This document shows positions 1 through 64,000 of a DNA stretch of 64,000 nt, one piece after another. Below the pieces are notes generated by a model. That model saw only the letters and a program-made list of their open reading frames with translations, ran no database searches and had not been told where the DNA came from. Within the stretch, counting starts at the first letter, position 1. The number at the start of each line of letters is the position of its first letter. A program made the position numbers and the translations under genes. The DNA comes from Anaerotruncus massiliensis (ex Togo et al. 2026) (GTDB lineage Bacteria > Bacillota > Clostridia > Oscillospirales > Ruminococcaceae), in NCBI RefSeq assembly GCF_900199635.1, contig NZ_LT962687.1:94501-158500 (forward strand). The letters run 5' to 3'.

Positions 1-147
1 CTCAAGGAGCAGCTGATCTTCCCCGAGATCGACTACGACAAGATCGACAAGGTCCGGGGCATGGACATCTGCTTTGTCACCACTGCGAAAACCGACGAGG
101 AGTCCCGCGAGCTCTTGACGCTCATGGGCGCCCCATTTGCGAAGTAA
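1..147 (+). CDS. rplE: 50S ribosomal protein L5, C-terminal end (partial)
   Basis: Only the last 48 codons are present; the gene runs in from the left. The reading frame contains the L5 tail ([19 protein letters not shown], then a [12 protein letters not shown] ending), a well conserved part of the protein. L5 binds 5S rRNA in the central protuberance of the large subunit. It sits 12 bases before rpsN, the standard order of the spc operon, which supports the call. Confidence 0.93.
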
Positions 148-159
148 GGAGGGAAAACT

Positions 160-345
160 GTGGCAAAAACATCGATGAAGATCAAGCAGAGCCGCCCGGC
201 GAAGTTCTCCACCAGGGAATACACCCGGTGCAAGATCTGCGGCAGGCCGCACGCTTACCTTCGCAAATTCGGAGTCTGCCGTATTTGTTTCAGGGAACTG
301 GCGTACAAAGGGCAGATCCCCGGCGTCAGGAAGGCAAGCTGGTAA
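160..345 (+). CDS. rpsN: 30S ribosomal protein S14, zinc-binding type
   Basis: 61 residues, the short zinc form of S14 (type Z). Cysteines at residues 24, 27, 40 and 43 form two CxxC pairs that hold the zinc. S14 is part of the small-subunit head. The start is GTG at 160, preceded by AAGGAGGG at 147-154; no ATG offers the full N-terminus. Lies between rplE and rpsH as in Firmicutes. A zinc-independent paralogue used under zinc starvation, common in related species, is not in this window. Confidence 0.97.
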
Positions 346-378
346 AACAAAGCTGAGCGAATAAAGGAGGTTGACGGC

Positions 379-777
379 ATGCATATCACCGATACGATCG
401 CTGACATGCTGACCCGTATCAGAAATGCGAACAGTGCAAAACATGATACGGTCGATATTCCTGCTTCCAACATGAAGAAAGCAATTGCTCAGATTTTGTT
501 GGATGAAGGATATATAAAGAGCTTCACCGTCGTCGAGGACGGCAAACAGGGCACCATCCGCGTTGTCCTGAAATACGGGCAGGGCAAGACCCCGGTCATC
601 CAGGGCCTTCGCAGGGTTTCCAAACCCGGCCTGCGCATCTACACCAGCTGTGAGGATATGCCCCGCGTGATGAAGGGACTCGGCGTTGCCATCCTGTCCA
701 CCAACAAGGGCGTTATGACCGACAGGCAGGCTCGCAAAGAGAATGTCGGCGGCGAAGTCCTCGCGTTCATTTGGTAA
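379..777 (+). CDS. rpsH: 30S ribosomal protein S8
   Basis: 132 residues, the usual bacterial length. Begins with the conserved [15 protein letters not shown] block and ends with the typical GGEVLAFIW tail. S8 binds the central domain of 16S rRNA and, in many bacteria, the spc-operon mRNA as a feedback repressor; no autoregulatory site was resolved here. The ATG follows AAGGAGG at 364-370. Confidence 0.98.
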
Positions 778-792
778 GGGGGGTGCGGTGAA

Positions 793-1338
793 ATGAGTCG
801 AATCGGAAGAAAACCCATCACCGTGCCCGCGGGCGTCGACGTCAAAATCGACGGCAGCACGGTAACCGTCAAGGGCCCCAAGGGCACCCTGACCCAGACC
901 TTCCGCCCCGAGATGGGCATCAAGCAGGAAGGCAGCGAGATCCTCGTGACCCGCCCCAACGACGAGAAGGAGATGCGCAGCCTGCACGGGCTGACCCGCA
1001 CCCTGGTCGCCAACATGGTGCAGGGCGTCACCGAGGAGTTCAAGAAGGAACTCGAGATCAACGGCGTCGGCTACCGCGCGGCCAAGCAGGGCAAACAGCT
1101 CGTCATGACCCTCGGCTACAGCCACCAGGTCTTCATGGAGGACAACGCCGACATCACGATCGACGTCCCCGCGCCCAACAAGATCATCATCCACGGCCCC
1201 GACAAGCAGAAGGTCGGCCAGTTCGCGGCGGAAGTCCGCGAGAAGCGCCCGCCCGAGCCGTATAAGGGCAAGGGGATCAAGTATATCGACGAAGTGATCA
1301 TCCGCAAGGAAGGCAAAGCGGGCAAGGGCAAGAAGTAA
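793..1338 (+). CDS. rplF: 50S ribosomal protein L6
   Basis: 181 residues, close to the family norm of about 178. Starts [15 protein letters not shown] and contains the C-terminal motif [27 protein letters not shown] region typical of L6, near the sarcin-ricin loop. Separated from rpsH by 15 bases that carry the ribosome-binding site (GGGGGGTG). Lysine-rich C-terminus is normal. Confidence 0.98.
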
Positions 1339-1352
1339 AGGAGTGAAGTAAC

Positions 1353-1712
1353 ATGGTAACGAAGCCTGACAAGAATGTCGCCAGACTCAAACGGCACAGC
1401 AGGGTCAGGGCGAAGATCAGCGGCACGCCTGGCTGCCCTCGTCTTGATGTCTTCCGCTCCGCCAAACACATCTATGCCCAGATCATCGACGATGAAAACG
1501 GCGTGACGCTGTGCGCGGCGTCCTCGCTGGACAAGGATTTCGAGGGCAACGGCGGCAACAAGGAAGCGGCCAAGAAGGTCGGCGAAGCGATTGCGAAGAA
1601 AGCGGCCGACAAGGGCATCAGCGAAGTGGTGTTCGACCGCGGCGGCTATATCTACCACGGGCGCGTCAAGGAGCTGGCGGAAGCGGCCCGTGAAGGCGGC
1701 CTCAAATTCTAA
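1353..1712 (+). CDS. rplR: 50S ribosomal protein L18
   Basis: 119 residues, standard length. L18 carries 5S rRNA with L5 into the central protuberance. The basic N-terminus ([15 protein letters not shown]), the central [13 protein letters not shown] stretch and the C-terminal [22 protein letters not shown]-type ending are diagnostic. ATG follows AAGGAGTGAAG. Order rplF-rplR-rpsE is the canonical one. Confidence 0.98.
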
Positions 1713-1728
1713 AGAAGGAGGGATACTT

Positions 1729-2232
1729 TTGGCTCAGTTTAATGCGAACAACAATGACGAGCTCAAGGAGCGCGTCGTAGCGATTAACCGCGTTTCCAAA
1801 ACGGTGAAAGGCGGACGCATCTTCAAGTTCGCGGCCCTCGTGGTTGTCGGCGACGGCAACGGCACGGTCGGCTTCGGGCTTGGTAAAGCGGGCGAGGTAC
1901 CCGACGCCATCCGCAAGGGTATTGAGGACGCGAAAAAACACCTTCACAAGATCTCCCTCAAGGGAACGACCATCCCCCACGAGGCGATCGGCGTTTACGG
2001 CGCGGGACGCGTGCTGATGAAACCGGCCCCGGAAGGAACCGGCGTCATCGCGGGCGGCCCCGTCCGTGCGGTGATGGAGACCGCGGGCATCAAGGACATC
2101 CGTACCAAGTGCCTGCGTTCCAACAACCCCTGCAACGTCGTTTCGGCGACCATCCAGGGGCTGTGCTCCCTGCGTGACGCGGAGCAGGTCGCGGCCATCC
2201 GCGGCAAATCCGTGAAGGATATTATTGGATAA
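1729..2232 (+). CDS. rpsE: 30S ribosomal protein S5
   Basis: 167 residues with the double-stranded RNA-binding S5 N-domain ([19 protein letters not shown]) and the C-terminal S5 domain. The frame is open further upstream inside rplR, but the start is TTG at 1729: it follows GAAGGAGGG at 1714-1722 with normal spacing and gives the expected N-terminus. S5 acts in decoding accuracy and mRNA unwinding. TTG use is a minor oddity shared with infA in this operon. Confidence 0.96.
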
Positions 2233-2245
2233 GGAGGAAGGCGTT

Positions 2246-2422
2246 ATGGCGCTTACCATCAAGCTCGTTAAGAGCCTCGTCGGCAGAAAAGACGACCAGA
2301 TTGCCACCGCCGAATCCTTGGGACTGCGCAGGATCGGCGATACCACCACCCAGCCCGACAACGACGCGACGAAGGGCAAGATCACGAAAATTTCCCACCT
2401 CATTGAGGTCACCAACGCATAA
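2246..2422 (+). CDS. rpmD: 50S ribosomal protein L30
   Basis: 58 residues, typical for bacterial L30. The motif [21 protein letters not shown] is characteristic. The ATG at 2246 is preceded by AAGGAGGAAGG; an in-frame start seven codons upstream would lie inside the rpsE stop and is less likely. Sits between rpsE and rplO as expected. Confidence 0.97.
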
Positions 2423-2442
2423 AGCAAGGAGGTGCAGGTCAA

Positions 2443-2880
2443 ATGAAATTGCATGAACTTTCCCCCGTGCCGGGTTCGAACAAGGACGTGTTCCGCAAGG
2501 GCCGCGGCCACGGTTCCGGCAACGGAAAGACGGCGGGCAAGGGCCACAAAGGCCAGAAGGCCCGTTCCGGCGCCAAACAGCCCGGATTTGAGGGCGGCCA
2601 GATGCCGCTGGCGCGGCGTGTTCCGAAGCGCGGCTTCGTGAACATCTTCGCCACCCATTACGCCACGGTCAACGTTTCCGATCTCGAGAAATTCGAGGAT
2701 GGCGCGGTCGTGGACGCCCAGGCGCTCCTCGACGCTGGTATCCTCAAAAAGACCCTTGACGGCGTCAAAGTCCTCGGCAACGGCGAGATCACCAAGAAGC
2801 TCACCGTCAACTGCGCGGCTTTTTCAGCGTCTGCCAAGGAAAAGATTGAGAAAGCAGGCGGGAAGGCTGAGGTGAAGTAA
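2443..2880 (+). CDS. rplO: 50S ribosomal protein L15
   Basis: 145 residues, standard. Glycine/arginine/lysine-rich N-terminal extension ([19 protein letters not shown]) that threads into the rRNA, followed by the globular L15 domain. The gene ends one base before secY starts, so the secY ribosome-binding site (GAGGTG) is inside the rplO end, implying translational coupling. Confidence 0.98.
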
Positions 2881-2881
2881 A

Positions 2882-4186
2882 ATGTTCCAGACGTTAAAAA
2901 ACGCGTGGCACATTGCGGACCTGAGGAAAAAGATCCTCTACACCTTGATGATCCTGGTGCTCTTCCGGCTCGGCACGGCCGTCCCGGTGCCCTTCCTTGA
3001 CGCGCAGGTTCTCCAGCAGATGCTCCAGAACCCCGCCAACGCGGGCAACCTGCTCGGCTATCTCGACATCCTCTCGGGCGGCGCGTTCGCCAGGGCGACC
3101 ATCTTCGCGCTGTCCATCACCCCGTATATCACCTCTTCGATCGTCATCCAGCTGCTCACCGTGGCCATCCCGGCCCTCGAGCGCATGGCGAAGGAGGGCG
3201 AGGACGGGCGCAGAAAGATCAACAAGATCACCCGTTACGTCACCGTCGCGCTCGCGCTTCTGCAGGCATGGGCCTACTACACCCTGCTGCGCAACCAGAG
3301 CGGCGCCGTGATGTACCGCAGCGGCTTCGCGGGAATCTTCTCCGCGATCGTCATCATCGCGGCCTTCATGGGCGGCGCGATGCTGATCGTCTACCTGGGC
3401 GAGCGCATCGACGAGCACGGCATCGGCAACGGCATCTCGATGATCCTGTTCGCCGGCATCGTTTCCCGCGGCCCGGCGGCGATCCAGAAGCTCTGGATCT
3501 ACCTGCAGATGGGCTCCGAGCAGCCGATGTACTACTTCACCGTTCCGCTCATTGTGGTGCTCTTCCTCGCGCTGATCGTGGTGATTATCATCATGACCAA
3601 CGCCGAGCGGCGCATCCCGGTGCAGTACGCCAAAAAGGTCGTAGGCCGCAAGATGTACGGCGGACAGTCGACCTTCATCCCCATTAAAGTGAACATGTCG
3701 GGCGTTCTGCCGATCATCTTCGCCTCCTCGCTGCTGGCGATCCCGGGCACCATCAAGGCGTTCGTGGCCCCCAACGGCACCGGCTTCTGGGCGAACTTCC
3801 TCGGCGCGTTCAACTACAACACCCCGCTCTACGCGGTGCTCTACTTTATCCTGATCCTCGCGTTCAACTACTTCTACGTGGCGATTCAGTATAACCCGAT
3901 CGAGATGTCCAACAACCTCAGGAACAACTCGGGCACCATCCCCGGCATCCGTCCGGGCCGTCCGACCTCCGACTTCATCGCGCGGATCATCTCCAAGATC
4001 ACGCTGGTCGGCGGTATCTTCCTGGCGCTCGTGGCCGTCCTGCCGATCGGCATCGGCGGTATCACCAAGATGAACATCGCGCTCGGCGGAACTTCGATCA
4101 TCATCGTCGTGGGCGTGGCGCTCGACACCTTCCGGCAGCTGGAAAGCCAGATGATGATGCGCCACTACAAGGGCTTCTTAGAGTAA
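2882..4186 (+). CDS. secY: Protein translocase subunit SecY
   Basis: 434 residues with ten hydrophobic membrane segments, the usual SecY topology. Forms the protein-conducting channel with SecE and SecG in the cytoplasmic membrane. Visible landmarks are the plug region after the first segment (GNLLGYLDILSGGAFARATIF), cytoplasmic loop 4 with NAERRIPVQYAKKVVGRKMYG and loop 5 with NPIEMSNNLRNNSGTIPGIRPGR cut into shorter blocks. Position after rplO is universal in the spc operon. It would export the secreted surface proteins found later in this window. Confidence 0.98.
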   Translation: MFQTLKNAWHIADLRKKILYTLMILVLFRLGTAVPVPFLDAQVLQQMLQNPANAGNLLGYLDILSGGAFARATIFALSITPYITSSIVIQLLTVAIPALERMAKEGEDGRRKINKITRYVTVALALLQAWAYYTLLRNQSGAVMYRSGFAGIFSAIVIIAAFMGGAMLIVYLGERIDEHGIGNGISMILFAGIVSRGPAAIQKLWIYLQMGSEQPMYYFTVPLIVVLFLALIVVIIIMTNAERRIPVQYAKKVVGRKMYGGQSTFIPIKVNMSGVLPIIFASSLLAIPGTIKAFVAPNGTGFWANFLGAFNYNTPLYAVLYFILILAFNYFYVAIQYNPIEMSNNLRNNSGTIPGIRPGRPTSDFIARIISKITLVGGIFLALVAVLPIGIGGITKMNIALGGTSIIIVVGVALDTFRQLESQMMMRHYKGFLE

Positions 4187-4199
4187 AGGAGATGTCGTT

Positions 4200-4832
4200 A
4201 TGAAACTGATACTCCTCGGCGCTCCCGGCGCCGGCAAAGGCACCCAGGCGGAAGTCATCTGTGAAAAGCTGGGAATCCCGGCCATCAGCACGGGCAACAT
4301 CATCCGTGAGGCGCTCAAGAACGGGACCGAGATGGGTCTGCGCGCGAAATCCTATATGGAGAGCGGCGCGCTGGTGCCCGACGAGGTCGTGATCGGCATC
4401 ATCAAGGAGCGGCTCCAGCAGGACGACTGCAAAAACGGGTTCATCCTCGACGGATTCCCGCGCACCGTCCCGCAGGCCGCCGCGCTTGACGAGATGGGCG
4501 TCGAGATCGACAGGGTCATCGACATCGAGGTCGCCGACGAGGCGATCGAACGGCGGCTTTCCGGCCGCAGGGTCTGCGAGAGCTGCGGCGCCAGCTACCA
4601 TGTCGACTACAAGCCTTCCAAGGTGGAGGGCGTGTGCGACAAGGACGGCGGGAAGCTGATCATCCGCAAGGACGACCAGCCCGAGACCGTGCGCGGCCGC
4701 CTGGCCACCTACCACGAGCAGACCGAGCCCCTCAAGGAGTTCTACCAGAAGAAGGGCAAGCTCCGCATCGTGGAAGGCCAGGAAGAAGTTGCGGACACCA
4801 CGAAACTGACGCTTGCCGCGCTGGAGGCTTAA
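4200..4832 (+). CDS. adk: Adenylate kinase, zinc-lid type
   Basis: 210 residues. Catalyses ATP + AMP to 2 ADP. Walker A is GAPGAGKGTQ at residues 7-16. The LID holds the Gram-positive zinc site: CxxC at ESCGAS then CxxD in VCDKDGG, so the fourth ligand is Asp as in Bacillus. DGFPRT follows the NMP-binding part. The ATG at 4200 follows AAGGAGATG. Lies between secY and map, the normal place in Firmicutes. Confidence 0.98.
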   Translation: MKLILLGAPGAGKGTQAEVICEKLGIPAISTGNIIREALKNGTEMGLRAKSYMESGALVPDEVVIGIIKERLQQDDCKNGFILDGFPRTVPQAAALDEMGVEIDRVIDIEVADEAIERRLSGRRVCESCGASYHVDYKPSKVEGVCDKDGGKLIIRKDDQPETVRGRLATYHEQTEPLKEFYQKKGKLRIVEGQEEVADTTKLTLAALEA

Positions 4833-4834
4833 GT

Positions 4835-5581
4835 ATGGTCGTGCTGAAAACGTCGAAGGAGCTTGCGAAGATGAAACGCGCCGGCTCCATCTCAGCACAG
4901 GCGTTGCAGGTGGGGGGCGCGGCGGTCAGACCCGGCGTTACGACGGGCGAGATCGACCGGGCCGTCAGAAGTTTCATTCAATCCAAAGGCGCCATCCCCT
5001 CGTTTTTAGGGTATGGTGGTTTTCCGGGCAGCGCGTGCGTGTCGGTGAATGACGAGATCATCCACGGCATCCCCGGGGGACGCGTCATCCAGGAGGGCGA
5101 CATTGTGAGCATCGACGTGGGAGCCATCGTTGACGGCTACCACGGGGACAACGCGGCGACCTTCGCCGCGGGCAGGGTGAGCGATGCGGCCCAGAAGCTG
5201 ATGGACGCGACAAGAGAGAGCCTGCTGGCGGCGATCGCGGTTGCAAAACCGGGCGCGCGGCTGGGGGACATCGGGTACGCGGTGCAGTCGTACGTGGAGG
5301 CGCTCGGTTACGGCGTCGTGCGCGAGTATGTCGGGCACGGGATCGGGACCGAGATGCATGAGGAACCGGAGGTGCCCAACTACGGGCGCCCCGGCCACGG
5401 CGTGCGGCTGGTCCCCGGCATGGTCATCGCCATCGAGCCGATGATCACCGAGGGCTCACCCGCGCTGCACGTGCTGGACAACGACTGGACGGTCGTGACC
5501 AACGACCATAAGCTCGCCGCGCATTTCGAGCATACCGTCGCGATCACCGAGAGCGGCCCGGTCATCCTGACTCTGCCTTGA
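4835..5581 (+). CDS. map: Methionine aminopeptidase, type I
   Basis: 248 residues, typical of short type Ia enzymes. Removes the N-terminal Met from nascent proteins. Metal ligands of the pita-bread fold are recognisable: Asp in SIDVGAIVDGYHGDNA (two), His in YVGHGIGTEMHEEP, Glu in AIEPMI and a last Glu near the end. The frame is open upstream inside adk; the ATG at 4835, two bases after the adk stop, gives the conserved MVVLKTSKELAKMKRAG start. Close packing with adk suggests translational coupling. Confidence 0.97.
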   Translation: MVVLKTSKELAKMKRAGSISAQALQVGGAAVRPGVTTGEIDRAVRSFIQSKGAIPSFLGYGGFPGSACVSVNDEIIHGIPGGRVIQEGDIVSIDVGAIVDGYHGDNAATFAAGRVSDAAQKLMDATRESLLAAIAVAKPGARLGDIGYAVQSYVEALGYGVVREYVGHGIGTEMHEEPEVPNYGRPGHGVRLVPGMVIAIEPMITEGSPALHVLDNDWTVVTNDHKLAAHFEHTVAITESGPVILTLP

Positions 5582-5595
5582 GCGGGAGGTGCGGG

Positions 5596-5865
5596 ATGCC
5601 GGTCGAAAGGGGTCGCGTGGTGTGCTCGAAGGCGGGGCACGACGCGGGAGGCTACTTTGTGGCCCTCGCGGAGGAAGAGGGGCGGGTCCTGCTCTGCGAC
5701 GGCGGACGCAGGCCGCTGGAAGCCCCAAAGCGTAAGAGCGTCAAACACATCCGGAAAACCAACACGGTGCTCGACCTTTCGGGCATCGACACCAATCGAA
5801 AGCTGCGCAGGGCGCTTGCCGCCCTCCGGCGGGAATCAGACGAGGGAGGAAATCAGCTTGTCTAA
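5596..5865 (+). CDS. KOW-domain RNA-binding protein (L14e-like)
   Basis: 89 residues. The N-terminal part ([20 protein letters not shown]) matches the KOW fold of the ribosomal L14e/L6e/L27e-like family that many Clostridia encode between map and infA; the C-terminal part is basic. Start chosen at ATG 5596 because GGGAGGT lies at 5584-5590; a TTG at 5578 would overlap map. Probably a small rRNA-binding accessory protein, but its exact job is not established. Its stop overlaps the infA start by 8 bases. Confidence 0.85.
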
Positions 5866-6076
5866 GGAAGATGTCATCGAAATTGAGGGCGTCGTCGTGG
5901 AGAGCCTGCCCAACGCACAGTTCCGCGTGGAGCTGCCCAACGGGCATCAGCTTTTGGCGCACATTTCCGGCAAACTGCGGATGAACTTCATCCGCATCCT
6001 GCCGGGAGACAAGGTCACGCTGGAGATGTCTCCGTACGACCTGACCAAGGGGCGCATCACGTGGCGTTCCAAATAG
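5858..6076 (+). CDS. infA: Translation initiation factor IF-1
   Basis: 72 residues, the standard IF-1 length, an S1/OB-fold protein that occupies the ribosomal A site during initiation. Core motifs are [38 protein letters not shown] and the [13 protein letters not shown] ending. The start is TTG at 5858, after GAGGGAGGAAA at 5843-5852; the longer open frame upstream is inside the KOW gene. Overlap with that gene suggests coupled translation. Confidence 0.97.
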
Positions 6077-6114
6077 CAGATACCGTTTTTACCGATTGAA
6101 GGAGGTAGTTTCGC

Positions 6115-6228
6115 ATGAAAGTCAGACCTTCCGTGAAACCGATTTGCGAAAAATGCAAGATCATCAAGCGCAAGGGCCGCATCATGGTAATATGCCAAAA
6201 CCCCAAGCACAAACAGCGTCAGGGCTAA
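6115..6228 (+). CDS. rpmJ: 50S ribosomal protein L36
   Basis: 37 residues, the full size of L36. Zinc ribbon ligands at Cys11, Cys14, Cys27 and His32. Sequence [20 protein letters not shown] is diagnostic. ATG follows GAAGGAGGT at 6098-6106. Sits between infA and rpsM as in most bacteria. Confidence 0.97.
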
Positions 6229-6263
6229 AGTGCAGACCAGAATAATGGAGGTGCAAGAACAGT

Positions 6264-6632
6264 ATGGCTCGTATAGCTGGCGTTGACCTGCCGAGAGACA
6301 AGCGGGTCGAGATCGGGCTGACCTATATCTTCGGGATCGGCCGCAAAACCGCACAGCAGATCCTCGAGTCCACCGGAGTGAACCCGGACATCCGTGTCAA
6401 GGACCTTACGGAGGACGACGTTTCCAAACTGCGTGAGTATATCGACCACAACGTGCAGGTGGAGGGCGACCTTCGCCGTGAGACGGCGCTGAATATCAAG
6501 CGCCTGGTTGAGATCGGCTGCTACCGCGGCGTGCGTCACCGCAAAGGGCTTCCCGTCCGCGGACAGCGCACCAAGACCAACGCGCGCACCCGCAAGGGAC
6601 CCAAGAAGACAATCGCCAACAAGAAGAAATAA
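6264..6632 (+). CDS. rpsM: 30S ribosomal protein S13
   Basis: 122 residues, standard. Helix-two-turn-helix part near [14 protein letters not shown] and the C-terminal [15 protein letters not shown] tail that reaches towards the P-site tRNA. S13 forms intersubunit bridges with L5. Preceded by GGAGGTG. Opens the alpha-operon part of the cluster. Confidence 0.98.
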
Positions 6633-6651
6633 TCAGGGAGGGATATAGACG

Positions 6652-7053
6652 ATGGCAAAGGTTGCCGCTAAAAAGACCGCCACTCGCAGGCGTCGGGAAC
6701 GCAAGAACATCGAGCGTGGCGCCGCACATATCCAGTCCACCTTTAACAACACGATCGTGACGATCACCGACACCCAGGGCAACGCCCTTTCGTGGGCCTC
6801 GGCCGGCGGGCTCGGCTTCCGCGGTTCCCGCAAGAGCACCCCGTTTGCCGCGCAGACCGCTGCGGAAGTCGCCGCGAAAGCTGCGATGGAGCACGGACTC
6901 AAGACGGTCGAAGTGTTTGTAAAGGGCCCGGGCTCGGGCCGTGAGGCTGCCATCCGCGCGCTGCAGGCGGCGGGACTCGAGGTCAACATGATCAAGGACG
7001 TCACCCCGATTCCGCACAACGGATGCCGCCCGCCCAAGAGAAGGCGCGTATAA
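6652..7053 (+). CDS. rpsK: 30S ribosomal protein S11
   Basis: 133 residues. Conserved blocks [37 protein letters not shown] and the C-terminal [19 protein letters not shown]11 shapes the platform of the small subunit. Preceded by GGGAGGG and 19 bases after rpsM. Confidence 0.98.
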
Positions 7054-7094
7054 GCAGCGGCTCATAGCCGCCAACCAATCAGGAGGTGCAATTT

Positions 7095-7715
7095 ATGGCA
7101 AGATATACCGGCGCTGTATGCAGGCTCTGCCGCCGCGAGAACAAGAAGCTGTTCCTCAAGGGCGAGCGTTGCTACACCGATAAGTGCGCCGTCACCCGCA
7201 GGGCCACCGTCCCCGGGCAGCACGGCAAAGCGCGCACCAGAAAGGCTTCCGAATATGGAGTCCAGCTGCGCGCCAAACAGCAGGCCAGGCGTTACTACGG
7301 CATCCTGGAAAGCCAGTTCGCCAAGTACTTTGATATGGCCGCCGCGAAACCCGGCGTCACGGGCGAGAATCTGCTGCGCATCTGCGAGAGCAGGCTCGAC
7401 AACGTGGTCTACCGCCTCGGTTTCGCTTCCTCCCGCAAGGAGGCCCGCCAGCTCGTCCGCCACGGCCACTTCACCGTGAACGGCAAGAAGGCCAACATCC
7501 CCTCCATCCTGCTCAAGGCCGGCGACACCGTTGCCGTCAAGTCCAAGAGCGACAAGCTCAAGGGCGTGGTGGAAGCGTTTGGCTCCCGTCCCGTTCCCAA
7601 GTGGCTCGACTGCGACAAGACCAATATGACCGGACGCGTCATCGAGCTCCCGAACCGTGAGGACATCGACCTGGATGTTGAAGAGCATCTCATCGTCGAG
7701 TTGTACAGCAAATAA
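7095..7715 (+). CDS. rpsD: 30S ribosomal protein S4
   Basis: 206 residues with an S4 RNA-binding domain around residues 95-155 ([21 protein letters not shown]). The N-terminus has Cys-rich [12 protein letters not shown] and CYTDKCA, the zinc-type version. ATG at 7095 follows AGGAGGTG at 7081-7088; a GTG three codons upstream is inside that ribosome-binding site. Here rpsD stays in the alpha operon, as in many Clostridia. Confidence 0.97.
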
Positions 7716-7769
7716 TCCGGCTGCGTGAATCACGCGCCAAGCATGGTTGCAGGGAAACGAGAATGACCA

Positions 7770-7787
7770 GGCGGGAATGCTCCCGCC
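7770..7787 (+). other. Intercistronic hairpin before rpoA
   Basis: GGCGGGA / TCCCGCC with an ATGC loop in the 90-base gap between rpsD and rpoA. There is no T-run, so it is not a simple terminator. It may be an RNA-processing or autoregulatory structure; function is inferred only from position. Confidence 0.4.
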
Positions 7788-7805
7788 GCAGAAGGAGGGT
7801 CCATA

Positions 7806-8765
7806 ATGGTCAAGATCATAGAGCCCAAGATAGAAACGGTCGAGCTCAAATCTGACGGCAGTTACGGCAAATTTGTTGCGGAACCGTTGGACAGGGGATT
7901 TGGTACAACGCTCGGCAACTCGCTGCGCCGCGTGCTGCTTTCCTCTCTTCCTGGTGTTGCGGTCATCTCTGTGAAGATCGACGGAATACAACACGAATTC
8001 TCGACAATCCCGGGCGTAAAAGAAGATGTAACCGAGATCATCCTCAATATCAAGGGCCTCACCGCAAAGCTCTATTGCGACGAGCCCAAGACGGTGAGGA
8101 TCGATGCGCAGGGTGAATGTGAAGTGACTGCGGGCAGCATCGAGTGCGACAGCGAGGTCGAGATCCTCGACCCGAGCATGCATATCGCGACGCTCGACGC
8201 CGGCGCGAAGCTCTCCATGGAGATCACGCTCAAGAAGGGCCAGGGATACGTCTCGGCCGAGCGCAACAAGCACACCGAGCTGGAAAAAGCCCCGGTGGGC
8301 ACCATCGCCGTGGACAGCATCTATACCCCCGTGCTCAAGGTCAACTACACGGTGGAAAACACCCGCGTGGAACAGATAACCGACTACGATAAATTAACGC
8401 TGGAAGTCTGGACGGACGGCACCATCTCCGCGAAGGAGGCGGTCAGTCTGGCGGCCAAGATCCTCAATAGGCAACTCAATCATTTCGTCGATCTTTCCGA
8501 CGAGGTGAGTGCGACCGAGATCATGGACAAGAAAGAGGATACCGGCAAGGATAAACTCCTTGAGATGACCATTGAAGAGCTTGACTTATCTGTTCGCGCG
8601 TTCAACTGTCTGAAGAGGGCCGGCGTCAACACCGTGGCAGACCTCATCAACAAGTCCCCCGACGAGATGATGAAGGTCCGGAACCTCGGCAAAAAATCGC
8701 TGGAAGAGGTCATCTGGAAGTTACAGTCACTGGGATTCGACCTTTCTAAGGACGACGACAACTGA
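7806..8765 (+). CDS. rpoA: DNA-directed RNA polymerase subunit alpha
   Basis: 319 residues, normal for Firmicutes. N-terminal dimerisation/assembly domain ([20 protein letters not shown]) to about residue 230, an acidic linker, then the C-terminal domain with two helix-hairpin-helix motifs ([30 protein letters not shown]) that contacts UP elements and activators. ATG preceded by AGAAGGAGGG. Between rpsD and rplQ as usual. Confidence 0.98.
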
Positions 8766-8851
8766 ATTTACCGGCCGCGCCCCGCGGCCCAACCCCGTCC
8801 GGGCTGTTAACGGGCGGGAATCTCAAAGCATTGGGTAAGGAGTGAAACAGA

Positions 8852-9193
8852 ATGCCAGGAACCAGGAAACTCGGCCGGTCTTCCAGCCACAGAATGGCGA
8901 TGCTCAGGGCGATGGTTACCTTCCTGCTGGAAAACGGCAAGATCGAAACCACCGTCACCCGGGCCAAGGAAGTCCGCGCGATGACCGAGAAGATGATTAC
9001 AACGGCGAAAACCAACGATCTCCACTCCAAGCGTCAGGTGCTCTCCTTTGTCACAAAGGAGGACGTTGCGAAGAAGCTCTTCGACGAGATCGCCCCGAAG
9101 TACAAAGAGACCAAGGGCGGCTATACCAGGATCGTCAAGATCGGACCTCGCCGCGGTGACGCCGCAGAGATGGCTATCATCGAGCTCGTTTGA
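8852..9193 (+). CDS. rplQ: 50S ribosomal protein L17
   Basis: 113 residues, standard length. Starts [19 protein letters not shown] and ends in [21 protein letters not shown]17 lines the exit-tunnel side of the large subunit. Last gene of the ribosomal superoperon, directly followed by a terminator. Confidence 0.98.
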
Positions 9194-9201
9194 TTTATTT
9201 A

Positions 9202-9236
9202 AAAGAGGGACCGCACACCGTGCGGTCCCTCTTTTT
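9202..9236 (+). terminator. Rho-independent terminator of the ribosomal superoperon
   Basis: Perfect GC-rich stem GAGGGACCGCA / TGCGGTCCCTC with a CACCG loop followed by a T-run, nine bases after the rplQ stop. No further gene follows in the same direction for several kilobases. Confidence 0.95.
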
Positions 9237-9269
9237 ATCTTCCCCGGGGTTGGCCCTAGGCGGCGGGTT

Positions 9270-9860
9270 TAGATTGTCCGCTCAACGAGCGGCGGAGGTT
9301 GTCGGTAGTCGACCGACAGCGTGCTTAGATTTTCCGCTCAGTGAGCGGTGTAGCTTGCCGGGTCCCGCCCCGGCAGGCGGCCCTATTTCTTGGCCGCCCA
9401 AGAAATAGGGGAAAGAAACCGCAGGGGGCTGCGCCCCCTTGACCCCCGCGCCGCCTCCGGTTGGCCTTCAGCCAAAGTCGGCGGCGCCCCGTCCACGGAT
9501 CAGCGGACGGGCTTACAGCATCCCGCCCGCCTCCGCGCCGCAGGCGCAATGCCTCTGCCCGGGAGTCTCCGGAACCGTACCGGGAGTGCTTCCGGGGAGA
9601 CACGGCCGCATTTGCGTGGCGCGCATCTCCCACGGGGAAGCGGAAAACTGCGCGGCTTCGCCGCGCACGCGCGCAGGGCGCGCGAACGCCCGGAACGGGC
9701 GTTGTTTTCCGCCGTATGTCCCCGGCGAGCCATCCGGCTTCGGTCGTTGGGCGCACCCGTAACCTGAATTGAGCCTTCAGCTGGTGTACCCGTGGGGAGC
9801 GGCGGTAACCTGCGGATACTGGCAAGGTACTCCCGGGGGATACCGCTTAAAGTTCCGGCC
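9270..9860 (+). repeat. Composite palindromic repeat, copy A
   Basis: No plausible gene. Begins with AGATTGTCCGCTC, and contains a GGGTCCCGCCCCGGC block, a 13-bp hairpin at 9381-9410 (CCCTATTTCTTGG paired with its complement), a GGGGGC/GCCCCC hairpin, a CGTCCACGGATCAGCGGAC block, and the second-module start AACCTGAATTGAGCC at 9763. The same modules in the same order recur at 52149-52945, and inverted at 22331-23068. Open frames across it are short, arginine/proline-rich and not conserved between copies. It has no transposase or target duplication that I can see. Confidence 0.85.
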
Positions 9861-10171
9861 CGCAGGGCCGGGTCCGCGTAGCGGACTCAAGCCGGGGTCG
9901 CGGGGCGGAGCGCCCGCGAGCGGCCGTCGCGCGTAGCGCGCTCCGGGCGCAGCCCGGGCAGGCCGCCCAAGGTGGAGGGTTCTTAGGCGGACTTTTGGTT
10001 CCTTTTCGTCCGTCCGAAAAGGAACCCGTGGCGCGCGGCGGAACGCGCTCGTGATTCTTACCGCCCACGGGCGGCAATTCCCGTCGACGCCCTGCCGGGC
10101 GCAGCGCGGCAAACTCAAGAGGATTCTGCCGGGCGCAGCGCGGCAACCTCCTCCGCCCACGAGCGGAAAAA
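9861..10171. other. GC-rich non-coding tail with hairpins
   Basis: No gene. Contains a 12-bp hairpin at 9997-10026 (GGTTCCTTTTCG paired across a six-base loop), many short GC palindromes, and two exact 20-base direct repeats beginning TGCCGGGCGC at 10093 and 10127 (period 34). It extends the copy A repeat towards the 3' end of the ABC-F gene and probably holds that gene's transcription end. Confidence 0.5.
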
Positions 10172-11707
<1,536 letters not shown>

Positions 11708-11743
11708 AAAAATCCCTCCCGGACGTCCTGTCCGGGAGGGATT
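11708..11743 (-). promoter_or_regulatory. Attenuator-like hairpin sequestering the ABC-F ribosome-binding site
   Basis: On the minus strand, a 14-bp perfect stem (AATCCCTCCCGGAC with its complement, AGGAC loop) ends in five Ts directly before the start codon. The 3' arm contains GGGAGGG, the ribosome-binding site of the ABC-F gene. The structure can therefore both stop transcription and hide the start. A three-codon reading frame (ATG-CGT-AAA-stop) lies at 11926-11937 in the roughly 260-base leader. Induced attenuation is known for several ABC-F genes; here it is inferred. Confidence 0.7.
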
Positions 11744-11975
11744 CCGATTCGCAGAAAGCGCGCGGCCATGCAAAAAAGCGCACGGGCGCGCGGCGCTGCC
11801 GCCCAGGGGCGGGGAGGCGCATTTCCGTTGCGGGAAATCAACATTTCTGCGGCGGATGCCAGCCGGACAGAACAACATAAGACGGCCGCAGCGGCCGCCG
11901 TGGTGTGTTCTTGATTCATCGGCTGTTATTTACGCATCTTCCGCAGAAACCTCGTGCTTTCTTAGATTTGGCTGT

Positions 11976-12004
11976 ATTCTATCACAGGGCCGGGTTCTTG
12001 TCAA
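11976..12004 (-). promoter_or_regulatory. Promoter of the ABC-F gene
   Basis: Minus strand: perfect -35 TTGACA (11999-12004), 17-base spacer, -10 TAGAAT (11976-11981). Gives a 5' leader of about 260 bases before the ABC-F start, unusually long and consistent with leader-based control. Confidence 0.8.
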
Positions 12005-12011
12005 GCGGGGG

Positions 12012-13622
12012 CTATTCCCTGTCGGACGACTGGAAGGAGACGCCCGTCAAAAAGGGCGAAAACCCGATGCCGGTGACGCCCTTGCCCGAGGCGTAGTAGC
12101 TCGTTTCGAAGTAGAGGGGGATGACCGCGCCGTCCTCGAGCAGGAGGGTCTCCGCCTGACGGTAGGCGTCGAACAGCTCAACGCCGCTGAGGGTGGAGGC
12201 CGAATCGAGCAGTGCGTCGAAATCGGCGTTGGAATAGCCCGCCCAGTTCTGCCCCGAGCCGGACCGGAAGAGGGAGAGCAGCGCGTCGGGGGAGGAATAG
12301 GCGGCCGAGAGGGGCACGATGGCCGCGTCGAAATCGCCCTCCCGCACCCGTTCGAGGGCCTCCTCCTGCGGCAGGACGTTAAGCCCGGCGAAGAGTCCGA
12401 GGGAGCGCTGGAGCCCCTGCTGGACGTATCCGGCCAGCGCCCGCTGGTTGTTGCCCTCGCAGACGAGCAGCTCCCCCAGCGGCAGGGCGGAGAGACCGAG
12501 GTCCTCGAGCCCCGCCACATAGCATCGCTTGGCGAGGTCGGGGCTCGAGACGAGCGGCCCCTTTTCCCCGGCCCGCGCCCGGAAGGTCTCCCCCTGCCAG
12601 AGGATGGCGGGCGGCACCAGCGTATCGGCAGCGCGCAGGTTGCCGGGAAGCCGGCCCTCAAAGAGGGAACGGTTGACGCTGTAGGCGACCGCCTGGCGGA
12701 TGTTCGTGTTCGCGAGGGGCTCCTTGTGTCCGTTGAGCAGGAGCACCCACACGGTGTCCTCAAAGGAGGTGACCTGCCCGCCCGTGTCCTCCACGGCGGG
12801 AAGGTCGGAGAAGGAGACCTTGCAGGCGTCCGTTTCGCCCGCGAGGAAACGGGCGGCGGGTTCCGCGCCGTCCGCCGCGCCGGGCGTATAGAGGTCCACC
12901 CCGCGCGCGACGACCGGCTGGTCGTCGAGGTAATGCCTGTTGCGGCGCAGGGAGATCACCCGGTCGTTGTTCCAGTTGTAGAGATAGAAGGGGCCATTGC
13001 AGAGCAGGCTTCCGATGTCGAAGCCGTAGCGGGCGCGCGTCGACTCGAAGAATTCCCGGCTGCAGGGCATCGCGTAGCTCGCGGAGAGCAGCTCGGGCAG
13101 GCGGCTGTCCTGCCGGACGAGGGTGACCTCCAGCGTGTAGTCGTCGAGTGCGCGCACGCCGAGCGAGGACTGGGGCGCCGCGCCGCTCAGGATAAGCGAG
13201 GCGTTTTTGACCGAGGAGAACTCCCCCGCGAAGGGGCTGAACGCCGCCGGGTCGAACATGCGGGAGAGCGCGAAGGCGAAGTCGTGTGCGGTCACGGGGG
13301 CCTCGTGGAAGGCGGAACGGCTGCCGGAGGCGTTCCACACGGCATCCCGGCGCAGGTGGAAGGTCCAGACAAGCCCGTCGCCCGAGACCTCACTGCTTTC
13401 GGCGAGGCGGGGGACCACCTCGCCGTCGGGAAGCTGGCGGTAGAGCCCCTCAAAGGTGTTGGAGATGATCATGCGGGCGGTCGTGTCGGTCGCGAACTGG
13501 GGGTCGAGCAGGGAAACGCCCGTGGGGACGTCGTAGCGGATGATCTCGCCGGCGGAGCTCCCGCATCCGCCCAGCAGGAGCAGCAGGAACAATATCAAAG
13601 CGGCTGCGCGCAGTTTTCTCAT
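12012..13622 (-). CDS. Peptide ABC transporter substrate-binding lipoprotein (SBP_bac_5)
   Basis: 536 residues. N-terminal lipoprotein signal: basic MRKLR, hydrophobic core ILFLLLLL and lipobox GGC at about residue 22-24. The mature protein fits the OppA/DppA fold (RYDVPTGVSLLDPQFATD, NTFEGLYR, GDGLVWTFHLRRDAVW, NIRQAVAYSVNR). It would capture peptides outside the membrane for an oligopeptide importer, but no permease or ATPase genes are near, so it is an orphan here. Start at 13622 follows GGAAGGTG; the ten codons upstream in frame lack a signal-peptide fit. Confidence 0.85.
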   Translation of the reverse strand: MRKLRAAALILFLLLLLGGCGSSAGEIIRYDVPTGVSLLDPQFATDTTARMIISNTFEGLYRQLPDGEVVPRLAESSEVSGDGLVWTFHLRRDAVWNASGSRSAFHEAPVTAHDFAFALSRMFDPAAFSPFAGEFSSVKNASLILSGAAPQSSLGVRALDDYTLEVTLVRQDSRLPELLSASYAMPCSREFFESTRARYGFDIGSLLCNGPFYLYNWNNDRVISLRRNRHYLDDQPVVARGVDLYTPGAADGAEPAARFLAGETDACKVSFSDLPAVEDTGGQVTSFEDTVWVLLLNGHKEPLANTNIRQAVAYSVNRSLFEGRLPGNLRAADTLVPPAILWQGETFRARAGEKGPLVSSPDLAKRCYVAGLEDLGLSALPLGELLVCEGNNQRALAGYVQQGLQRSLGLFAGLNVLPQEEALERVREGDFDAAIVPLSAAYSSPDALLSLFRSGSGQNWAGYSNADFDALLDSASTLSGVELFDAYRQAETLLLEDGAVIPLYFETSYYASGKGVTGIGFSPFLTGVSFQSSDRE

Positions 13623-13766
13623 GGCGGCACCTTCCGTTGAAATCTTAGTCAAATTCTATCAGAATTCGCGCCGGTTTGCAAACCCGCGCGCACCCAAAAG
13701 GTGCGGAAAAGCCCGGGATTTGCTGCGCCGCGGGGGTTCGGCCTGAATCCCCAGAATTCGCCAAAA

Positions 13767-13813
13767 ACACAACATCTTGTGCCAAACGAAAAAACCGCTA
13801 CTAAAAAATGTGT
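13767..13813 (+). promoter_or_regulatory. Putative NrdR box pair upstream of nrdD promoter
   Basis: ACACAACATCTTGTGC at 13767-13782 closely matches the NrdR consensus (acaCwATATwTTGtgt type). A weaker match, CTACTAAAAAATGTGT, lies at 13798-13813, exactly 31 bp centre to centre, the three-turn spacing typical of NrdR pairs. It lies just upstream of the -35 element. First box good, second box moderate. Confidence 0.6.
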
Positions 13814-13822
13814 TTTTCACCA

Positions 13823-13851
13823 TTGACAGGGAACCTGTTTTCCATTAAAAT
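13823..13851 (+). promoter_or_regulatory. Promoter of the nrdD operon
   Basis: -35 TTGACA at 13823-13828, 17-base spacer, -10 TAAAAT at 13846-13851. Transcription would start near 13858, leaving a leader of about 87 bases that contains the second NrdR box pair. Confidence 0.8.
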
Positions 13852-13871
13852 AGAAACTGCGTGATGAAATG

Positions 13872-13918
13872 GAACTATATCTTGTGGAAAATAAAGAAAA
13901 ATACCACAAAATATGGGG
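13872..13918 (+). promoter_or_regulatory. NrdR box pair in the nrdD leader
   Basis: GAACTATATCTTGTGG at 13872-13887 and ACCACAAAATATGGGG at 13903-13918, 15 bases apart and 31 bp centre to centre, the classic tandem arrangement bound by the ATP/dATP-sensing repressor NrdR. Placed just downstream of the promoter, which fits repression. Confidence 0.75.
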
Positions 13919-13944
13919 ACAACAAGATAACGGAGGGTACCCGA

Positions 13945-16263
13945 ATGATACAGACGATTGTAAAGCGCGACGGCCGGTGCGTCCTGTTCGACCTCGACAA
14001 GATCGCGGCCGCGATCTTCAAGGCGGCGCAGGCGCTGGGCGGCAGCGATTACGAGATGGCCCGCGCGCTGGCGGAGCAGGTGGCCGCCTCCCTCGAGGAG
14101 GCCGGGAACCAGAGCCCCACGGTCGAGGAGATCCAGGACGCGGTGGAGCGCACGCTCGTGGACAACGGCCACGCCCGCACCGCCAAGGAGTTCATCCTCT
14201 ACCGCGCGCAGCGCACCCGCGTGCGCGATATGAACACCCGCCTCATGAAGACCTATGAGGAGCTCACCTACAAGTCGGCGGACGAGAACGACATCAAGCG
14301 GGAGAACGCCAACATCGACGGCGACACCGCGATGGGCACGATGCTCAAATACGGCTCCGAGGGGGCCAAGCAGTTCTACCACATGTTCGTGCTGCGGCCC
14401 GAGCACTCGAAGGCGCACCTGGCGGGGGACATCCACATCCACGACCTCGATTTCCTGACGCTGACGACCACCTGCTGCCAGATCGACATCGACAAGCTCT
14501 TCACCGGCGGCTTCTGCACCGGGCACGGCTTTCTGCGGGAGCCCAACGACATCTCGAGCTACGCGGCCCTCGCCTGCATCGCCATCCAGTCCAACCAGAA
14601 CGACCAGCACGGCGGACAGAGCATCCCCAACTTCGACTACGGAATGGCCAAGGGTGTGGCGAAGACCTACCGCAAGCTCTACACCCGCAACCTCGCCAAG
14701 GGGCTCGAGCTCTTCTGCGGCATCGACGACGCGGAGGGGATCGCCAAGGCGATCCGCGACGGGATTTCCGACGCGCGGGGAATCGGCCCCGTCTTTGCGG
14801 ACGACAACGGCTACCGAGACCAGGAGGCCGAGCTGCTGCACGAATACACCGACGGGGAGACGACGGAAAAGCTCCAGCAGTTCGCCCGCCGGGAGGCGGT
14901 CAAGGAGACCCGCCGCGCCACCTACCAGGCGATGGAGGCGTTCGTCCACAACCTCAACACGATGCATTCCCGCGCGGGCGCGCAGATCCCCTTCTCGTCG
15001 ATCAACTACGGCACCGACACCTCGCCGGAGGGCCGCCTTGTGGTCGAATGCGTGCTGCGCGCCACCGAGGCGGGGCTCGGCAACGGCGAGACCCCCATCT
15101 TCCCCATTCACATCTTCAAGGTGAAGGAGGGGATCAACTTTAACGACGGCGAACCCAACTACGACCTCTTCAAGCTCGCCTGCCGCGTGTCGGCCAAGCG
15201 GCTCTTCCCCAACTTTTCCTTCATCGACGCGCCCTACAACCTCCAGTACTACAAGCCCGGCCACCCCGAGACGGAGATCGCCTACATGGGCTGCCGCACC
15301 CGCGTGATCGGCAACCACTACGACCCCACCCGCGAGATCGTCAACGGCCGCGGCAACCTGAGCTTCACCTCGGTGAACCTGCCGCGCATCGCCATCCGCG
15401 CGAAGGGGGACGTCGACTGGTTCTTTGAGGAGCTCGACCGCAAGATCGACCTCGTGATCGACCAGCTCATGGAGCGGTTTGAAATCCAAGCGAAAAAGAA
15501 GGTCCGCAACTACCCCTTCCTGATGGGGCAGGGGGTGTGGATCGATTCGGACAAGCTCGGTCCCGACGACGAGGTGCGCGAGGTGCTCAAACACGGCACC
15601 CTGTCGATGGGCTTCATCGGGCTGGCGGAGACGCTCAAGGCGCTGATCGGCCAGCACCACGGGGAGAGCGAGTACGCGCAGAACCTCGGGCTGGAGATCA
15701 TCGGGCACATGCGCCGCCGCATGGACGACGCGACCCGCGCCACCGGCTTCAACTACACCCTGCTCGCCACCCCGGCCGAGGGGCTTTCGGGGCGGTTCGT
15801 GCGGATGGACCGCAAGCAGTTCGGGGAGCTCGAAGGGATCACCGACCACGAGTTCTACACCAACTCCTTCCACATCCCCGTCTACTACAACATCTCCGCC
15901 AGCGAGAAGATCCGCCTCGAGGCGCCCTACCACGCGCTGACCAACGCGGGGCACATCTCCTACATCGAGCTGGACGGCGACCCGCTGAAAAACCTCGACG
16001 CGTTTGAGCAGGTGGTGCGCTACATGAAGGAGTGCGGCATCGGCTACGGCTCGATCAACCACCCGGTCGACCGCGACCCCGTCTGCGGCTACACCGGCAT
16101 CATCGACGAGGTCTGCCCCCGCTGCGGCAGGCGCGAGGGGGAGGCCGTGAGCGTCCAGAAGCTGCGGGAGCTCGGCTGCTGGCAGGAGAGCGCCGCCAAC
16201 TGCGGCTACTGCGGGGACCCCTTTGAGGAGAGCGAGCGCAGCGCGAATCCGCTTTCCTTCTGA
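13945..16263 (+). CDS. nrdD: Anaerobic ribonucleoside-triphosphate reductase, large part without glycyl-radical tail
   Basis: 772 residues. Reduces ribonucleotides to deoxyribonucleotides without oxygen. N-terminal ATP-cone (residues about 1-95, MIQTIVKRDGRCVLFDLDKI), then the NrdD barrel with GAQIPFSSINYGTD and HIHDLDFLT. The C-terminus is odd: the usual ending with the radical glycine (GYL...FN..K) is absent; after CPRCG comes a Cys-containing tail, NCGYCGDPFEE. The missing segment is encoded by the next small gene. ATG at 13945 follows GGAGGG; the open frame from 13861 lies inside the leader and NrdR boxes. Confidence 0.93.
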   Translation: MIQTIVKRDGRCVLFDLDKIAAAIFKAAQALGGSDYEMARALAEQVAASLEEAGNQSPTVEEIQDAVERTLVDNGHARTAKEFILYRAQRTRVRDMNTRLMKTYEELTYKSADENDIKRENANIDGDTAMGTMLKYGSEGAKQFYHMFVLRPEHSKAHLAGDIHIHDLDFLTLTTTCCQIDIDKLFTGGFCTGHGFLREPNDISSYAALACIAIQSNQNDQHGGQSIPNFDYGMAKGVAKTYRKLYTRNLAKGLELFCGIDDAEGIAKAIRDGISDARGIGPVFADDNGYRDQEAELLHEYTDGETTEKLQQFARREAVKETRRATYQAMEAFVHNLNTMHSRAGAQIPFSSINYGTDTSPEGRLVVECVLRATEAGLGNGETPIFPIHIFKVKEGINFNDGEPNYDLFKLACRVSAKRLFPNFSFIDAPYNLQYYKPGHPETEIAYMGCRTRVIGNHYDPTREIVNGRGNLSFTSVNLPRIAIRAKGDVDWFFEELDRKIDLVIDQLMERFEIQAKKKVRNYPFLMGQGVWIDSDKLGPDDEVREVLKHGTLSMGFIGLAETLKALIGQHHGESEYAQNLGLEIIGHMRRRMDDATRATGFNYTLLATPAEGLSGRFVRMDRKQFGELEGITDHEFYTNSFHIPVYYNISASEKIRLEAPYHALTNAGHISYIELDGDPLKNLDAFEQVVRYMKECGIGYGSINHPVDRDPVCGYTGIIDEVCPRCGRREGEAVSVQKLRELGCWQESAANCGYCGDPFEESERSANPLSF

Positions 16264-16298
16264 ACAATTTAGAACGATTAAATGAGGAGGCATTTTTT

Positions 16299-16472
16299 AT
16301 GGTACAGATCAATCAGGACGGCGTGGAAATGGTCGGCAAGGGCGTCGGGTTCGAACGCATCCGCCGCATCACCGGCTATCTGGTGGGAACCCTCGACCGG
16401 TTCAACGACGCAAAGCGCGCCGAGGTGGGCGAGCGGGTCAAGCACACCGTCAGCCGTGAAGTAAAGCTCTGA
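16299..16472 (+). CDS. Stand-alone glycyl-radical domain of the anaerobic ribonucleotide reductase
   Basis: 57 residues, preceded by GAGGAGG. Contains RRITGYLVGTLDRFNDAKRA followed by E-V-G-E-R-V-K-H, the C-terminal signature of NrdD in which the Gly of GYL carries the radical. It is exactly the part missing from the preceding nrdD. It starts 35 bases after nrdD and its stop overlaps the nrdG start (TGATG), so the three genes form one operon. By analogy with the GrcA/YfiD spare domain of pyruvate formate-lyase, it probably docks on NrdD as the radical-bearing subunit. Confidence 0.88.
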   Translation: MVQINQDGVEMVGKGVGFERIRRITGYLVGTLDRFNDAKRAEVGERVKHTVSREVKL

Positions 16473-16984
16473 TGCCGGCGGAAGAGATTCCGCCGCTGCG
16501 CGTCGCGGGGTGCGTCTCCGACTCGATCGTCGACGGCCCGGGGATGCGGTACGTCGTCTTTGTGCAGGGGTGCCCGCACCGCTGCCCCGGCTGCCACAAC
16601 CCCCAGACCCACGACTTTGCCGGCGGTTACCCCGCGGACCCCGACGAGATTGTGCGGCAGGTGAAGGCCGACCCGCTGATGAGCGGCGTGACCTTTTCGG
16701 GCGGGGAACCCTTCTGCCAGCCGGAGGCGCTCGCCGCGCTCGGGGAACGCATCCGCGCGCTCGGCAAGAACATTGTGATTTACTCCGGGTATACATTTGA
16801 ACAGTTATTGCACATGGGCGAACGAAATCCCGCCGTTCTGCGCCTGCTGCGGCTGGCCGACCTGCTGGTCGACGGACCGTATCTCGAGGCGGAGCGCGAT
16901 TTGACGCTGGAGTACCGGGGCAGCCGCAACCAGCGGCTGATTAAAGTCCCGGAGGCGCTTGCCGCCGCCGGGCTCGCACAATAA
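16472..16984 (+). CDS. nrdG: Anaerobic ribonucleotide reductase activating protein (radical SAM)
   Basis: 170 residues. The CxxxCxxC cluster motif is CPHRCPGC near residue 35, which binds the 4Fe-4S used to cleave S-adenosylmethionine and install the glycyl radical. SGGEP and the DGPYLEAERDLTLEYRGSRNQR ending are typical of NrdG. Start ATG overlaps the previous stop by one base, indicating translational coupling with its substrate domain. Confidence 0.96.
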   Translation: MPAEEIPPLRVAGCVSDSIVDGPGMRYVVFVQGCPHRCPGCHNPQTHDFAGGYPADPDEIVRQVKADPLMSGVTFSGGEPFCQPEALAALGERIRALGKNIVIYSGYTFEQLLHMGERNPAVLRLLRLADLLVDGPYLEAERDLTLEYRGSRNQRLIKVPEALAAAGLAQ

Positions 16985-16990
16985 AACGGA

Positions 16991-17027
16991 AAAACGAGGG
17001 CGGAGCCAAAGGCTCCGCCCTCGTTTT
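16991..17027. terminator. Bidirectional terminator between nrdG and glnN
   Basis: A perfect stem, GAGGGCGGAGCC / GGCTCCGCCCTC, with an AAA loop, flanked by AAAAC and GTTTT. It lies between two convergent genes and serves both. Confidence 0.92.
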
Positions 17028-17035
17028 ATGTAGTT

Positions 17036-19117
17036 TTATACGCGCAGCAACAGGTCGGTGTAGGTCGGCATCGGCCAGCAGGTTCCGTCCATGATCGTCT
17101 CGGCGGCGTCGCAGGCGGCCCGCAGGCTCTCCATGCACAGGCGGATGTCGCTGCGCATAAATTCGGCGTGGGCGTGCACGTCCTCGATCGACTGGCTGCG
17201 CGCATAGGCGTCCCGCAGGGCGCCGAGCTCGCTGTCGATCTGGTCGACGAGCGCGGTGAGGGTGTCGAGCAGCCGCACGGTGGAGACGGCCGCCGCGCCC
17301 GCGGTGCGCATCCGGTTGACCGTCTCGGCGATCTCGCCGGTGTAACGCACGACGGCGGGATAGACCTGCCGCCGCACCATCTCGATGAGGGTGGCGGCCT
17401 CGATGCCGACGACCTTGACGTAGTTTTCCAGCAGGATCTCATGCCGGGAGATGCACTCGGCCTCGGTAAAGACGCCGTGCCGCGCGAAAAGGGCGATATT
17501 TTTGGGCGCGACGAGGCAGTCGAACGCCTCGACGGTCGAGGGGATGATGGGCAGGCCCCGCCGCCGGGCCTCCTGAACCCACGCCTCGGAATAGTTGTTG
17601 CCGTTATAGATGATGCGGCCGTGCTTTTGCATGACCTCGGAGATGAGGGCGCAGATTTCCGCGTCGCGGTCGGCGGCGCGCTCCAGCCGGTCGGAGAAGC
17701 CGGAAAAGACGTCGGCGAGCGCGGTGTTGAGCACGACGTTGGTCAGCGCGATCGACTGGGACGCGCCCGGCATGCGGAACTCGAACTTGTTGCCGGTGAA
17801 GGCGAAGGGGGAGGTGCGGTTGCGGTCGGAGTCGTCCTTGACGAGCTCGGGCAGCGCGTCCACGCCGGTCTTGAGCAGCTGGCGGTGCTCCTCGGGGCAG
17901 CCGCCGCCGTCGGCGAAGGAGAAGAGGGTGCGGGTGAGCGCCTCCCCGAGGAAGACGGAGATCACCGGCGGCGGAGCCTCGCAGCCGCCGAGGCGCTGGT
18001 CGTTGCCCGCGCAGGCGGCCGACGCGCGCAGCAGGTCGCCGTACTCGTCCACCACCTGGACAAAGGCCGCCGCCAGCAGCAGGAAGCGCCGGTTCCGCAC
18101 CGGGTCCCCCGAGGGGGAGAGGAGGTTTTTGCCGGCGTCGGTGACGAGGGAGTAGTTGTTGTGCTTGCCGCTGCCGTTGATGCCCGCGAAGGGCTTTTCA
18201 TGCAGCAGGCAGGCGAGGTTTTTCTTTTTGGCGACGACCCGCATCATCTCCATCGTGAGCTGGTTGTGGTCGCAGGCGATGTTCGCCTGGTCGTAGACGG
18301 GGGCCAGCTCGTGCTGGGCGGGGGCTGCCTCGTTGTGCTTGGTCTTGGCGGGCACCCCCAGCGACCAGAGCTCCTCGTCGAGCGCGTGCATGAAGTCGGA
18401 CACCCGCAGACGGATGCGCCCGCAGTAGTGGTCGTCGAGCTCCTGCCCCTTGGGGGGCTTCGCGCCGATGAGGGTGCGGCCGCAGATCTTCAGGTCGAGG
18501 CGCTGCTCGTAGAGCGCGCGGTCGATGAGGAAATACTCCTGCTCCGCGCCGACCGTCGGGATGACATAGCTGACGGATTCCTCGCCGAGCAGGTGCAGCA
18601 GGCGGACCCCTTCGCTACCGACCGCCTGCATCGAACGCAGGAGGGGGGTCTTCTGGTCAAGCGCCTCGCCGCCGTAGGAGCAGAAGGCGGTCGGGATATA
18701 GAGGGTGCCGTCCTTGACGAAGGCGGGGGAGGTGGGGTCCCAGGTGGTGTATCCGCGCGCCTCAAAGGTGGCGCGCAGCCCGCCCGACGGGAAGCTCGAC
18801 GCGTCCGGCTCCCCCTTGATGAGCGCCTTGGAGGAAAATTCGAGCATCATGCCGCCCTCGCCGTCCGGTTCGATGAAGGCGTCGTGCTTGCCGGCGGTGA
18901 TGTTGGTCAGCGGCTGGAACCAGTGGGTGTAGTGGGTGGCGCCCTGCGCGATCGCCCAGTCCTTCATCCCCTCCGCGACCGCCTGCGCGATCGACGGGTC
19001 GAGCGGCAGCCCCGCCTCGCGGGTGCGCCGCAGGCTTTCGTAGACCTCGCGCGAGAGATGCTCGCGCATCGCGGCGTCGCCGAACACCCGGCAGCCGAAC
19101 AGCTTTGTCAGATCCAT
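17036..19117 (-). CDS. glnN: Glutamine synthetase type III
   Basis: 693 residues, the long GSIII form of Bacteroides, cyanobacteria and Clostridia. Makes glutamine from glutamate, ammonia and ATP. N-terminal GSIII domain (ATHYTHWFQPLTNITAGKHDAF), catalytic core with AEQEYFLID and KHNEAAPAQHELAP, then GINGSGKHNNYS. The start at 19117 follows GAGAGGGAGGGAAA. Upstream, asnA has the same direction but a separate 330-base gap with hairpins, so co-transcription is uncertain. Together they point to ammonia-based nitrogen assimilation. Confidence 0.96.
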   Translation of the reverse strand: MDLTKLFGCRVFGDAAMREHLSREVYESLRRTREAGLPLDPSIAQAVAEGMKDWAIAQGATHYTHWFQPLTNITAGKHDAFIEPDGEGGMMLEFSSKALIKGEPDASSFPSGGLRATFEARGYTTWDPTSPAFVKDGTLYIPTAFCSYGGEALDQKTPLLRSMQAVGSEGVRLLHLLGEESVSYVIPTVGAEQEYFLIDRALYEQRLDLKICGRTLIGAKPPKGQELDDHYCGRIRLRVSDFMHALDEELWSLGVPAKTKHNEAAPAQHELAPVYDQANIACDHNQLTMEMMRVVAKKKNLACLLHEKPFAGINGSGKHNNYSLVTDAGKNLLSPSGDPVRNRRFLLLAAAFVQVVDEYGDLLRASAACAGNDQRLGGCEAPPPVISVFLGEALTRTLFSFADGGGCPEEHRQLLKTGVDALPELVKDDSDRNRTSPFAFTGNKFEFRMPGASQSIALTNVVLNTALADVFSGFSDRLERAADRDAEICALISEVMQKHGRIIYNGNNYSEAWVQEARRRGLPIIPSTVEAFDCLVAPKNIALFARHGVFTEAECISRHEILLENYVKVVGIEAATLIEMVRRQVYPAVVRYTGEIAETVNRMRTAGAAAVSTVRLLDTLTALVDQIDSELGALRDAYARSQSIEDVHAHAEFMRSDIRLCMESLRAACDAAETIMDGTCWPMPTYTDLLLRV

Positions 19118-19447
19118 GTGTTTCCCTCCCTCTCCGTTTCCCGCGATTCGGCGGGCCTGCTTTCTTTTCTCTTGTAAAAGAAAGCAGCAAAGAAAATACG
19201 CTTAAAGGATCAAGCGTTTCGCGCCTGCGGGCGCGACGCGGGGCTCCGCCCCGCGGCCCCGCCGCCTTTTAAAAAAGGCGGGCGAAAATTTTTGTTATTC
19301 GTTGAGGCCTTTCCAAGACCGGAAAAAACGTTTGTCTCACGGGGCGCGCGTGCGGCGACGTGCCGCGGCGGGCCTGAATCAAAAGCTTTAAGGGTTTCCA
19401 AAGGGAACTTTCTCGAAAGTTCCCTTTGGCAAAAGTTCCCCCCCTGG
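19118..19447. other. Non-coding gap with several hairpins
   Basis: No gene. Contains a GCTTTCTTTT...AAAAGAAAGC hairpin near 19160-19186, GCGGGGCTCCGCCCCGC near 19240, a CGCCTTTTAAAAAAGGCG palindrome near 19265, and the 15-bp AAGGGAACTTTC hairpin listed separately. Part of the dispersed-palindrome background of this genome; likely also carries the asnA transcription end. Confidence 0.5.
19398..19429. repeat. AAGGGAACTTTC hairpin repeat, copy 1
   Basis: Perfect 15-bp inverted repeat (CCAAAGGGAACTTTC and its complement around a two-base centre). Nearly the same hairpin lies at 57313-57344, and a relative at 57556-57583. Located just downstream of asnA, where it could also stop or stabilise that transcript. 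Confidence 0.75.
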
Positions 19448-20461
19448 TTACAGCAGGTGGATGCCCGACGCCTCGCAGGCGTCGCGCATATCCTCGGGCC
19501 AGACGGACGCCTGCACCTCGCCGATGTGGGCCTTCTGGAGCATCGCCATGCAGATGCGGCTCTGGCCCACGCCGCCGCCCATCGTGAGCGGGAGGCGGCC
19601 CTCGAGCAGCATCTTGTGGAAGGGCATCGACGCACGCTCGGTGTGACCGGAGATTTCAAGCTGGCGGCGCAGCGCGTCGGCGTCGACGCGGATGCCCATC
19701 GAGGAGAGCTCGAGCGCCCGCCCGAGCACCGGGTACCAGATGATGATGTCGCCGTTTAAGGACCAGTCGTCGTAGTCGGGCGCACGGCCGTCGTGGGGCT
19801 TGCCGGACTTGAGCGCGCCGCCGATCTGCATGATGAAGACCGCGCCGTATTTTTTGGCGGCCGCGTCCTCCCGCTCCTTGGGAGAGAGGGTGGGGTATTC
19901 GTCCTCGAGCTGCTGGCTCGTAACGAAGGAGATCTGTTCCGGCAGGTAGCGTTCGAGGCAGGAGAACTGGTTGGCAAGGGTCTCCTGCGTCTTGCAGAGC
20001 GCCTTCATGATCTGGCGCACGGTATCCTTCAGCGTTTCGGCACACCGCTGTTCGCGGGTGATGACCTTCTCCCAGTCCCACTGGTCGACGTAGACCGAGT
20101 GGAGATTGTCGAGCACCTCGTCGCGGCGGATGGCGTTCATATCGGTGTAAAGCCCGGTGCCGGGCGCGAAGCCGTAGCGCGCGAGCGCGAGACGCTTCCA
20201 TTTCGCCAGCGAGTGGACGATCTGCACGTCGGAGCCGAGGTCGAGGATATCGAACTGCACCGGCCGTTCGACGCCGTTGAGGTCGTCGTTGAGGCCGGTC
20301 TCGGGCTGTACGAAGAGGGGTGCGGACACACGCGTCAATTCGAGGCAGCGCGCGAGCTCCCGCTCAAAGGTGTCCTTCGCCAGCTTGATGGCGATCTCAG
20401 TCTCCATAATGTCCAGCTTGGAAAAATAGTGCTCCGGCAGGGAGAGGTTTCTCACCGACAT
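19448..20461 (-). CDS. asnA: Aspartate--ammonia ligase (ammonia-dependent asparagine synthetase)
   Basis: 337 residues, near the AsnA norm of 330. Makes asparagine from aspartate, ammonia and ATP, with an aminoacyl-tRNA-synthetase-like class II core. Landmarks are LFVQPETGLNDDLNGVERPV, HSLAKWKR, TDMNAIRRDE, SVYVDQWDWEKVI and the C-terminal GGGVGQSRICM. Start ATG 20461 gives MSVRNLSLPEHYFSKL; the 15 upstream in-frame codons lie in the promoter leader. Confidence 0.96.
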   Translation of the reverse strand: MSVRNLSLPEHYFSKLDIMETEIAIKLAKDTFERELARCLELTRVSAPLFVQPETGLNDDLNGVERPVQFDILDLGSDVQIVHSLAKWKRLALARYGFAPGTGLYTDMNAIRRDEVLDNLHSVYVDQWDWEKVITREQRCAETLKDTVRQIMKALCKTQETLANQFSCLERYLPEQISFVTSQQLEDEYPTLSPKEREDAAAKKYGAVFIMQIGGALKSGKPHDGRAPDYDDWSLNGDIIIWYPVLGRALELSSMGIRVDADALRRQLEISGHTERASMPFHKMLLEGRLPLTMGGGVGQSRICMAMLQKAHIGEVQASVWPEDMRDACEASGIHLL

Positions 20462-20517
20462 GGGGGATGACCATCCTTTCAAAATCCGCCCGCGGACGGA
20501 ATACAATTCATTTCATT

Positions 20518-20546
20518 ATTCTACCATCCGCGGCCCTTCCATGCAA
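20518..20546 (-). promoter_or_regulatory. Promoter of asnA
   Basis: Minus strand -35 TTGCAT (20541-20546), 17-base spacer, -10 TAGAAT (20518-20523), about 57 bases before the asnA start. Confidence 0.65.
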
Positions 20547-20576
20547 GAGAAATTCCACCATCCGGGCGGCCGGGTG

Positions 20577-20605
20577 TTGACGAAAAAGGAAACAACGGTT
20601 ACAAT
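20577..20605 (+). promoter_or_regulatory. Promoter of the ChrB-N-like gene
   Basis: -35 TTGACG (20577-20582), 17-base spacer, -10 TACAAT (20600-20605). Divergent from the asnA promoter, 31 bases apart. Confidence 0.7.
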
Positions 20606-20676
20606 AAAATCAGATCGCGCCCCGTTGTGTGTGGTGGGACGCGAAATTTGTCGATACGAGTTGGGAGGTGGGCCGT

Positions 20677-21207
20677 ATGCCGCGGACCGTCTGGCTGGCG
20701 CTGAGCTATAACGTGCCGATCAATCCCTCGAAGGCACGGGTCTACGTCTGGCGAAAGCTCAAGGAGATTGGCGCCGAATACTTCAAGCAAGGGGTCGCCC
20801 TGCTGCCCAACACGGCCCAGAGCATGCAGCAGTTTTCCGCTTTGGCGCAGAAGATCCGCCAGCTCGGGGGGGAGGCGTCGATCGTCGAGCTCCGTTTCAC
20901 CGACCCGAACGACGAGGCGCAGATGACCGCCCGCTTCAAAAAGCAGGTGGACGACGAATACACCGAGCTGCTCTCCGACTGCGCGAACGTGCTGCTCATG
21001 CTCAAACGGCCCGAACAGCCGCTGACCGCGCAGGAGACCGAGCGCATCCGCCAGATGGTAAAGCGTTACCGCAAGACCCGTTCCCGCGACTTCTTTAAGG
21101 CCTCCGAGGCCAAGGAGATCGAAACGGGCATCAACGAGATTATCGACGGGGTCAAGGGGATCGCCTCCGATCTGGGCAAGCAGCTCAGGAAGATGATGGA
21201 CGTCTGA
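20677..21207 (+). CDS. ChrB N-terminal domain-like protein
   Basis: 176 residues, soluble. The N-terminal part (WLALSYNVPINPSKARVYVW, then RKLKEIGA and GVALLPN) matches the N-terminal domain of ChrB, a protein first linked to chromate resistance. No chromate transporter (chrA) is near, so a chromate role should not be assumed. The C-terminal half is charged and helical (KQVDDEYTELLSDCANVLL, then a basic region), perhaps a coiled coil. Start ATG 20677 follows GGGAGGTG; the 16 upstream in-frame codons lack a ribosome-binding site. Confidence 0.75.
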   Translation: MPRTVWLALSYNVPINPSKARVYVWRKLKEIGAEYFKQGVALLPNTAQSMQQFSALAQKIRQLGGEASIVELRFTDPNDEAQMTARFKKQVDDEYTELLSDCANVLLMLKRPEQPLTAQETERIRQMVKRYRKTRSRDFFKASEAKEIETGINEIIDGVKGIASDLGKQLRKMMDV

Positions 21208-22314
21208 TTAGCCGAGCAGCTCCCCGATCACCGCGTTGGAGAGGAGAAAGCCCTCCGCCGTGAGGCGCAGGCCGTCCGAATCAAGCGTTATCAGCCCGCC
21301 GGGAATCCGGCGGGCTTTTTCGCGCAGATTTTTCGCGCCAAAGCCGGGATAGCGGGCCGCGAGTGCGTCCCAGCGCACCCCCTCGGAAAGCCGCAGGCGG
21401 AGCATCAGGTATTCCTCCGCGTCCCCGCCCGGGCCGTCGTCGACGGCCCGGGAGAAATCCCCGCCCGACGCGAGGAATCCCCGCAGGTCGCGCGGGAAAT
21501 AGAACCGCCGCCCATTTACGAACGAGTGGGCCGACGGTCCCATGCCGAGGTATTCCCGGCAGTCCCAGTATTTGAGGTTGTGGCGGGCGACGCGGCCCTC
21601 CCGCGCGAAATTGCTGATCTCGTACTGCCTCCAGCCTCCCGCCTCCAGCGATCCGGCCGCGTGCAGGTAGGCCGCGGCCTGTCCCTCCTCGTCCGGGCAG
21701 GCCGCCGCGACCCCCTGCCGGTCAAAGGGGGTGCCCGGCTCGATCTTGAGCAGGTAGGCGCTCACATGTTCCGCGCCGAGCCTGCCGCACAGGCCGACCG
21801 CCCGGTCGATGTCCGCAGGGGTCTGGCCGGGCGTGGCGAGCATGAGGTCGAGCGAAAAATGCGCGAAGCCGCAGCCCCGCGCCGTCTCCACCGCCGAAAC
21901 CACGTCGGCGGCGGTATGCAGCCGCCCGAGCCGCCGGAGCTGGCCGTCGTCGGCGCTCTGCATCCCGAACGAAAGGCGGTTGACGCCCGCCGCCCGCAGG
22001 ATGGAAAGCTCCCGCCCAAGCGCCGAATGGGGGTTGCACTCGACGGTAATCTCCGCGCCCGACGCGATCCCAAAGCGCGCATCCGCCGCCTCGAGGATGC
22101 GCGAAAGGCGGCGGCCCCCCAGTATCGAAGGGGTGCCGCCGCCGAAATAGACGGTATCGAGCGGCGCGAGCGCGTAGGGCGCCCGCCCGATGGAGCGGAT
22201 GGCCGCGTCGGTATAGGCGTCCATCAGCGCCTCGTCCGCCGCCACCGAATAGAAGTCGCAGTAGGGGCACTTGCGCTCGCAAAAGGGGATGTGGATATAG
22301 AGGGCATCGCACAT
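21208..22314 (-). CDS. hemW: Radical SAM heme chaperone HemW-like
   Basis: 368 residues. Radical SAM motif CERKCPYCDF near residue 12-21 (CxxxCxxC), then GGGTPS, ECNPHS and NRLSFGMQSADD blocks of the HemW/HemN-like family, and a C-terminal HemN_C region. HemW proteins deliver heme rather than act as coproporphyrinogen oxidase. Often next to lepA, and lepA does follow 757 bases upstream here with a repeat in between. The stop abuts the stop of the convergent ChrB-N-like gene with no gap. Confidence 0.92.
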   Translation of the reverse strand: MCDALYIHIPFCERKCPYCDFYSVAADEALMDAYTDAAIRSIGRAPYALAPLDTVYFGGGTPSILGGRRLSRILEAADARFGIASGAEITVECNPHSALGRELSILRAAGVNRLSFGMQSADDGQLRRLGRLHTAADVVSAVETARGCGFAHFSLDLMLATPGQTPADIDRAVGLCGRLGAEHVSAYLLKIEPGTPFDRQGVAAACPDEEGQAAAYLHAAGSLEAGGWRQYEISNFAREGRVARHNLKYWDCREYLGMGPSAHSFVNGRRFYFPRDLRGFLASGGDFSRAVDDGPGGDAEEYLMLRLRLSEGVRWDALAARYPGFGAKNLREKARRIPGGLITLDSDGLRLTAEGFLLSNAVIGELLG

Positions 22315-22330
22315 GGGAATCTCCTTTTTT

Positions 22331-23068
22331 GCCGCCCTGCGGGCGGCGGGGGCTTTTTTGGATTTGCCGCTCGGGGAGCGGCGGAGGTTTTATCGCCCTC
22401 CTTCGGAGGGCTGAGAGGAGCCGCCTTCGGCGGCAGGGGATTGCCGGGTCCCGCCCCGGCGGGCGGGGTACTTTCTTTGCGTCAAAGAAAGTACCCAAAG
22501 AAGGACGCTCAAGGGGACTTCCGCCAGTCCCCTTGAGAATCCCCCGGGAGTACCTTGCCAGTACCCGCCGGTTGCCGTCACTCCCCACAGGTACACCAGC
22601 TGAGGGCTCAATTCAGGTTGCGGGCGCTCCCAACGGCCGTATCTCCCCGTGCGCATGTCCGGCACGGTTCCTGAGGGCCGTTGCAACAATGCGCGTGCGC
22701 CCACCCCCCTGGCAGACACTGCGGCACTTTGGGAGCATTACGATCGGCCTCCCCGGCCGCACCCGCGGCACGGCTCCTGAGGCTCGCCGGCAGAGGCGTT
22801 GCGCCCGCGGCGCGGCGGCTGATGGACTGCTGTAGGCTGGTCCTTCGATCCGTGGCACGGGGCCGCGACCTTTATGGCCGCAGGCCGTCGCGGCCTGGGG
22901 GTCAAGGGGGCGCAGCCCCCTGCGGCTTCTTTTCCCCATTTCTTGTCCGTACAAGAAATGGGGCCGCCCGCCGGGGCGGGACCCGGCAACTGTACCGCTC
23001 ATGAGCGGCAAGCCCAAGGAAGCCCCCTGCCGGCGGGAGCTGGCAAGTCCCGCCGCCCCTCGGGCGGC
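22331..23068 (-). repeat. Composite palindromic repeat, copy B (inverted)
   Basis: Reverse-complement copy of the repeat at 52149-52945. It contains in reverse order the TTTGCCGCTCGGGGAGCGG block, the TTCG-loop hairpins near 22390-22430, the GTACTTTCTTTG hairpin near 22467-22495, CAAGGGGACTT near 22510, the AGCTGAGGGCTCAATTCAGG block near 22598, and the CCCCATTTCTTGT hairpin at 22934-22963. It fills the gap between hemW and lepA. No gene seen. Confidence 0.85.
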
Positions 23069-23071
23069 AAA

Positions 23072-24880
<1,809 letters not shown>

Positions 24881-24936
24881 TTTGCCCTGCCGTTTCCGCC
24901 CGTCCAATGGGCATCCTAAAATTTTTCCAATACTAA

Positions 24937-24966
24937 ATTATAGCATAACCGCCCGGCGGGATGCAA
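24937..24966 (-). promoter_or_regulatory. Promoter of lepA
   Basis: Minus strand -35 TTGCAT (24961-24966), 18-base spacer, perfect -10 TATAAT (24937-24942), about 55 bases before the lepA start. Confidence 0.65.
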
Positions 24967-24987
24967 TACGGCGCGGCGGCGATCCCG

Positions 24988-25743
24988 TCAGGAACCTTTT
25001 TTGAGGATCCTCTCGATCCCGGCTGCGTCGAGCTGGTTGACCGTCACGAAACTTCCCCCATAGAACACCGCCCAGTTGTTGAAGACGCAGGGCAGCTCCT
25101 TCGCCTTTTGCAGGGTGTCCACCGGAATGAGGGAGAGGGGGACGCCGCGTTCCTCGCAGTACCGCCGGACCGCCTCGACGCGCTGGGGGATAAAGGGGCA
25201 TTGCACGCTGTAGCAGATCGTGAGCTCCGGGCTTTCGACCGCCAGTTTTTTCGCGTTCGGCGCGAATTGCGGCACGGTCCCGTCGAAGGAGAGCGCGAGC
25301 AGCTCGTATTCGTTCCCGGCCGTGTCGACCGCCTCAAAGCCGAACTTCTTTGCAAACGCCTGGTCGGAGAGCCAGGCCTTTTGTTTTTTCGCCCCGAGCA
25401 TGCAGACGCCGGACCTGCCCTGCCTTTTGGCGTCGGCCAGGCAGTACTCCATGAGCGACCGCCCGTACCCCTTGCCCTTGCAGCCGCCGTCGACCCAGAG
25501 GCAGTAAAGATAGATGTAGTTGCCGCCAAGGACGGGTACCCACGCCGTCTCAAGAGGGGCGTATTCGATGAAAACCACCGCCTTCGCATCGAGCTTTCGG
25601 AACACATGGCCTTCCTTGAGCCGGGCGGCGAGCCATTGCCGCTTGGCCTCGACGCCCGGGTGGGGCTTTTTGCTGCGGATGATGCAGCAGAGATGCTCTT
25701 CGGCGAGGTTTTCCTCCGTCAGGTTTATAAAATCCGGTTCCAT
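24988..25743 (-). CDS. GNAT acetyltransferase with YoaP-like C-terminus
   Basis: 251 residues. The N-terminal half is a GNAT domain: ETAWVPVLGGNYIYLYCLWV then CKGKGYGRSLMEY, the acetyl-CoA-binding R/Q-x-x-G-x-G/A motif (here KGKGYG). The C-terminal half (TICYSVQCPFIPQRVEAV, PLSLIPVDTLQKAKELPC, VFYGGSFVTVN) fits the YoaP-type thioredoxin-like extension. Substrate unknown. Start ATG 25743 follows GAGGACGC. Confidence 0.75.
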   Translation of the reverse strand: MEPDFINLTEENLAEEHLCCIIRSKKPHPGVEAKRQWLAARLKEGHVFRKLDAKAVVFIEYAPLETAWVPVLGGNYIYLYCLWVDGGCKGKGYGRSLMEYCLADAKRQGRSGVCMLGAKKQKAWLSDQAFAKKFGFEAVDTAGNEYELLALSFDGTVPQFAPNAKKLAVESPELTICYSVQCPFIPQRVEAVRRYCEERGVPLSLIPVDTLQKAKELPCVFNNWAVFYGGSFVTVNQLDAAGIERILKKGS

Positions 25744-25999
25744 ACGCGTCCTCGTTTCCAATTGAATTTTGGCGTGGCCCAAAGGCAGAACGCCTTTTCT
25801 GTATCATAACATACCCGGCCGCGCTTCTCAAAGGAATTTGGAAATCAGGCCGGGTCCCGCCCGCCGCGGGAGGGCGGCCTTGCCATTTGCGGGGAAGGTG
25901 TGGTAGGATGGAACCAACGGGACGCGCCCGCCGGCATATGCGGTCGGTCGCTGCTTTTCAGTCCCATATGCGCGGAGAAGCGGAAGGGTGGACCGACCG

Positions 26000-26422
26000 A
26001 TGAAAATGCCCGAAAAGATCGATGAGAGGCTGTTCGCGCCCTGCGGCATGAACTGCATGGCCTGCTGCCGGCACTGCGTGAGCAAAAGGCCCTGTCCCGG
26101 CTGCTTCGGCGGCGACGGCGGCAAGCCGGAGCACTGCCGGAAATGCGGCGTCCGCGACTGCGCCCGGGAGCGGGGCCTCGCCTACTGCTTTGCGTGCCCG
26201 GATTACCCCTGCAAGCCGGTGAAAAACCTCGACAGGAGCTACCGCAAGCGCTATCAAGCGAGCCCCATGGAAAACGGCGCGGCGGTGAAGGCGCGGGGGC
26301 TGGAGGCGTTTCTGGCGGCGCAGCGGGAAGAATTCACCTGTCCCGCCTGCGGCGGGACCGTCTCCCTCCACGACGCGGCGTGCAGCGAATGCGGCAGGCC
26401 GCGCGGCCCCGGGGAGGTCTGA
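26000..26422 (+). CDS. DUF3795-like cysteine-rich protein
   Basis: 140 residues with 17 or so cysteines. The opening LFAPCGMNCMACCRHC and the CPGCFGG...CRKCGVRDCARERGL pattern followed by YCFACPDYPCK match the DUF3795 family, probably metal- or cluster-binding. A C-terminal zinc-ribbon (CPACGGTVSLHDAACSECG) is added. Start ambiguous: GTG 25988 directly after GGAAGG, or ATG 26000, chosen here. Function unknown. Confidence 0.75.
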   Translation: MKMPEKIDERLFAPCGMNCMACCRHCVSKRPCPGCFGGDGGKPEHCRKCGVRDCARERGLAYCFACPDYPCKPVKNLDRSYRKRYQASPMENGAAVKARGLEAFLAAQREEFTCPACGGTVSLHDAACSECGRPRGPGEV

Positions 26423-26496
26423 CGCCCGCCGGAAAACGGGGCGGAAAAGGCGTACAATGGGTTCGGCCGGCTGCGGCCGAGGGGGAGTGTGCCCGG

Positions 26497-27912
26497 ATGA
26501 TGCTCAAAATATTGCTGATCGCGGCCTGTCTGGGCGCGGTCCTGTTGGACGCGGCGAAGAAGCTCGACCTTCTGGGCCGCTGGCATATGGCGCTCTGCGC
26601 CCTGCTGCTGCCGCACGCGCTCTTCTGGTGGCAGCGGCTCTCCCGCCTTGGCGGGGCGGGCCTCTGGGCGGTGCGGCTGGCGGTGGGCGTCTATTTCGCC
26701 TGGACGCTCCTGCGCCTGCTGTTTTTCCCCGCGCGGGACTACCAGACCGAAAACCGCCGCGTCCGGGTCCTCTGGGCCGGGCGCATGGCGCTGCGGGGCG
26801 GGCTGCTCCTGCTTTTGATGCAGGCGGTCTTTTACCTGTGGGTCCTGCCGCCGCTCGCGGGCGGCCTGCCGGGCTGGGTCGTCCCCGCCGACCTCGCGGC
26901 GGCGTTTCTGCTCGTCGCGCTGGTCATCCTCGGCGGCGCGCTGCGGATTCTCTTCACCTGCCGCAGGCTGGGGATCGTCAAGCGGGTGCTGCTCGTCCTG
27001 AACCTGTGGATCCCGGTCGTCAACCTCTTTTTGATGCTCTGGCTCTGCCGGGCCGCGCGGGATGAATACGACCACGAATGCTACCGCGAGGAGGCGCGCC
27101 GGGTGCGCGCGGAGCGGGACGTCTGCCGGACGAGATATCCGCTGCTTCTCGTGCACGGGGTCGGCTTCCGCGATCTCAAATATTTCAACTACTGGGGCCG
27201 CATCCCGCGCGAATTGCAGCGGAACGGCGCCGCGGTCTACTACGGGCACCAGCAGGCGTGGGGCACGATCGAGGACAACGCCGAGGCCATCCGCGCAAAA
27301 ATCCTGGAGATCCAAACGGAGACGGGCTGCGAAAAGGTCAACATCATCGCGCACTCCAAGGGCGGGCTCGACGCGCGCTACCTGATCACCCGGCTTGGGA
27401 TGGGGGAGGCCGTGGCGTCGCTCACGACGATCTCCACCCCGCACCGCGGCTCCGAGCTGCTGGACCTGCTCGGGAAGCTGCCCGACGGCCTCTACCGCAA
27501 AATCTGCGGGATGGTCGACGCGGCCTTCCGCAAGGTCGGGGACCGGGCCCCCGACGCGTGCACGGCCAGCCGTCAGCTCGCGCCCGCCTTCGCGGAGGCC
27601 TTCAACGCCGAAACGCCCGACGACCCGCGCGTCAGCTACCGGAGCTGGGCCACCGTCATGAAAAACCCGCTGAGCGACCCGCTGCTCAGCATCCCCTATT
27701 TCCTGCTCCGGTGCGTCCGGGGCCCCAACGACGGCCTCGTGTGCATCGACTCGGCCAAGTGGGGGACGTTCGGCGGCGTGCTCTCCAGCCGGCGGCGCCG
27801 CGGCATTTCGCACGGCGACATCATCGACCTCAAGCGGGAGGACTACCGGGGCTTCGACGTCATCGAATGGTATGTCGGGCTTGTGTCCCGCCTGCGCGAC
27901 GACGGGTTCTAA
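26497..27912 (+). CDS. Membrane-anchored alpha/beta-hydrolase (triacylglycerol lipase-like)
   Basis: 471 residues. The N-terminal ~190 residues hold about five hydrophobic segments (from MMLKILLIAACLGAVLL to VLLVLNLWIPVVNLFLML). The C-terminal catalytic domain has the oxyanion HGVGF block, the nucleophile elbow AHSKGG (A-x-S-x-G form of Gly-x-Ser-x-Gly), and TTISTPHRGS. Asp in CVRGPNDGLV and His in RGISHGDI would complete the triad. Acts probably on lipids or esters at the membrane; substrate unknown. An upstream open frame is inside the DUF3795 gene. Confidence 0.8.
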   Translation: MMLKILLIAACLGAVLLDAAKKLDLLGRWHMALCALLLPHALFWWQRLSRLGGAGLWAVRLAVGVYFAWTLLRLLFFPARDYQTENRRVRVLWAGRMALRGGLLLLLMQAVFYLWVLPPLAGGLPGWVVPADLAAAFLLVALVILGGALRILFTCRRLGIVKRVLLVLNLWIPVVNLFLMLWLCRAARDEYDHECYREEARRVRAERDVCRTRYPLLLVHGVGFRDLKYFNYWGRIPRELQRNGAAVYYGHQQAWGTIEDNAEAIRAKILEIQTETGCEKVNIIAHSKGGLDARYLITRLGMGEAVASLTTISTPHRGSELLDLLGKLPDGLYRKICGMVDAAFRKVGDRAPDACTASRQLAPAFAEAFNAETPDDPRVSYRSWATVMKNPLSDPLLSIPYFLLRCVRGPNDGLVCIDSAKWGTFGGVLSSRRRRGISHGDIIDLKREDYRGFDVIEWYVGLVSRLRDDGF

Positions 27913-27965
27913 CCCCGGCGGCGGACCCGGAAGCCCCGGGAACAGCGAATGAAAGGGGAAGCGCC

Positions 27966-28526
27966 ATGGACGAAAGACTGCAATTTTCCGGCAGGGAGGA
28001 GTTCCGCGGGTGGCTTCAGGACCACTGCCGGACGGACGGCGGCATCTGGCTGCTCTTCGGCAAGGCGGGCGGCCCGCGGACGATCACGGCGGCGGAGGCG
28101 CTGGAGGAGGCGCTCTGCTTTGGCTGGATCGACGGACAGATGCAGCGGATTGACGACAGCTCCTACGTAAAATATTTTTCCCCGCGCAGGGAGAACAGCA
28201 AGTGGTCGGAGAAGAACAAAGCGCTGGCTGAAAAGCTGGAGCGGCAGGGACGCATGACCTGCTTCGGCCGGGAAAAGATCGCGGAGGCGAAGCAAAACGG
28301 GCAGTGGGACGCCCCAAAATCCCCGGCGGTCACGGAGGAGCAGGTACGGGCGGTTTCCGAACTGCTGGCGGGATACGAGCCCGCCCACACGCATTTTTCC
28401 GCGATGTCCCCGTCAGTGAGGAGGACCTATACCAAAGCGTATCTGGCCGCCAGGACCGACGAGGGGCGGAAAAAGCGTCTGGCGTGGATGGTCGGCCGGC
28501 TCAATCAAAACCTGAAGCCGATGTAA
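27966..28526 (+). CDS. YdeI/OmdA family protein
   Basis: 186 residues. FRGWLQDHCRTDGGIWLLFG, ALCFGWIDGQMQRIDD, KYFSPRRENSKWSEKNK and GRMTCFGREKIAEAK are characteristic of the YdeI/OmpD-associated family. In Bacillus a member was tied to peptide-antibiotic resistance, but the biochemical role is unclear. ATG follows AAAGGGGAAGC. Same strand and 53 bases after the lipase-like gene. Confidence 0.85.
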   Translation: MDERLQFSGREEFRGWLQDHCRTDGGIWLLFGKAGGPRTITAAEALEEALCFGWIDGQMQRIDDSSYVKYFSPRRENSKWSEKNKALAEKLERQGRMTCFGREKIAEAKQNGQWDAPKSPAVTEEQVRAVSELLAGYEPAHTHFSAMSPSVRRTYTKAYLAARTDEGRKKRLAWMVGRLNQNLKPM

Positions 28527-28589
28527 GGCCCCGCGGGAGACGGGGAACCCGCGCTGAAAAAGGGATTTGCTCCGGTGACGGGACGCAAA

Positions 28590-28616
28590 GCGCCGGCCCG
28601 AAAGGCGGGCCGGCGC
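28590..28616. terminator. Hairpin terminator between YdeI and VOC genes
   Basis: An 11-bp stem, GCGCCGGCCCG / CGGGCCGGCGC, with AAAAAA on the right and CAAAG on the left; serves the convergent genes. Confidence 0.7.
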
Positions 28617-28657
28617 AAAAAACAGCCGCCACGGCCGGCGAACCGGACGCAGCGTCC

Positions 28658-29050
28658 TTACGGCCAGGGCATGATGGGGGGCAGAATACAGAACGGATGT
28701 CCCGCGGGGTCGAGCATGACCCGCCAGCGGTCGTCAAATTGGACTTCCGACATGGACGCGCCGCACGACAGGGCGTGCTTCACCCCTTCTTCCACATCCG
28801 CGACGTGGAAATCCAAATGCGCCATTTGCTGCTGCTCCTCCGGCGCCGCGGGCCAAACGGGCGGAAGGTAATCATCCGCCTGCTGGATGGTGATCCAGGT
28901 GGGGGTCCCCGTTTGCTCCAGGTCCACCAAGACGGTATATTCTTCGCCCTTGAACCGCGTCCAGCCAAGCAGCCTTTCGTAAAATGCGGACAGCTCGTCC
29001 GCCCGATCGGAATCCAATACAACATTCCAGCCTGCAAGATGAAGCGCCAT
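28658..29050 (-). CDS. VOC (glyoxalase/bleomycin-resistance fold) family protein
   Basis: 130 residues, one VOC unit: MALHLAGWNVVLDSDRADEL, SAFYERLLGWTRF, MAHLDFHVADVEEGVKHAL and MLDPAGHPFCILP. The metal-ligand pattern HLDF...PAGHPFCI is present. Members act as lyases, isomerases or drug-binding proteins; the substrate cannot be told. Start 29050 follows GGAGGGATC; the longer frame upstream overlaps the next gene's promoter area. Confidence 0.85.
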   Translation of the reverse strand: MALHLAGWNVVLDSDRADELSAFYERLLGWTRFKGEEYTVLVDLEQTGTPTWITIQQADDYLPPVWPAAPEEQQQMAHLDFHVADVEEGVKHALSCGASMSEVQFDDRWRVMLDPAGHPFCILPPIMPWP

Positions 29051-29171
29051 GATCTGATCCCTCCGCGTTTTATTGGGAAATGCGAGCTTACCATACAGTT
29101 TAATTGCTGCCGGGATGCTTGTCAAATCACTTTTTTCAAATCTGTTACGCGCCTGACGGGAGGACGGTGAC

Positions 29172-29939
29172 ATGCTAAACGACAGCCTCTACGATATGAT
29201 TTTCAAGAGAAAATCGTTTCACCTGTTCCGAGATACCGGCGATACCGGCATATCCCCCGAGGAACTGCGGTCGATTGAGGAAACCTGGCGTTCCCTGGTC
29301 CCCCTGTGCCCCGGGATTCGGACGGCCATTCGGATCGTCCCGGCTGGGGAAACCACCTGCAAGCGCGGACAGCAGGCCTGTATTTTGCTGTATAGCGAGA
29401 GGAAGGACCATTATTTGCAGAACATCGGGTACCTGGGCGAACAGCTGGAGCTGTCCCTTGTCTCGCAAAACATCGGAACGCTGTGGTACGGGATCGGAAA
29501 AGCGCCGGGGCCCCCGCCGGAGGGGCTCGATTTTGTCATCATGATCGCCATTGCCAAAATCGACGACGGCCAAAAATTCCGCAAGGACCTGTTCCGGAGC
29601 AAACGGAAGCCGGTCGGCGAAATCTGGCGCGGGGAGCCCGTCGAGGGCGTCACCGAAATTGTCCGGTTTGCGCCGAGCGCCTGCAACACGCAGCCGTGGC
29701 TGGTGGAACGCGAAGGCGACGCCTTGCGCGTTTACCGCGTGCGCAAGCCGGGCAGGAGCGGGATCATGCCCGCCGGCCAGGTGGCGTTCTACAACCAAAT
29801 CGATCTGGGGATTTTTTTGTGCTTTCTGGACCTCTGCCTTCAGCGGCGTCACATCCGGTACGAGGCGAAGCTGCACGCGGACCCCGGTTCGGACGGGGAA
29901 AAGACGCTGGCCGCGGTCTATAAATGGAAGCAGGACTGA
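29172..29939 (+). CDS. Nitroreductase-like protein (TM1586 type)
   Basis: 255 residues. Two halves in the TM1586-type putative nitroreductase fold: IFKRKSFHLFRDTGDTGISP with YLGEQLELSLVSQNIGTLWYG, then EIVRFAPSACNTQPWLVERE and FYNQIDLGIFLCFLDLCLQ. Binds FMN presumably. ATG 29172 follows GGGAGGACGGTGAC. Its 3' 373 bases are duplicated at 47620-47995 as part of the long direct repeat that brackets the island, so this intact gene marks the left edge. Confidence 0.8.
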   Translation: MLNDSLYDMIFKRKSFHLFRDTGDTGISPEELRSIEETWRSLVPLCPGIRTAIRIVPAGETTCKRGQQACILLYSERKDHYLQNIGYLGEQLELSLVSQNIGTLWYGIGKAPGPPPEGLDFVIMIAIAKIDDGQKFRKDLFRSKRKPVGEIWRGEPVEGVTEIVRFAPSACNTQPWLVEREGDALRVYRVRKPGRSGIMPAGQVAFYNQIDLGIFLCFLDLCLQRRHIRYEAKLHADPGSDGEKTLAAVYKWKQD

Positions 29940-29944
29940 ATAAG

Positions 29945-29981
29945 CGCCGAAGGGGCCGCTCTGTGAGCGGCCCCTTCGGCG
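29945..29981. terminator. Hairpin after the nitroreductase-like gene
   Basis: A 17-bp stem, CGCCGAAGGGGCCGCTC and its complement, with a TGT loop, between convergent gene ends. Only a short T-tail (TT), so termination strength is uncertain. Duplicated at 47999-48035. Confidence 0.6.
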
Positions 29982-29982
29982 T

Positions 29983-30144
29983 TCATGCGTCCGGTTCGAC
30001 CGGGACGCCTTCCTGTGATTTCATGACGTTTTGTTGATATTCATGGTTTTTATACCAATTGTCTAATGAGCCCCAGCCCCGCAGGAGCAGGCCGTAGCCC
30101 TGCTGCGCGAGCGGCAGCGGGCGCGGGGTGACGAGGCAGGCGTG
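29983..30144 (-). pseudogene. Truncated copy of the small membrane-protein gene
   Basis: Corresponds to the last 53 codons of the gene at 48037-48438. The frame loses homology at 30144, where island DNA begins, so it has neither start nor membrane segment. It is a by-product of the duplication. Confidence 0.85.
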
Positions 30145-30306
30145 TCATCGGTTTTCACGAGACGACCCGTAAAACGGGTAATCATGAGGATGTACCGCCA
30201 AATCAGGGATCGCGGCGGGACCCAACACACGCAAAGCCTAAGAAGCTTATCGTAGCAGGTACGGGCGGAATTGTACGCTTGCGATTCCTAGGAGGAGAGT
30301 TGAAAT
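30145..30306 (+). other. Structured leader-like sequence at the left island end
   Basis: First unique DNA of the island. Contains an ACCCGTAAAACGGGT hairpin, a CCGCC...GGCGG stem, the string ACGCAAAGCC followed by a TAAG-AAG-CTTA hairpin and TAGCAGGTAC, and ends with AGGAGGAGAG before an ATG. ACGCAAAGCC followed by a GC-AGGTAC block recalls the c-di-GMP-I (GEMM) riboswitch core, but the 5' core is not a good match. Treated as an unidentified structured leader. Confidence 0.3.
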
Positions 30307-30402
30307 ATGCCGGAGCTGCGCAAGATTTTGGGAATCTATGCGGAGACCCGGTCGGAACTTCTTTTCAATACTTGCAAAATACAACCCATTATCATACAAT
30401 AA
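30307..30402 (+). CDS. Short ORF with strong ribosome-binding site, possibly a truncated gene
   Basis: 31 codons beginning MPELRKILGIYAETRSELLF. AGGAGGAGAG at 30290-30299 is ideally placed. The 3' part is AT-rich and overlaps the next promoter, suggesting a gene fragment whose rest was lost when the island was assembled, or a small leader peptide. I do not recognise it. Confidence 0.35.
   Translation: MPELRKILGIYAETRSELLFNTCKIQPIIIQ
30372..30400 (+). promoter_or_regulatory. Promoter of the LytTR response regulator
   Basis: -35 TTGCAA (30372-30377), 17-base spacer, -10 TACAAT (30395-30400), in a distinctly AT-rich stretch 79 bases before the gene. Confidence 0.65.
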
Positions 30403-30478
30403 TAATGTTTTCATAAACCATCAAAGTAAATTCTATTTTTAGGGTTGAAAAACAAGGGCGTCATAAGGGGGAGTACCC

Positions 30479-31186
30479 ATTTATAAGATAGCGGTTTGTG
30501 ATGATATTGAGCGGGATTTGGAGGAGATGGCGGCGGCAGCCGCTGCGTTGCTGCGGGAAGCAGGGATGGAAACCGAGACCGAATTTTTCCATACGGCCTC
30601 TGAACTGCTGAAGGCCCACAAACAGGGAACGTCTTGGGACTTGATCCTGTTGGATATTATGATGGATGACGGGCAGGACGGGATCAATGTCGCGGAATGC
30701 CTGAGGGAACGCGGTGATGAAACCGATCTGGTGTTCGTTTCAAGAAGCCCGGAGTTTGCGCTGGCGGGCTATCGAAGCTATCCGGTGAGTTATCTGCTGA
30801 AGCCGCTTACACAGGAAAACCTGAGGCCGGTATTGCTGCATTGCCTGGAAAGGCGTAAGGAGCGGCCTTCTCTCGTATTGGAGACGTTGGGAGGCGGCGC
30901 AACCGCGATCCGATTGAGTGATATTCGTTATATTGAGATTTTCCGACGGGAACTGGTGGTTCACTGTAAGGAAAAAACCGTTTCCTGCTTCGGCGCGTTG
31001 AAAACAGTTCTGGACGCGCTGCCGCCGGAAAGCTTTTACCACTGCCACCGCAGCTTCATTGTCAACCTCGCGTGTGTGAGCGGGATTCAAAAATACCGGT
31101 TTCTGCTGCACGGCGAAGGGGAGGTTCCGGTTGCCGTCCGGCGTTATCAGGATGCGCAGGCCCGGTGGCTGGAGTTTCTTACATAA
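30479..31186 (+). CDS. LytTR-family response regulator (apparent ATT start)
   Basis: 235 residues if read from ATT at 30479. Receiver domain: YKIAVCDD (acidic D8, D9), phospho-acceptor D59 in DLILLDIMM, Lys in SYLLKPL. The C-terminal LytTR DNA-binding domain includes IRYIEIFRRELVVHC and FYHCHRSFIVNL. GGGGGAG at 30467-30473 is spaced five bases from the ATT; the frame is closed by TAA at 30464, and no ATG/GTG/TTG gives the conserved N-terminus (the TTG at 30518 would remove D8/D9). Likely controls the island's surface genes together with the neighbouring kinase. Confidence 0.88.
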   Translation: MYKIAVCDDIERDLEEMAAAAAALLREAGMETETEFFHTASELLKAHKQGTSWDLILLDIMMDDGQDGINVAECLRERGDETDLVFVSRSPEFALAGYRSYPVSYLLKPLTQENLRPVLLHCLERRKERPSLVLETLGGGATAIRLSDIRYIEIFRRELVVHCKEKTVSCFGALKTVLDALPPESFYHCHRSFIVNLACVSGIQKYRFLLHGEGEVPVAVRRYQDAQARWLEFLT

Positions 31187-31213
31187 AAAGCCGCTTTCGC
31201 AAGCGGCTTTTTT
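31185..31213. terminator. Bidirectional terminator between regulator and kinase
   Basis: AAAAAGCCGCTT / AAGCGGCTTTTT stem with a TCGC loop and T-runs on both strands; separates the convergent response regulator and kinase genes. Confidence 0.92.
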
Positions 31214-31225
31214 GCACGAGGAGAA

Positions 31226-33067
31226 TCAATGATTTTCCGGGGGAAGCCGTAATGCGGCTTGCAGAGTAAATACCGACCCCAGCTGCCGAAGCTCCAACGC
31301 CCCGTCATATTTCTCAGTCACCCGGCGCATGGTGGGAATCCCCAATCCGTGGCAGCCGGCATCGGGTTTGCTGGTGAGAAAAGAGCTGCTCCCCGTATTC
31401 CGGGGCGGGGCGGAATTCTGGCAGATGACGAGGAACACCCCTTGCCTGACCGCCAGCGACAGGGAAATAAAACGCTCACTGCCGGCGGGAAGGCGCTCAC
31501 ACGCCTCCACCGCGTTATCCAGCAGATTTGATAAGAGCATACACAAATCCGCGTCGGCGATGGGCAGGTTTTCGGGGACGCGGGCCTCACACTCGATCCG
31601 GATGCCGGCGTTCCCCGCGGGGCCGAGCCGCCCCGAAAGGATGGCGTTCACCAGGAAATTTTCCGTATAATAGAGCTGTGGAAGCTCCTCTTTTTGCCGG
31701 TCGAGCTCGGCCAAATACGCGCCCAGACGGACATATTCTTCCGCCTGATAAAAAGCCGTCATTGTTTCCACATGGTGGCGCAGCTCGTGCTTCAGGGCAC
31801 GTGCTTGCTCAATGGCGCCGCGCATCTGAGCGGCGCTATCGGCGGCGAACCGATTTTGCAGCTTCATTGCTTGAAGTTCGGCGCTTTCCCGCAAAAGCCG
31901 TGCGTTCCGGCGCACCATCAGGCCGCCGAAGGCCAGGACCAGCGCGGCCCCCGCGTACTCCTCCTGCCAGAGTCCATAGATCGGCTCGAACTTGTTGGCG
32001 TCCCAGAAGTCCGCGAAGAGGCTGACGCCCAGAATGCCCGCGGCGGCCAGCACAAACGGGACCGCGCCATGCTTTTCCCCGCCAAGCCCGGTCCCCGCGC
32101 AAAGGGCGAGGAAAGCCCAGATCAGCAGTTTGGCCCCATCCATCAGCCCGCCGTAAAACTTGACGAAACCGGGCGCCGCCGGTATGATGAAAAGTACGGC
32201 GGTCATAGACAAAATGCACACGAAAAGTGCGGCGGGGCGCAGAAGCCGCCGGTACCAGGCGTTCCGGCGTAGTCCGGAGGCGACGGCCGCCACCGCCGCC
32301 GCCTCGCAGAGCGCCAGAAGCCAGGAGGCGTCCTCCACCGCGTACCAGAGCGTCCCTGAAAGCCCCAGCTGCCACACGAATGGATGAAGGCAGTGGACGG
32401 CGAAGGCGAGGCAGAGGACGCCGAAGTGGAGGAAAAGCCCATCCCTTTCCCGCGAAAACCACAGCGACAGGGAGAAGATCGCCAGCGTCAGCGCCGAAAC
32501 CACCGCCGCAGAATATACCAGTGTGCGAAGAAAGGACATTTGCCCAATGGCTTCAGCGGTGCCCAGCATGGGCGGGTAGGTGAGGCCGCTGTAGTAGTGG
32601 CTCCGATTGACGGTTTCCAGCCGAAGGCCGGTGTCACCGCCACCCACGGGGACATCGATCACAGCGCCCGATCCAGTGGATGCCGCCGGCCGTTGGTTCA
32701 CATAAAGCGTATATTCGGTGAAGACCTGCGGCAGTTCCAGCAGGAGGGTGCGGGGCGGGCCTTCATAGCGCAGAGTCAGGGTATAGGTCCCTTCGCCAAA
32801 GGGGGAATCCCGGCCCGGCAGAAATGAAAAATTGGAATACTGCCCAATGAAAACCTCCCGTCCGTCCAGGAGCCAGCCGTCGACCAGCGGGATGGGTTTC
32901 GTCAAATCGCTTTCGGAAAAAGAAAACACGCCGTCCTCGCCGTAAGGGGGGCCGGCGGTATATTTGTTATCGAAGCGGTAGGTGCCGGCCAGCAGCAACG
33001 CGAACGCCAGCAGGGAGCACGCCGCGCAAATCCAGGAAAGGAGACGGTGTTCATGAAGTTTTTGCAT
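31226..33067 (-). CDS. Sensor histidine kinase, 7TM-type with GHKL domain
   Basis: 613 residues. One N-terminal membrane helix (LLSWICAACSLLAFALLLAG), an extracytoplasmic beta-rich domain to about residue 190 similar to 7TMR-DISM input domains (GTYTLTLRYEGPPRTLLLEL), then seven hydrophobic segments, a coiled linker and an AgrC/GHKL-type kinase core: H-box LKHELRHHVETM, N-box LLSNLLDNAVEAC and G-box CHGLGIPTM. Partner of the convergent LytTR regulator. ATG 33067 is used; its ribosome-binding site AGGAG lies inside the divergent gene, whose coding start it overlaps by 15 bases. Confidence 0.88.
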   Translation of the reverse strand: MQKLHEHRLLSWICAACSLLAFALLLAGTYRFDNKYTAGPPYGEDGVFSFSESDLTKPIPLVDGWLLDGREVFIGQYSNFSFLPGRDSPFGEGTYTLTLRYEGPPRTLLLELPQVFTEYTLYVNQRPAASTGSGAVIDVPVGGGDTGLRLETVNRSHYYSGLTYPPMLGTAEAIGQMSFLRTLVYSAAVVSALTLAIFSLSLWFSRERDGLFLHFGVLCLAFAVHCLHPFVWQLGLSGTLWYAVEDASWLLALCEAAAVAAVASGLRRNAWYRRLLRPAALFVCILSMTAVLFIIPAAPGFVKFYGGLMDGAKLLIWAFLALCAGTGLGGEKHGAVPFVLAAAGILGVSLFADFWDANKFEPIYGLWQEEYAGAALVLAFGGLMVRRNARLLRESAELQAMKLQNRFAADSAAQMRGAIEQARALKHELRHHVETMTAFYQAEEYVRLGAYLAELDRQKEELPQLYYTENFLVNAILSGRLGPAGNAGIRIECEARVPENLPIADADLCMLLSNLLDNAVEACERLPAGSERFISLSLAVRQGVFLVICQNSAPPRNTGSSSFLTSKPDAGCHGLGIPTMRRVTEKYDGALELRQLGSVFTLQAALRLPPENH

Positions 33068-34912
33068 CAATTAACGCTCCTTTCTCTCTGCGCCGTATTG
33101 CCGCTGGGGATGGTCTGTCCGGTCCACGCGGAGGGGGAGCCGCCCCAGGCGCGGGTCTACCGCGCAGCGGACGACAGCCCGTATCAAATCCGATTCAACC
33201 GGGACATCGATTTTGGGCTCATTACCCGGAACATCGGCGAGGACGACTTCTACTGGGACAGCGGGAGCGACACGTTTGCACTGCTGTGGGACGAGGGGGA
33301 ATTCGACGCCGCGGTGGGGCGGGGAGAAACCGCGTTCACCATGACGGGCGAATACGGCCTTCCCGGTCAAAGTTCCCCGGAGCTGGCGGAACTTTGGGAC
33401 ATGGGACTCGTGACCATGCCGGACCCGCCGAGGCTGCTGGTCCATATTCGCCCCCGGGACGATCAGACGGTTTACAGTGTCCAGGACGAGGAGGTCATAT
33501 GGAAGGTGCGGGAGGACACGCTCTTTGAGGATGCCGTCCGGTATCAGGACACCCTGACGCTGCGGCCGGCGGAGGGGGCAAACCCCTATCAAGACCCCGC
33601 CAGCCTGGATTTTTGCGTCACCTGGAACCGGGCCGACTATGAAGCGGGCATCGGGAGCGGCGCGGAAACCTTCACGATTTCCGGCATTTACGGAGAGCCG
33701 GACTGGGACGAGATGAAGGGCTGGGCCAGAGCGGAGGGAACCGCCGTGGCGACGGTGGCCGTTGAGAGGGAACCCGGCGAACCGCTTGTTTACCGGGATC
33801 CGGCGGCCGACGACCTCGGCGGCATGGTCTGCGCCGCCTACGTGACTTCGGGAACGCGGTTTGATGAGCTGCGCCTTCCGGAGGAAGCGACGCTGCGCCT
33901 GGTGGACGGGACCTATCAGGACACGCGGCGCTTTGCTTACCGGTGGAGCCGCGAGGCATTTGAAGCGGGCATCAAGTCGGGGGCGGAATGTTTTACCGTT
34001 CCGGGCAGCTACGCCCCCCATGCCGCTTGGACCGGCGGGGAGAAGCAGCGCTGGGACGACGGGCTAATCCTGGTGGACATGCCCGTTCCCGAACTCACCG
34101 TCCACGTGCTGCGGGACAGGGAGTTCCCCTTTACCGCCGACGTCAGGATCAACAGCTACGGCGATCTGGGCCCCTATTTTGCGTTCCCCTGGGTCGCGGG
34201 GATGGAAAAAGCCGTCCTCGCCTACTCCCTGGACAACGAAACCTGGTATGAGGAACCCTGGTCCTGGGATGACCTCCCCAGCGACCAGCGGCAAAGCGGA
34301 AGATTTGAATACACGCTGATTGCCGCGGATGAGGATTACAATCCGATGATAACAGAATCCACCGCCGTTTTGTATGTGAAAGTGACGGTCGTTGGCTCCC
34401 CTTTCGCGGGGGTCACAAAAGTTTTTGACCTCAAGCCGTCCTCCGGGGGTTGGGATATGACGCCCCACGACGACAACAGCGGCGACCACGGCGGCGGGGG
34501 CCAGGGAGAAAACGACCGCCCAGGCAAAGAGGAGTCGGACGACGCGCCGGAGCGCTCCCCCGAGACGGGCGCATCCTCCGGGCCAAAGCCCGCCGGACCC
34601 ACGTCCGAGCCGCCGGAAAGCGGGCAAACGCCTCAGCCGCTCCCGTCCCACGAAGCTGATCAGACGGGCGGAACCGCCAAAACGGATCTTGCATCCCGGG
34701 AAGATTCCGTCGGCCCATCGTCTGAAGCGGCAAGCGAAAAAGAGGATGCGGCGCCGGGATCGGTTCCCGATCCCCCGGCAAGCCCCGTGGCCGCGGCCGC
34801 GTCCAATCCCTCGCCCCCCCATGTCCCCGGTTTCGCGGCGGCGACGGCTGCCACGGCCGCGCTGGTCCTGGGGGCCGCGATCTGGTCCCACCGGCATGGA
34901 AAACAAAAATAA
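33053..34912 (+). CDS. Secreted, membrane-anchored repeat protein of unknown function
   Basis: 619 residues. Signal peptide MKFLHQLTLLSLCAVLPLGM with cleavage after VHA. Three related units of about 115 residues follow, marked by FALLWDEGEFDAAVGRGETAF, then FCVTWNRADYEAGIGSGAETF, then FAYRWSREAFEAGIKSGAECF. A Pro/Ser/Glu-rich spacer (about residues 470-590) leads to a C-terminal helix (AAATAATAALVLGAAIW) and a basic tail. No LPxTG motif. Fits a surface protein standing off the wall. ATG 33053 follows AAGGAG; the start overlaps that of the divergent kinase. I do not recognise the repeat. Confidence 0.75.
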   Translation: MKFLHQLTLLSLCAVLPLGMVCPVHAEGEPPQARVYRAADDSPYQIRFNRDIDFGLITRNIGEDDFYWDSGSDTFALLWDEGEFDAAVGRGETAFTMTGEYGLPGQSSPELAELWDMGLVTMPDPPRLLVHIRPRDDQTVYSVQDEEVIWKVREDTLFEDAVRYQDTLTLRPAEGANPYQDPASLDFCVTWNRADYEAGIGSGAETFTISGIYGEPDWDEMKGWARAEGTAVATVAVEREPGEPLVYRDPAADDLGGMVCAAYVTSGTRFDELRLPEEATLRLVDGTYQDTRRFAYRWSREAFEAGIKSGAECFTVPGSYAPHAAWTGGEKQRWDDGLILVDMPVPELTVHVLRDREFPFTADVRINSYGDLGPYFAFPWVAGMEKAVLAYSLDNETWYEEPWSWDDLPSDQRQSGRFEYTLIAADEDYNPMITESTAVLYVKVTVVGSPFAGVTKVFDLKPSSGGWDMTPHDDNSGDHGGGGQGENDRPGKEESDDAPERSPETGASSGPKPAGPTSEPPESGQTPQPLPSHEADQTGGTAKTDLASREDSVGPSSEAASEKEDAAPGSVPDPPASPVAAAASNPSPPHVPGFAAATAATAALVLGAAIWSHRHGKQK

Positions 34913-34923
34913 GAAACCCCATG

Positions 34924-34957
34924 CACCTGCTCTTCTGCCTGAAGAGCAGGTGTTTTT
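34924..34957 (+). terminator. Terminator after the secreted repeat protein
   Basis: CACCTGCTCTTC / GAAGAGCAGGTG stem with a TGCCT loop followed by TTTTT, 12 bases after the stop. Confidence 0.93.
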
Positions 34958-35112
34958 CTATTATACGTTATACGGTATCACAGAAACTCCCGCCGCGTCA
35001 ACCGGCCGTCATTGCATTCGTACCGTATATGTGACGTTGGTGCAAAAGGTCACACGAGAAATGCAAAAACTGATAAAATTATGATAATTGTATCGCGTAT
35101 CCGACAATCAGG

Positions 35113-35163
35113 GTTAAGAGAGGGGGCATGCCCCCTCTCTTAACCGCCCCATGGGGCGGTTAA
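35113..35163 (+). promoter_or_regulatory. Two overlapping perfect palindromes in the leader of the giant surface gene
   Basis: Palindrome 1 is 32 bases (35113-35144, GTTAAGAGAGGGGG arm, CATG centre); palindrome 2 is 24 bases (35140-35163, TTAACCGCCCC arm, AT centre). They share TTAAC at 35140-35144, so as RNA hairpins they cannot both form fully. They lie about 40 bases before the start codon of the giant gene. Neither has a good T-run. Could be an alternating regulatory structure or a protein-binding site. The rest of 34958-35203 is AT-rich leader without a gene. Confidence 0.55.
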
Positions 35164-35203
35164 ACTCCTTTGTCAGAGAGCAATCTTTATAGGAGGGCGA
35201 ACT

Positions 35204-36958
35204 ATGAAAAATCACACCTGCCGCCGGGGGCTTTCATTGCTGTTGGCCGTCTGTATGGCGCTGAGCATGACCAACAGTTTTGTGTATGCACAGGCCGGGG
35301 AGGAACCGGCGAACATTGTGCAGCAGGATACGGCAGAAGAGGCGGACAGCTCCAGGGATTCCTCTCCCTCCCTTGACAATACGCCTGTAAAGATAGAGGA
35401 GGCAAAGGACCAGCCCGCGCCGAATAGCAGTAGCGGTCTTCCGGTGGACTCTGAGAAGGCGGAGACGCCTGAGCCGCCCGCGCCGCCAACCTGCAGCTGC
35501 CCGGCTGCGGACAGCGGCGAGGTGGCGCACAGCGAGGACTGCCCTCTCTACAGAAAGCCGGACGAGCCCGCGCAGGAAAAGAAATGCACCTGCGCCGCGC
35601 TTTGCACAGAGGACGCGGTGGATGCGGAGTGCCCCGTCTGCGCCGAACACTGGGAGAGCTGCGCCTTTACGGAGGAGCAGCCGGAAGAAAAATGCACCTG
35701 CACCGCGCTTTGCACAGAGGACGCGGTGGATGAAGCCTGCCCGGTCTGCGCCGAACACTGGGAAAGCTGCGCCTGTCTGCCGGAACAGTCCGAAGCGGCA
35801 AAGGCGGCGCTGGCGCTGATCGCGGCGCTGCCCACGGTGGAGGAGCTGCAAGCCGAGATATTGGCGGCCTACGAAGCGGATACGCCGGACGAGGCCGCCG
35901 CTGCCGCGCGCATGGATGAGGTGAGGGCACAGGCGGAGGCCGCCCGCGCGGCCTTCGACGCTCTCTCCGACGAGGAGAAAGCGGCGTTCGACCCCGAGGC
36001 GCTCGCCAAGCTCGCCGCGCTGGAAACCATGTTTTCAGTGACGACACTGGCGGATGGCGAGCGAATCCCCCTGACGGATGACGTGACGAAGCTGGAACTC
36101 GGCGGGTACTACAGTATCAGCAATGACGCCCAGTACCAGCATTTCATGAACCTGATCTCAGCGAACAACCCCGAAGCGTCGTCGATCCATACCGAGATCG
36201 GCACCGGCGCCACCGTCTATCTGGAAACGAGCCTGTATGCGGGCGCCGGCATCGGGGGACCCATCGGCGGGAGCATCATTGACTCCAGCTCGACCCCCGT
36301 CCGCTTCAACGGCACCTTTGACGGCCAGGGCCATTCGGTAAACCTGAACATCAACGGCAGCATCTACAGCGGGATGTTCGGGGCCCTGGGGGGCAATGCG
36401 GTGGTACAGAACGTCGTGGTCACCGGCAAGGTGAACGGCGGCGGCTACACCGGCGGCATCGCGGGGAAGGCCTTCGGGGGCACCATCCAAAACTGCGTCA
36501 GCCTGGCGGAAGTCAGCGGCGCGGGCAACGTGGGGGGCATCGCGGGGAGCGCCCGCAACATCAAAAACTGCGCCAGCGGCGGCAGCGTCACCGGCACCGG
36601 GGAGGCTGTTGGGGGCGTTGTGGGCTCCATCGGCGGGGCGCTGGACCACTGTTACAGCACCGGCACCGTCAGCGGCGCGCGCTATGTGGGGGGCGTCGCC
36701 GGGGTCAGGGGCAGCGAAGCGGCCTGTACGCCCTGGGGGAGAAGGTCACCGGCGCCCAGGATGTGGGACGGGTGCTGGGGGGCACCAGCAGCGGCGGCAC
36801 CCCCGAGGGGCCCTTTTATGCCCGGGCGGACCTCCTGTTCGGCGCCGCCGGTTCGGAGCGAACCATCGCCAGCGGCACCGGGGTCAGCGACACCGGCATC
36901 CATGGCGAGAGCATCGAGGTCCCCAAAGAAGGGGCCCAAAAGGTTTCCGCCGTCGTGA
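35204..36958 (+). CDS. Giant surface protein, N-terminal part (frameshifted from 36763-47376)
   Basis: Signal peptide LSLLLAVCMALSMTNSFVYA, acidic linker, then two copies of a Cys-rich unit (period about 108 bases at 35583 and 35691; CTEDAVD..CPVCAEHWESC), a helical EA-rich stretch (EAARAAFDALSDEEKAAF) and GLUG-type repeats (GYTGGIAGKAFGGTIQNCVS, VGGIAGSARNIKNCASGG) from about 36400. Good coding sense stops near 36700-36725 (YVGGVAGVRGSE); after that the frame turns to arginine/proline-rich nonsense while the next frame continues the domain (LYALGEKVTGAQDVGRVLGG). ATG follows TAGGAGGGCG. Gene or sequence is frameshifted. Confidence 0.75.
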   Translation: MKNHTCRRGLSLLLAVCMALSMTNSFVYAQAGEEPANIVQQDTAEEADSSRDSSPSLDNTPVKIEEAKDQPAPNSSSGLPVDSEKAETPEPPAPPTCSCPAADSGEVAHSEDCPLYRKPDEPAQEKKCTCAALCTEDAVDAECPVCAEHWESCAFTEEQPEEKCTCTALCTEDAVDEACPVCAEHWESCACLPEQSEAAKAALALIAALPTVEELQAEILAAYEADTPDEAAAAARMDEVRAQAEAARAAFDALSDEEKAAFDPEALAKLAALETMFSVTTLADGERIPLTDDVTKLELGGYYSISNDAQYQHFMNLISANNPEASSIHTEIGTGATVYLETSLYAGAGIGGPIGGSIIDSSSTPVRFNGTFDGQGHSVNLNINGSIYSGMFGALGGNAVVQNVVVTGKVNGGGYTGGIAGKAFGGTIQNCVSLAEVSGAGNVGGIAGSARNIKNCASGGSVTGTGEAVGGVVGSIGGALDHCYSTGTVSGARYVGGVAGVRGSEAACTPWGRRSPAPRMWDGCWGAPAAAAPPRGPFMPGRTSCSAPPVRSEPSPAAPGSATPASMARASRSPKKGPKRFPPS

Positions 36959-39900
36959 ACCTGGGCAGCAGCGGCTGGAGCTATGGGGACGACGGACTCT
37001 TTACCTACGGCGTAAAGCTGCCCCTGCCCACAACCACCGGGGGAGGAACCCTTGGCGCCATCCGGCCCACCCTGCCGGGGAGCTACCGGGAGCCGGACAA
37101 CAGGCCCGAGCATCTGACCCTGGAGCCCAGCGCGGTGACCATGGCGGTGGGCAAGAGCCGCGACATCATGGCTCTGACAAAAAGCGACGACCAAAAGGTG
37201 GAAAACAGAGAGGACAGCTGGACAACAAAATCTAACAATGAAAGTATAATTAAACTCAAGGGATTTTATGAACAGTGCACTATCTATGCGATAGCAGCCG
37301 GCACGGATACCGTGACCGCCAAGGCGAACGATGGGCAAACCGCCTCCTGCGCCGTCACGGTGGTGGAGGCTCCCACCCGCGTGACGTTGGACCAGTCCAG
37401 TCTGACTCTGAACGCCGGGGATACCGGAACGCTAAAGGCCACGGTCGACGGAACCACTTACCAAGAGGTGACCTGGAGCAGCGACGACGAGGGCGTGGCC
37501 ATTGTGGACGAAAACGGCAAGGTCACCGCTCGGGCCGGGGGAACGACCTGGATCACCGCCGCCTCCGCCCTGGACGACAAGGTGTACGCTCGCTGCACCG
37601 TGACGGTCAGGCCCCATGCCAGCGGCGTTACCCTAAACAAAACCGCCATGAGCATCGAAAGAACCAGGTCGGAGTTCCTCACCGCCACGGTGAAGCCCAA
37701 CGGCGCGGCGGATAAAACCGTCAGCTGGAAGAGCAGCGACGAGAGCGTCGCCACGGTGACCGCCAACGGTAATGTCACAGGCGTCGCCTTGGGCACCGCC
37801 ACCATCACCGTCACCACCAATGACGGCGGGCATACCGCCTCCTGCCTTGTCACCGTCACCGAACTGTGCACCTGCGCGCTGAATAACTTGCAGCTTACGG
37901 GCACAGACCCCATCATCATCCCGGTGGACGCGCCCAGCGCCACCCGGGAGATCGTGGGGAAGGCCGTCTATGCGTCTACTGACGAATGCCCGGCGCACCC
38001 CGAGAGGACGATCTCTTACAGCTGCGAGATCGAGAATAATACCGCGGGCGCCACCCTCGAAGGGAATATCCTGACCGTCACCCAGGCGGGCGAGGTAACC
38101 GTCCAAGTCACCGCCACCGCCCAGCCCAGCGAGAAGACGAAGTCGGCGCAGGCCACCATCACCGTGACCAAGGCGAAACCGGTGGAAGCCGCCCCCAACA
38201 TCGGCATCGACTACGTGGCGGAAATCCTCACCGGCTTTGCGGAAGGCGGCAGCTACACGGTAAACGGCAGCCCCGTCACCCTCGACGGCACCACGCTCCA
38301 CATCGCGGAAAGCTACTTCGGCCAGACCCTTTCCATTGTGAAAAAGGGCGGCGATACCACCGACGACAGCGCACCCCAGTCCCTGACGGTGCCCGCGCGC
38401 CCCGCCGCGCCCGCCACCCCCACGGGGGGCGAAGGGGAGATCACGGGCGTGGACGGCACCATGGAGTACCGGCTTTCCACCGCAAGCGCCTGGACGGCGG
38501 TGCCGCAGGGCGCGACCGCCCTCAGCCTTGCACAGGGGGCCTACCGGGTGCGTGTAAAAGCGGTGGACGGCGCGTCCTTCGCCAGCCCGGCAAAGGAGGT
38601 CATCGTGGCCGCCATCCCCGACATGAAGATCACCGTCACCCTGGACGGGCAGTCCGTGCAGGGCGCCAGCCTCGCCGACGCCGTGCGCCGGTCGGGGCTT
38701 ACCGCCAGCGCCATCAAACAGCTCACCGTGACGGCAGGCGAGATCACCGCTGAGGACTGGACGGGATTTGAAACCGCAGATGCGAATGCCGCCGACAAGA
38801 CGCTGCCCGCCCTCACCGATTTTATCGTGGAGGACGCGGTGGAAAGCGTCGCGGACATTCCCCACCACAACACCAACCTGTTCCCCGCTACCATCCGGCG
38901 GGTGCGCATCCCCAAGGTCAAAGTGATCGGGGAAAGCGCCTTCTACGAATGTAAGGCCCTGGAGAGCGCCGACTTCCCCGACGCCACCGCCATCTACGGG
39001 AATGCATTTTTCCGGTGCGGGAATTTGAAAGAGGCCAGCTTCCCCGCGGTGACAACGATCCGGGATATGGCGTTTTGGTACTGCGAAAAGTTCGACTCCC
39101 TGACCCTGGGGGCCACCCCGCCTGCCGCGCCAAATGGGCATCGGCCCTTTGACGAAACCTTACCCGAGTTCCGCTTCCTCCACTTTGTGGGCGCAGACGG
39201 CGCGTCCCTCACCGGTGACGCCCTCACCGCCGCTCAGGCCGCCTACGACAGCGACGCCGCCGATGGCACAGCAAACGACGGCCTCTGGTATGGCTGGACG
39301 GTGCGGGCCTCCGAGATCACCATTGACAAAGCGGTGCAGACCGTTTCCTACTCGGGCAAGGCCCAGGCCTTTACCGTAAAGCCCACCCCCGGCAGCGTCA
39401 CCGGTTTTACCGTGACCTACCGGCAGAACGGCACAAAGACGACCCCCATCGCCGCGGGGACCTACGACGTGACGGTGACCCGCGCCGCCGAGGGCGACCA
39501 CCCGTCCTTGGAGGAAACCATCCCCGGCGGATTGGTCGTCAGCCCCGCCGTTCCCACCCTCGCCTGGCCCGCGGCAAGCCAGACCATCCAGGAGGGCGGG
39601 AGCATCACCCCGCCCAGCGTCACCCTGGTGAACGGCGAAAGCTACAGCGCCGCCCAAAACGGCGAAATCACCTACGCCTATAAGCCCAGGACCGCAAGCA
39701 TCGCCTCGTTTTTCCGGGGCTTATTCAGCGACGGTTACACCGGCGGCCTGCCCACGGCGCCGGGGGAGTATCTGGTGCGGGCGGGGCTTGCGGCCAGGGG
39801 CAACTACGCCGCCGCCGTCACCGCAACCGACCTCCAGCTCACCATCGAGGAAACGCCCGCCGACGCCATCACCGTCAAGGTGAACGGCTCTCAGCCGGTG

Positions 39901-42900
39901 GGCGGGGACGACCTGGAGAAGGCAGTGGCGGCCTCAGGCATCGGTCTTGACAAAATCACCGCGCTGGAGATCGCGGCGGGGGAGATCACCGCCGACGATT
40001 GGACCTGGTTTACGGAAAAGAGGGAAAGCCTTACCGCCCTCGCCAGCTTTGAGGCGGCCGGGTCGGTAACGGCCGCGCCGATCCCCAACGTCGGGAACCT
40101 CAACGGGAATAATGGCGTCTTTCCCGGCAGCATTGTGTCGGTGAAGATTCCAGGGCTCACCGCCATCGGGAACGGCGCGTTTATGTACTGCAAGGAGCTG
40201 ACCACGGCGGAGATGCCCGAGGTCACCCAGATCGGAATGAAAGCGTTTGCGTATTGCGAAAAACTGACCGAGGCCGCCTTCCCCCAGGTGGAGGTGCTGC
40301 CGCAGTATGCGTTCGCCTACTGCTCCGCCCTGGAAAAGATCGATTTCAGCGGGCTCAAAGCCGCTGGCCAGGGGGTCTTTATGAACTGCAAGGCCCTAAA
40401 GGAGGTAAGCCTGCCGGAACTGACGGCCCTCCAGGCCGCCGCCAATAGCGACTATGCCATCAACCTGTTCAGAGGCTGTACCGCTCTCCAAACCATATCC
40501 ATGCCCAAGGCTGGATCCGTATCCAACAGCATGTTTTACGGCTGCACCGCACTGACCGCCGTCAGCTTCCCCCAGGCAGCGAGTATCGGCATCAGCGCCT
40601 TTTATGGCTGTTCCAATCTGGCTGAGGCCTCCTTCCCCAAGGCGGCCGAGGTCGGCTCGCAAGCGTTTTACAACTGCACAAAGCTCACGTCCCTGAAGCT
40701 GCCGGCCGATCCTCCCAGCGTATCCAATTCCGAGGTTTTCAGAGGCTGCGCTTCCAAGCGTTCCCTGACCCTTCTGGGGACGGACGGCAATACCCTGACC
40801 GGCGACGCCCTCGCCGCCGCGCAGGCCGCCTACGACGGTGTGACCGAAAACGGCAACGCGGCGGGGGACGGCCGCTGGTACGGCTGGCTGGTGGGGGAGC
40901 CGAAGATCACCATCGGGGAGACGGTGCAGACCGCCACCTACTCGGGCGGCGGCTGGACCTTTACCGTGACGCCCACCCCCAGCGGCGTCACCGGCTTCTC
41001 GGTCACGTACCAACAAAACGGAACCCCCGTCGCTTCCCCGACAAATGCGGGAAGCTATGACGTAACCGTGACCCGCCCCGCCGACAGCACCTATGCGGCG
41101 TTTGAGAAAACAATTTCCGGTGGACTGGTCATCAATCCGGCCACCCCAACCCTGACATGGCCGGCGGAAAGCCAGACCATCCCCGTGGGCGGGAGCATCA
41201 CCCCGCCCGACGTCACCCTGGTAAACGGCGAAACCTACAACGCCGCCGCCAACGGCGGGATCGTCTACGCCTACAAGCCCAAAACCGCGACGGCCGCCTC
41301 GTTCTTCCGGAGCTTATTCAGCGGCGGCTACACCGTCGGCCTGCCCACGGCGGCGGGGGAATATCTGGTGCGGGCGGGGCTTGCGGCCAAGGGCAACTAC
41401 GCCGAAGCCTCCACCGAAACCGACCTCCAGCTCACCATAATGGAGGCGCCTGCCGATAAAATCACCATCACGCTGGACGGCGGTTCCGCCAGCGGGGCCA
41501 GCCTGGAGGAGGCCGTGACAAAGAGCGGCAGGGAGGCGGCAACGGTCAAGGCCCTCACGGTGACGGCAGGCGAGCTGACCGCCGATGACTGGACCTGGTT
41601 CCAAGGAAAGTTTTCGGCCCTCACCGGCTTCACGGTGGCGGAAGGCGTGACCGCCGCGGATATCCCCGCCGGCGAGGTAAACCTCCCCGTCTTCCCCACG
41701 ACCATCCAGAGGGTGCATGCCGCAGGAGTGAAAGCCGTCGGCGGCCGCGCGTTTACAGGCTGTCTGAGGCTTACCACAGCCAGCTTCCCCGACGCGACAA
41801 CCCTTGGCCAAAATGCGTTTTATTGCTGCACCGCCCTCACGGGCGCCAGCTTCCCCAAGGTGACGAAGGTCAGCGCCGACGCCTTCAACGGGTGCGGGCG
41901 CCTTTCCACCGTGGATTTTTCGGCCGCGACGATCATTGACATCAGGGCGTTCCAGGACTGCGAGACCCTCACCGCCCCCGTCTTCCCCGCCGCGAAATAC
42001 ATCGGCAACTCCGCGTTCCTTAATTGTGACGGCCTCACCACCCCCAGCTTCCCCGTGGCCGCATCCATCGGCGCCAATGGGTTCAAAGGCTGCACAAAGC
42101 TGACGGCCCCTGTCTTTGGGGATGTGACAGACATCGGAGCTTCGGCGTTTTATAACTGCGGGAAGCTTGTGGACGCCAGTTTCCCCCAGGTCCTGGCCAT
42201 CAGCAACAACACGTTTTATAACTGCACCTCTCTCGTGAGCGCCAGCTTCCCCGGGGCAAAGCAAGTGAACTCATATGCATTTGAAGACTGTAGGAACCTG
42301 GAAACAATCAGCTTCCCCGAGGCGATAACCATTGGCAGCAATGCGTTCAAGGGGTGCAACGCCCTCGCCAGCGCCGCCTTCCCCAAGGCCAACTTCATTG
42401 GCGACGGCGCATTCGAAAGTTGTGCGGCGCTGAAAACCCTCACCCTGGGCGCGGCCCGGCCCACTTCGGTTTCCGCCACCGCCTTTACGGGGTGCCCGAA
42501 CGACCGCAAACTGGCGCTGGTGGGCGCGGACGGCGCCGTGCTGGCAGACGATGACGCCGCATGGGCGTCTTACAAGGCGGCAGGCGACGGCGACACCACC
42601 GACAGCTACTGGTACGGCTGGAAGCTGCCCGCAAAGGACCTGCCCGCCGCCAAGATCGCCATCACGCTGGACGGCGGTTCCGCCAGCGGGGCCAGCCTGG
42701 AGGACGCCGTGACGAACAGCGGCAAGGACGTGGCAGGAGTCAAGACCCTCACGGTGACGGCGGGGGAGCTTACCGCTGGAGACTGGGCCTGGTTCAAAGA
42801 GAACTTTACGGCCCTCACCGACTTCACGGTGGCGGAAGGCGTGACCGTGGCGGACATCCCGAGCGACAAGGTCTTTCCCTCAAGCCTCGAGCGCGTCTTC

Positions 42901-45900
42901 ATCCCCCAGGCAATCAAAATCGGCAACGATGCGTTTGGGAACTGTAACGGGCTTTCATACGCCAGCTTCCCTCGGGTGACGAAGATCGGTAATAAAGTGT
43001 TTGGAAGCGGCGCCCAACTGAAAACGCTCCGGCTGGGCGCGACCCCACCCGCCGTGAGCTATGACACTGCGTTCGAAGGCTGCCCGGCCGAGCGTTCGCT
43101 GGTCCTTGTGGACGCGGACGATCAAGAGCTTTCCGGCGAGGCCCTCGCCGCCGCTCAGAAGGCCTACATCTCCTGTTACGACGAGAATCCGTTCGACCAC
43201 CGGTGGTATGGCTGGAAGGTCACGGAGCCCGCCCCCACCGCGATCACCATCAAGGTGAACGGCGGCAACCCGGTGGAGGGAGCCAATTTGAACGACGCGG
43301 TTTTCAACTCCGGCGGCGCGGACAAGGTTGCAACGCTGGAGGTGCTGTCCGGCGAAATCACCGCTTTCGACTGGAAAAACTTTCATAGCCCATACACCTA
43401 TGATCAAAACGCTCTAAAGAGCTTTTCGGTTGCGCCCGAGGTCAAAGTGGAAAAAGAGATGGGCAGCGCAAAGTTCAGCAACAGCGCGCTGGAGAGCGTC
43501 AGCATCCCGCAGGCGGTCGCCATCGGAGACGTTGCGTTCATCAATTGCTCTCATCTTTCCAGCGTAACCATTCCAGAGGCGACCTCCATCGGGGGACAGG
43601 CATTTCGGGACTGTGCCGCCCTGACAAGCGCCGACTTCCCGAAGGCGGCCTCGATTGAATCGGGCGCGTTCATGGGTTGCGGGGCGCTCGCGACGGTTAC
43701 CCTTTCCTCCGCAACCGAGCTTAAAACAGATACCTTTGAGAAGTGCACGCAGTTGACGGCCGTCAAACTTCCCCAGATAACAAGGATTTGGTCTGATGCG
43801 TTTGAAGACTGTACATCGCTCGCTTCCATCAGCTTGCCGGCCGCTCCGCCGACGGCATCTAAGTCCTCGTTCAGCGGCTGTCCCTCTCCGCGCGCAATCA
43901 CCTTTGTGGACGCAGGCGGCGCGCCGCTCACCGGCAGCGCCTTAAAGGCGGCGCGGGCCGCCTACAAGGCTGTGGCGGACGGCAACACGGACGATGACCT
44001 TTGGTACGACTGGACGATCGGCAGCGGCGATTCCGCCGGCACCGGCGGCGACCTGACCGCACCGCTGACCCAAGACAAGGTGGACGGCGTGTTCGGGCCT
44101 GGCAACGCCACGCTGGACGGCACCACCAATCCCCCCACCATTACAATCAACAACGATGTCGTGGTGGATGAAACCATCGTTGTCAAAGCCGGGGTCGATG
44201 TGGTCATCGACCTGGGCGGACACACCATCACCGGCAAGCCCGGCGTGAGCCCTGTCATCATCATTGAGAGCGGCGCGGACGTGACCATCAAAGGCCCCGG
44301 CTCGGTCAACGGCGTCGATGGCGAAAATAAACCCGGTGGGACCGGCGGCAATGGCGGCGACGGCATTCAGGCCGACGGCAGCCTGACGGTGGACGACGGC
44401 GCGGATATAAACGGCGGCGCGGGCGGCAGCGGCGATGTGGGCGGCAACGGCGGCGACGCCATCACCGGCAGCGGAAACATTACCATCAACGGCGGGTCCG
44501 CCACGGGCGGCGACGGCGGCAGCGGCGCGGGCGGCAACGGCGGCAACGGCGGAGACGGCGCGTCCTCAACCGGCTCTGGAACGGTTGACGTTGGCACGGA
44601 CGGCAGCGCCGCCGGCGGCAACGGCGGCAACAGCACCGGCGGCAATGGCGCGGGCGGTGCGGGCGGCAACGGCACCCAAACCGGCGCGGGCGGCTCCACC
44701 ACCGTGAACGGTGAAACAAACGGCGGGAACGGCGGCAGCGGTTCCGGCACGGGTGGCGGCGGAAATGGCGGCAACGGCACGGTGATCGACGGCGGTACGG
44801 CCGGCGGGAACGGTTCCGCCACCGGCGGCGACGGAGGCGGCGTGCCCGAGGACGGCACAGGCAATCCCGGCACGGGCGGGCAGGGCGTTTCCGGCGGCGA
44901 TGCGGGCGACGTCGCCAGCACACCCGGTTCCACCGGCGTGTCCGGCTCTGTGATCACCATCACCGTACAGCCCGCAGACAAAACGGTTGCGGCGAACGGC
45001 AGCGCCGACTTCACGGTGGAAGCCACGGCCAGCGGCGGCAAAACGCTGATCTACCAGTGGTATCAGATGCTGGGCGACAAGCCGAATCCGAGCAAGGACA
45101 CCCCGCTTACAAACGCGAAGACATTCACGGCAAACGACAAGAATTATACTGGCATCCGGAGCACCATTTACCAATTCTATTGCGTGCTGTCCGCCAACGG
45201 GGCGGAGAGCGTCACCACAAGGGTCGCCACCCTGACGGTCAGCAACGAAACCAGCGGACTCACCGCCCCGCTGACCCAAGAGAAGGTGGATAACGCCTTT
45301 GGTCCGGGCAACGCGACGCTCCAGCCGGATGGCACGATCAAGATTGAAAAAGATGTTACCCTGGACGATCCCATCCGGGTGGAAACCGATGTGACCATCG
45401 ACCTTGGCGGCCACACGATCAACGGCGCCAACGGTCAAAACGGTTCGGACGGCAAGCCATCCTTCGTGGTGGTGGGCGATCACACCCTTACGATCATCGG
45501 CGGCGGCACGATTTCCGGCGGCGATGGCGGCGATAACCCCGGCGGTACAGGCGGCGACGGAGCGCCCGGCGTCGACTTGGGTTCGGACGGCAACATTTCT
45601 GTTGACGATGGCGCCATCACCGGCGGCGACGGCGGCAGCGGCTCTACTGGCGGAAACGGCGGAAACGGTGTCACTGGCGGCGGTGGCAGCGACGTCGAAA
45701 TCGGCACGGGAGGCAGCGCCTCCGGCGGCAACGGCGGCGACGGCTCCACCGGCGCGGGCGGCAACGGCGGCGATGGCACGTCCACAGGCGGCAGCACCGT
45801 TGTCAACGGTGAAACCACCGGCGGCAACGGCGGATCCGGGAGCACAACCGGCGGCGATGGGGGTAACGGCTCGACCTCGGCCGGTTCCGGCTCTATTGAT

Positions 45901-47376
45901 GTAGGTACCGGTGGGAACGCGACTGGCGGCGACGGCGGCAACGGAACAGGAAACGGCGGCGGCGGCAACGGCGGCAATGGCACCGAAACCGGCGGCTCCA
46001 CCACGGTCGGAGGAAACACCGCCGGCGGCTCTGGCGGCATGGGATCCGGCACGGGCAACGGTGGTGACGGCGGCGACGGCACGGTCATCGGCGGCGGTGC
46101 GGCTGGCGGGAATGGTTCCGCCACCGGCGGCGACGGCGGAAACATCCCTGGCGATGGTACCGGAAATCCAGGCGCCGCCGGCGAAGGCATCAGCGGCGGC
46201 GATGGGGGTAACGTCAACAACACCCCCGGCAAGGCCGGCTTTAAGGTCACAGCAATCGTGGATGACACGAAGGCCGGGACCACCGTGACCGCACCTGAAA
46301 AGGATCTGGCCGACGCGGTAATCACGCAAGAGGATATCGATAACAACCGCAACGTCAAGGTGGAGCTGATCGTCGAAAAGAGGGATGATCAACCCGATAA
46401 GACTCTTGTGGAACAAACCTTGGGAGGAACCAAGGCGGACACCATCGGCGTCTACTTCGAGATCACGCTTGAAAAGACCGTGACCGAAAGCGGGACGACA
46501 AAGCCGACGGAAACGATCACCGAGTCGCACCAACCGATCGAGATAACCATAACCATCCCTGACGATATGCGCGGCGGCAGCAATTATGTGGTCATCCGCG
46601 TACATGATGGCAGCGCTGTGGCTTTGCCTACCACGCAGTCCGAAAACAAGCTGATATTCCAAACCGACAAATTTTCCACCTACGCCATCGCATATACCCC
46701 GGGTGGAACGACCCCGCCCGCACCGCCGCACGGCGGCGGTAGCCATGGGAGCAATGGAGGCTCTTCCCCGGATAACGATCAGTACGAATTCTGGATGGGC
46801 GTCAAGGACAAAATTAACGGCGCGCGGGATGGGGACGTGGTCAAGGTGAACGCACACGGCTACGACAAGATGCCATGGAGCGTCATGGACGCCCTTCGCG
46901 AGAATAGCGGTGTGAACCTTGTCATCACCTGGAACGGCAAGACCATTACCATTCCGGCGAACATGGCGCAGAAAAACGAATCAGGCCGAATCTATTGGCC
47001 GCTCAGCAAGCTGGCGGAACTGTACGCGGGGATTGCCGAGAGCACCGTTCTCAATCCCGCTGCGGAAACGAACCCCGAAACAGGCGGACCCGGCAAGTAT
47101 ATTCCCGTGACCGGAGGCGTCCTATATGAGGTGACCGCGCCTGCGGCAGAACCTGTCCGGCCTTCCATTCCCGGGCAGGCGGTGCGGCTCCAGCCGGATG
47201 TGCCTGAAACCATGACCCCGCCGGACGCGGGATTCCAAGCGGATGTTTATGCTGGCACCCCTGATGCTAGGATGGCGGAGCACAGTGTAAATGGAATATC
47301 CCTTGCAATCGCCGCGGTGATACTGATGATTCTTGCAGGGTATGGGGTGTGGACTTGGAAAAAGAAAAAAAGTTAA
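36763..47376 (+). CDS. Giant surface protein, main part (adhesin-like, BspA LRR, Big2 and polyglycine domains)
   Basis: At least 3,537 residues; sense in this frame begins upstream near 36721, so with the N-terminal part the protein is about 4,050 residues. In order: end of GLUG region; two Big2 Ig-like domains (37375-37860); further beta domains; five modules (from about 38620, 39870, 41455, 42650, 43230), each a VTAGEITADDW-type header plus BspA-type leucine-rich repeats (FYGCTALTAVSFPQA), several ending in YGW and followed by MBG-like domains; two beta-helix plus glycine-rich blocks (44050-44940, 45256-46220) around an Ig-like domain; a C-terminal FWMGVKDKINGARDGDVVKV domain; membrane helix and KKKK tail at 47282-47376. 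IPVTG occurs 80 residues before the helix. Surface adhesin inferred. Confidence 0.8.
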   Translation: MGRVLGGTSSGGTPEGPFYARADLLFGAAGSERTIASGTGVSDTGIHGESIEVPKEGAQKVSAVVNLGSSGWSYGDDGLFTYGVKLPLPTTTGGGTLGAIRPTLPGSYREPDNRPEHLTLEPSAVTMAVGKSRDIMALTKSDDQKVENREDSWTTKSNNESIIKLKGFYEQCTIYAIAAGTDTVTAKANDGQTASCAVTVVEAPTRVTLDQSSLTLNAGDTGTLKATVDGTTYQEVTWSSDDEGVAIVDENGKVTARAGGTTWITAASALDDKVYARCTVTVRPHASGVTLNKTAMSIERTRSEFLTATVKPNGAADKTVSWKSSDESVATVTANGNVTGVALGTATITVTTNDGGHTASCLVTVTELCTCALNNLQLTGTDPIIIPVDAPSATREIVGKAVYASTDECPAHPERTISYSCEIENNTAGATLEGNILTVTQAGEVTVQVTATAQPSEKTKSAQATITVTKAKPVEAAPNIGIDYVAEILTGFAEGGSYTVNGSPVTLDGTTLHIAESYFGQTLSIVKKGGDTTDDSAPQSLTVPARPAAPATPTGGEGEITGVDGTMEYRLSTASAWTAVPQGATALSLAQGAYRVRVKAVDGASFASPAKEVIVAAIPDMKITVTLDGQSVQGASLADAVRRSGLTASAIKQLTVTAGEITAEDWTGFETADANAADKTLPALTDFIVEDAVESVADIPHHNTNLFPATIRRVRIPKVKVIGESAFYECKALESADFPDATAIYGNAFFRCGNLKEASFPAVTTIRDMAFWYCEKFDSLTLGATPPAAPNGHRPFDETLPEFRFLHFVGADGASLTGDALTAAQAAYDSDAADGTANDGLWYGWTVRASEITIDKAVQTVSYSGKAQAFTVKPTPGSVTGFTVTYRQNGTKTTPIAAGTYDVTVTRAAEGDHPSLEETIPGGLVVSPAVPTLAWPAASQTIQEGGSITPPSVTLVNGESYSAAQNGEITYAYKPRTASIASFFRGLFSDGYTGGLPTAPGEYLVRAGLAARGNYAAAVTATDLQLTIEETPADAITVKVNGSQPVGGDDLEKAVAASGIGLDKITALEIAAGEITADDWTWFTEKRESLTALASFEAAGSVTAAPIPNVGNLNGNNGVFPGSIVSVKIPGLTAIGNGAFMYCKELTTAEMPEVTQIGMKAFAYCEKLTEAAFPQVEVLPQYAFAYCSALEKIDFSGLKAAGQGVFMNCKALKEVSLPELTALQAAANSDYAINLFRGCTALQTISMPKAGSVSNSMFYGCTALTAVSFPQAASIGISAFYGCSNLAEASFPKAAEVGSQAFYNCTKLTSLKLPADPPSVSNSEVFRGCASKRSLTLLGTDGNTLTGDALAAAQAAYDGVTENGNAAGDGRWYGWLVGEPKITIGETVQTATYSGGGWTFTVTPTPSGVTGFSVTYQQNGTPVASPTNAGSYDVTVTRPADSTYAAFEKTISGGLVINPATPTLTWPAESQTIPVGGSITPPDVTLVNGETYNAAANGGIVYAYKPKTATAASFFRSLFSGGYTVGLPTAAGEYLVRAGLAAKGNYAEASTETDLQLTIMEAPADKITITLDGGSASGASLEEAVTKSGREAATVKALTVTAGELTADDWTWFQGKFSALTGFTVAEGVTAADIPAGEVNLPVFPTTIQRVHAAGVKAVGGRAFTGCLRLTTASFPDATTLGQNAFYCCTALTGASFPKVTKVSADAFNGCGRLSTVDFSAATIIDIRAFQDCETLTAPVFPAAKYIGNSAFLNCDGLTTPSFPVAASIGANGFKGCTKLTAPVFGDVTDIGASAFYNCGKLVDASFPQVLAISNNTFYNCTSLVSASFPGAKQVNSYAFEDCRNLETISFPEAITIGSNAFKGCNALASAAFPKANFIGDGAFESCAALKTLTLGAARPTSVSATAFTGCPNDRKLALVGADGAVLADDDAAWASYKAAGDGDTTDSYWYGWKLPAKDLPAAKIAITLDGGSASGASLEDAVTNSGKDVAGVKTLTVTAGELTAGDWAWFKENFTALTDFTVAEGVTVADIPSDKVFPSSLERVFIPQAIKIGNDAFGNCNGLSYASFPRVTKIGNKVFGSGAQLKTLRLGATPPAVSYDTAFEGCPAERSLVLVDADDQELSGEALAAAQKAYISCYDENPFDHRWYGWKVTEPAPTAITIKVNGGNPVEGANLNDAVFNSGGADKVATLEVLSGEITAFDWKNFHSPYTYDQNALKSFSVAPEVKVEKEMGSAKFSNSALESVSIPQAVAIGDVAFINCSHLSSVTIPEATSIGGQAFRDCAALTSADFPKAASIESGAFMGCGALATVTLSSATELKTDTFEKCTQLTAVKLPQITRIWSDAFEDCTSLASISLPAAPPTASKSSFSGCPSPRAITFVDAGGAPLTGSALKAARAAYKAVADGNTDDDLWYDWTIGSGDSAGTGGDLTAPLTQDKVDGVFGPGNATLDGTTNPPTITINNDVVVDETIVVKAGVDVVIDLGGHTITGKPGVSPVIIIESGADVTIKGPGSVNGVDGENKPGGTGGNGGDGIQADGSLTVDDGADINGGAGGSGDVGGNGGDAITGSGNITINGGSATGGDGGSGAGGNGGNGGDGASSTGSGTVDVGTDGSAAGGNGGNSTGGNGAGGAGGNGTQTGAGGSTTVNGETNGGNGGSGSGTGGGGNGGNGTVIDGGTAGGNGSATGGDGGGVPEDGTGNPGTGGQGVSGGDAGDVASTPGSTGVSGSVITITVQPADKTVAANGSADFTVEATASGGKTLIYQWYQMLGDKPNPSKDTPLTNAKTFTANDKNYTGIRSTIYQFYCVLSANGAESVTTRVATLTVSNETSGLTAPLTQEKVDNAFGPGNATLQPDGTIKIEKDVTLDDPIRVETDVTIDLGGHTINGANGQNGSDGKPSFVVVGDHTLTIIGGGTISGGDGGDNPGGTGGDGAPGVDLGSDGNISVDDGAITGGDGGSGSTGGNGGNGVTGGGGSDVEIGTGGSASGGNGGDGSTGAGGNGGDGTSTGGSTVVNGETTGGNGGSGSTTGGDGGNGSTSAGSGSIDVGTGGNATGGDGGNGTGNGGGGNGGNGTETGGSTTVGGNTAGGSGGMGSGTGNGGDGGDGTVIGGGAAGGNGSATGGDGGNIPGDGTGNPGAAGEGISGGDGGNVNNTPGKAGFKVTAIVDDTKAGTTVTAPEKDLADAVITQEDIDNNRNVKVELIVEKRDDQPDKTLVEQTLGGTKADTIGVYFEITLEKTVTESGTTKPTETITESHQPIEITITIPDDMRGGSNYVVIRVHDGSAVALPTTQSENKLIFQTDKFSTYAIAYTPGGTTPPAPPHGGGSHGSNGGSSPDNDQYEFWMGVKDKINGARDGDVVKVNAHGYDKMPWSVMDALRENSGVNLVITWNGKTITIPANMAQKNESGRIYWPLSKLAELYAGIAESTVLNPAAETNPETGGPGKYIPVTGGVLYEVTAPAAEPVRPSIPGQAVRLQPDVPETMTPPDAGFQADVYAGTPDARMAEHSVNGISLAIAAVILMILAGYGVWTWKKKKS
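44322..44930 (+). repeat. Glycine-rich coding repeat 1
   Basis: Codes for about 200 residues dominated by GG-x-GG-x triplets (for example GGNGGNGGDG), with Asn, Asp, Ser and Thr between. It directly follows a beta-helix-like stretch with IDLGGHTITG. Such periodic glycine can form a polyglycine-II helix bundle. The DNA has the degenerate GGCGGCAACGGC unit. Confidence 0.85.
45505..46222 (+). repeat. Glycine-rich coding repeat 2
   Basis: Second glycine-rich block of about 240 residues, again after a beta-helix-like stretch (IDLGGHTING). The two units, including the header TAPLTQ-[DE]-KVD...FGPGNATL, are clear duplicates with diverged sequence. Confidence 0.85.
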
Positions 47377-47582
47377 CATTCGCACCCCGATTACAGGAAT
47401 TGCGTCGCAGCCGCGGCCTGACCCGAGCGCAACTCACGAACAGCATAGGAGAGAAACAGGAAACCATCAGCGGCTGGGAACGCGGCAAAGAGGCGCCGGG
47501 AGTCGTCACGATTGTCAAGCTGTCGGATGCCCTTCAGGTTTCGATCAATTACCTTCCGAATAATTGTTTCATCCAAATTTAA
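47349..47582 (+). CDS. XRE-family helix-turn-helix regulator
   Basis: 77 residues consisting of one HTH_3 domain: RLQELRRSRGLTRAQLTNSI then GEKQETISGWERGKEAP. The start is GTG 47349, inside the last ten codons of the giant surface gene (28-base overlap), which suggests translational coupling. It ends 37 bases before the right direct repeat, so it is the last island gene. Probably regulates island expression or maintenance. Confidence 0.8.
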   Translation: MDLEKEKKLTFAPRLQELRRSRGLTRAQLTNSIGEKQETISGWERGKEAPGVVTIVKLSDALQVSINYLPNNCFIQI

Positions 47583-47619
47583 ATCCAGCAGCCGATCTTT
47601 TTTATCCTCAACCCGCCGG

Positions 47620-47995
47620 CGGCCAAAAATTCCGCAAGGACCTGTTACGGAGCAAACGGAAGCCGGTCGGCGAAATCTGGCGCGGGGAGCCCGTCGAGGG
47701 CGTCACCGAAATTGTCCGGTTTGCGCCGAGCGCCTGCAACACGCAGCCGTGGCTGGTGGAACGCGAAGGCGACGCCTTGCGCGTGTACCGCGTGCGCAAG
47801 CCGGGCAGGAGCGGGATCATGCCCGCCGGCCAGGTGGCGTTCTACAACCAAATCGATCTGGGGATTTTTTTGTGCTTTCTGGACCTCTGCCTTCAGCGGC
47901 GTCACATCCGGTACGAGGCGAAGCTGCACGCGGGCCCCGGTTCGGACGGGGAAGAGACGCTGGCCGCGGTCTATAAATGGAAGCAGGGACTGAAT
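47620..47995 (+). pseudogene. 5'-truncated copy of the nitroreductase-like gene
   Basis: Carries the last ~125 codons of the gene at 29172-29939 without its start. One extra G near 47987 (AAGCAGGGACTG against AAGCAGGACTG) also destroys the native stop. An ATG at 47564 makes a chimeric open frame, but its first 18 codons are unrelated. Confidence 0.85.
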
Positions 47996-47998
47996 AAG

Positions 47999-48035
47999 CG
48001 CCGAAGGGGCCGCTCTGTGAGCGGCCCCTTCGGCG
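47999..48035. terminator. Hairpin between the pseudogene and the small membrane-protein gene
   Basis: Right-repeat copy of the 17-bp stem at 29945-29981 (CGCCGAAGGGGCCGCTC). It lies just after the stop of the minus-strand gene. Confidence 0.6.
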
Positions 48036-48036
48036 T

Positions 48037-48438
48037 TCATGCGTCCGGTTCGACCGGGACGCCTTCCTGTGATTTCATGACGTTTTGTTGATATTCGTAG
48101 TTTTTATACCAATTGTCCAATGAGTCCCAGCCCCGCAGGAGCAGGCCGTAGCCCTGCTGCGCGAGCAGCAGCGGGCGCGGGGTGACGAGGCAGGCGTGGT
48201 CCTGCCGCCAGGCCTCGAACGCATTGAAGGGCTCCAGGGAGATGGCGTACTGCCTGCCCAGCAGGGCGACGCTGTATCGGAGTTCCCCGGCGGGCGCGAT
48301 CTCAAGCGCGCGGACGCCGGCTGCGTTTTCATAGCGGGAGCTGGTGGTGTCGACCCACAGGAAGAGGGCCAGCCAGCCCGTCAGGATCAGGGTCAAAAGA
48401 AAGGAAACCCAAAAGAGGCGCGCATCTCTGTTTAACAT
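48037..48438 (-). CDS. Small membrane-anchored protein next to spoIIP
   Basis: 133 residues. Short cytoplasmic start (MLNRDARLFW), one membrane helix (VSFLLTLILTGWLALFLWV), and an extracytoplasmic domain with YSVALLGRQYAISLEPFNAF. Located 33 bases downstream of spoIIP on the same strand, so it may share its sporulation transcript. I do not recognise the family. Its 3' third lies in the direct repeat and is duplicated at 29983-30144. Confidence 0.65.
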   Translation of the reverse strand: MLNRDARLFWVSFLLTLILTGWLALFLWVDTTSSRYENAAGVRALEIAPAGELRYSVALLGRQYAISLEPFNAFEAWRQDHACLVTPRPLLLAQQGYGLLLRGWDSLDNWYKNYEYQQNVMKSQEGVPVEPDA

Positions 48439-48471
48439 CCTGTATTTTCACCTTAGGTTTATACCAATAGA

Positions 48472-49686
48472 CTATCCATTTGGAGCAGTTTCCGGGGATG
48501 CTTCGCGGTTTTCGTTGAGCATCCGCGCGAGGGACTTCCCGACCAGTTCGGCGGTATAGACGCTCTCGTCGAGGGTGTTGGCGTTGGAGCCGACCTCGAG
48601 GAGCAGCGAGCCGGTGGTCAGATCCATGTTGTATTTTCGGTAGCAGAAGAAGATCGGGCGGGTCAGCTCGGGGGTGTCCTGCTCGATGGCGTCCTGAAGG
48701 GATGCGGCAAAGCGCAGGTTTTCCCGCCACTCGGGGACGTTCATCGTGCCGTCGTCGCTGCCGGTGATGATCATGAGCTGGGCGGCCTTGCGGCCGTTGA
48801 TCTCCACCGTGGGCTTGACGATGAGGTCGTCCTCCCGCTGGATGGCGTCGCGGTGCACGTCGAGCGCGATCTTGATGGTCGGATACTTCTCCAGATAGGA
48901 CTTGATCGTTTCGGCGCTGCGCTCGTAGGAGCCGTTGTAGGAGGGGTAGTCGTGCTGGGTCGTATCGTGCACGACCCCGATCCCCGCGTCCCGCAGAGCC
49001 TTTTCCAGCGCGTTGCCCACCGCGACCATATTCTTAGTGTTGTCCGTTGACCGCCAAGTATTCCGCATGTCATAATTTTCACTGTCGTAGGGCTCGTAGC
49101 TCTCGGTCGCGTGGGTGTGGAAGATGAGCACCTGCGGCGCGGGGGTGTCCTCCAGCCGGATGTTGAGCCCCCGCTCCATGATCTCCCGGATGTCGTCGGC
49201 GGGCACCTCGGTATAGTTGCGGAGCAGGCCCTCGCCGTAGGGGATCAGGCTGTCGCCCGAGCCCGCCATGTTCTCCTGCACGATCCGCCCCCGGTATTCC
49301 GCGGGCACGGGATGGGAGTTGTCCGCGGCGGGAGAGGGGTCGGCGACGCGCACCTGCTTGGCGGGGACGGGGGAGGATTCGGGCAGGCCCTGCGGCGCGG
49401 CGGAGGCGTCTCCCTCGTCAAAGGGCGCGACGTAGGGCGCGACCTGGGATTCCTCGCCCTGATAGTAGGCGGGGTCGATCTTGTCCGCGAACCGCGATTC
49501 CAAAAGGGCGAGCGACCCCTCGGGCATGTTTACCATCGCCGAGATGAGCGCGGCGCGCTCGGTCAGCTCGCCCAGGTCGGGGGAAAGCGAAAAAACCGCC
49601 ATGATCGACAGCGGCAGAACAACGACCATTGTGATGACGGCCCCAAGGCGGCGCGCCGGCCCGGGTGCACGACCATATCGTTTCAC
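48472..49686 (-). CDS. spoIIP: Stage II sporulation protein P
   Basis: 404 residues. A membrane-anchored cell-wall hydrolase (amidase and endopeptidase) that acts with SpoIID and SpoIIM in engulfment. Membrane helix LGAVITMVVVLPLSIMAVF near the N-terminus. SpoIIP domain motifs: VLIFHTHATESYEPY, IALDVHRDAI and LLLEVGSNANT. Start set at GTG 49686 behind GGGGGGCGGGAAT; an ATG at 49725 is in frame but lacks a ribosome-binding site. Confidence 0.94.
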   Translation of the reverse strand: MKRYGRAPGPARRLGAVITMVVVLPLSIMAVFSLSPDLGELTERAALISAMVNMPEGSLALLESRFADKIDPAYYQGEESQVAPYVAPFDEGDASAAPQGLPESSPVPAKQVRVADPSPAADNSHPVPAEYRGRIVQENMAGSGDSLIPYGEGLLRNYTEVPADDIREIMERGLNIRLEDTPAPQVLIFHTHATESYEPYDSENYDMRNTWRSTDNTKNMVAVGNALEKALRDAGIGVVHDTTQHDYPSYNGSYERSAETIKSYLEKYPTIKIALDVHRDAIQREDDLIVKPTVEINGRKAAQLMIITGSDDGTMNVPEWRENLRFAASLQDAIEQDTPELTRPIFFCYRKYNMDLTTGSLLLEVGSNANTLDESVYTAELVGKSLARMLNENREASPETAPNG

Positions 49687-49759
49687 ATTCCCGCCCCCCA
49701 AAGCATAAAAAGCGTTTCTATGCATTCTATTCAGGGGGAAGGGGGTTTATGCCGGGGGG

Positions 49760-50629
49760 TTACGACACGAGGTAGGTGATGTCCTCGAGGGAGAGCTGGG
49801 GCTGGAGCGCGGCGTTGATGGCGAGCGAAAGGTGCTTGGCCCCCCGCTCGATGATCGCGTCGATGTCGCGGGGGGTGACCATCATGGCGGAAGCGCCGGG
49901 CGCGGCGTCGCGGCCGTCGTCCCCGAGGATGTCGCGGGCGAGGGTCTCGCCGTCGACGACGGTGGGGATGCCGACCGATACGACCGGCACGCCGAGGGAT
50001 TCCTCGCTCAGCTCCCGCCGGGCGTTGAGCACCCCCGAGCCGGGGGAGATGCCGCTGTTGGAAAGCTGGATGGTGCGGCCGAGCCGGTCGAGGGAGCGGG
50101 AGGCGAGCGCGTCGATCACGACGACGCAGGCGGGCGCGAGGTCGCGCACGATCGAACGGACGATCTCGCCCGTCTCGATGCCCGTCTGTCCGAGCACGCC
50201 GGGCGCGAGGGAGGCCACGGGGCGCAGCCCCGAAAGGCCGGTCTGCTCCGCGAGCTGGGCGGGGATGTGCCGGGTGGCGAGCACCTGGTGGGCGGCGCGG
50301 GGGCCGAGCGCGTCGGGGGTGATCTGCTCGTTGCCGAGCCCGACCACGAGCACCGAGCCCTCCGCGGGCAGCAGCGCGGAGAGCTCGTCCGCGACGGCGT
50401 GGGTCACGTCGTCCGCCGGCTCCACGCTGGAGGACACGGCGGGCAGTTCAAGGGTGATGTACCGGCCGCACGGCCGTCCGAGACGCTCGGCGGCCTCGGG
50501 TTTGGTGATCTCCACGCGGGTGAGCTTGACGCCCGCCCGCTCGTCCTCCGCGATCGAAACGCCGTCGGGCAGGCGGTCCCGGTAGGGTTCGGCGGCTTCC
50601 ACCGCGAGGTCGGTCCGGATCAGGTTCAT
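49760..50629 (-). CDS. gpr: Germination protease GPR
   Basis: 289 residues. The spore protease that degrades small acid-soluble proteins at germination. It begins MNLIRTDLAVEAAE and contains VVGLGNEQITPDALGPRAA, SLAPGVLGQTGIET, VVIDALASRSLDRLGRTIQ and NSGISPGSGV, all typical of the M63 family. Shorter propeptide than in Bacillus. Start follows GGAGGGAC. 73 bases upstream of spoIIP on the same strand: a sporulation pair. Confidence 0.97.
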   Translation of the reverse strand: MNLIRTDLAVEAAEPYRDRLPDGVSIAEDERAGVKLTRVEITKPEAAERLGRPCGRYITLELPAVSSSVEPADDVTHAVADELSALLPAEGSVLVVGLGNEQITPDALGPRAAHQVLATRHIPAQLAEQTGLSGLRPVASLAPGVLGQTGIETGEIVRSIVRDLAPACVVVIDALASRSLDRLGRTIQLSNSGISPGSGVLNARRELSEESLGVPVVSVGIPTVVDGETLARDILGDDGRDAAPGASAMMVTPRDIDAIIERGAKHLSLAINAALQPQLSLEDITYLVS

Positions 50630-50676
50630 GGGGGTCCCTCCGATTCTTGACGAAACTGTTAAAGTTTTTCGCGCGG

Positions 50677-50705
50677 TTGTAAAAGCCGGGCGGTTGGTGT
50701 ATATT
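50677..50705 (+). promoter_or_regulatory. Promoter of the small membrane protein/alr unit
   Basis: -35 TTGTAA (50677-50682), 17-base spacer, -10 TATATT (50700-50705), about 53 bases before the first start codon. Divergent from gpr. Confidence 0.6.
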
Positions 50706-50758
50706 ATAAGGACGGAACGACGCGGCGGCCAAGCCGCGGGATAAAGGAAAGGAAAGCT

Positions 50759-50941
50759 ATGAGCGTGCGGAAAATCGGGGCGCGGATACTCGCCGCCGGC
50801 GTGATCATATTGTTGGTCGCCCTGCTTCTTTTATTCAATACGAACTCGGTGTGGGCCCTCATCACACTGGGGCTTTCGATCGTTGTGAACACCGCCGGCC
50901 TGGCGATGCTCATGGTGAGGGACAAGAACGCGGATGAATGA
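50759..50941 (+). CDS. Small two-helix membrane protein
   Basis: 60 residues: two hydrophobic segments (ILAAGVIILLVALLLLF and ALITLGLSIVVNTAGLAMLM) joined by a short loop, with a charged C-terminus. Strong ribosome-binding site AAGGAAAGGAAAG. It precedes alr with overlap or a 14-base gap depending on the alr start, so it is the first gene of that unit. Function unknown. Confidence 0.7.
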   Translation: MSVRKIGARILAAGVIILLVALLLLFNTNSVWALITLGLSIVVNTAGLAMLMVRDKNADE

Positions 50942-50955
50942 CGGGGGATAACACC

Positions 50956-52149
50956 ATGGACTACCTGCGCCGCACCTGGGCGGACATCGACCTGGACTGC
51001 ATCGTACACAACTACCGCGAGCTCAAAAGCCGCCTGACGCCCGGCTGCCGCACGATGGCGGTGGTCAAGGCGGACGCCTACGGCCACGGGGATGGCTACG
51101 TCTCCCGCGCGCTCCAGCGGGAGGGCGCCGACTGGTTCGCGGTTTCCAATATCAACGAGGCGATCTCCCTGCGCAGGCAGGAGGTCGCCCGCCCGATTTT
51201 GATCCTGGGCTGCACGCCGCCCGAGATGGCGCACACCCTGGCGGAGCTGGGCATCTCCCAGACAGTCTATTCGGAGGAGTACGCGGGGGAGCTTTCCCGC
51301 GCCGCGGTCGAACAGAAGGCCGTGATCGACTGCCATGTGAAGATCGACACGGGAATGAGCCGCATCGGCTTTTTCGCCCAGCACGGCCATGAGGCGCGCG
51401 CCGCCGAGGAGATCGCGCGGGTGTGCGCGCTGCCCGGACTTTCCTGCACCGGCGTCTTCACCCACTTCGCCTGCGCCGACGAGTGCGCCGGGGACAGCCG
51501 GGACTATACCCGGATGCAGTACCGGTCCTTCCTGGACACGGTGGAGCTGCTGGAAAAGCGGGGGATCACCTTTGCGCTGCGCCACTGCTGCAACAGCGCG
51601 GCGGCGCTCGCCTATCCCGAGATGCACCTCGACATGGTGCGGCTCGGCGTCGTGCTCTACGGCCTGCCCCCCTCCCCCGAATACGCGGGGATGGCGGACC
51701 TGCGGCCCGCCATGTCCCTCTACACCACCATCACGATGGTCAAGACGCTCGAGGCCGGGATCGCCGTCAGCTACGGCCGCCGGTATGTCACCGAGCACGA
51801 CGGCCAGAGGCTCGCCTCCATCGCGATCGGTTACGCCGACGGCTACCGCCGCAACTTCACCAACAAGGGCCGCGTGATCGTTCGCGGACAGTACGCGCCC
51901 ATCACCGGCGCGGTCTGCATGGACCAGCTCATGGTCGACGTGACCGGGATCGACGGGGCCCGCAGCGGCGACGTCGTCACCCTCATCGGCAGCGAGGGCG
52001 GCAAGTCGATCACCCTCGACGATTTTGCCGCGCTCAACGGCACAATCAACTATGAGGAGGCCTGCCTCATCGGCAGGCGGGTCCCGCGGGTATACATACA
52101 GGCCGGCCGGGAGATCGCAGCCGTCGACTATGTGATCGCCACGCTGTGA
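50956..52149 (+). CDS. alr: Alanine racemase
   Basis: 397 residues. PLP enzyme making D-alanine for peptidoglycan. The PLP lysine is K38 in VVKADAYGHG; the second catalytic Tyr is in AIGYADGYRR; HVKIDTGMSRIGF is also present. ATG 50956 follows GGGGGAT; an ATG at 50938 overlapping the previous stop is the alternative. The stop codon touches the first base of repeat copy C. Confidence 0.97.
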   Translation: MDYLRRTWADIDLDCIVHNYRELKSRLTPGCRTMAVVKADAYGHGDGYVSRALQREGADWFAVSNINEAISLRRQEVARPILILGCTPPEMAHTLAELGISQTVYSEEYAGELSRAAVEQKAVIDCHVKIDTGMSRIGFFAQHGHEARAAEEIARVCALPGLSCTGVFTHFACADECAGDSRDYTRMQYRSFLDTVELLEKRGITFALRHCCNSAAALAYPEMHLDMVRLGVVLYGLPPSPEYAGMADLRPAMSLYTTITMVKTLEAGIAVSYGRRYVTEHDGQRLASIAIGYADGYRRNFTNKGRVIVRGQYAPITGAVCMDQLMVDVTGIDGARSGDVVTLIGSEGGKSITLDDFAALNGTINYEEACLIGRRVPRVYIQAGREIAAVDYVIATL

Positions 52150-52945
52150 GATTGTCCGCTCGGAGAGCGGCGGAGGTTGTCGGTGGCCGGCCGACGGCGG
52201 TTTTAGATTTGCCGCTCAACGAGTGGAGGAGCTTGTTGGTGGTCGTCCGACAGCGGTTTTAGATTGTCCGCTCAGGGAGCGGCAGAGTTGCCGGGTCCCG
52301 CCCCGGCAGGCGGCCCCATTTCTTGTGCGGACAAGAAATGGGGGAAAGAAGCCGCAGGGGGCTATGCCCCCTTGACCCCCAGCGCCGCCTCCGGTTGGCC
52401 TTCGGCCAAAGTCGGCGGCGCCCCGTCCACGGATCAGCGGACAAGCCGACAGCATCCTGCCGGCCGCCGCGCCGCGGGCGCAATGCCTCTGCCGGCGAGT
52501 CTCCGGAACCGTACCGGGAATGCTTCCGGGGAGACACGCGTATCACACCATGCGCATTTTAGGAGCGCCGCCCACGGGCGGCGCTCCTTTTTGGCAGGTC
52601 TCCTGTTCCCGTGTTGGGAGCGCCCGCAACCTGAATTGAGCCCTCAGCTGGCGTATTCGTGGGGAGCGGTTGTAACCGGCGGGTACTGGCAAGGTACTCC
52701 CGGGGGATTCTCAAGGGGACTGGCGGAAGTCCCCTTGAGCGTCCTTCTTTGGGTACTTTCTTTGACGCAAAGAAAGTACCCCGCCTGCCGGGGCGGGACC
52801 CGGCAATCCCCTGCCGCCGAAGGCGGCTCCTCTCAGCCCTCCGAAGGAGGGCGATAAAACCTCCGCCGCTCCCCGAGCGGCAAATCTAAGAAGGCCTCCT
52901 GTTGGCGGGCAGCCGACAAGCTCCGCCGCCCACTGGGCGGCAATG
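52149..52945 (+). repeat. Composite palindromic repeat, copy C
   Basis: Same orientation as copy A and the longest copy. Opens with three AGATT-TGCCGCTC-type units (52149, 52206, 52260), then the CCCCATTTCTTGT hairpin at 52314-52343, the CCACGGATCAGCGGAC block, TCTCCGGAACCGTACCGGGA, module two (AACCTGAATTGAGCC at 52630), CAAGGGGACT and GTACTTTCTTTG hairpins and TTCG-loop hairpins. Fills the gap between alr and murD; no gene. Confidence 0.85.
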
Positions 52946-52971
52946 AAAAGCGCCGCTGCAACAAAATCCGC

Positions 52972-53000
52972 TTGATAAATCGGGGTATAGCGAATATAAT
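52972..53000 (+). promoter_or_regulatory. Promoter of murD
   Basis: -35 TTGATA (52972-52977), 17-base spacer, perfect -10 TATAAT (52995-53000), 43 bases before the murD start and just outside repeat copy C. Confidence 0.8.
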
Positions 53001-53043
53001 AGGAACGTTCAAACGAATTCCAGGGCGAAATTGGAGGCAGCTT

Positions 53044-54441
53044 ATGGACAGCAGGGTAGACCGCTTTTTCCACGGCATCAAGGGCAAGAAAATCTCCGTC
53101 ATCGGCATCGGCGTGAGCCACAGCGACCTCATCAGCCGGCTGAACGACTACGGCGCGAAGGTGACCGCGCACGACCGCCGCACCCGCGAAGAGGTGGGGG
53201 AGGCGATCTGCAACAATTTTGAGGCGCGCGGGGTCAAGCTCCGCCTCGGGGAGGACTATCTCGAAAACATCGACGCGGACATCGTCCTGCGTACGCCGGG
53301 GATGAAGTTCCACCACCCTGTGCTGGAGCGGCTGCGCCGCGACGGGGTCGCCGTCACGAGCGAGATGGAGCTCTTTTTCGACCTCTGCCCCTGCAAGACG
53401 ATCGGCATCACCGGCAGCGACGGCAAGACGACCACCACCACGCTGATCACCGAAATCCTCAAGGAGGCGGGCAGGCGGGTGCATGTGGGCGGCAACATCG
53501 GCCGCGCGCTCATGCCGCTCATCCGCGACATTCGCGAGGGGGACTTCGCGGTGGCGGAGCTGTCGAGCTTCCAGCTCATCTCGATGCGGGAGAGCCCCGA
53601 CATCGCGGTGGTCACCAACATCACCCCCAACCACCTCGACGTGCACAAGGATATGCAGGAATATATTGACGCCAAGCGCAACATCTTCGCGCATCAGGGG
53701 GCGTTTTCCCGCACCGTGCTCGGCGTGGACAACGACGTCGCCGCCTCCTTCGCCAACCCCGAATGCGTGCGGGGCCAGCTCTTCGAGTTCTCGGTCAAGC
53801 GCCCGGTGCGCACCGGCGCGTTTCTCGGGGAGGACGGCATTATCTACATGTCGGTGAACGGCGAGCGCACCAAGATCATGCACGCCGCCGAGATCAAGCT
53901 CCCCGGCCTGCACAACATCGAAAACTACCTCGCCGCGATCTGCGCCACCTGGGGCTATGTCGACCGGGAGGCGATCTACAACGTCGCGGTCGAATTCGAC
54001 GGGGTGGAGCACCGCATCGAGTTCGTCCGGGAGAAGGACGGGGTGCGCTGGTACAACGATTCGATCGCCACCACCCCCACCCGCACGATCGCCGGGCTGG
54101 AGAGCTTTGACCAGAAGCTCGTCATCATCGCGGGAGGCTACGACAAAAAAATCCCCTTCGACCCGCTCATCCCCAAGCTGGTGGAACGGGTCAAGACGCT
54201 CATCCTGATCGGCGCGACCGCCGACACGATCGAGGCGGAGGTGCGCGCCTTTCCGGGGTTCGACCCGGCGGAGCTCGCGATCCTTCGCGCCGGAAGCCTC
54301 GAGGAGGCGGTCAAAAAGGCGGCGGAGGCCGCCGGACCGGGCGACATCGTCTCGCTTTCGCCCGCCTGCGCGAGCTTCGACATGTTCCCCAATTACGGCA
54401 CGCGCGGCCGCCGCTTCAAGGAACTCGTGAACGCGCTTTGA
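53044..54441 (+). CDS. murD: UDP-N-acetylmuramoylalanine--D-glutamate ligase
   Basis: 465 residues. Cytoplasmic peptidoglycan ligase adding D-Glu. N-terminal UDP-binding domain (ISVIGIGVSHSDLISRL), ATP motif GITGSDGKTTTTTL, VTNITPNHLDVH and the C-terminal Mur ligase domain with NDSIATTPTRT and LSPACASFDMFPNYGTRG. ATG follows TTGGAGGC. Here it stands apart from a dcw cluster. Confidence 0.96.
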   Translation: MDSRVDRFFHGIKGKKISVIGIGVSHSDLISRLNDYGAKVTAHDRRTREEVGEAICNNFEARGVKLRLGEDYLENIDADIVLRTPGMKFHHPVLERLRRDGVAVTSEMELFFDLCPCKTIGITGSDGKTTTTTLITEILKEAGRRVHVGGNIGRALMPLIRDIREGDFAVAELSSFQLISMRESPDIAVVTNITPNHLDVHKDMQEYIDAKRNIFAHQGAFSRTVLGVDNDVAASFANPECVRGQLFEFSVKRPVRTGAFLGEDGIIYMSVNGERTKIMHAAEIKLPGLHNIENYLAAICATWGYVDREAIYNVAVEFDGVEHRIEFVREKDGVRWYNDSIATTPTRTIAGLESFDQKLVIIAGGYDKKIPFDPLIPKLVERVKTLILIGATADTIEAEVRAFPGFDPAELAILRAGSLEEAVKKAAEAAGPGDIVSLSPACASFDMFPNYGTRGRRFKELVNAL

Positions 54442-54475
54442 ACGGAAAATGAGTTTGAAAATACAGGAGGTTCCC

Positions 54476-55504
54476 ATGACCACCACGGAACAGATATTAA
54501 CCCTCGCGGGCGCGCTCGGCGTGTCCGGCGGGGAGGATGGGGCGGTGGAAGCGGCGCAGCAAATGCTCGCGCCGCTCGGCGCATGTGAGCGCGCGCCGCT
54601 CGGCTCGCTGCTCTGCCGGATCAAGCCGGTCCCCGCCTCGGGCGAGCATGTGATGCTCACCGCCCACATCGACAGCGTCGGCATGATCGTCACCTACATC
54701 GACGACGGCGGCTTTCTGCGCGTCTCGAACGTCGGCGGCATCGACCGCGCGCTGCTGCTCGCGGCGCAGGTCGTCGTGCACACGGCAAAGGGCGAGCTGC
54801 CCGGCGTCGTCTGCACCGTGCCGCCCCACCTCAATTCCGACGACACCCACCTGCCCAAGATCGAGGACATTTCGATCGACGTGGGCCTTTCGGCCGAAGA
54901 AGCGCGGGAAAGGATCGCGCCGGGCGACCGCGTGACCTTCTGCTGTGAGGCGCGGGAACTGATGAACGGCCGGATCAGCACGCGTGCCGCCGACGACCGC
55001 GCCGGCTGCGCGGCGGTCATTTTGGCCGCGGAAAAGCTGGCGGGACGGGAGCTTTCCTGCGGGCTGTCCGTCGCGCTGACCACCCTCGAGGAGGTCGGCG
55101 GACAGGGCGCGGCCACCGCCGCGAACATCCTTTCGCCCACCCACGCGGTGGCGGTGGACGTCTCCTTCGGGCACACGCCCGACTGCCCGCGCGCCAAGTG
55201 CGGCGAGATGGGCGGCGGCCCGATGGTCGGCGTCGCGCCGGTCATCGACAACGGCATGTCCTCCCGCCTGCGGGAGGTCGCCGTGCGGGAAAACATCCCC
55301 TTCCAGGTCGAGGTCATGGGCGGGAGCACCGGCACCGACGTCGACGGCATCGCCGTTTCGGGCGCGGGGGTGCGCTGCGCGCTTGTCTCGATCCCCCAGC
55401 GGTATATGCACACGCCGGTCGAGGTCGTCCACGTCTCCGACGTGGAGGCGGCCGCCGAATTGATCGCCGCCTATGTGGCGGACGCGTTTGGAGGTGTCCG
55501 GTGA
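54476..55504 (+). CDS. M42 family metallopeptidase (first of pair)
   Basis: 342 residues. Co-catalytic zinc aminopeptidase fold: His in TAHIDSVGM, Asp in TRAADDRAGC, catalytic Glu pair in TLEEVGGQ, Asp in AVDVSFG and last His in RYMHTPVEV are all present. Cytoplasmic, usually a large tetrahedral complex that trims peptides. ATG 54476 follows AGGAGG. The next gene overlaps its stop (TGATG) and is a paralogue. Confidence 0.92.
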   Translation: MTTTEQILTLAGALGVSGGEDGAVEAAQQMLAPLGACERAPLGSLLCRIKPVPASGEHVMLTAHIDSVGMIVTYIDDGGFLRVSNVGGIDRALLLAAQVVVHTAKGELPGVVCTVPPHLNSDDTHLPKIEDISIDVGLSAEEARERIAPGDRVTFCCEARELMNGRISTRAADDRAGCAAVILAAEKLAGRELSCGLSVALTTLEEVGGQGAATAANILSPTHAVAVDVSFGHTPDCPRAKCGEMGGGPMVGVAPVIDNGMSSRLREVAVRENIPFQVEVMGGSTGTDVDGIAVSGAGVRCALVSIPQRYMHTPVEVVHVSDVEAAAELIAAYVADAFGGVR

Positions 55505-56517
55505 TGCTCTATGAGAACCTTGCCAAATTGAGCGCCCTTCCCGGCGTGTCCGGCTGCGAGGAGCCGGTGCGGTATGAAATCCTCAAAATGATCGAGGGAC
55601 ACTGTATCTACAAGGTGGATGCGCTCGGCAACATCCTCGCCTTCAAAAAAGGGAAACAGGCCCCCGCCCATCCGCTCCTCTTTTCGGCCCACATGGACGA
55701 GGTGGGGCTGATCATCACCTGGGTGGAGGAGAGCGGCCTGCTCAAATTCACCACCGTGGGCGGCATCGACCGCCGGGTGCTCCCCGGCAAATCGGTGCGC
55801 ATCGGGGAGACCTTTGGCGTGATCGGCTCCAAGGCGGTGCACATGAAGTCCGCCGACGAGCGGGACAAGGCCCCCGAGCCCGACGCGCTCTTCATCGACA
55901 TTGGCGCGAAGGACCGCGACGACGCGTTTACCCGTGTCGCACTGGGGGACCGCGCGGTCTTCACCTCCCAATACACCGCCTTCGGGGACGGCTTCCTGCG
56001 CGGGCGGGCGCTCGACGACCGGGTCGGCTGCGCGCTGCTCGTCGAGCTGATTGGGTCGGAGCTTGCCTACGACACCCATTTCGCCTTCACCGTACAGGAG
56101 GAGACGGGCACGACGGGCGCGCGCACCGCGGCCTATCAGACGGGTGCGGAGATCGCGGTCGCCGTCGAGACGACGACCGCCTGCGACATCCCCGGCACCC
56201 CGCCCGAAAAGGTGGTCTGCTCCCTGAAAAAAGGCCCCGTCCTATCCTTCATGGACAAGGGTACCGTCTACGACATGGACCTCTACCGCCGCGCGCTCGC
56301 TGCGGCGAAGGCGGGCGGCATCGCCTGCCAGCCCAAGGAGGGCGTCTACGGCGGCAACGAGGCGCGGTCGGTCCAGGTCGCGGGCAGGGGCGCGCGGGTG
56401 CTCGCCGTGTCGGTGCCCTGCCGCTATCTGCACACCCCCTCCTGTGTCGTCAACCGGTTCGACGTGGACGAGACGCTCCGGCTGCTCAGCGCGCTGGCCG
56501 CCGATTTCGGCGGATGA
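55504..56517 (+). CDS. M42 family metallopeptidase (second of pair)
   Basis: 337 residues. Metal and catalytic residues recognisable: FSAHMDEVGL, GRALDDRVGC, VQEETGTTGA, VAVETTTACD (Glu in the position often Asp) and RYLHTPSCV. Starts on the last base of the preceding stop and its own stop overlaps the next start (ATGA), so three genes are tightly coupled. The pair may form mixed complexes. Confidence 0.92.
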   Translation: MLYENLAKLSALPGVSGCEEPVRYEILKMIEGHCIYKVDALGNILAFKKGKQAPAHPLLFSAHMDEVGLIITWVEESGLLKFTTVGGIDRRVLPGKSVRIGETFGVIGSKAVHMKSADERDKAPEPDALFIDIGAKDRDDAFTRVALGDRAVFTSQYTAFGDGFLRGRALDDRVGCALLVELIGSELAYDTHFAFTVQEETGTTGARTAAYQTGAEIAVAVETTTACDIPGTPPEKVVCSLKKGPVLSFMDKGTVYDMDLYRRALAAAKAGGIACQPKEGVYGGNEARSVQVAGRGARVLAVSVPCRYLHTPSCVVNRFDVDETLRLLSALAADFGG

Positions 56518-57344
56518 TCCGCTATGCCGGTGGCGAATGGGCGGCTCTTTTTGAGGCGTCGGTTGGCAAATTCGGTATATTTGGAACAAAAATATACTCG
56601 CAGTATCAAACCTATGGCCTTTCGGACGGGGTGCTCGACCTCTGGCTGCTGCTTGACGGGGACCGCGCCGTGGGCGCGGTGTCCCGGCTGGACGGCACCG
56701 TCACCCTCGCGGCGGACGCCGCGGCCGATGCGGACGAGCTAGCCGCCTTCCTCGCGGCCGTCGGCTGCCGCTCCTACGAGGGGGAGCGGGCGCTCTGCGA
56801 ACGGGTGAACGCCGTGATTCGCGGCGGGCTTCGCTCGTCGCGAATCCTGCGGTGGGGCGGGCGTTCCGCCCCGGCGGACGCCCGCCCCGCCGCGGCCGCG
56901 CCCTGCGCGGACGGCGTTCCCCCGGGGACTGCCGCGCCCGCCGAGGACCTGGGAGCCGTCTATGCGCTGCTCTGCGCGGCCGACCCGGCGTTCGCCGCGC
57001 GCACCGATTATGCCGCGTGGCTCACCGAGGTTTCCCACAAGCGGCGGCACGGTCTGGCGGATATTTACATACTAAAAGTAGATGAGCGTATCGTTTCAAC
57101 AATTGGTATTTACTTTAAGGACGCCTCCCGCGCGATTCTGGCGGGTTTGGCGACCGATCCGGCCTGCCGGGGGCGGGGCTATGCCCGCCGGATGATGGCG
57201 CACGCGACAAATGCCGCGCTTGCGCAGGGCCTCGAGCCCTGGCTGCTGACCGCGGAGGACGGGATCGCGGCCTTCCACCGCGCCTGCGGCTATGAGGACG
57301 CGGGCTTATGGTCTAAAGGGAACTTTCGAGAAAGTTCCCTTTAG
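56514..57344 (+). CDS. GNAT family acetyltransferase
   Basis: 276 residues. C-terminal GNAT domain: ADIYILKVDERIVSTIGIYF, LAGLATDPACRGRGYARRMM (acetyl-CoA motif RGRGYA) and FHRACGYEDAGL. The N-terminal half looks like a degenerate second GNAT unit. The last ten residues (SKGNFRESSL) are encoded by a palindromic repeat, and the stop codon is its last three bases, so the native end may have been replaced. Coupled to the M42 pair. Confidence 0.85.
   Translation: MIRYAGGEWAALFEASVGKFGIFGTKIYSQYQTYGLSDGVLDLWLLLDGDRAVGAVSRLDGTVTLAADAAADADELAAFLAAVGCRSYEGERALCERVNAVIRGGLRSSRILRWGGRSAPADARPAAAAPCADGVPPGTAAPAEDLGAVYALLCAADPAFAARTDYAAWLTEVSHKRRHGLADIYILKVDERIVSTIGIYFKDASRAILAGLATDPACRGRGYARRMMAHATNAALAQGLEPWLLTAEDGIAAFHRACGYEDAGLWSKGNFRESSL
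57313..57344. repeat. AAGGGAACTTTC hairpin repeat, copy 2
   Basis: Perfect 15-bp inverted repeat (CTAAAGGGAACTTTC, GA centre), nearly the same as the hairpin at 19398-19429. It overlaps the end of the acetyltransferase gene. Confidence 0.75.
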
Positions 57345-57589
57345 AATCCTTCAAAGCTTTTGGCGCAGGCAGGGCGCGGGGGTTCTCCGCACGCTCGGAC
57401 CGTGCGGCGGAACTGAGGCGGTCGGGGGACGAGGCTGGCTATTAACGTGAGGCGCGCCCGAATGAAAAGTTTTAGAAGGGTTCCCTGGTGCGGTCGGGGG
57501 GGCGGGCGGTTTTCGGGACGAGATACGCCCGAATAAAACGTTTTGAAGGGGGGCTGGGGGAAACTTTCTCAAAAGTTTCCCCCGGAGGT
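57345..57589. other. Non-coding gap with repeated blocks
   Basis: No convincing gene. Two related blocks, CGCCCGAATGAAAAGTTTTAG near 57459 and CGCCCGAATAAAACGTTTTG near 57527 (quoted in part), and a GGGGGAAACTTT hairpin at 57556-57583 directly before the next ribosome-binding site. An open frame from 57488 reads through but has no recognisable start signal. Confidence 0.5.
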
Positions 57590-58864
57590 ATGGTTGAACA
57601 GTTTTTTCACATCGATCCATCTATCGCGCGGATGGCGGAAGAGGCGGAGGAGACCTGCCGCGAGGCGTTCGCGCGCATCGACGGCAACGCGGAGTATAAC
57701 GGCATGAAGGTGCTCTCCGCCTTCATCGAAAACAACGTGAGCGAGAGCCACTTTGCGGGCACAACCGGCTACGGCTACGACGACCGGGGCCGCGAGGTGC
57801 TCGACCGGGTGCTGGCGCGGGTGATGGGGACGGAGGACGCGCTCATCCGGCACAATTTCGTCTCGGGCACCCACGCGATCACGACGGCGCTCTTCGGGGT
57901 GCTGCGGCCGGGCGACCGGATGGTGTCGCTGACCGGACTGCCCTACGACACCCTCCAGCCGGTGATCGGCATTGTGCCGGGCGGGCACGGTTCGCTTAAG
58001 GAGTTCGGCATTCGCTACGAGCAGCTCGACCTGCTGCCCGACGGGTCCCCCGACTACGCGCGCATGGCGGACGCGGTGAAGGGGGCGAGGATGGCGTATT
58101 TGCAGCGGTCGCGCGGCTATTCGCTGCGGGAATCGCTGAGCGTCGCGCAGATCGAAAGGATCGCGGGCATCGTGCGGGAGGCCAACCCCGGCGCGCTGAT
58201 CGTCGTGGACAACTGCTACGGCGAGTTCGTCGAGCGCCGCGAGCCGGCGCAGGCGGGCGCGGACCTCGTCATCGGGTCGCTCATCAAGAATCCGGGCGGC
58301 GGAATCGCCAAGACGGGCGGATATATCGCGGGGCGCGCCGACCTGATCGAGCAGTGCGCCTGCCGGCTGACCGCGCCGGGCGTCGGCAAGGAGGTCGGCT
58401 GCACCCTCGGGCAGCTGCGCGGGATGTTTATGGGGCTCTTCTTCGCGCCCACCGTGGTGGCCGCCGCGCTGAAGACCGCCGTCTTCTCCGCGGCGCTCTT
58501 CGAGCGGCTCGGCTTCGAGGTCTATCCGCATTTTGACGCGCCGCGCACCGACATCATCCAGGCGGTGAAGCTCGGCACGCCCGAGGGGCTCTCCGCCTTC
58601 TGCCGCGGGGTGCAGAAGGGCGCGCCGGTCGACGCGTTCGTCACCCCCGAGGCGTGGGACATGCCCGGCTACGACAGCAAGGTCATCATGGCCGCGGGCG
58701 CGTTCACGATGGGCGCGTCGATCGAGCTTTCCGCCGACGGGCCGATGCGCGAGCCCTATGCCGCGTGGCTTCAGGGCGGGCTCACCTGGCCGAGCGGCAA
58801 GACGGGCGTGATCCTCGCGGCGCAGTCGCTGCTCGAATCGGGCGTGCTCCGAAGGGACGGTTGA
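57590..58864 (+). CDS. Methionine gamma-lyase family (aluminium-resistance-like) PLP protein
   Basis: 424 residues. Fold-type I PLP enzyme of the YnbB/COG4100 group: NNVSESHFAGTTGYGYDDRG, SGTHAITTALFG, VDNCYGEFVE and the PLP lysine in SLIKNPGGGIAKTGGY. Annotated in many Clostridia as aluminium resistance or methionine gamma-lyase family; true substrate unknown. The GGAGGT at 57584-57589 abuts the ATG, an unusually short spacing, and it is next to a hairpin, so the start may be weak. Confidence 0.85.
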   Translation: MVEQFFHIDPSIARMAEEAEETCREAFARIDGNAEYNGMKVLSAFIENNVSESHFAGTTGYGYDDRGREVLDRVLARVMGTEDALIRHNFVSGTHAITTALFGVLRPGDRMVSLTGLPYDTLQPVIGIVPGGHGSLKEFGIRYEQLDLLPDGSPDYARMADAVKGARMAYLQRSRGYSLRESLSVAQIERIAGIVREANPGALIVVDNCYGEFVERREPAQAGADLVIGSLIKNPGGGIAKTGGYIAGRADLIEQCACRLTAPGVGKEVGCTLGQLRGMFMGLFFAPTVVAAALKTAVFSAALFERLGFEVYPHFDAPRTDIIQAVKLGTPEGLSAFCRGVQKGAPVDAFVTPEAWDMPGYDSKVIMAAGAFTMGASIELSADGPMREPYAAWLQGGLTWPSGKTGVILAAQSLLESGVLRRDG

Positions 58865-58890
58865 CAAGCCGCGATGCGGAATGGTATCAT
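58861..58890 (+). promoter_or_regulatory. Promoter of tRNA-Leu
   Basis: -35 TTGACA (58861-58866, overlapping the stop of the preceding gene), 18-base spacer, -10 TATCAT (58885-58890), about 28 bases before the mature tRNA. Confidence 0.7.
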
Positions 58891-58917
58891 GATTCTGCCG
58901 CCGTCCGGCGGCGCCGC

Positions 58918-59002
58918 GCGGGTATGGCGGAATTGGCAGACGCGCAGGATTTAGGATCCTGTGCCGCAAGGCGTAAGGGTTCGACCCCCTCTACCCGCAC
59001 CA
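58918..59002 (+). tRNA. tRNA-Leu (UAG)
   Basis: 85 bases with encoded CCA. Acceptor stem GCGGGTA / TACCCGC, anticodon stem CAGGA / TCCTG with loop TTTAGGA (anticodon TAG), long variable arm TGCCGCAAGGCGT typical of class II tRNA, and T-arm GGGTTCGACCCC. Confidence 0.96.
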
Positions 59003-59015
59003 TGACTGACACCCT

Positions 59016-59045
59016 AAAAAACCAGCGCGTATGCGCTGGTTTTTT
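59016..59045 (+). terminator. Terminator after tRNA-Leu
   Basis: AAAAACCAGCGC / GCGCTGGTTTTT stem with a GTAT loop ending in a T-run, 14 bases after the tRNA. Confidence 0.92.
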
Positions 59046-59098
59046 AGCTGGTGAAAGGGATGCCATGACGAAATGGATTTCGTCGTGTAAAGGCAGAT

Positions 59099-59132
59099 AA
59101 AAACAACCAGTCCTGGGACTGGTTGTTTTTAT
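59099..59132. terminator. Second terminator, facing the metallo-hydrolase gene
   Basis: AAAACAACCAGTCC / GACTGGTTGTTTT stem with a T-run on both strands. It closes the minus-strand gene ending at 59160. Between the two terminators is a third small hairpin (GACGAAAT / ATTTCGTC at about 59067-59085) and no gene of note. Confidence 0.85.
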
Positions 59133-59159
59133 TTGCCGCCGGGCCTGCGGTCGGGCGGT

Positions 59160-60035
59160 TCAGACGCGTTCCCACAGCAGACGGTTGTCCTCGAACCGCG
59201 CGGCGATCAGCCCCTCGTCGCAGAGGTAGCTGAGATAGGAGCGCACCGTACTGCCCACGAGGACATACTGGTTGAAATCCATCGTGAGCCCATAGGCGGA
59301 GAACACCTCCCGGATGACCTCTTCGGGCGTGCGGGGCTCGGCGCAGATGGCGAGCACCCGCCCGGCGATCTCCTGGACCTTGGCGCGGTTGAGCGCGGCG
59401 AGCGGGCGGATATCCTCCGCCGCGGGAGCGTGCGCCGGGACGAAGAGCTTCGCCTCGAGCGTCTCCACCCAGTCGAGCGTCTCGAGGTAGGCGCGCACGT
59501 CGTAGATGAAACCGACGTGGTATTTTTCGAGGACCGCCTCCCCGGAGAGGCAGTCGGCGAGGAAACAGACGCCGTCGGGCGTGCGAAAGCCGACCATCCC
59601 GAAGAAATGTCCCGGCAGCGGGAAAACCTCAAGCCCTTCGGGCAGCGGGGCGCCCTCGATGGGGGAGGGCTCGCTCTCCTGCGCCATCAAAAACTTGTTG
59701 CAAAGCGCCTTGCAGGGATACCCGCCGTAGAGGAAGGAGGGCTCGAGCCGCGGGGCGCGGATCAAGGCGTTTTCCGCGGGCGTCGAATAGACGGGGCAGT
59801 GGTACCGGTCCTGCAAAAACCGGTTCCCGCCGATGTGGTCCGCGTTCGAGTGGGTGTTGAGGATGCCCGCCAGCGTCCAGCCGTTGGCGTCGAGCAGCTT
59901 GCGCACCCTGCGCCCCGCGTCCTTGTCGTTGCCGCTGTCAATCAGCCACGCGCCGTCCTCCGCGAGAAAAAGCCCCATCTTCGCGGGACAGTCGATATAC
60001 CACGTCTGCTCCCCCGCCCGGATCAGTTCATACAT
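59160..60035 (-). CDS. Metallo-beta-lactamase fold hydrolase with altered metal motif
   Basis: 291 residues. MBL fold: LIDSGND, NTHSNADHIGG (residues 60-70), PLPGHFFGMVGF, FLADCLSGE and VPAHAPA. The signature HxHxDH reads H62-S-N64-A-D66-H67, so the second His is Asn. A C-terminal winged-helix-like region (EEVIREVFSAYG...SYLSYLCDEGLI) is present, seen in some MBL hydrolases. Substrate unknown. Start follows GGAGGCGTC; the larger open frame upstream runs into cysK antisense. Confidence 0.82.
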   Translation of the reverse strand: MYELIRAGEQTWYIDCPAKMGLFLAEDGAWLIDSGNDKDAGRRVRKLLDANGWTLAGILNTHSNADHIGGNRFLQDRYHCPVYSTPAENALIRAPRLEPSFLYGGYPCKALCNKFLMAQESEPSPIEGAPLPEGLEVFPLPGHFFGMVGFRTPDGVCFLADCLSGEAVLEKYHVGFIYDVRAYLETLDWVETLEAKLFVPAHAPAAEDIRPLAALNRAKVQEIAGRVLAICAEPRTPEEVIREVFSAYGLTMDFNQYVLVGSTVRSYLSYLCDEGLIAARFEDNRLLWERV

Positions 60036-60082
60036 GCCGACGCCTCCTTGTCCGGATGATGACACCATTTTACCACAAAAGC

Positions 60083-60113
60083 GAGGCGGCCGGAAGTCCC
60101 TTCCGGCCGCCTC
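60083..60113 (-). terminator. Terminator after cysK
   Basis: A 14-bp stem, GAGGCGGCCGGAAG and its complement with a GGA loop (minus strand), followed by GCTTTTG; lies 14 bases beyond the cysK stop. Confidence 0.75.
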
Positions 60114-60126
60114 TGCTGGGGTGCTG

Positions 60127-61062
60127 TTATTCCCCCGAAAAGAGGGGGGTGGAGAGATAGCGGTCGCCCGTGTCGGGCAGCAGAACGACGATCGTCTTTC
60201 CGCTGTATTCGGGACGGCGCGCGAGCTGCGCCGCCGCCCACACCGCCGCGCCCGACGAGATGCCCACGAGCACCCCCTCCCGCCGCGCGATCTCCCGCCC
60301 GGCGGCAAACGCGTCCTCGTTTTCGACGGTGATGATCTCGTCGTAGACCGCCGTGTTGAGGGTGTCGGGGACGAAGCCGGCGCCGATGCCCTGGATTTTG
60401 TGGGGGCCGGCGCTTCCGCCCGAGAGGACGGGGGAGCCGGACGGCTCCACCGCGACGATCCGGACCGCCGGGTTCTTCGATTTGAGGTACTCGCCGACGC
60501 CGGTGATCGTGCCGCCGGTGCCGATGCCCGCGACGAAGACGTCCACCTCGCCGCCGGTGTCCTCCCAGATTTCCGGGCCGGTTGTGGCGCGGTGCGCGGC
60601 AGGGTTCGCGGGGTTTTCAAACTGCCCGGGGATAAAGGAATCCGGGGTCGCGGCGGCGATCTCCTGCGCCTTTGCGATCGCGCCCTTCATGCCGAGCGCG
60701 CCGTCGGTGAGCACCAGCTCGGCGCCGTAGGCCTTCAGCAGGCTGCGCCGCTCGACGCTCATCGTCTCGGGCATCGTCAGGATGACGCGGTAGCCGCGCG
60801 CCGCGCCCGCCGCCGCCAGCCCGATGCCGGTGTTGCCGCTCGTGGGCTCGACGATCACCGAGCCCTCCCCGAGCCGCCCGGCCCGCTCCGCCTCGTCAAG
60901 CATCGCCTTGGCGATGCGGTCCTTGACCGAACCCGCCGGGTTCAGGTATTCCAGCTTTGCAAGCAGCCGCGCGTCGAGGTTCTCCCGGCGTTCGTAGTTC
61001 GTCAGTTCAAGCAGCGGTGTCCCGCCGACCAGTTCGGTCATGCTGCGATAGATCTTTGCCAT
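60127..61062 (-). CDS. cysK: Cysteine synthase A (O-acetylserine sulfhydrylase)
   Basis: 311 residues. PLP enzyme making cysteine from O-acetylserine and sulfide. PLP lysine K47 in NPAGSVKDR, substrate loop PTSGNTGIG, phosphate-binding GIGTGGTI and the [11 protein letters not shown] motif. Start ATG 61062 follows AGGAGGG; twelve in-frame codons upstream lie in the leader. Has its own strong promoter next to an Rrf2 regulator gene, which may sense cysteine or iron-sulfur status and control it. Confidence 0.96.
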
Positions 61063-61126
61063 ATCCAGTCCCTCCTGAAGGTGTGTTGCGGAATTCATTT
61101 AATTCCTATGTGTTTAGTATGAAATT

Positions 61127-61155
61127 AGTATAGCGGGAGAATGCCGGTTTGTCAA
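61127..61155 (-). promoter_or_regulatory. Promoter of cysK with direct-repeat site
   Basis: Minus strand: perfect -35 TTGACA (61150-61155), 17-base spacer, -10 TATACT (61127-61132). TATACTAATTT followed by CATACTAAACA forms a direct repeat across the -10 and start site, and ATAGGAATT follows; a likely operator region for the adjacent Rrf2 protein (inferred). Confidence 0.75.
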
Positions 61156-61174
61156 CCCCCGGATGGGATGTTTT

Positions 61175-61612
61175 TCAGATCACGTAGTCGTTGCCCGCCT
61201 TTGCCCGCTGGATCTCCGCGAGGTCGGCCAGCGTCATGCCGTCCACCGTCTCGTTGATCGCGCGGGAGAGCCGTTCCCACAGCACGAGGGTCGCGCATTC
61301 TCCCGCGCGCGCGCAGGCGTTGGGGGAGTCGTCCAGGCAGGCCACCGGCGCGAGACTCCCCTCGATCGTCCGCAGGATTTCCCCCGCCGTGTAGTCCGCC
61401 GGGGCCTTCGAGAGCCGGTAGCCCCCCTGCGGGCCGCGCACGCTGCGCACAAGCCCCGCCCGGCCGAGCACCGTGACGATCTGTTCGAGGTATTTGACCG
61501 AGATCTCCTGCCGGGCCGAAATGTCCCGCAGGGAAATGTATTCTCCCGTGTCGTGCAGCGCAAGATCGAGCATGAGCCGCAGCGCGTAGCGTCCTCTTGT
61601 TGATATCTTCAC
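61175..61612 (-). CDS. Rrf2-family transcriptional regulator (IscR/CymR-like)
   Basis: 145 residues. Winged helix: MKISTRGRYALRLMLDLALH, ISLRDISARQEISVKYLEQI and GPQGGYRLSKAP. Three cysteines in ACLDDSPNACARAGEC (C-x7-C-x5-C) could hold a 2Fe-2S cluster as in IscR, with slightly different spacing. Start chosen at GTG 61612, six bases after GGAGGG at 61619-61624; the ATG at 61618 abuts that site. Lies just upstream of cysK, which has a separate promoter. Confidence 0.92.
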   Translation of the reverse strand: MKISTRGRYALRLMLDLALHDTGEYISLRDISARQEISVKYLEQIVTVLGRAGLVRSVRGPQGGYRLSKAPADYTAGEILRTIEGSLAPVACLDDSPNACARAGECATLVLWERLSRAINETVDGMTLADLAEIQRAKAGNDYVI

Positions 61613-61666
61613 GGCCATCCCTCCATTCCTCTGTCATTATACGCCCCCCGGGGGACTTTGAAAAGT

Positions 61667-61708
61667 CCCCTCAACTTGCCGAAAAAGTTTTTTCGGCAAG
61701 TTGAGGGG
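61667..61708. repeat. Perfect 20-bp inverted repeat
   Basis: CCCCTCAACTTGCCGAAAAA and its exact complement around a two-base centre. A smaller palindrome GGGGACTTT/AAAGTCCCC at 61651-61670 overlaps its left arm. Upstream of the Rrf2 gene on one side and of the nuclease-helicase on the other; no gene in 61613-61878. Confidence 0.8.
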
Positions 61709-61878
61709 CCCGCTGCGGCGGGTTTATCCGCCCGCTCAACGTGCAGTAGGAACCTACGGTTTCCCCCCACACGCCCCCCTCCCTGTTTCCGTCTGACCGG
61801 CAGCCGCCGCCCGCGCCGCTTGCATCCCCGGGGAAAAGGCGGTATGATGATACCATTCCAAAAAAACGGAGGACGCCT

Positions 61879-64000
61879 ATGCTCATCGCCGACCTGCACA
61901 TCCACTCAAAGTATTCCCGCGCGACCAGCGGGGAATGCGTGCCGGAACATCTCGACCTGTGGGCCCGCCGCAAGGGGATTGGGCTTCTGGGCACGGGGGA
62001 TTTCACCCACCCCGCCTGGCGGCAGGAGCTGCGGGACAAGCTCGTCCCGGCGGAGGAAGGGCTCTACACCCTCCGCGAGGGACTGCATGTGGAGGGCGCC
62101 GCGGGAACGGAGCGCCCCCGGTTCGTCGTCACGGGGGAGATCAGCTCGATCTATAAAAAGGACGGCCGGGTGCGCAAGGTCCACAACCTCATCCTCCTGC
62201 CCGGCCTCGAGGCGGCGGAGGCCCTCTCGAAAAAGCTCGAGGCGATCGGCAACATCCACTCGGACGGGCGGCCGATTCTCGGGCTGGACAGCCGCGACCT
62301 GCTGGAGATTACGATGGAAACCTGCCCCGAGGCGGTCTTTATCCCCGCGCACATCTGGACGCCCCATTTTTCCCTCTTCGGGGCGTTTTCCGGCTTCGAC
62401 ACGATCGAGGCCTGCTTCGGCGACATGACCCCCTGCATCCACGCGGTCGAGACGGGGCTTTCCTCCGATCCGCCGATGAACTGGCGGCTGTCGGCGCTCG
62501 ACCGCTACGCGCTCATCTCCAATTCGGACGCGCACTCCCCCTCCAAGCTCGGGCGGGAGGCCAACCTGCTGGAGATCGAGCCCTCCTATCCCGCGCTGGC
62601 CTCGGCGCTGCGCGGGCGCGGCGCGCCCGGCTTTCGCGGGACGGTCGAGTTTTTTCCCGAGGAGGGCAAGTACCACTTCGACGGGCACCGCAGCTGCAAG
62701 CTCTGCCTGCGCCCGGGCGACACCCCGGCCGACGGGCGCTGCCCCGTCTGCGGCGGCAAGCTGACGATCGGCGTGCTCCACCGGGTGGAGGAGCTCGCCG
62801 ACCGGGAGGAGGGCTTCGTTCCGCAGGATTCGGTCCCCTTCCAGAGCCTCGTGCCCCTGCCCGAGGTGATCGCCGCCTGCACCGGCTTCGGACCGGCGAG
62901 CGGCCGGGTGACGGCCCGCTACGAGGCGCTGCTGCGGGAGCTTGGACCCGAATTCACCATCCTGCGGGAGGTCCCGGAGGAGGAGATCGGCCGGGTGGCG
63001 GGCCCGGCGGTGGCCGAGGGGGTGCGCCGGATGCGGCGCGGTCAGGTGGAGCTCTCCCCCGGCTACGACGGGGAGTATGGGAAGATCAAGCTGCTCGACC
63101 CGCAGGAGATCGAGACGCTCGCGGGGCAGATGAGTCTGTTCGGATCGTCGTCCCTGCCCGCGCCCAAAAAGAAAGCGCCCGCCGCGCCGCGGCCTGCCCG
63201 CGCGGCCAAAAAGGCGGAGGAGGTCTCCGCCGCCCCACCGGAGGGCGGGGCGCTCGCGGGGCTCAACGAGGAGCAGCGCGCGGCGGTCACGGCGGCGGAA
63301 CACGCCGTGGCGGTCGTCGCGGGGCCCGGCACCGGCAAGACCAGGACGCTCGTCGCCCGCGTCGCGTGGCTCGTCGGGCAGGGGGTCAAGCCCGCGCAGA
63401 TCACCGCCGTCACCTTCACCAACAAGGCGGCGGGGGAGATGCGCGAACGGCTCGAGGCCCTCTTCGGCAAGCGCGCCGTGCGCGCGATGACGATCGGCAC
63501 CTTCCACGCCATCTGCCTGCGGCTGCTCTCCGAACGGGGGCCGGTCTCGCTGATCGGGGAGGGGGAGGCGCTCGCCGCCGCCTCGGAGGTGACCGGCGCG
63601 CTCGACCTGCGGCTCTCCGCGCGGAAGCTCGTGCAGGAGGTCTCCCGCCGCAAGGGGGGGCTGCCCGCCGACGGGTCGGTCCCGGTCGAGGCGTGCGAAC
63701 GCTACTGCGAACTGCTGAAGGAAGCGGGCGTGCGCGACTACGACGATCTGCTGCTGGACGCCTACGACCTTTTCGTTCACGGGGAGGCCACGGCGAAGGA
63801 GCGGCGCGCCTTCACCCACCTGCTCGTGGATGAGTTCCAGGACGTGAGCGACGTGCAGTACCGGCTGGTGCGCGCCTGGAGCGGGGAGAGCGCCGGGGTA
63901 TTCGTCATCGGCGACCCCGACCAGTCGATCTACGGCTTCCGTGGGTCGGACGCCCGGTGCTTCGCGCGCTTTGCCGCCGACTGGCCCGCCGCGAAGACCG
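61879..64000 (+). CDS. EndoQ-like PHP nuclease fused to UvrD-type helicase (partial)
   Basis: At least 707 residues, continuing past the window. N-terminal PHP domain: ADLHIHSKYSRATSGE, LLGTGDFTHPAW, FIPAHIWTPHFSLFG and SNSDAHSPSKLGREAN, matching endonuclease Q, which cuts next to deaminated bases. A zinc ribbon follows (CKLC at about 274, CPVC at about 289). After a Lys/Ala/Pro linker near 420-455, a UvrD/Rep helicase begins: LNEEQRAAVTA, Walker A AGPGTGKT near 480, FTNKAAGEMRERL, and Walker B VDEFQD near 651 with GDPDQSIYGFRGSD. DNA-repair role inferred. ATG follows CGGAGG. Confidence 0.88.
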   Translation, partial: MLIADLHIHSKYSRATSGECVPEHLDLWARRKGIGLLGTGDFTHPAWRQELRDKLVPAEEGLYTLREGLHVEGAAGTERPRFVVTGEISSIYKKDGRVRKVHNLILLPGLEAAEALSKKLEAIGNIHSDGRPILGLDSRDLLEITMETCPEAVFIPAHIWTPHFSLFGAFSGFDTIEACFGDMTPCIHAVETGLSSDPPMNWRLSALDRYALISNSDAHSPSKLGREANLLEIEPSYPALASALRGRGAPGFRGTVEFFPEEGKYHFDGHRSCKLCLRPGDTPADGRCPVCGGKLTIGVLHRVEELADREEGFVPQDSVPFQSLVPLPEVIAACTGFGPASGRVTARYEALLRELGPEFTILREVPEEEIGRVAGPAVAEGVRRMRRGQVELSPGYDGEYGKIKLLDPQEIETLAGQMSLFGSSSLPAPKKKAPAAPRPARAAKKAEEVSAAPPEGGALAGLNEEQRAAVTAAEHAVAVVAGPGTGKTRTLVARVAWLVGQGVKPAQITAVTFTNKAAGEMRERLEALFGKRAVRAMTIGTFHAICLRLLSERGPVSLIGEGEALAAASEVTGALDLRLSARKLVQEVSRRKGGLPADGSVPVEACERYCELLKEAGVRDYDDLLLDAYDLFVHGEATAKERRAFTHLLVDEFQDVSDVQYRLVRAWSGESAGVFVIGDPDQSIYGFRGSDARCFARFAADWPAAKT

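Follow-up and report, generated by a model that had tools for sequence, protein, structure and literature searches.

The genome of Anaerotruncus massiliensis carries a foreign-looking block of about 17.5 kb between two directly repeated copies of a 578-bp segment, and each copy holds one border gene whole and the other broken. We confirmed this arrangement, an island flanked by duplicated half-genes, and tentatively take as its leading mechanism a single RecA-type crossover, in which a circle bearing the insert and the 578-bp segment would have recombined with the chromosome. Positions are those of the window, the whole 64,000-nucleotide stretch of DNA analyzed, and the features that bear on the argument are these:

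23072-24907, minus strand: lepA, native far flank (TIGR01393, E 7.4e-300).
24950-29566: older accessory layer, with GNAT acetyltransferase, hydrolase-like (matches under the cut-off), YdeI/OmdA-like, glyoxalase-like and nitroreductase genes.
29172-29939, plus strand: TM1586-type nitroreductase, intact, its 3' part in the left repeat (PF14512, E 3.9e-23).
29567-30144, plus strand: left direct-repeat copy, 578 bp.
29940-29986, and again 47994-48040: terminator-like hairpin where two convergent genes end, in both repeat copies.
29983-30144, minus strand: small-gene remnant (last 53 codons and stop).
30145-47619: foreign-looking insert, 17,475 bp, bounded from BLASTN and the repeat alignment.
30479-31186, plus strand: LytTR response regulator, start uncertain (PF04397, PF00072).
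31226-33070, minus strand: GHKL-domain sensor kinase, its gene convergent with that of the regulator (PF14501).
33047-34912, plus strand: probable surface protein, unclassified, with a signal-like start and a C-terminal membrane-anchor-like end (by eye).
35204-36958, plus strand: giant surface protein, N-terminal piece, with a signal-like start and a GLUG motif (PF07581).
36763-47376, plus strand: giant surface protein, main piece, with Big_2 and BspA-type LRR_5 repeats and an anchor-like end (PF13306, E 1.2e-125; PF02368).
47355-47582, plus strand: short XRE-type HTH regulator, 75 aa (PF01381, E 1.2e-12, residues 13-67; HTH domain ending near 47555).
47553-47618, minus strand: stretch of 22 residues, possibly left from the tail of a large serine recombinase and cut by the right repeat; not secure.
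47620-48198, plus strand: right direct-repeat copy, 579 bp, containing the nitroreductase remnant.
48037-48438, minus strand: small membrane-protein-like gene, intact, 133 codons.
48472-49725, minus strand: spoIIP, native flank (PF07454).

The two repeat copies lie in the same orientation and differ by nine substitutions and one 1-base gap, bearing out the roughly 98% identity given in a preliminary description of this DNA; their longest identical runs are 148, 137 and 110 bp. BLASTN stretches the match six bases leftward, with two mismatches, to 573/585, and a chance origin is excluded (E = 2.7e-291). These are the only long copies in the whole genome (3.15 Mb, 98.75% complete, seven contigs, with the locus inside a 3.03-Mb contig), and the remaining two genome matches are a 37-bp hairpin read on the opposite strand. 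The repeat begins inside the nitroreductase-like gene, spans the hairpin between the convergent gene ends, and stops inside the small gene. At the left copy the nitroreductase is whole (255 aa) and the small gene is reduced to its last 53 of 133 codons; at the right copy the small gene is whole and about 123 nitroreductase codons are left, with a frameshift. Both the reciprocal pairing of intact and truncated border genes and the island of some 17.5 kb between the repeats had been claimed beforehand, and both hold.

The border genes have different distributions. The nitroreductase belongs to the TM1586 type, scoring 82.7 bits against PF14512, whose family cut-off is 27; none of the 10 other genus genomes matches it, and among 30 further relatives two do so weakly. 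The small gene, for which no Pfam family was found, occurs in 8 of the 10 other genomes of the genus as well as in one further genome (G016), and spoIIP adjoins it at eight of nine fetched loci, the ninth (L033) being a contig end. Transfer RNA genes at a border are a common, not universal, attachment target of integrative elements. The sole candidate at this border, a tRNA-Gly called by ARAGORN at 29697-29780 inside the nitroreductase gene and in the left copy only, finds no support from Rfam and is probably false.

The insert encodes a regulator, a kinase and surface proteins. Response regulator and kinase pairs usually share one operon; the two genes here (30479-33070) are convergent. Before its first acidic residues the regulator frame lacks ATG, GTG and TTG, the first TTG being at 30518; by eye, translation may start at an ATT that follows a stretch resembling a ribosome-binding site. 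Neither Pfam nor NCBIfam matches the 33047-34912 protein. In the main piece of the giant surface protein the LRR_5 family scores 413.6 bits over nine stretches, placing it among BspA-type leucine-rich repeat proteins, and this frame accounts for all seven LRR_5 matches in the genome. The N-terminal piece matches the CD1107-like mobile-element family PF14283 at 20.9 bits, below the cut-off of 26. The giant protein is spread over two overlapping frames, so its gene is either broken, or misread by the assembly, once. Across the six main insert ORFs, the Pfam and NCBIfam matches over cut-off include no family of integrases, transposases, relaxases or replication proteins, and no transfer gene; beyond these ORFs the scan covered at most part of the gaps at 30145-30478, 34913-35203 and 47583-47619 and of the overlapping ORFs. 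The earlier remark that no integrase or transposase is seen stands, over cut-off, for the six genes scanned.

The composition of the insert is unlike that of its surroundings, with 30001-47475 lying at a dinucleotide distance of 95 from the remainder of the window, against 41-60 for the five island-free 17.5-kb windows tested. Searched against 11 genus genomes, the left 356 bp of the insert matches its own genome alone, and the right 920 bp matches itself plus 56 bases at 80% in one genome (G006). Against 148 family genomes, which include its own and one other genus member, 30145-35200 has two outside matches, of 31 and 47 bases, among the matches listed. Scans of wider collections, which may omit records very near this genome, gave nitroreductase relatives at at least 77 loci of other genomes (a pattern scan; nearly all Firmicutes by title) and one relative in viral contigs, at 46% identity; they gave 21 plasmid records for the kinase, all below 60% identity and none covering 80%, and no match to the 33047-34912 protein in phages or viral contigs.

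The insert's ends carry no transposon signature. In its terminal 120 bp the longest exact inverted match is 7 bases, against a median of 6 and a maximum of 9 in 100 shuffles. Target duplications made by transposons and insertion sequences are short, a few to about 30 bp. We rejected such an element because 578 bp is too long, as had already been argued, no transposase was found in the six main ORFs, and the terminal inverted match does not exceed chance. As to an integrative element (ICE, IME or prophage), the six main ORFs contain no intact integrase, and the right edge holds the possible 22-residue recombinase tail considered below. At the left edge, the fold of 30140-30380 outscores that of most shuffles (z -2.25; equaled by 3 of 200), and a short reading frame follows it. 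Rfam assigns this edge to no family with E up to 1, and as a cut gene it gives a Pfam match of E 0.14, below cut-off.

The insert was not the first arrival at this site. At three of the nine fetched loci (L029, L031 and L034, the last from another genus of the family), lepA lies directly beside the small gene, with spoIIP on the other side; in the present genome some 23 kb part lepA, which begins at 24907, from the small gene. The lepA-small gene-spoIIP arrangement at these three loci represents an older empty state. By eye, the small gene's neighbors at the other six loci are aminoacyl-tRNA synthetases (L026, L027, L032), Trk-type genes (L028, L033) and a helicase (L030). The accessory genes of 24950-29566 are absent among the listed matches in the nine relatives' loci, and their dinucleotide distance to the outer flanks is 76, against 22-57 for 14 flank windows that themselves belong to the reference. 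The nitroreductase belongs to this earlier accessory layer, a point the preliminary description had missed, and since the junction of nitroreductase and small gene lies inside the repeat, it is older than the insert. The empty site proposed there, running from the nitroreductase through a single 578-bp segment and the small gene to spoIIP, was sought in relatives and not found: the 10 other genus genomes give only fragments of 27-64 bases for a single-copy nitroreductase-578-small gene arrangement. The failure to find that exact site follows from the nitroreductase, which is itself unmatched in all ten.

A hairpin-rich family of dispersed repeats also surrounds the region, with copies at 9271-9841, 22348-23000 and 52149-52899; the last has 203 matching pieces in its own genome, and blastn found none of the family in the nine relatives' loci. 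Parts of the 22.3-23.0 and 52.1-52.9 kb copies are mutually inverted and enclose the whole insertion region. Compared with 5600-52150 of the window, two relatives from the genus (G003 and G004; loci L026 and L027) have the spoIIP block inverted with an rpoA-rplQ block beyond, and the inversion breakpoints lie near the positions of the dispersed repeats in the present genome. We rejected these repeats as the cause of the island, as none of their copies falls within the 578-bp repeats and they form separate families in the repeat analysis.

The differences between the two 578-bp copies are divided by gene. Over the part that covers the nitroreductase, the right copy shows F141L, D237G, K244E, a silent substitution and a frameshift of one base relative to the left. 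Over the small-gene part, the left copy shows L to P, D to G and Y to H plus one silent difference relative to the right. No difference falls in the 43 bp that separate the stop codons of the two genes. Among the best 60 of 71 tblastn rows, residue 141 is F or Y in 52 and L in none, residue 237 is D or E in 57 and G in none, and residue 244 is K in 21 and E in 2, leaving K244E weakly polarized. In seven relatives of the small gene, the L-to-P site has L in four and P in none, and the D-to-G site has D in three and G in none; the polarity of Y to H is not assignable. We treat the frameshift as derived, since in the left copy the frame stops at the point where the relatives' alignments stop. All six polarizable changes fall in the copy where that gene is broken, an outcome with odds of 1 in 64 under random placement, and six changes being few, the support is moderate. 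Six of the eight changed codons alter the amino acid, and one further change is the frameshift.

Because every polarized change lies in a broken copy, decay after duplication fits better than an exchange of two working alleles, and the copies were probably near-identical when formed. Of the two origins that the preliminary description had allowed for these differences, the pattern favors an old event over an incoming copy. Integration of a segment from a related strain, its 578-bp copy already about 2% different, would account for the nine substitutions and the gap; yet working alleles should differ mostly silently and in either copy, and the bias toward broken copies and altered amino acids makes this origin improbable.

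From the repeat, the nested layers, the odd composition and the pattern of differences, all directly observed, we infer an order of events, together with the decay, the circle and the crossover. The nitroreductase gene would have arrived first, between lepA and the small gene. A single later event would then have inserted the 17.5-kb block 3' of the small gene and next to the nitroreductase, doubling 578 bp of resident DNA and leaving each border gene with one whole and one broken copy; the broken halves would then have decayed. The likeliest route would be the crossover with a circle bearing the insert plus the repeat segment, which would do this in one efficient step, and the same repeats would allow clean loss of the island. 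The direct repeats expected of a Campbell-type integration are present; the single-copy site was not found in the 10 other genus genomes. Several points count against the circle: with no replication, relaxase or integrase gene in the six scanned insert ORFs, the supposed circle could not maintain itself; the 578-bp segment would have to reach the circle through a prior, unexplained event; and the recombinase remnant at the right edge, if genuine, would point to an integrase-borne source instead. The structure does fit one crossover with a circle, but to call it the exact product of that event, as had been done, was an overstatement, since fill-in at a staggered break, or template switching, would leave identical anatomy. 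In such a break-and-copy event the 578 bp would have been copied twice, by illegitimate insertion at the break or by a switch of template during replication, with neither circle nor homology required. It is consistent with repeat ends that lie inside two genes at no evident site, with terminal inverted repeats not beyond chance, with mobility genes absent over cut-off, and with copies apparently near-identical when formed. However, 578 bp is judged long for such an event, and foreign-DNA insertions are, in one study, frequently coupled to deletions and not duplications (PMC3119063); we consider this route possible but somewhat unlikely. Sequence alone cannot choose between the crossover and break-and-copy.

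The edge peptide at 47553-47618 bears on a further origin, in which the insert is the decayed remainder of an element with its own large serine recombinase and the repeats arose by trimming or rearrangement. The peptide matches the tail (residues 453-474 of 618) of a recombinase frame in locus L158 at 45% over 22 residues and 23.9 bits, a score that one shuffle in 1000 equals; it begins at the point where the neighboring gene's HTH domain ends; and one insert protein has the sub-threshold CD1107-like match. Against this, a tail profile built from the recombinases of 30 loci gives the peptide a score that 20 of 2000 shuffles and 6 of 9159 27-mers from the window also reach; leaving L158 out raises these counts to 129 and 64. 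Moreover, its frame was picked by eye from six, Pfam and NCBIfam give no match at E up to 10, and the best solved structure (E 0.98) is an unrelated protein. The resemblance to a serine-recombinase tail fragment is suggestive only; a recombinase alone would leave the 578-bp duplication unexplained, and we think a decayed element of this kind an improbable origin. An assembly artefact, with two strains or contigs misjoined through the 578-bp repeat, has in its favor that the evidence is one assembly. It is highly improbable, as the locus sits within the 3.03-Mb contig of a seven-contig assembly, and changes in opposite halves of the two copies are not expected from a joining error.

Direct repeats around strain-specific or variable DNA are an already described kind of arrangement, of which this locus is a further case. 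In Campylobacter coli, pcp-mediated cfr(C) cassettes move as circles by homologous recombination (PMC10770853), and the likeness to our leading mechanism, the crossover with a circle, is that the cassette moves through recombination at ordinary gene sequence. That study showed circles and transfer, with pcp at several sites, whereas here we have direct repeats only, in two copies. In Haloquadratum walsbyi, strain-specific segments are bounded by direct repeats, one of them 734 bp (PMC3119063), so that a long direct repeat likewise encloses a segment missing from another strain; its authors infer repeat-mediated deletions from a comparison of two strains, whereas no same-species genome was found here. 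A section heading in a study of E. coli, S. aureus and S. pyogenes puts at "some 10%" the share of small variable segments that have direct repeats on their flanks (PMC2884548). Direct repeats there too flank variable DNA, with much of the diversity ascribed to illegitimate recombination; those segments are small and the present insert is 17.5 kb.

A broader reading is that, in bacteria, an insertion that needs no integrase, transposase or homology can double several hundred bases of its target; on the present evidence this is improbable. If it were true, islands of this size would arrive carrying the repeats for their own clean loss. Strains of the same species with and without the block, if they exist, would separate crossover with a circle from break-and-copy; otherwise the locus represents ordinary genome plasticity. 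It documents how insertions can be layered at a single site, with broken half-genes as a record of the later history.
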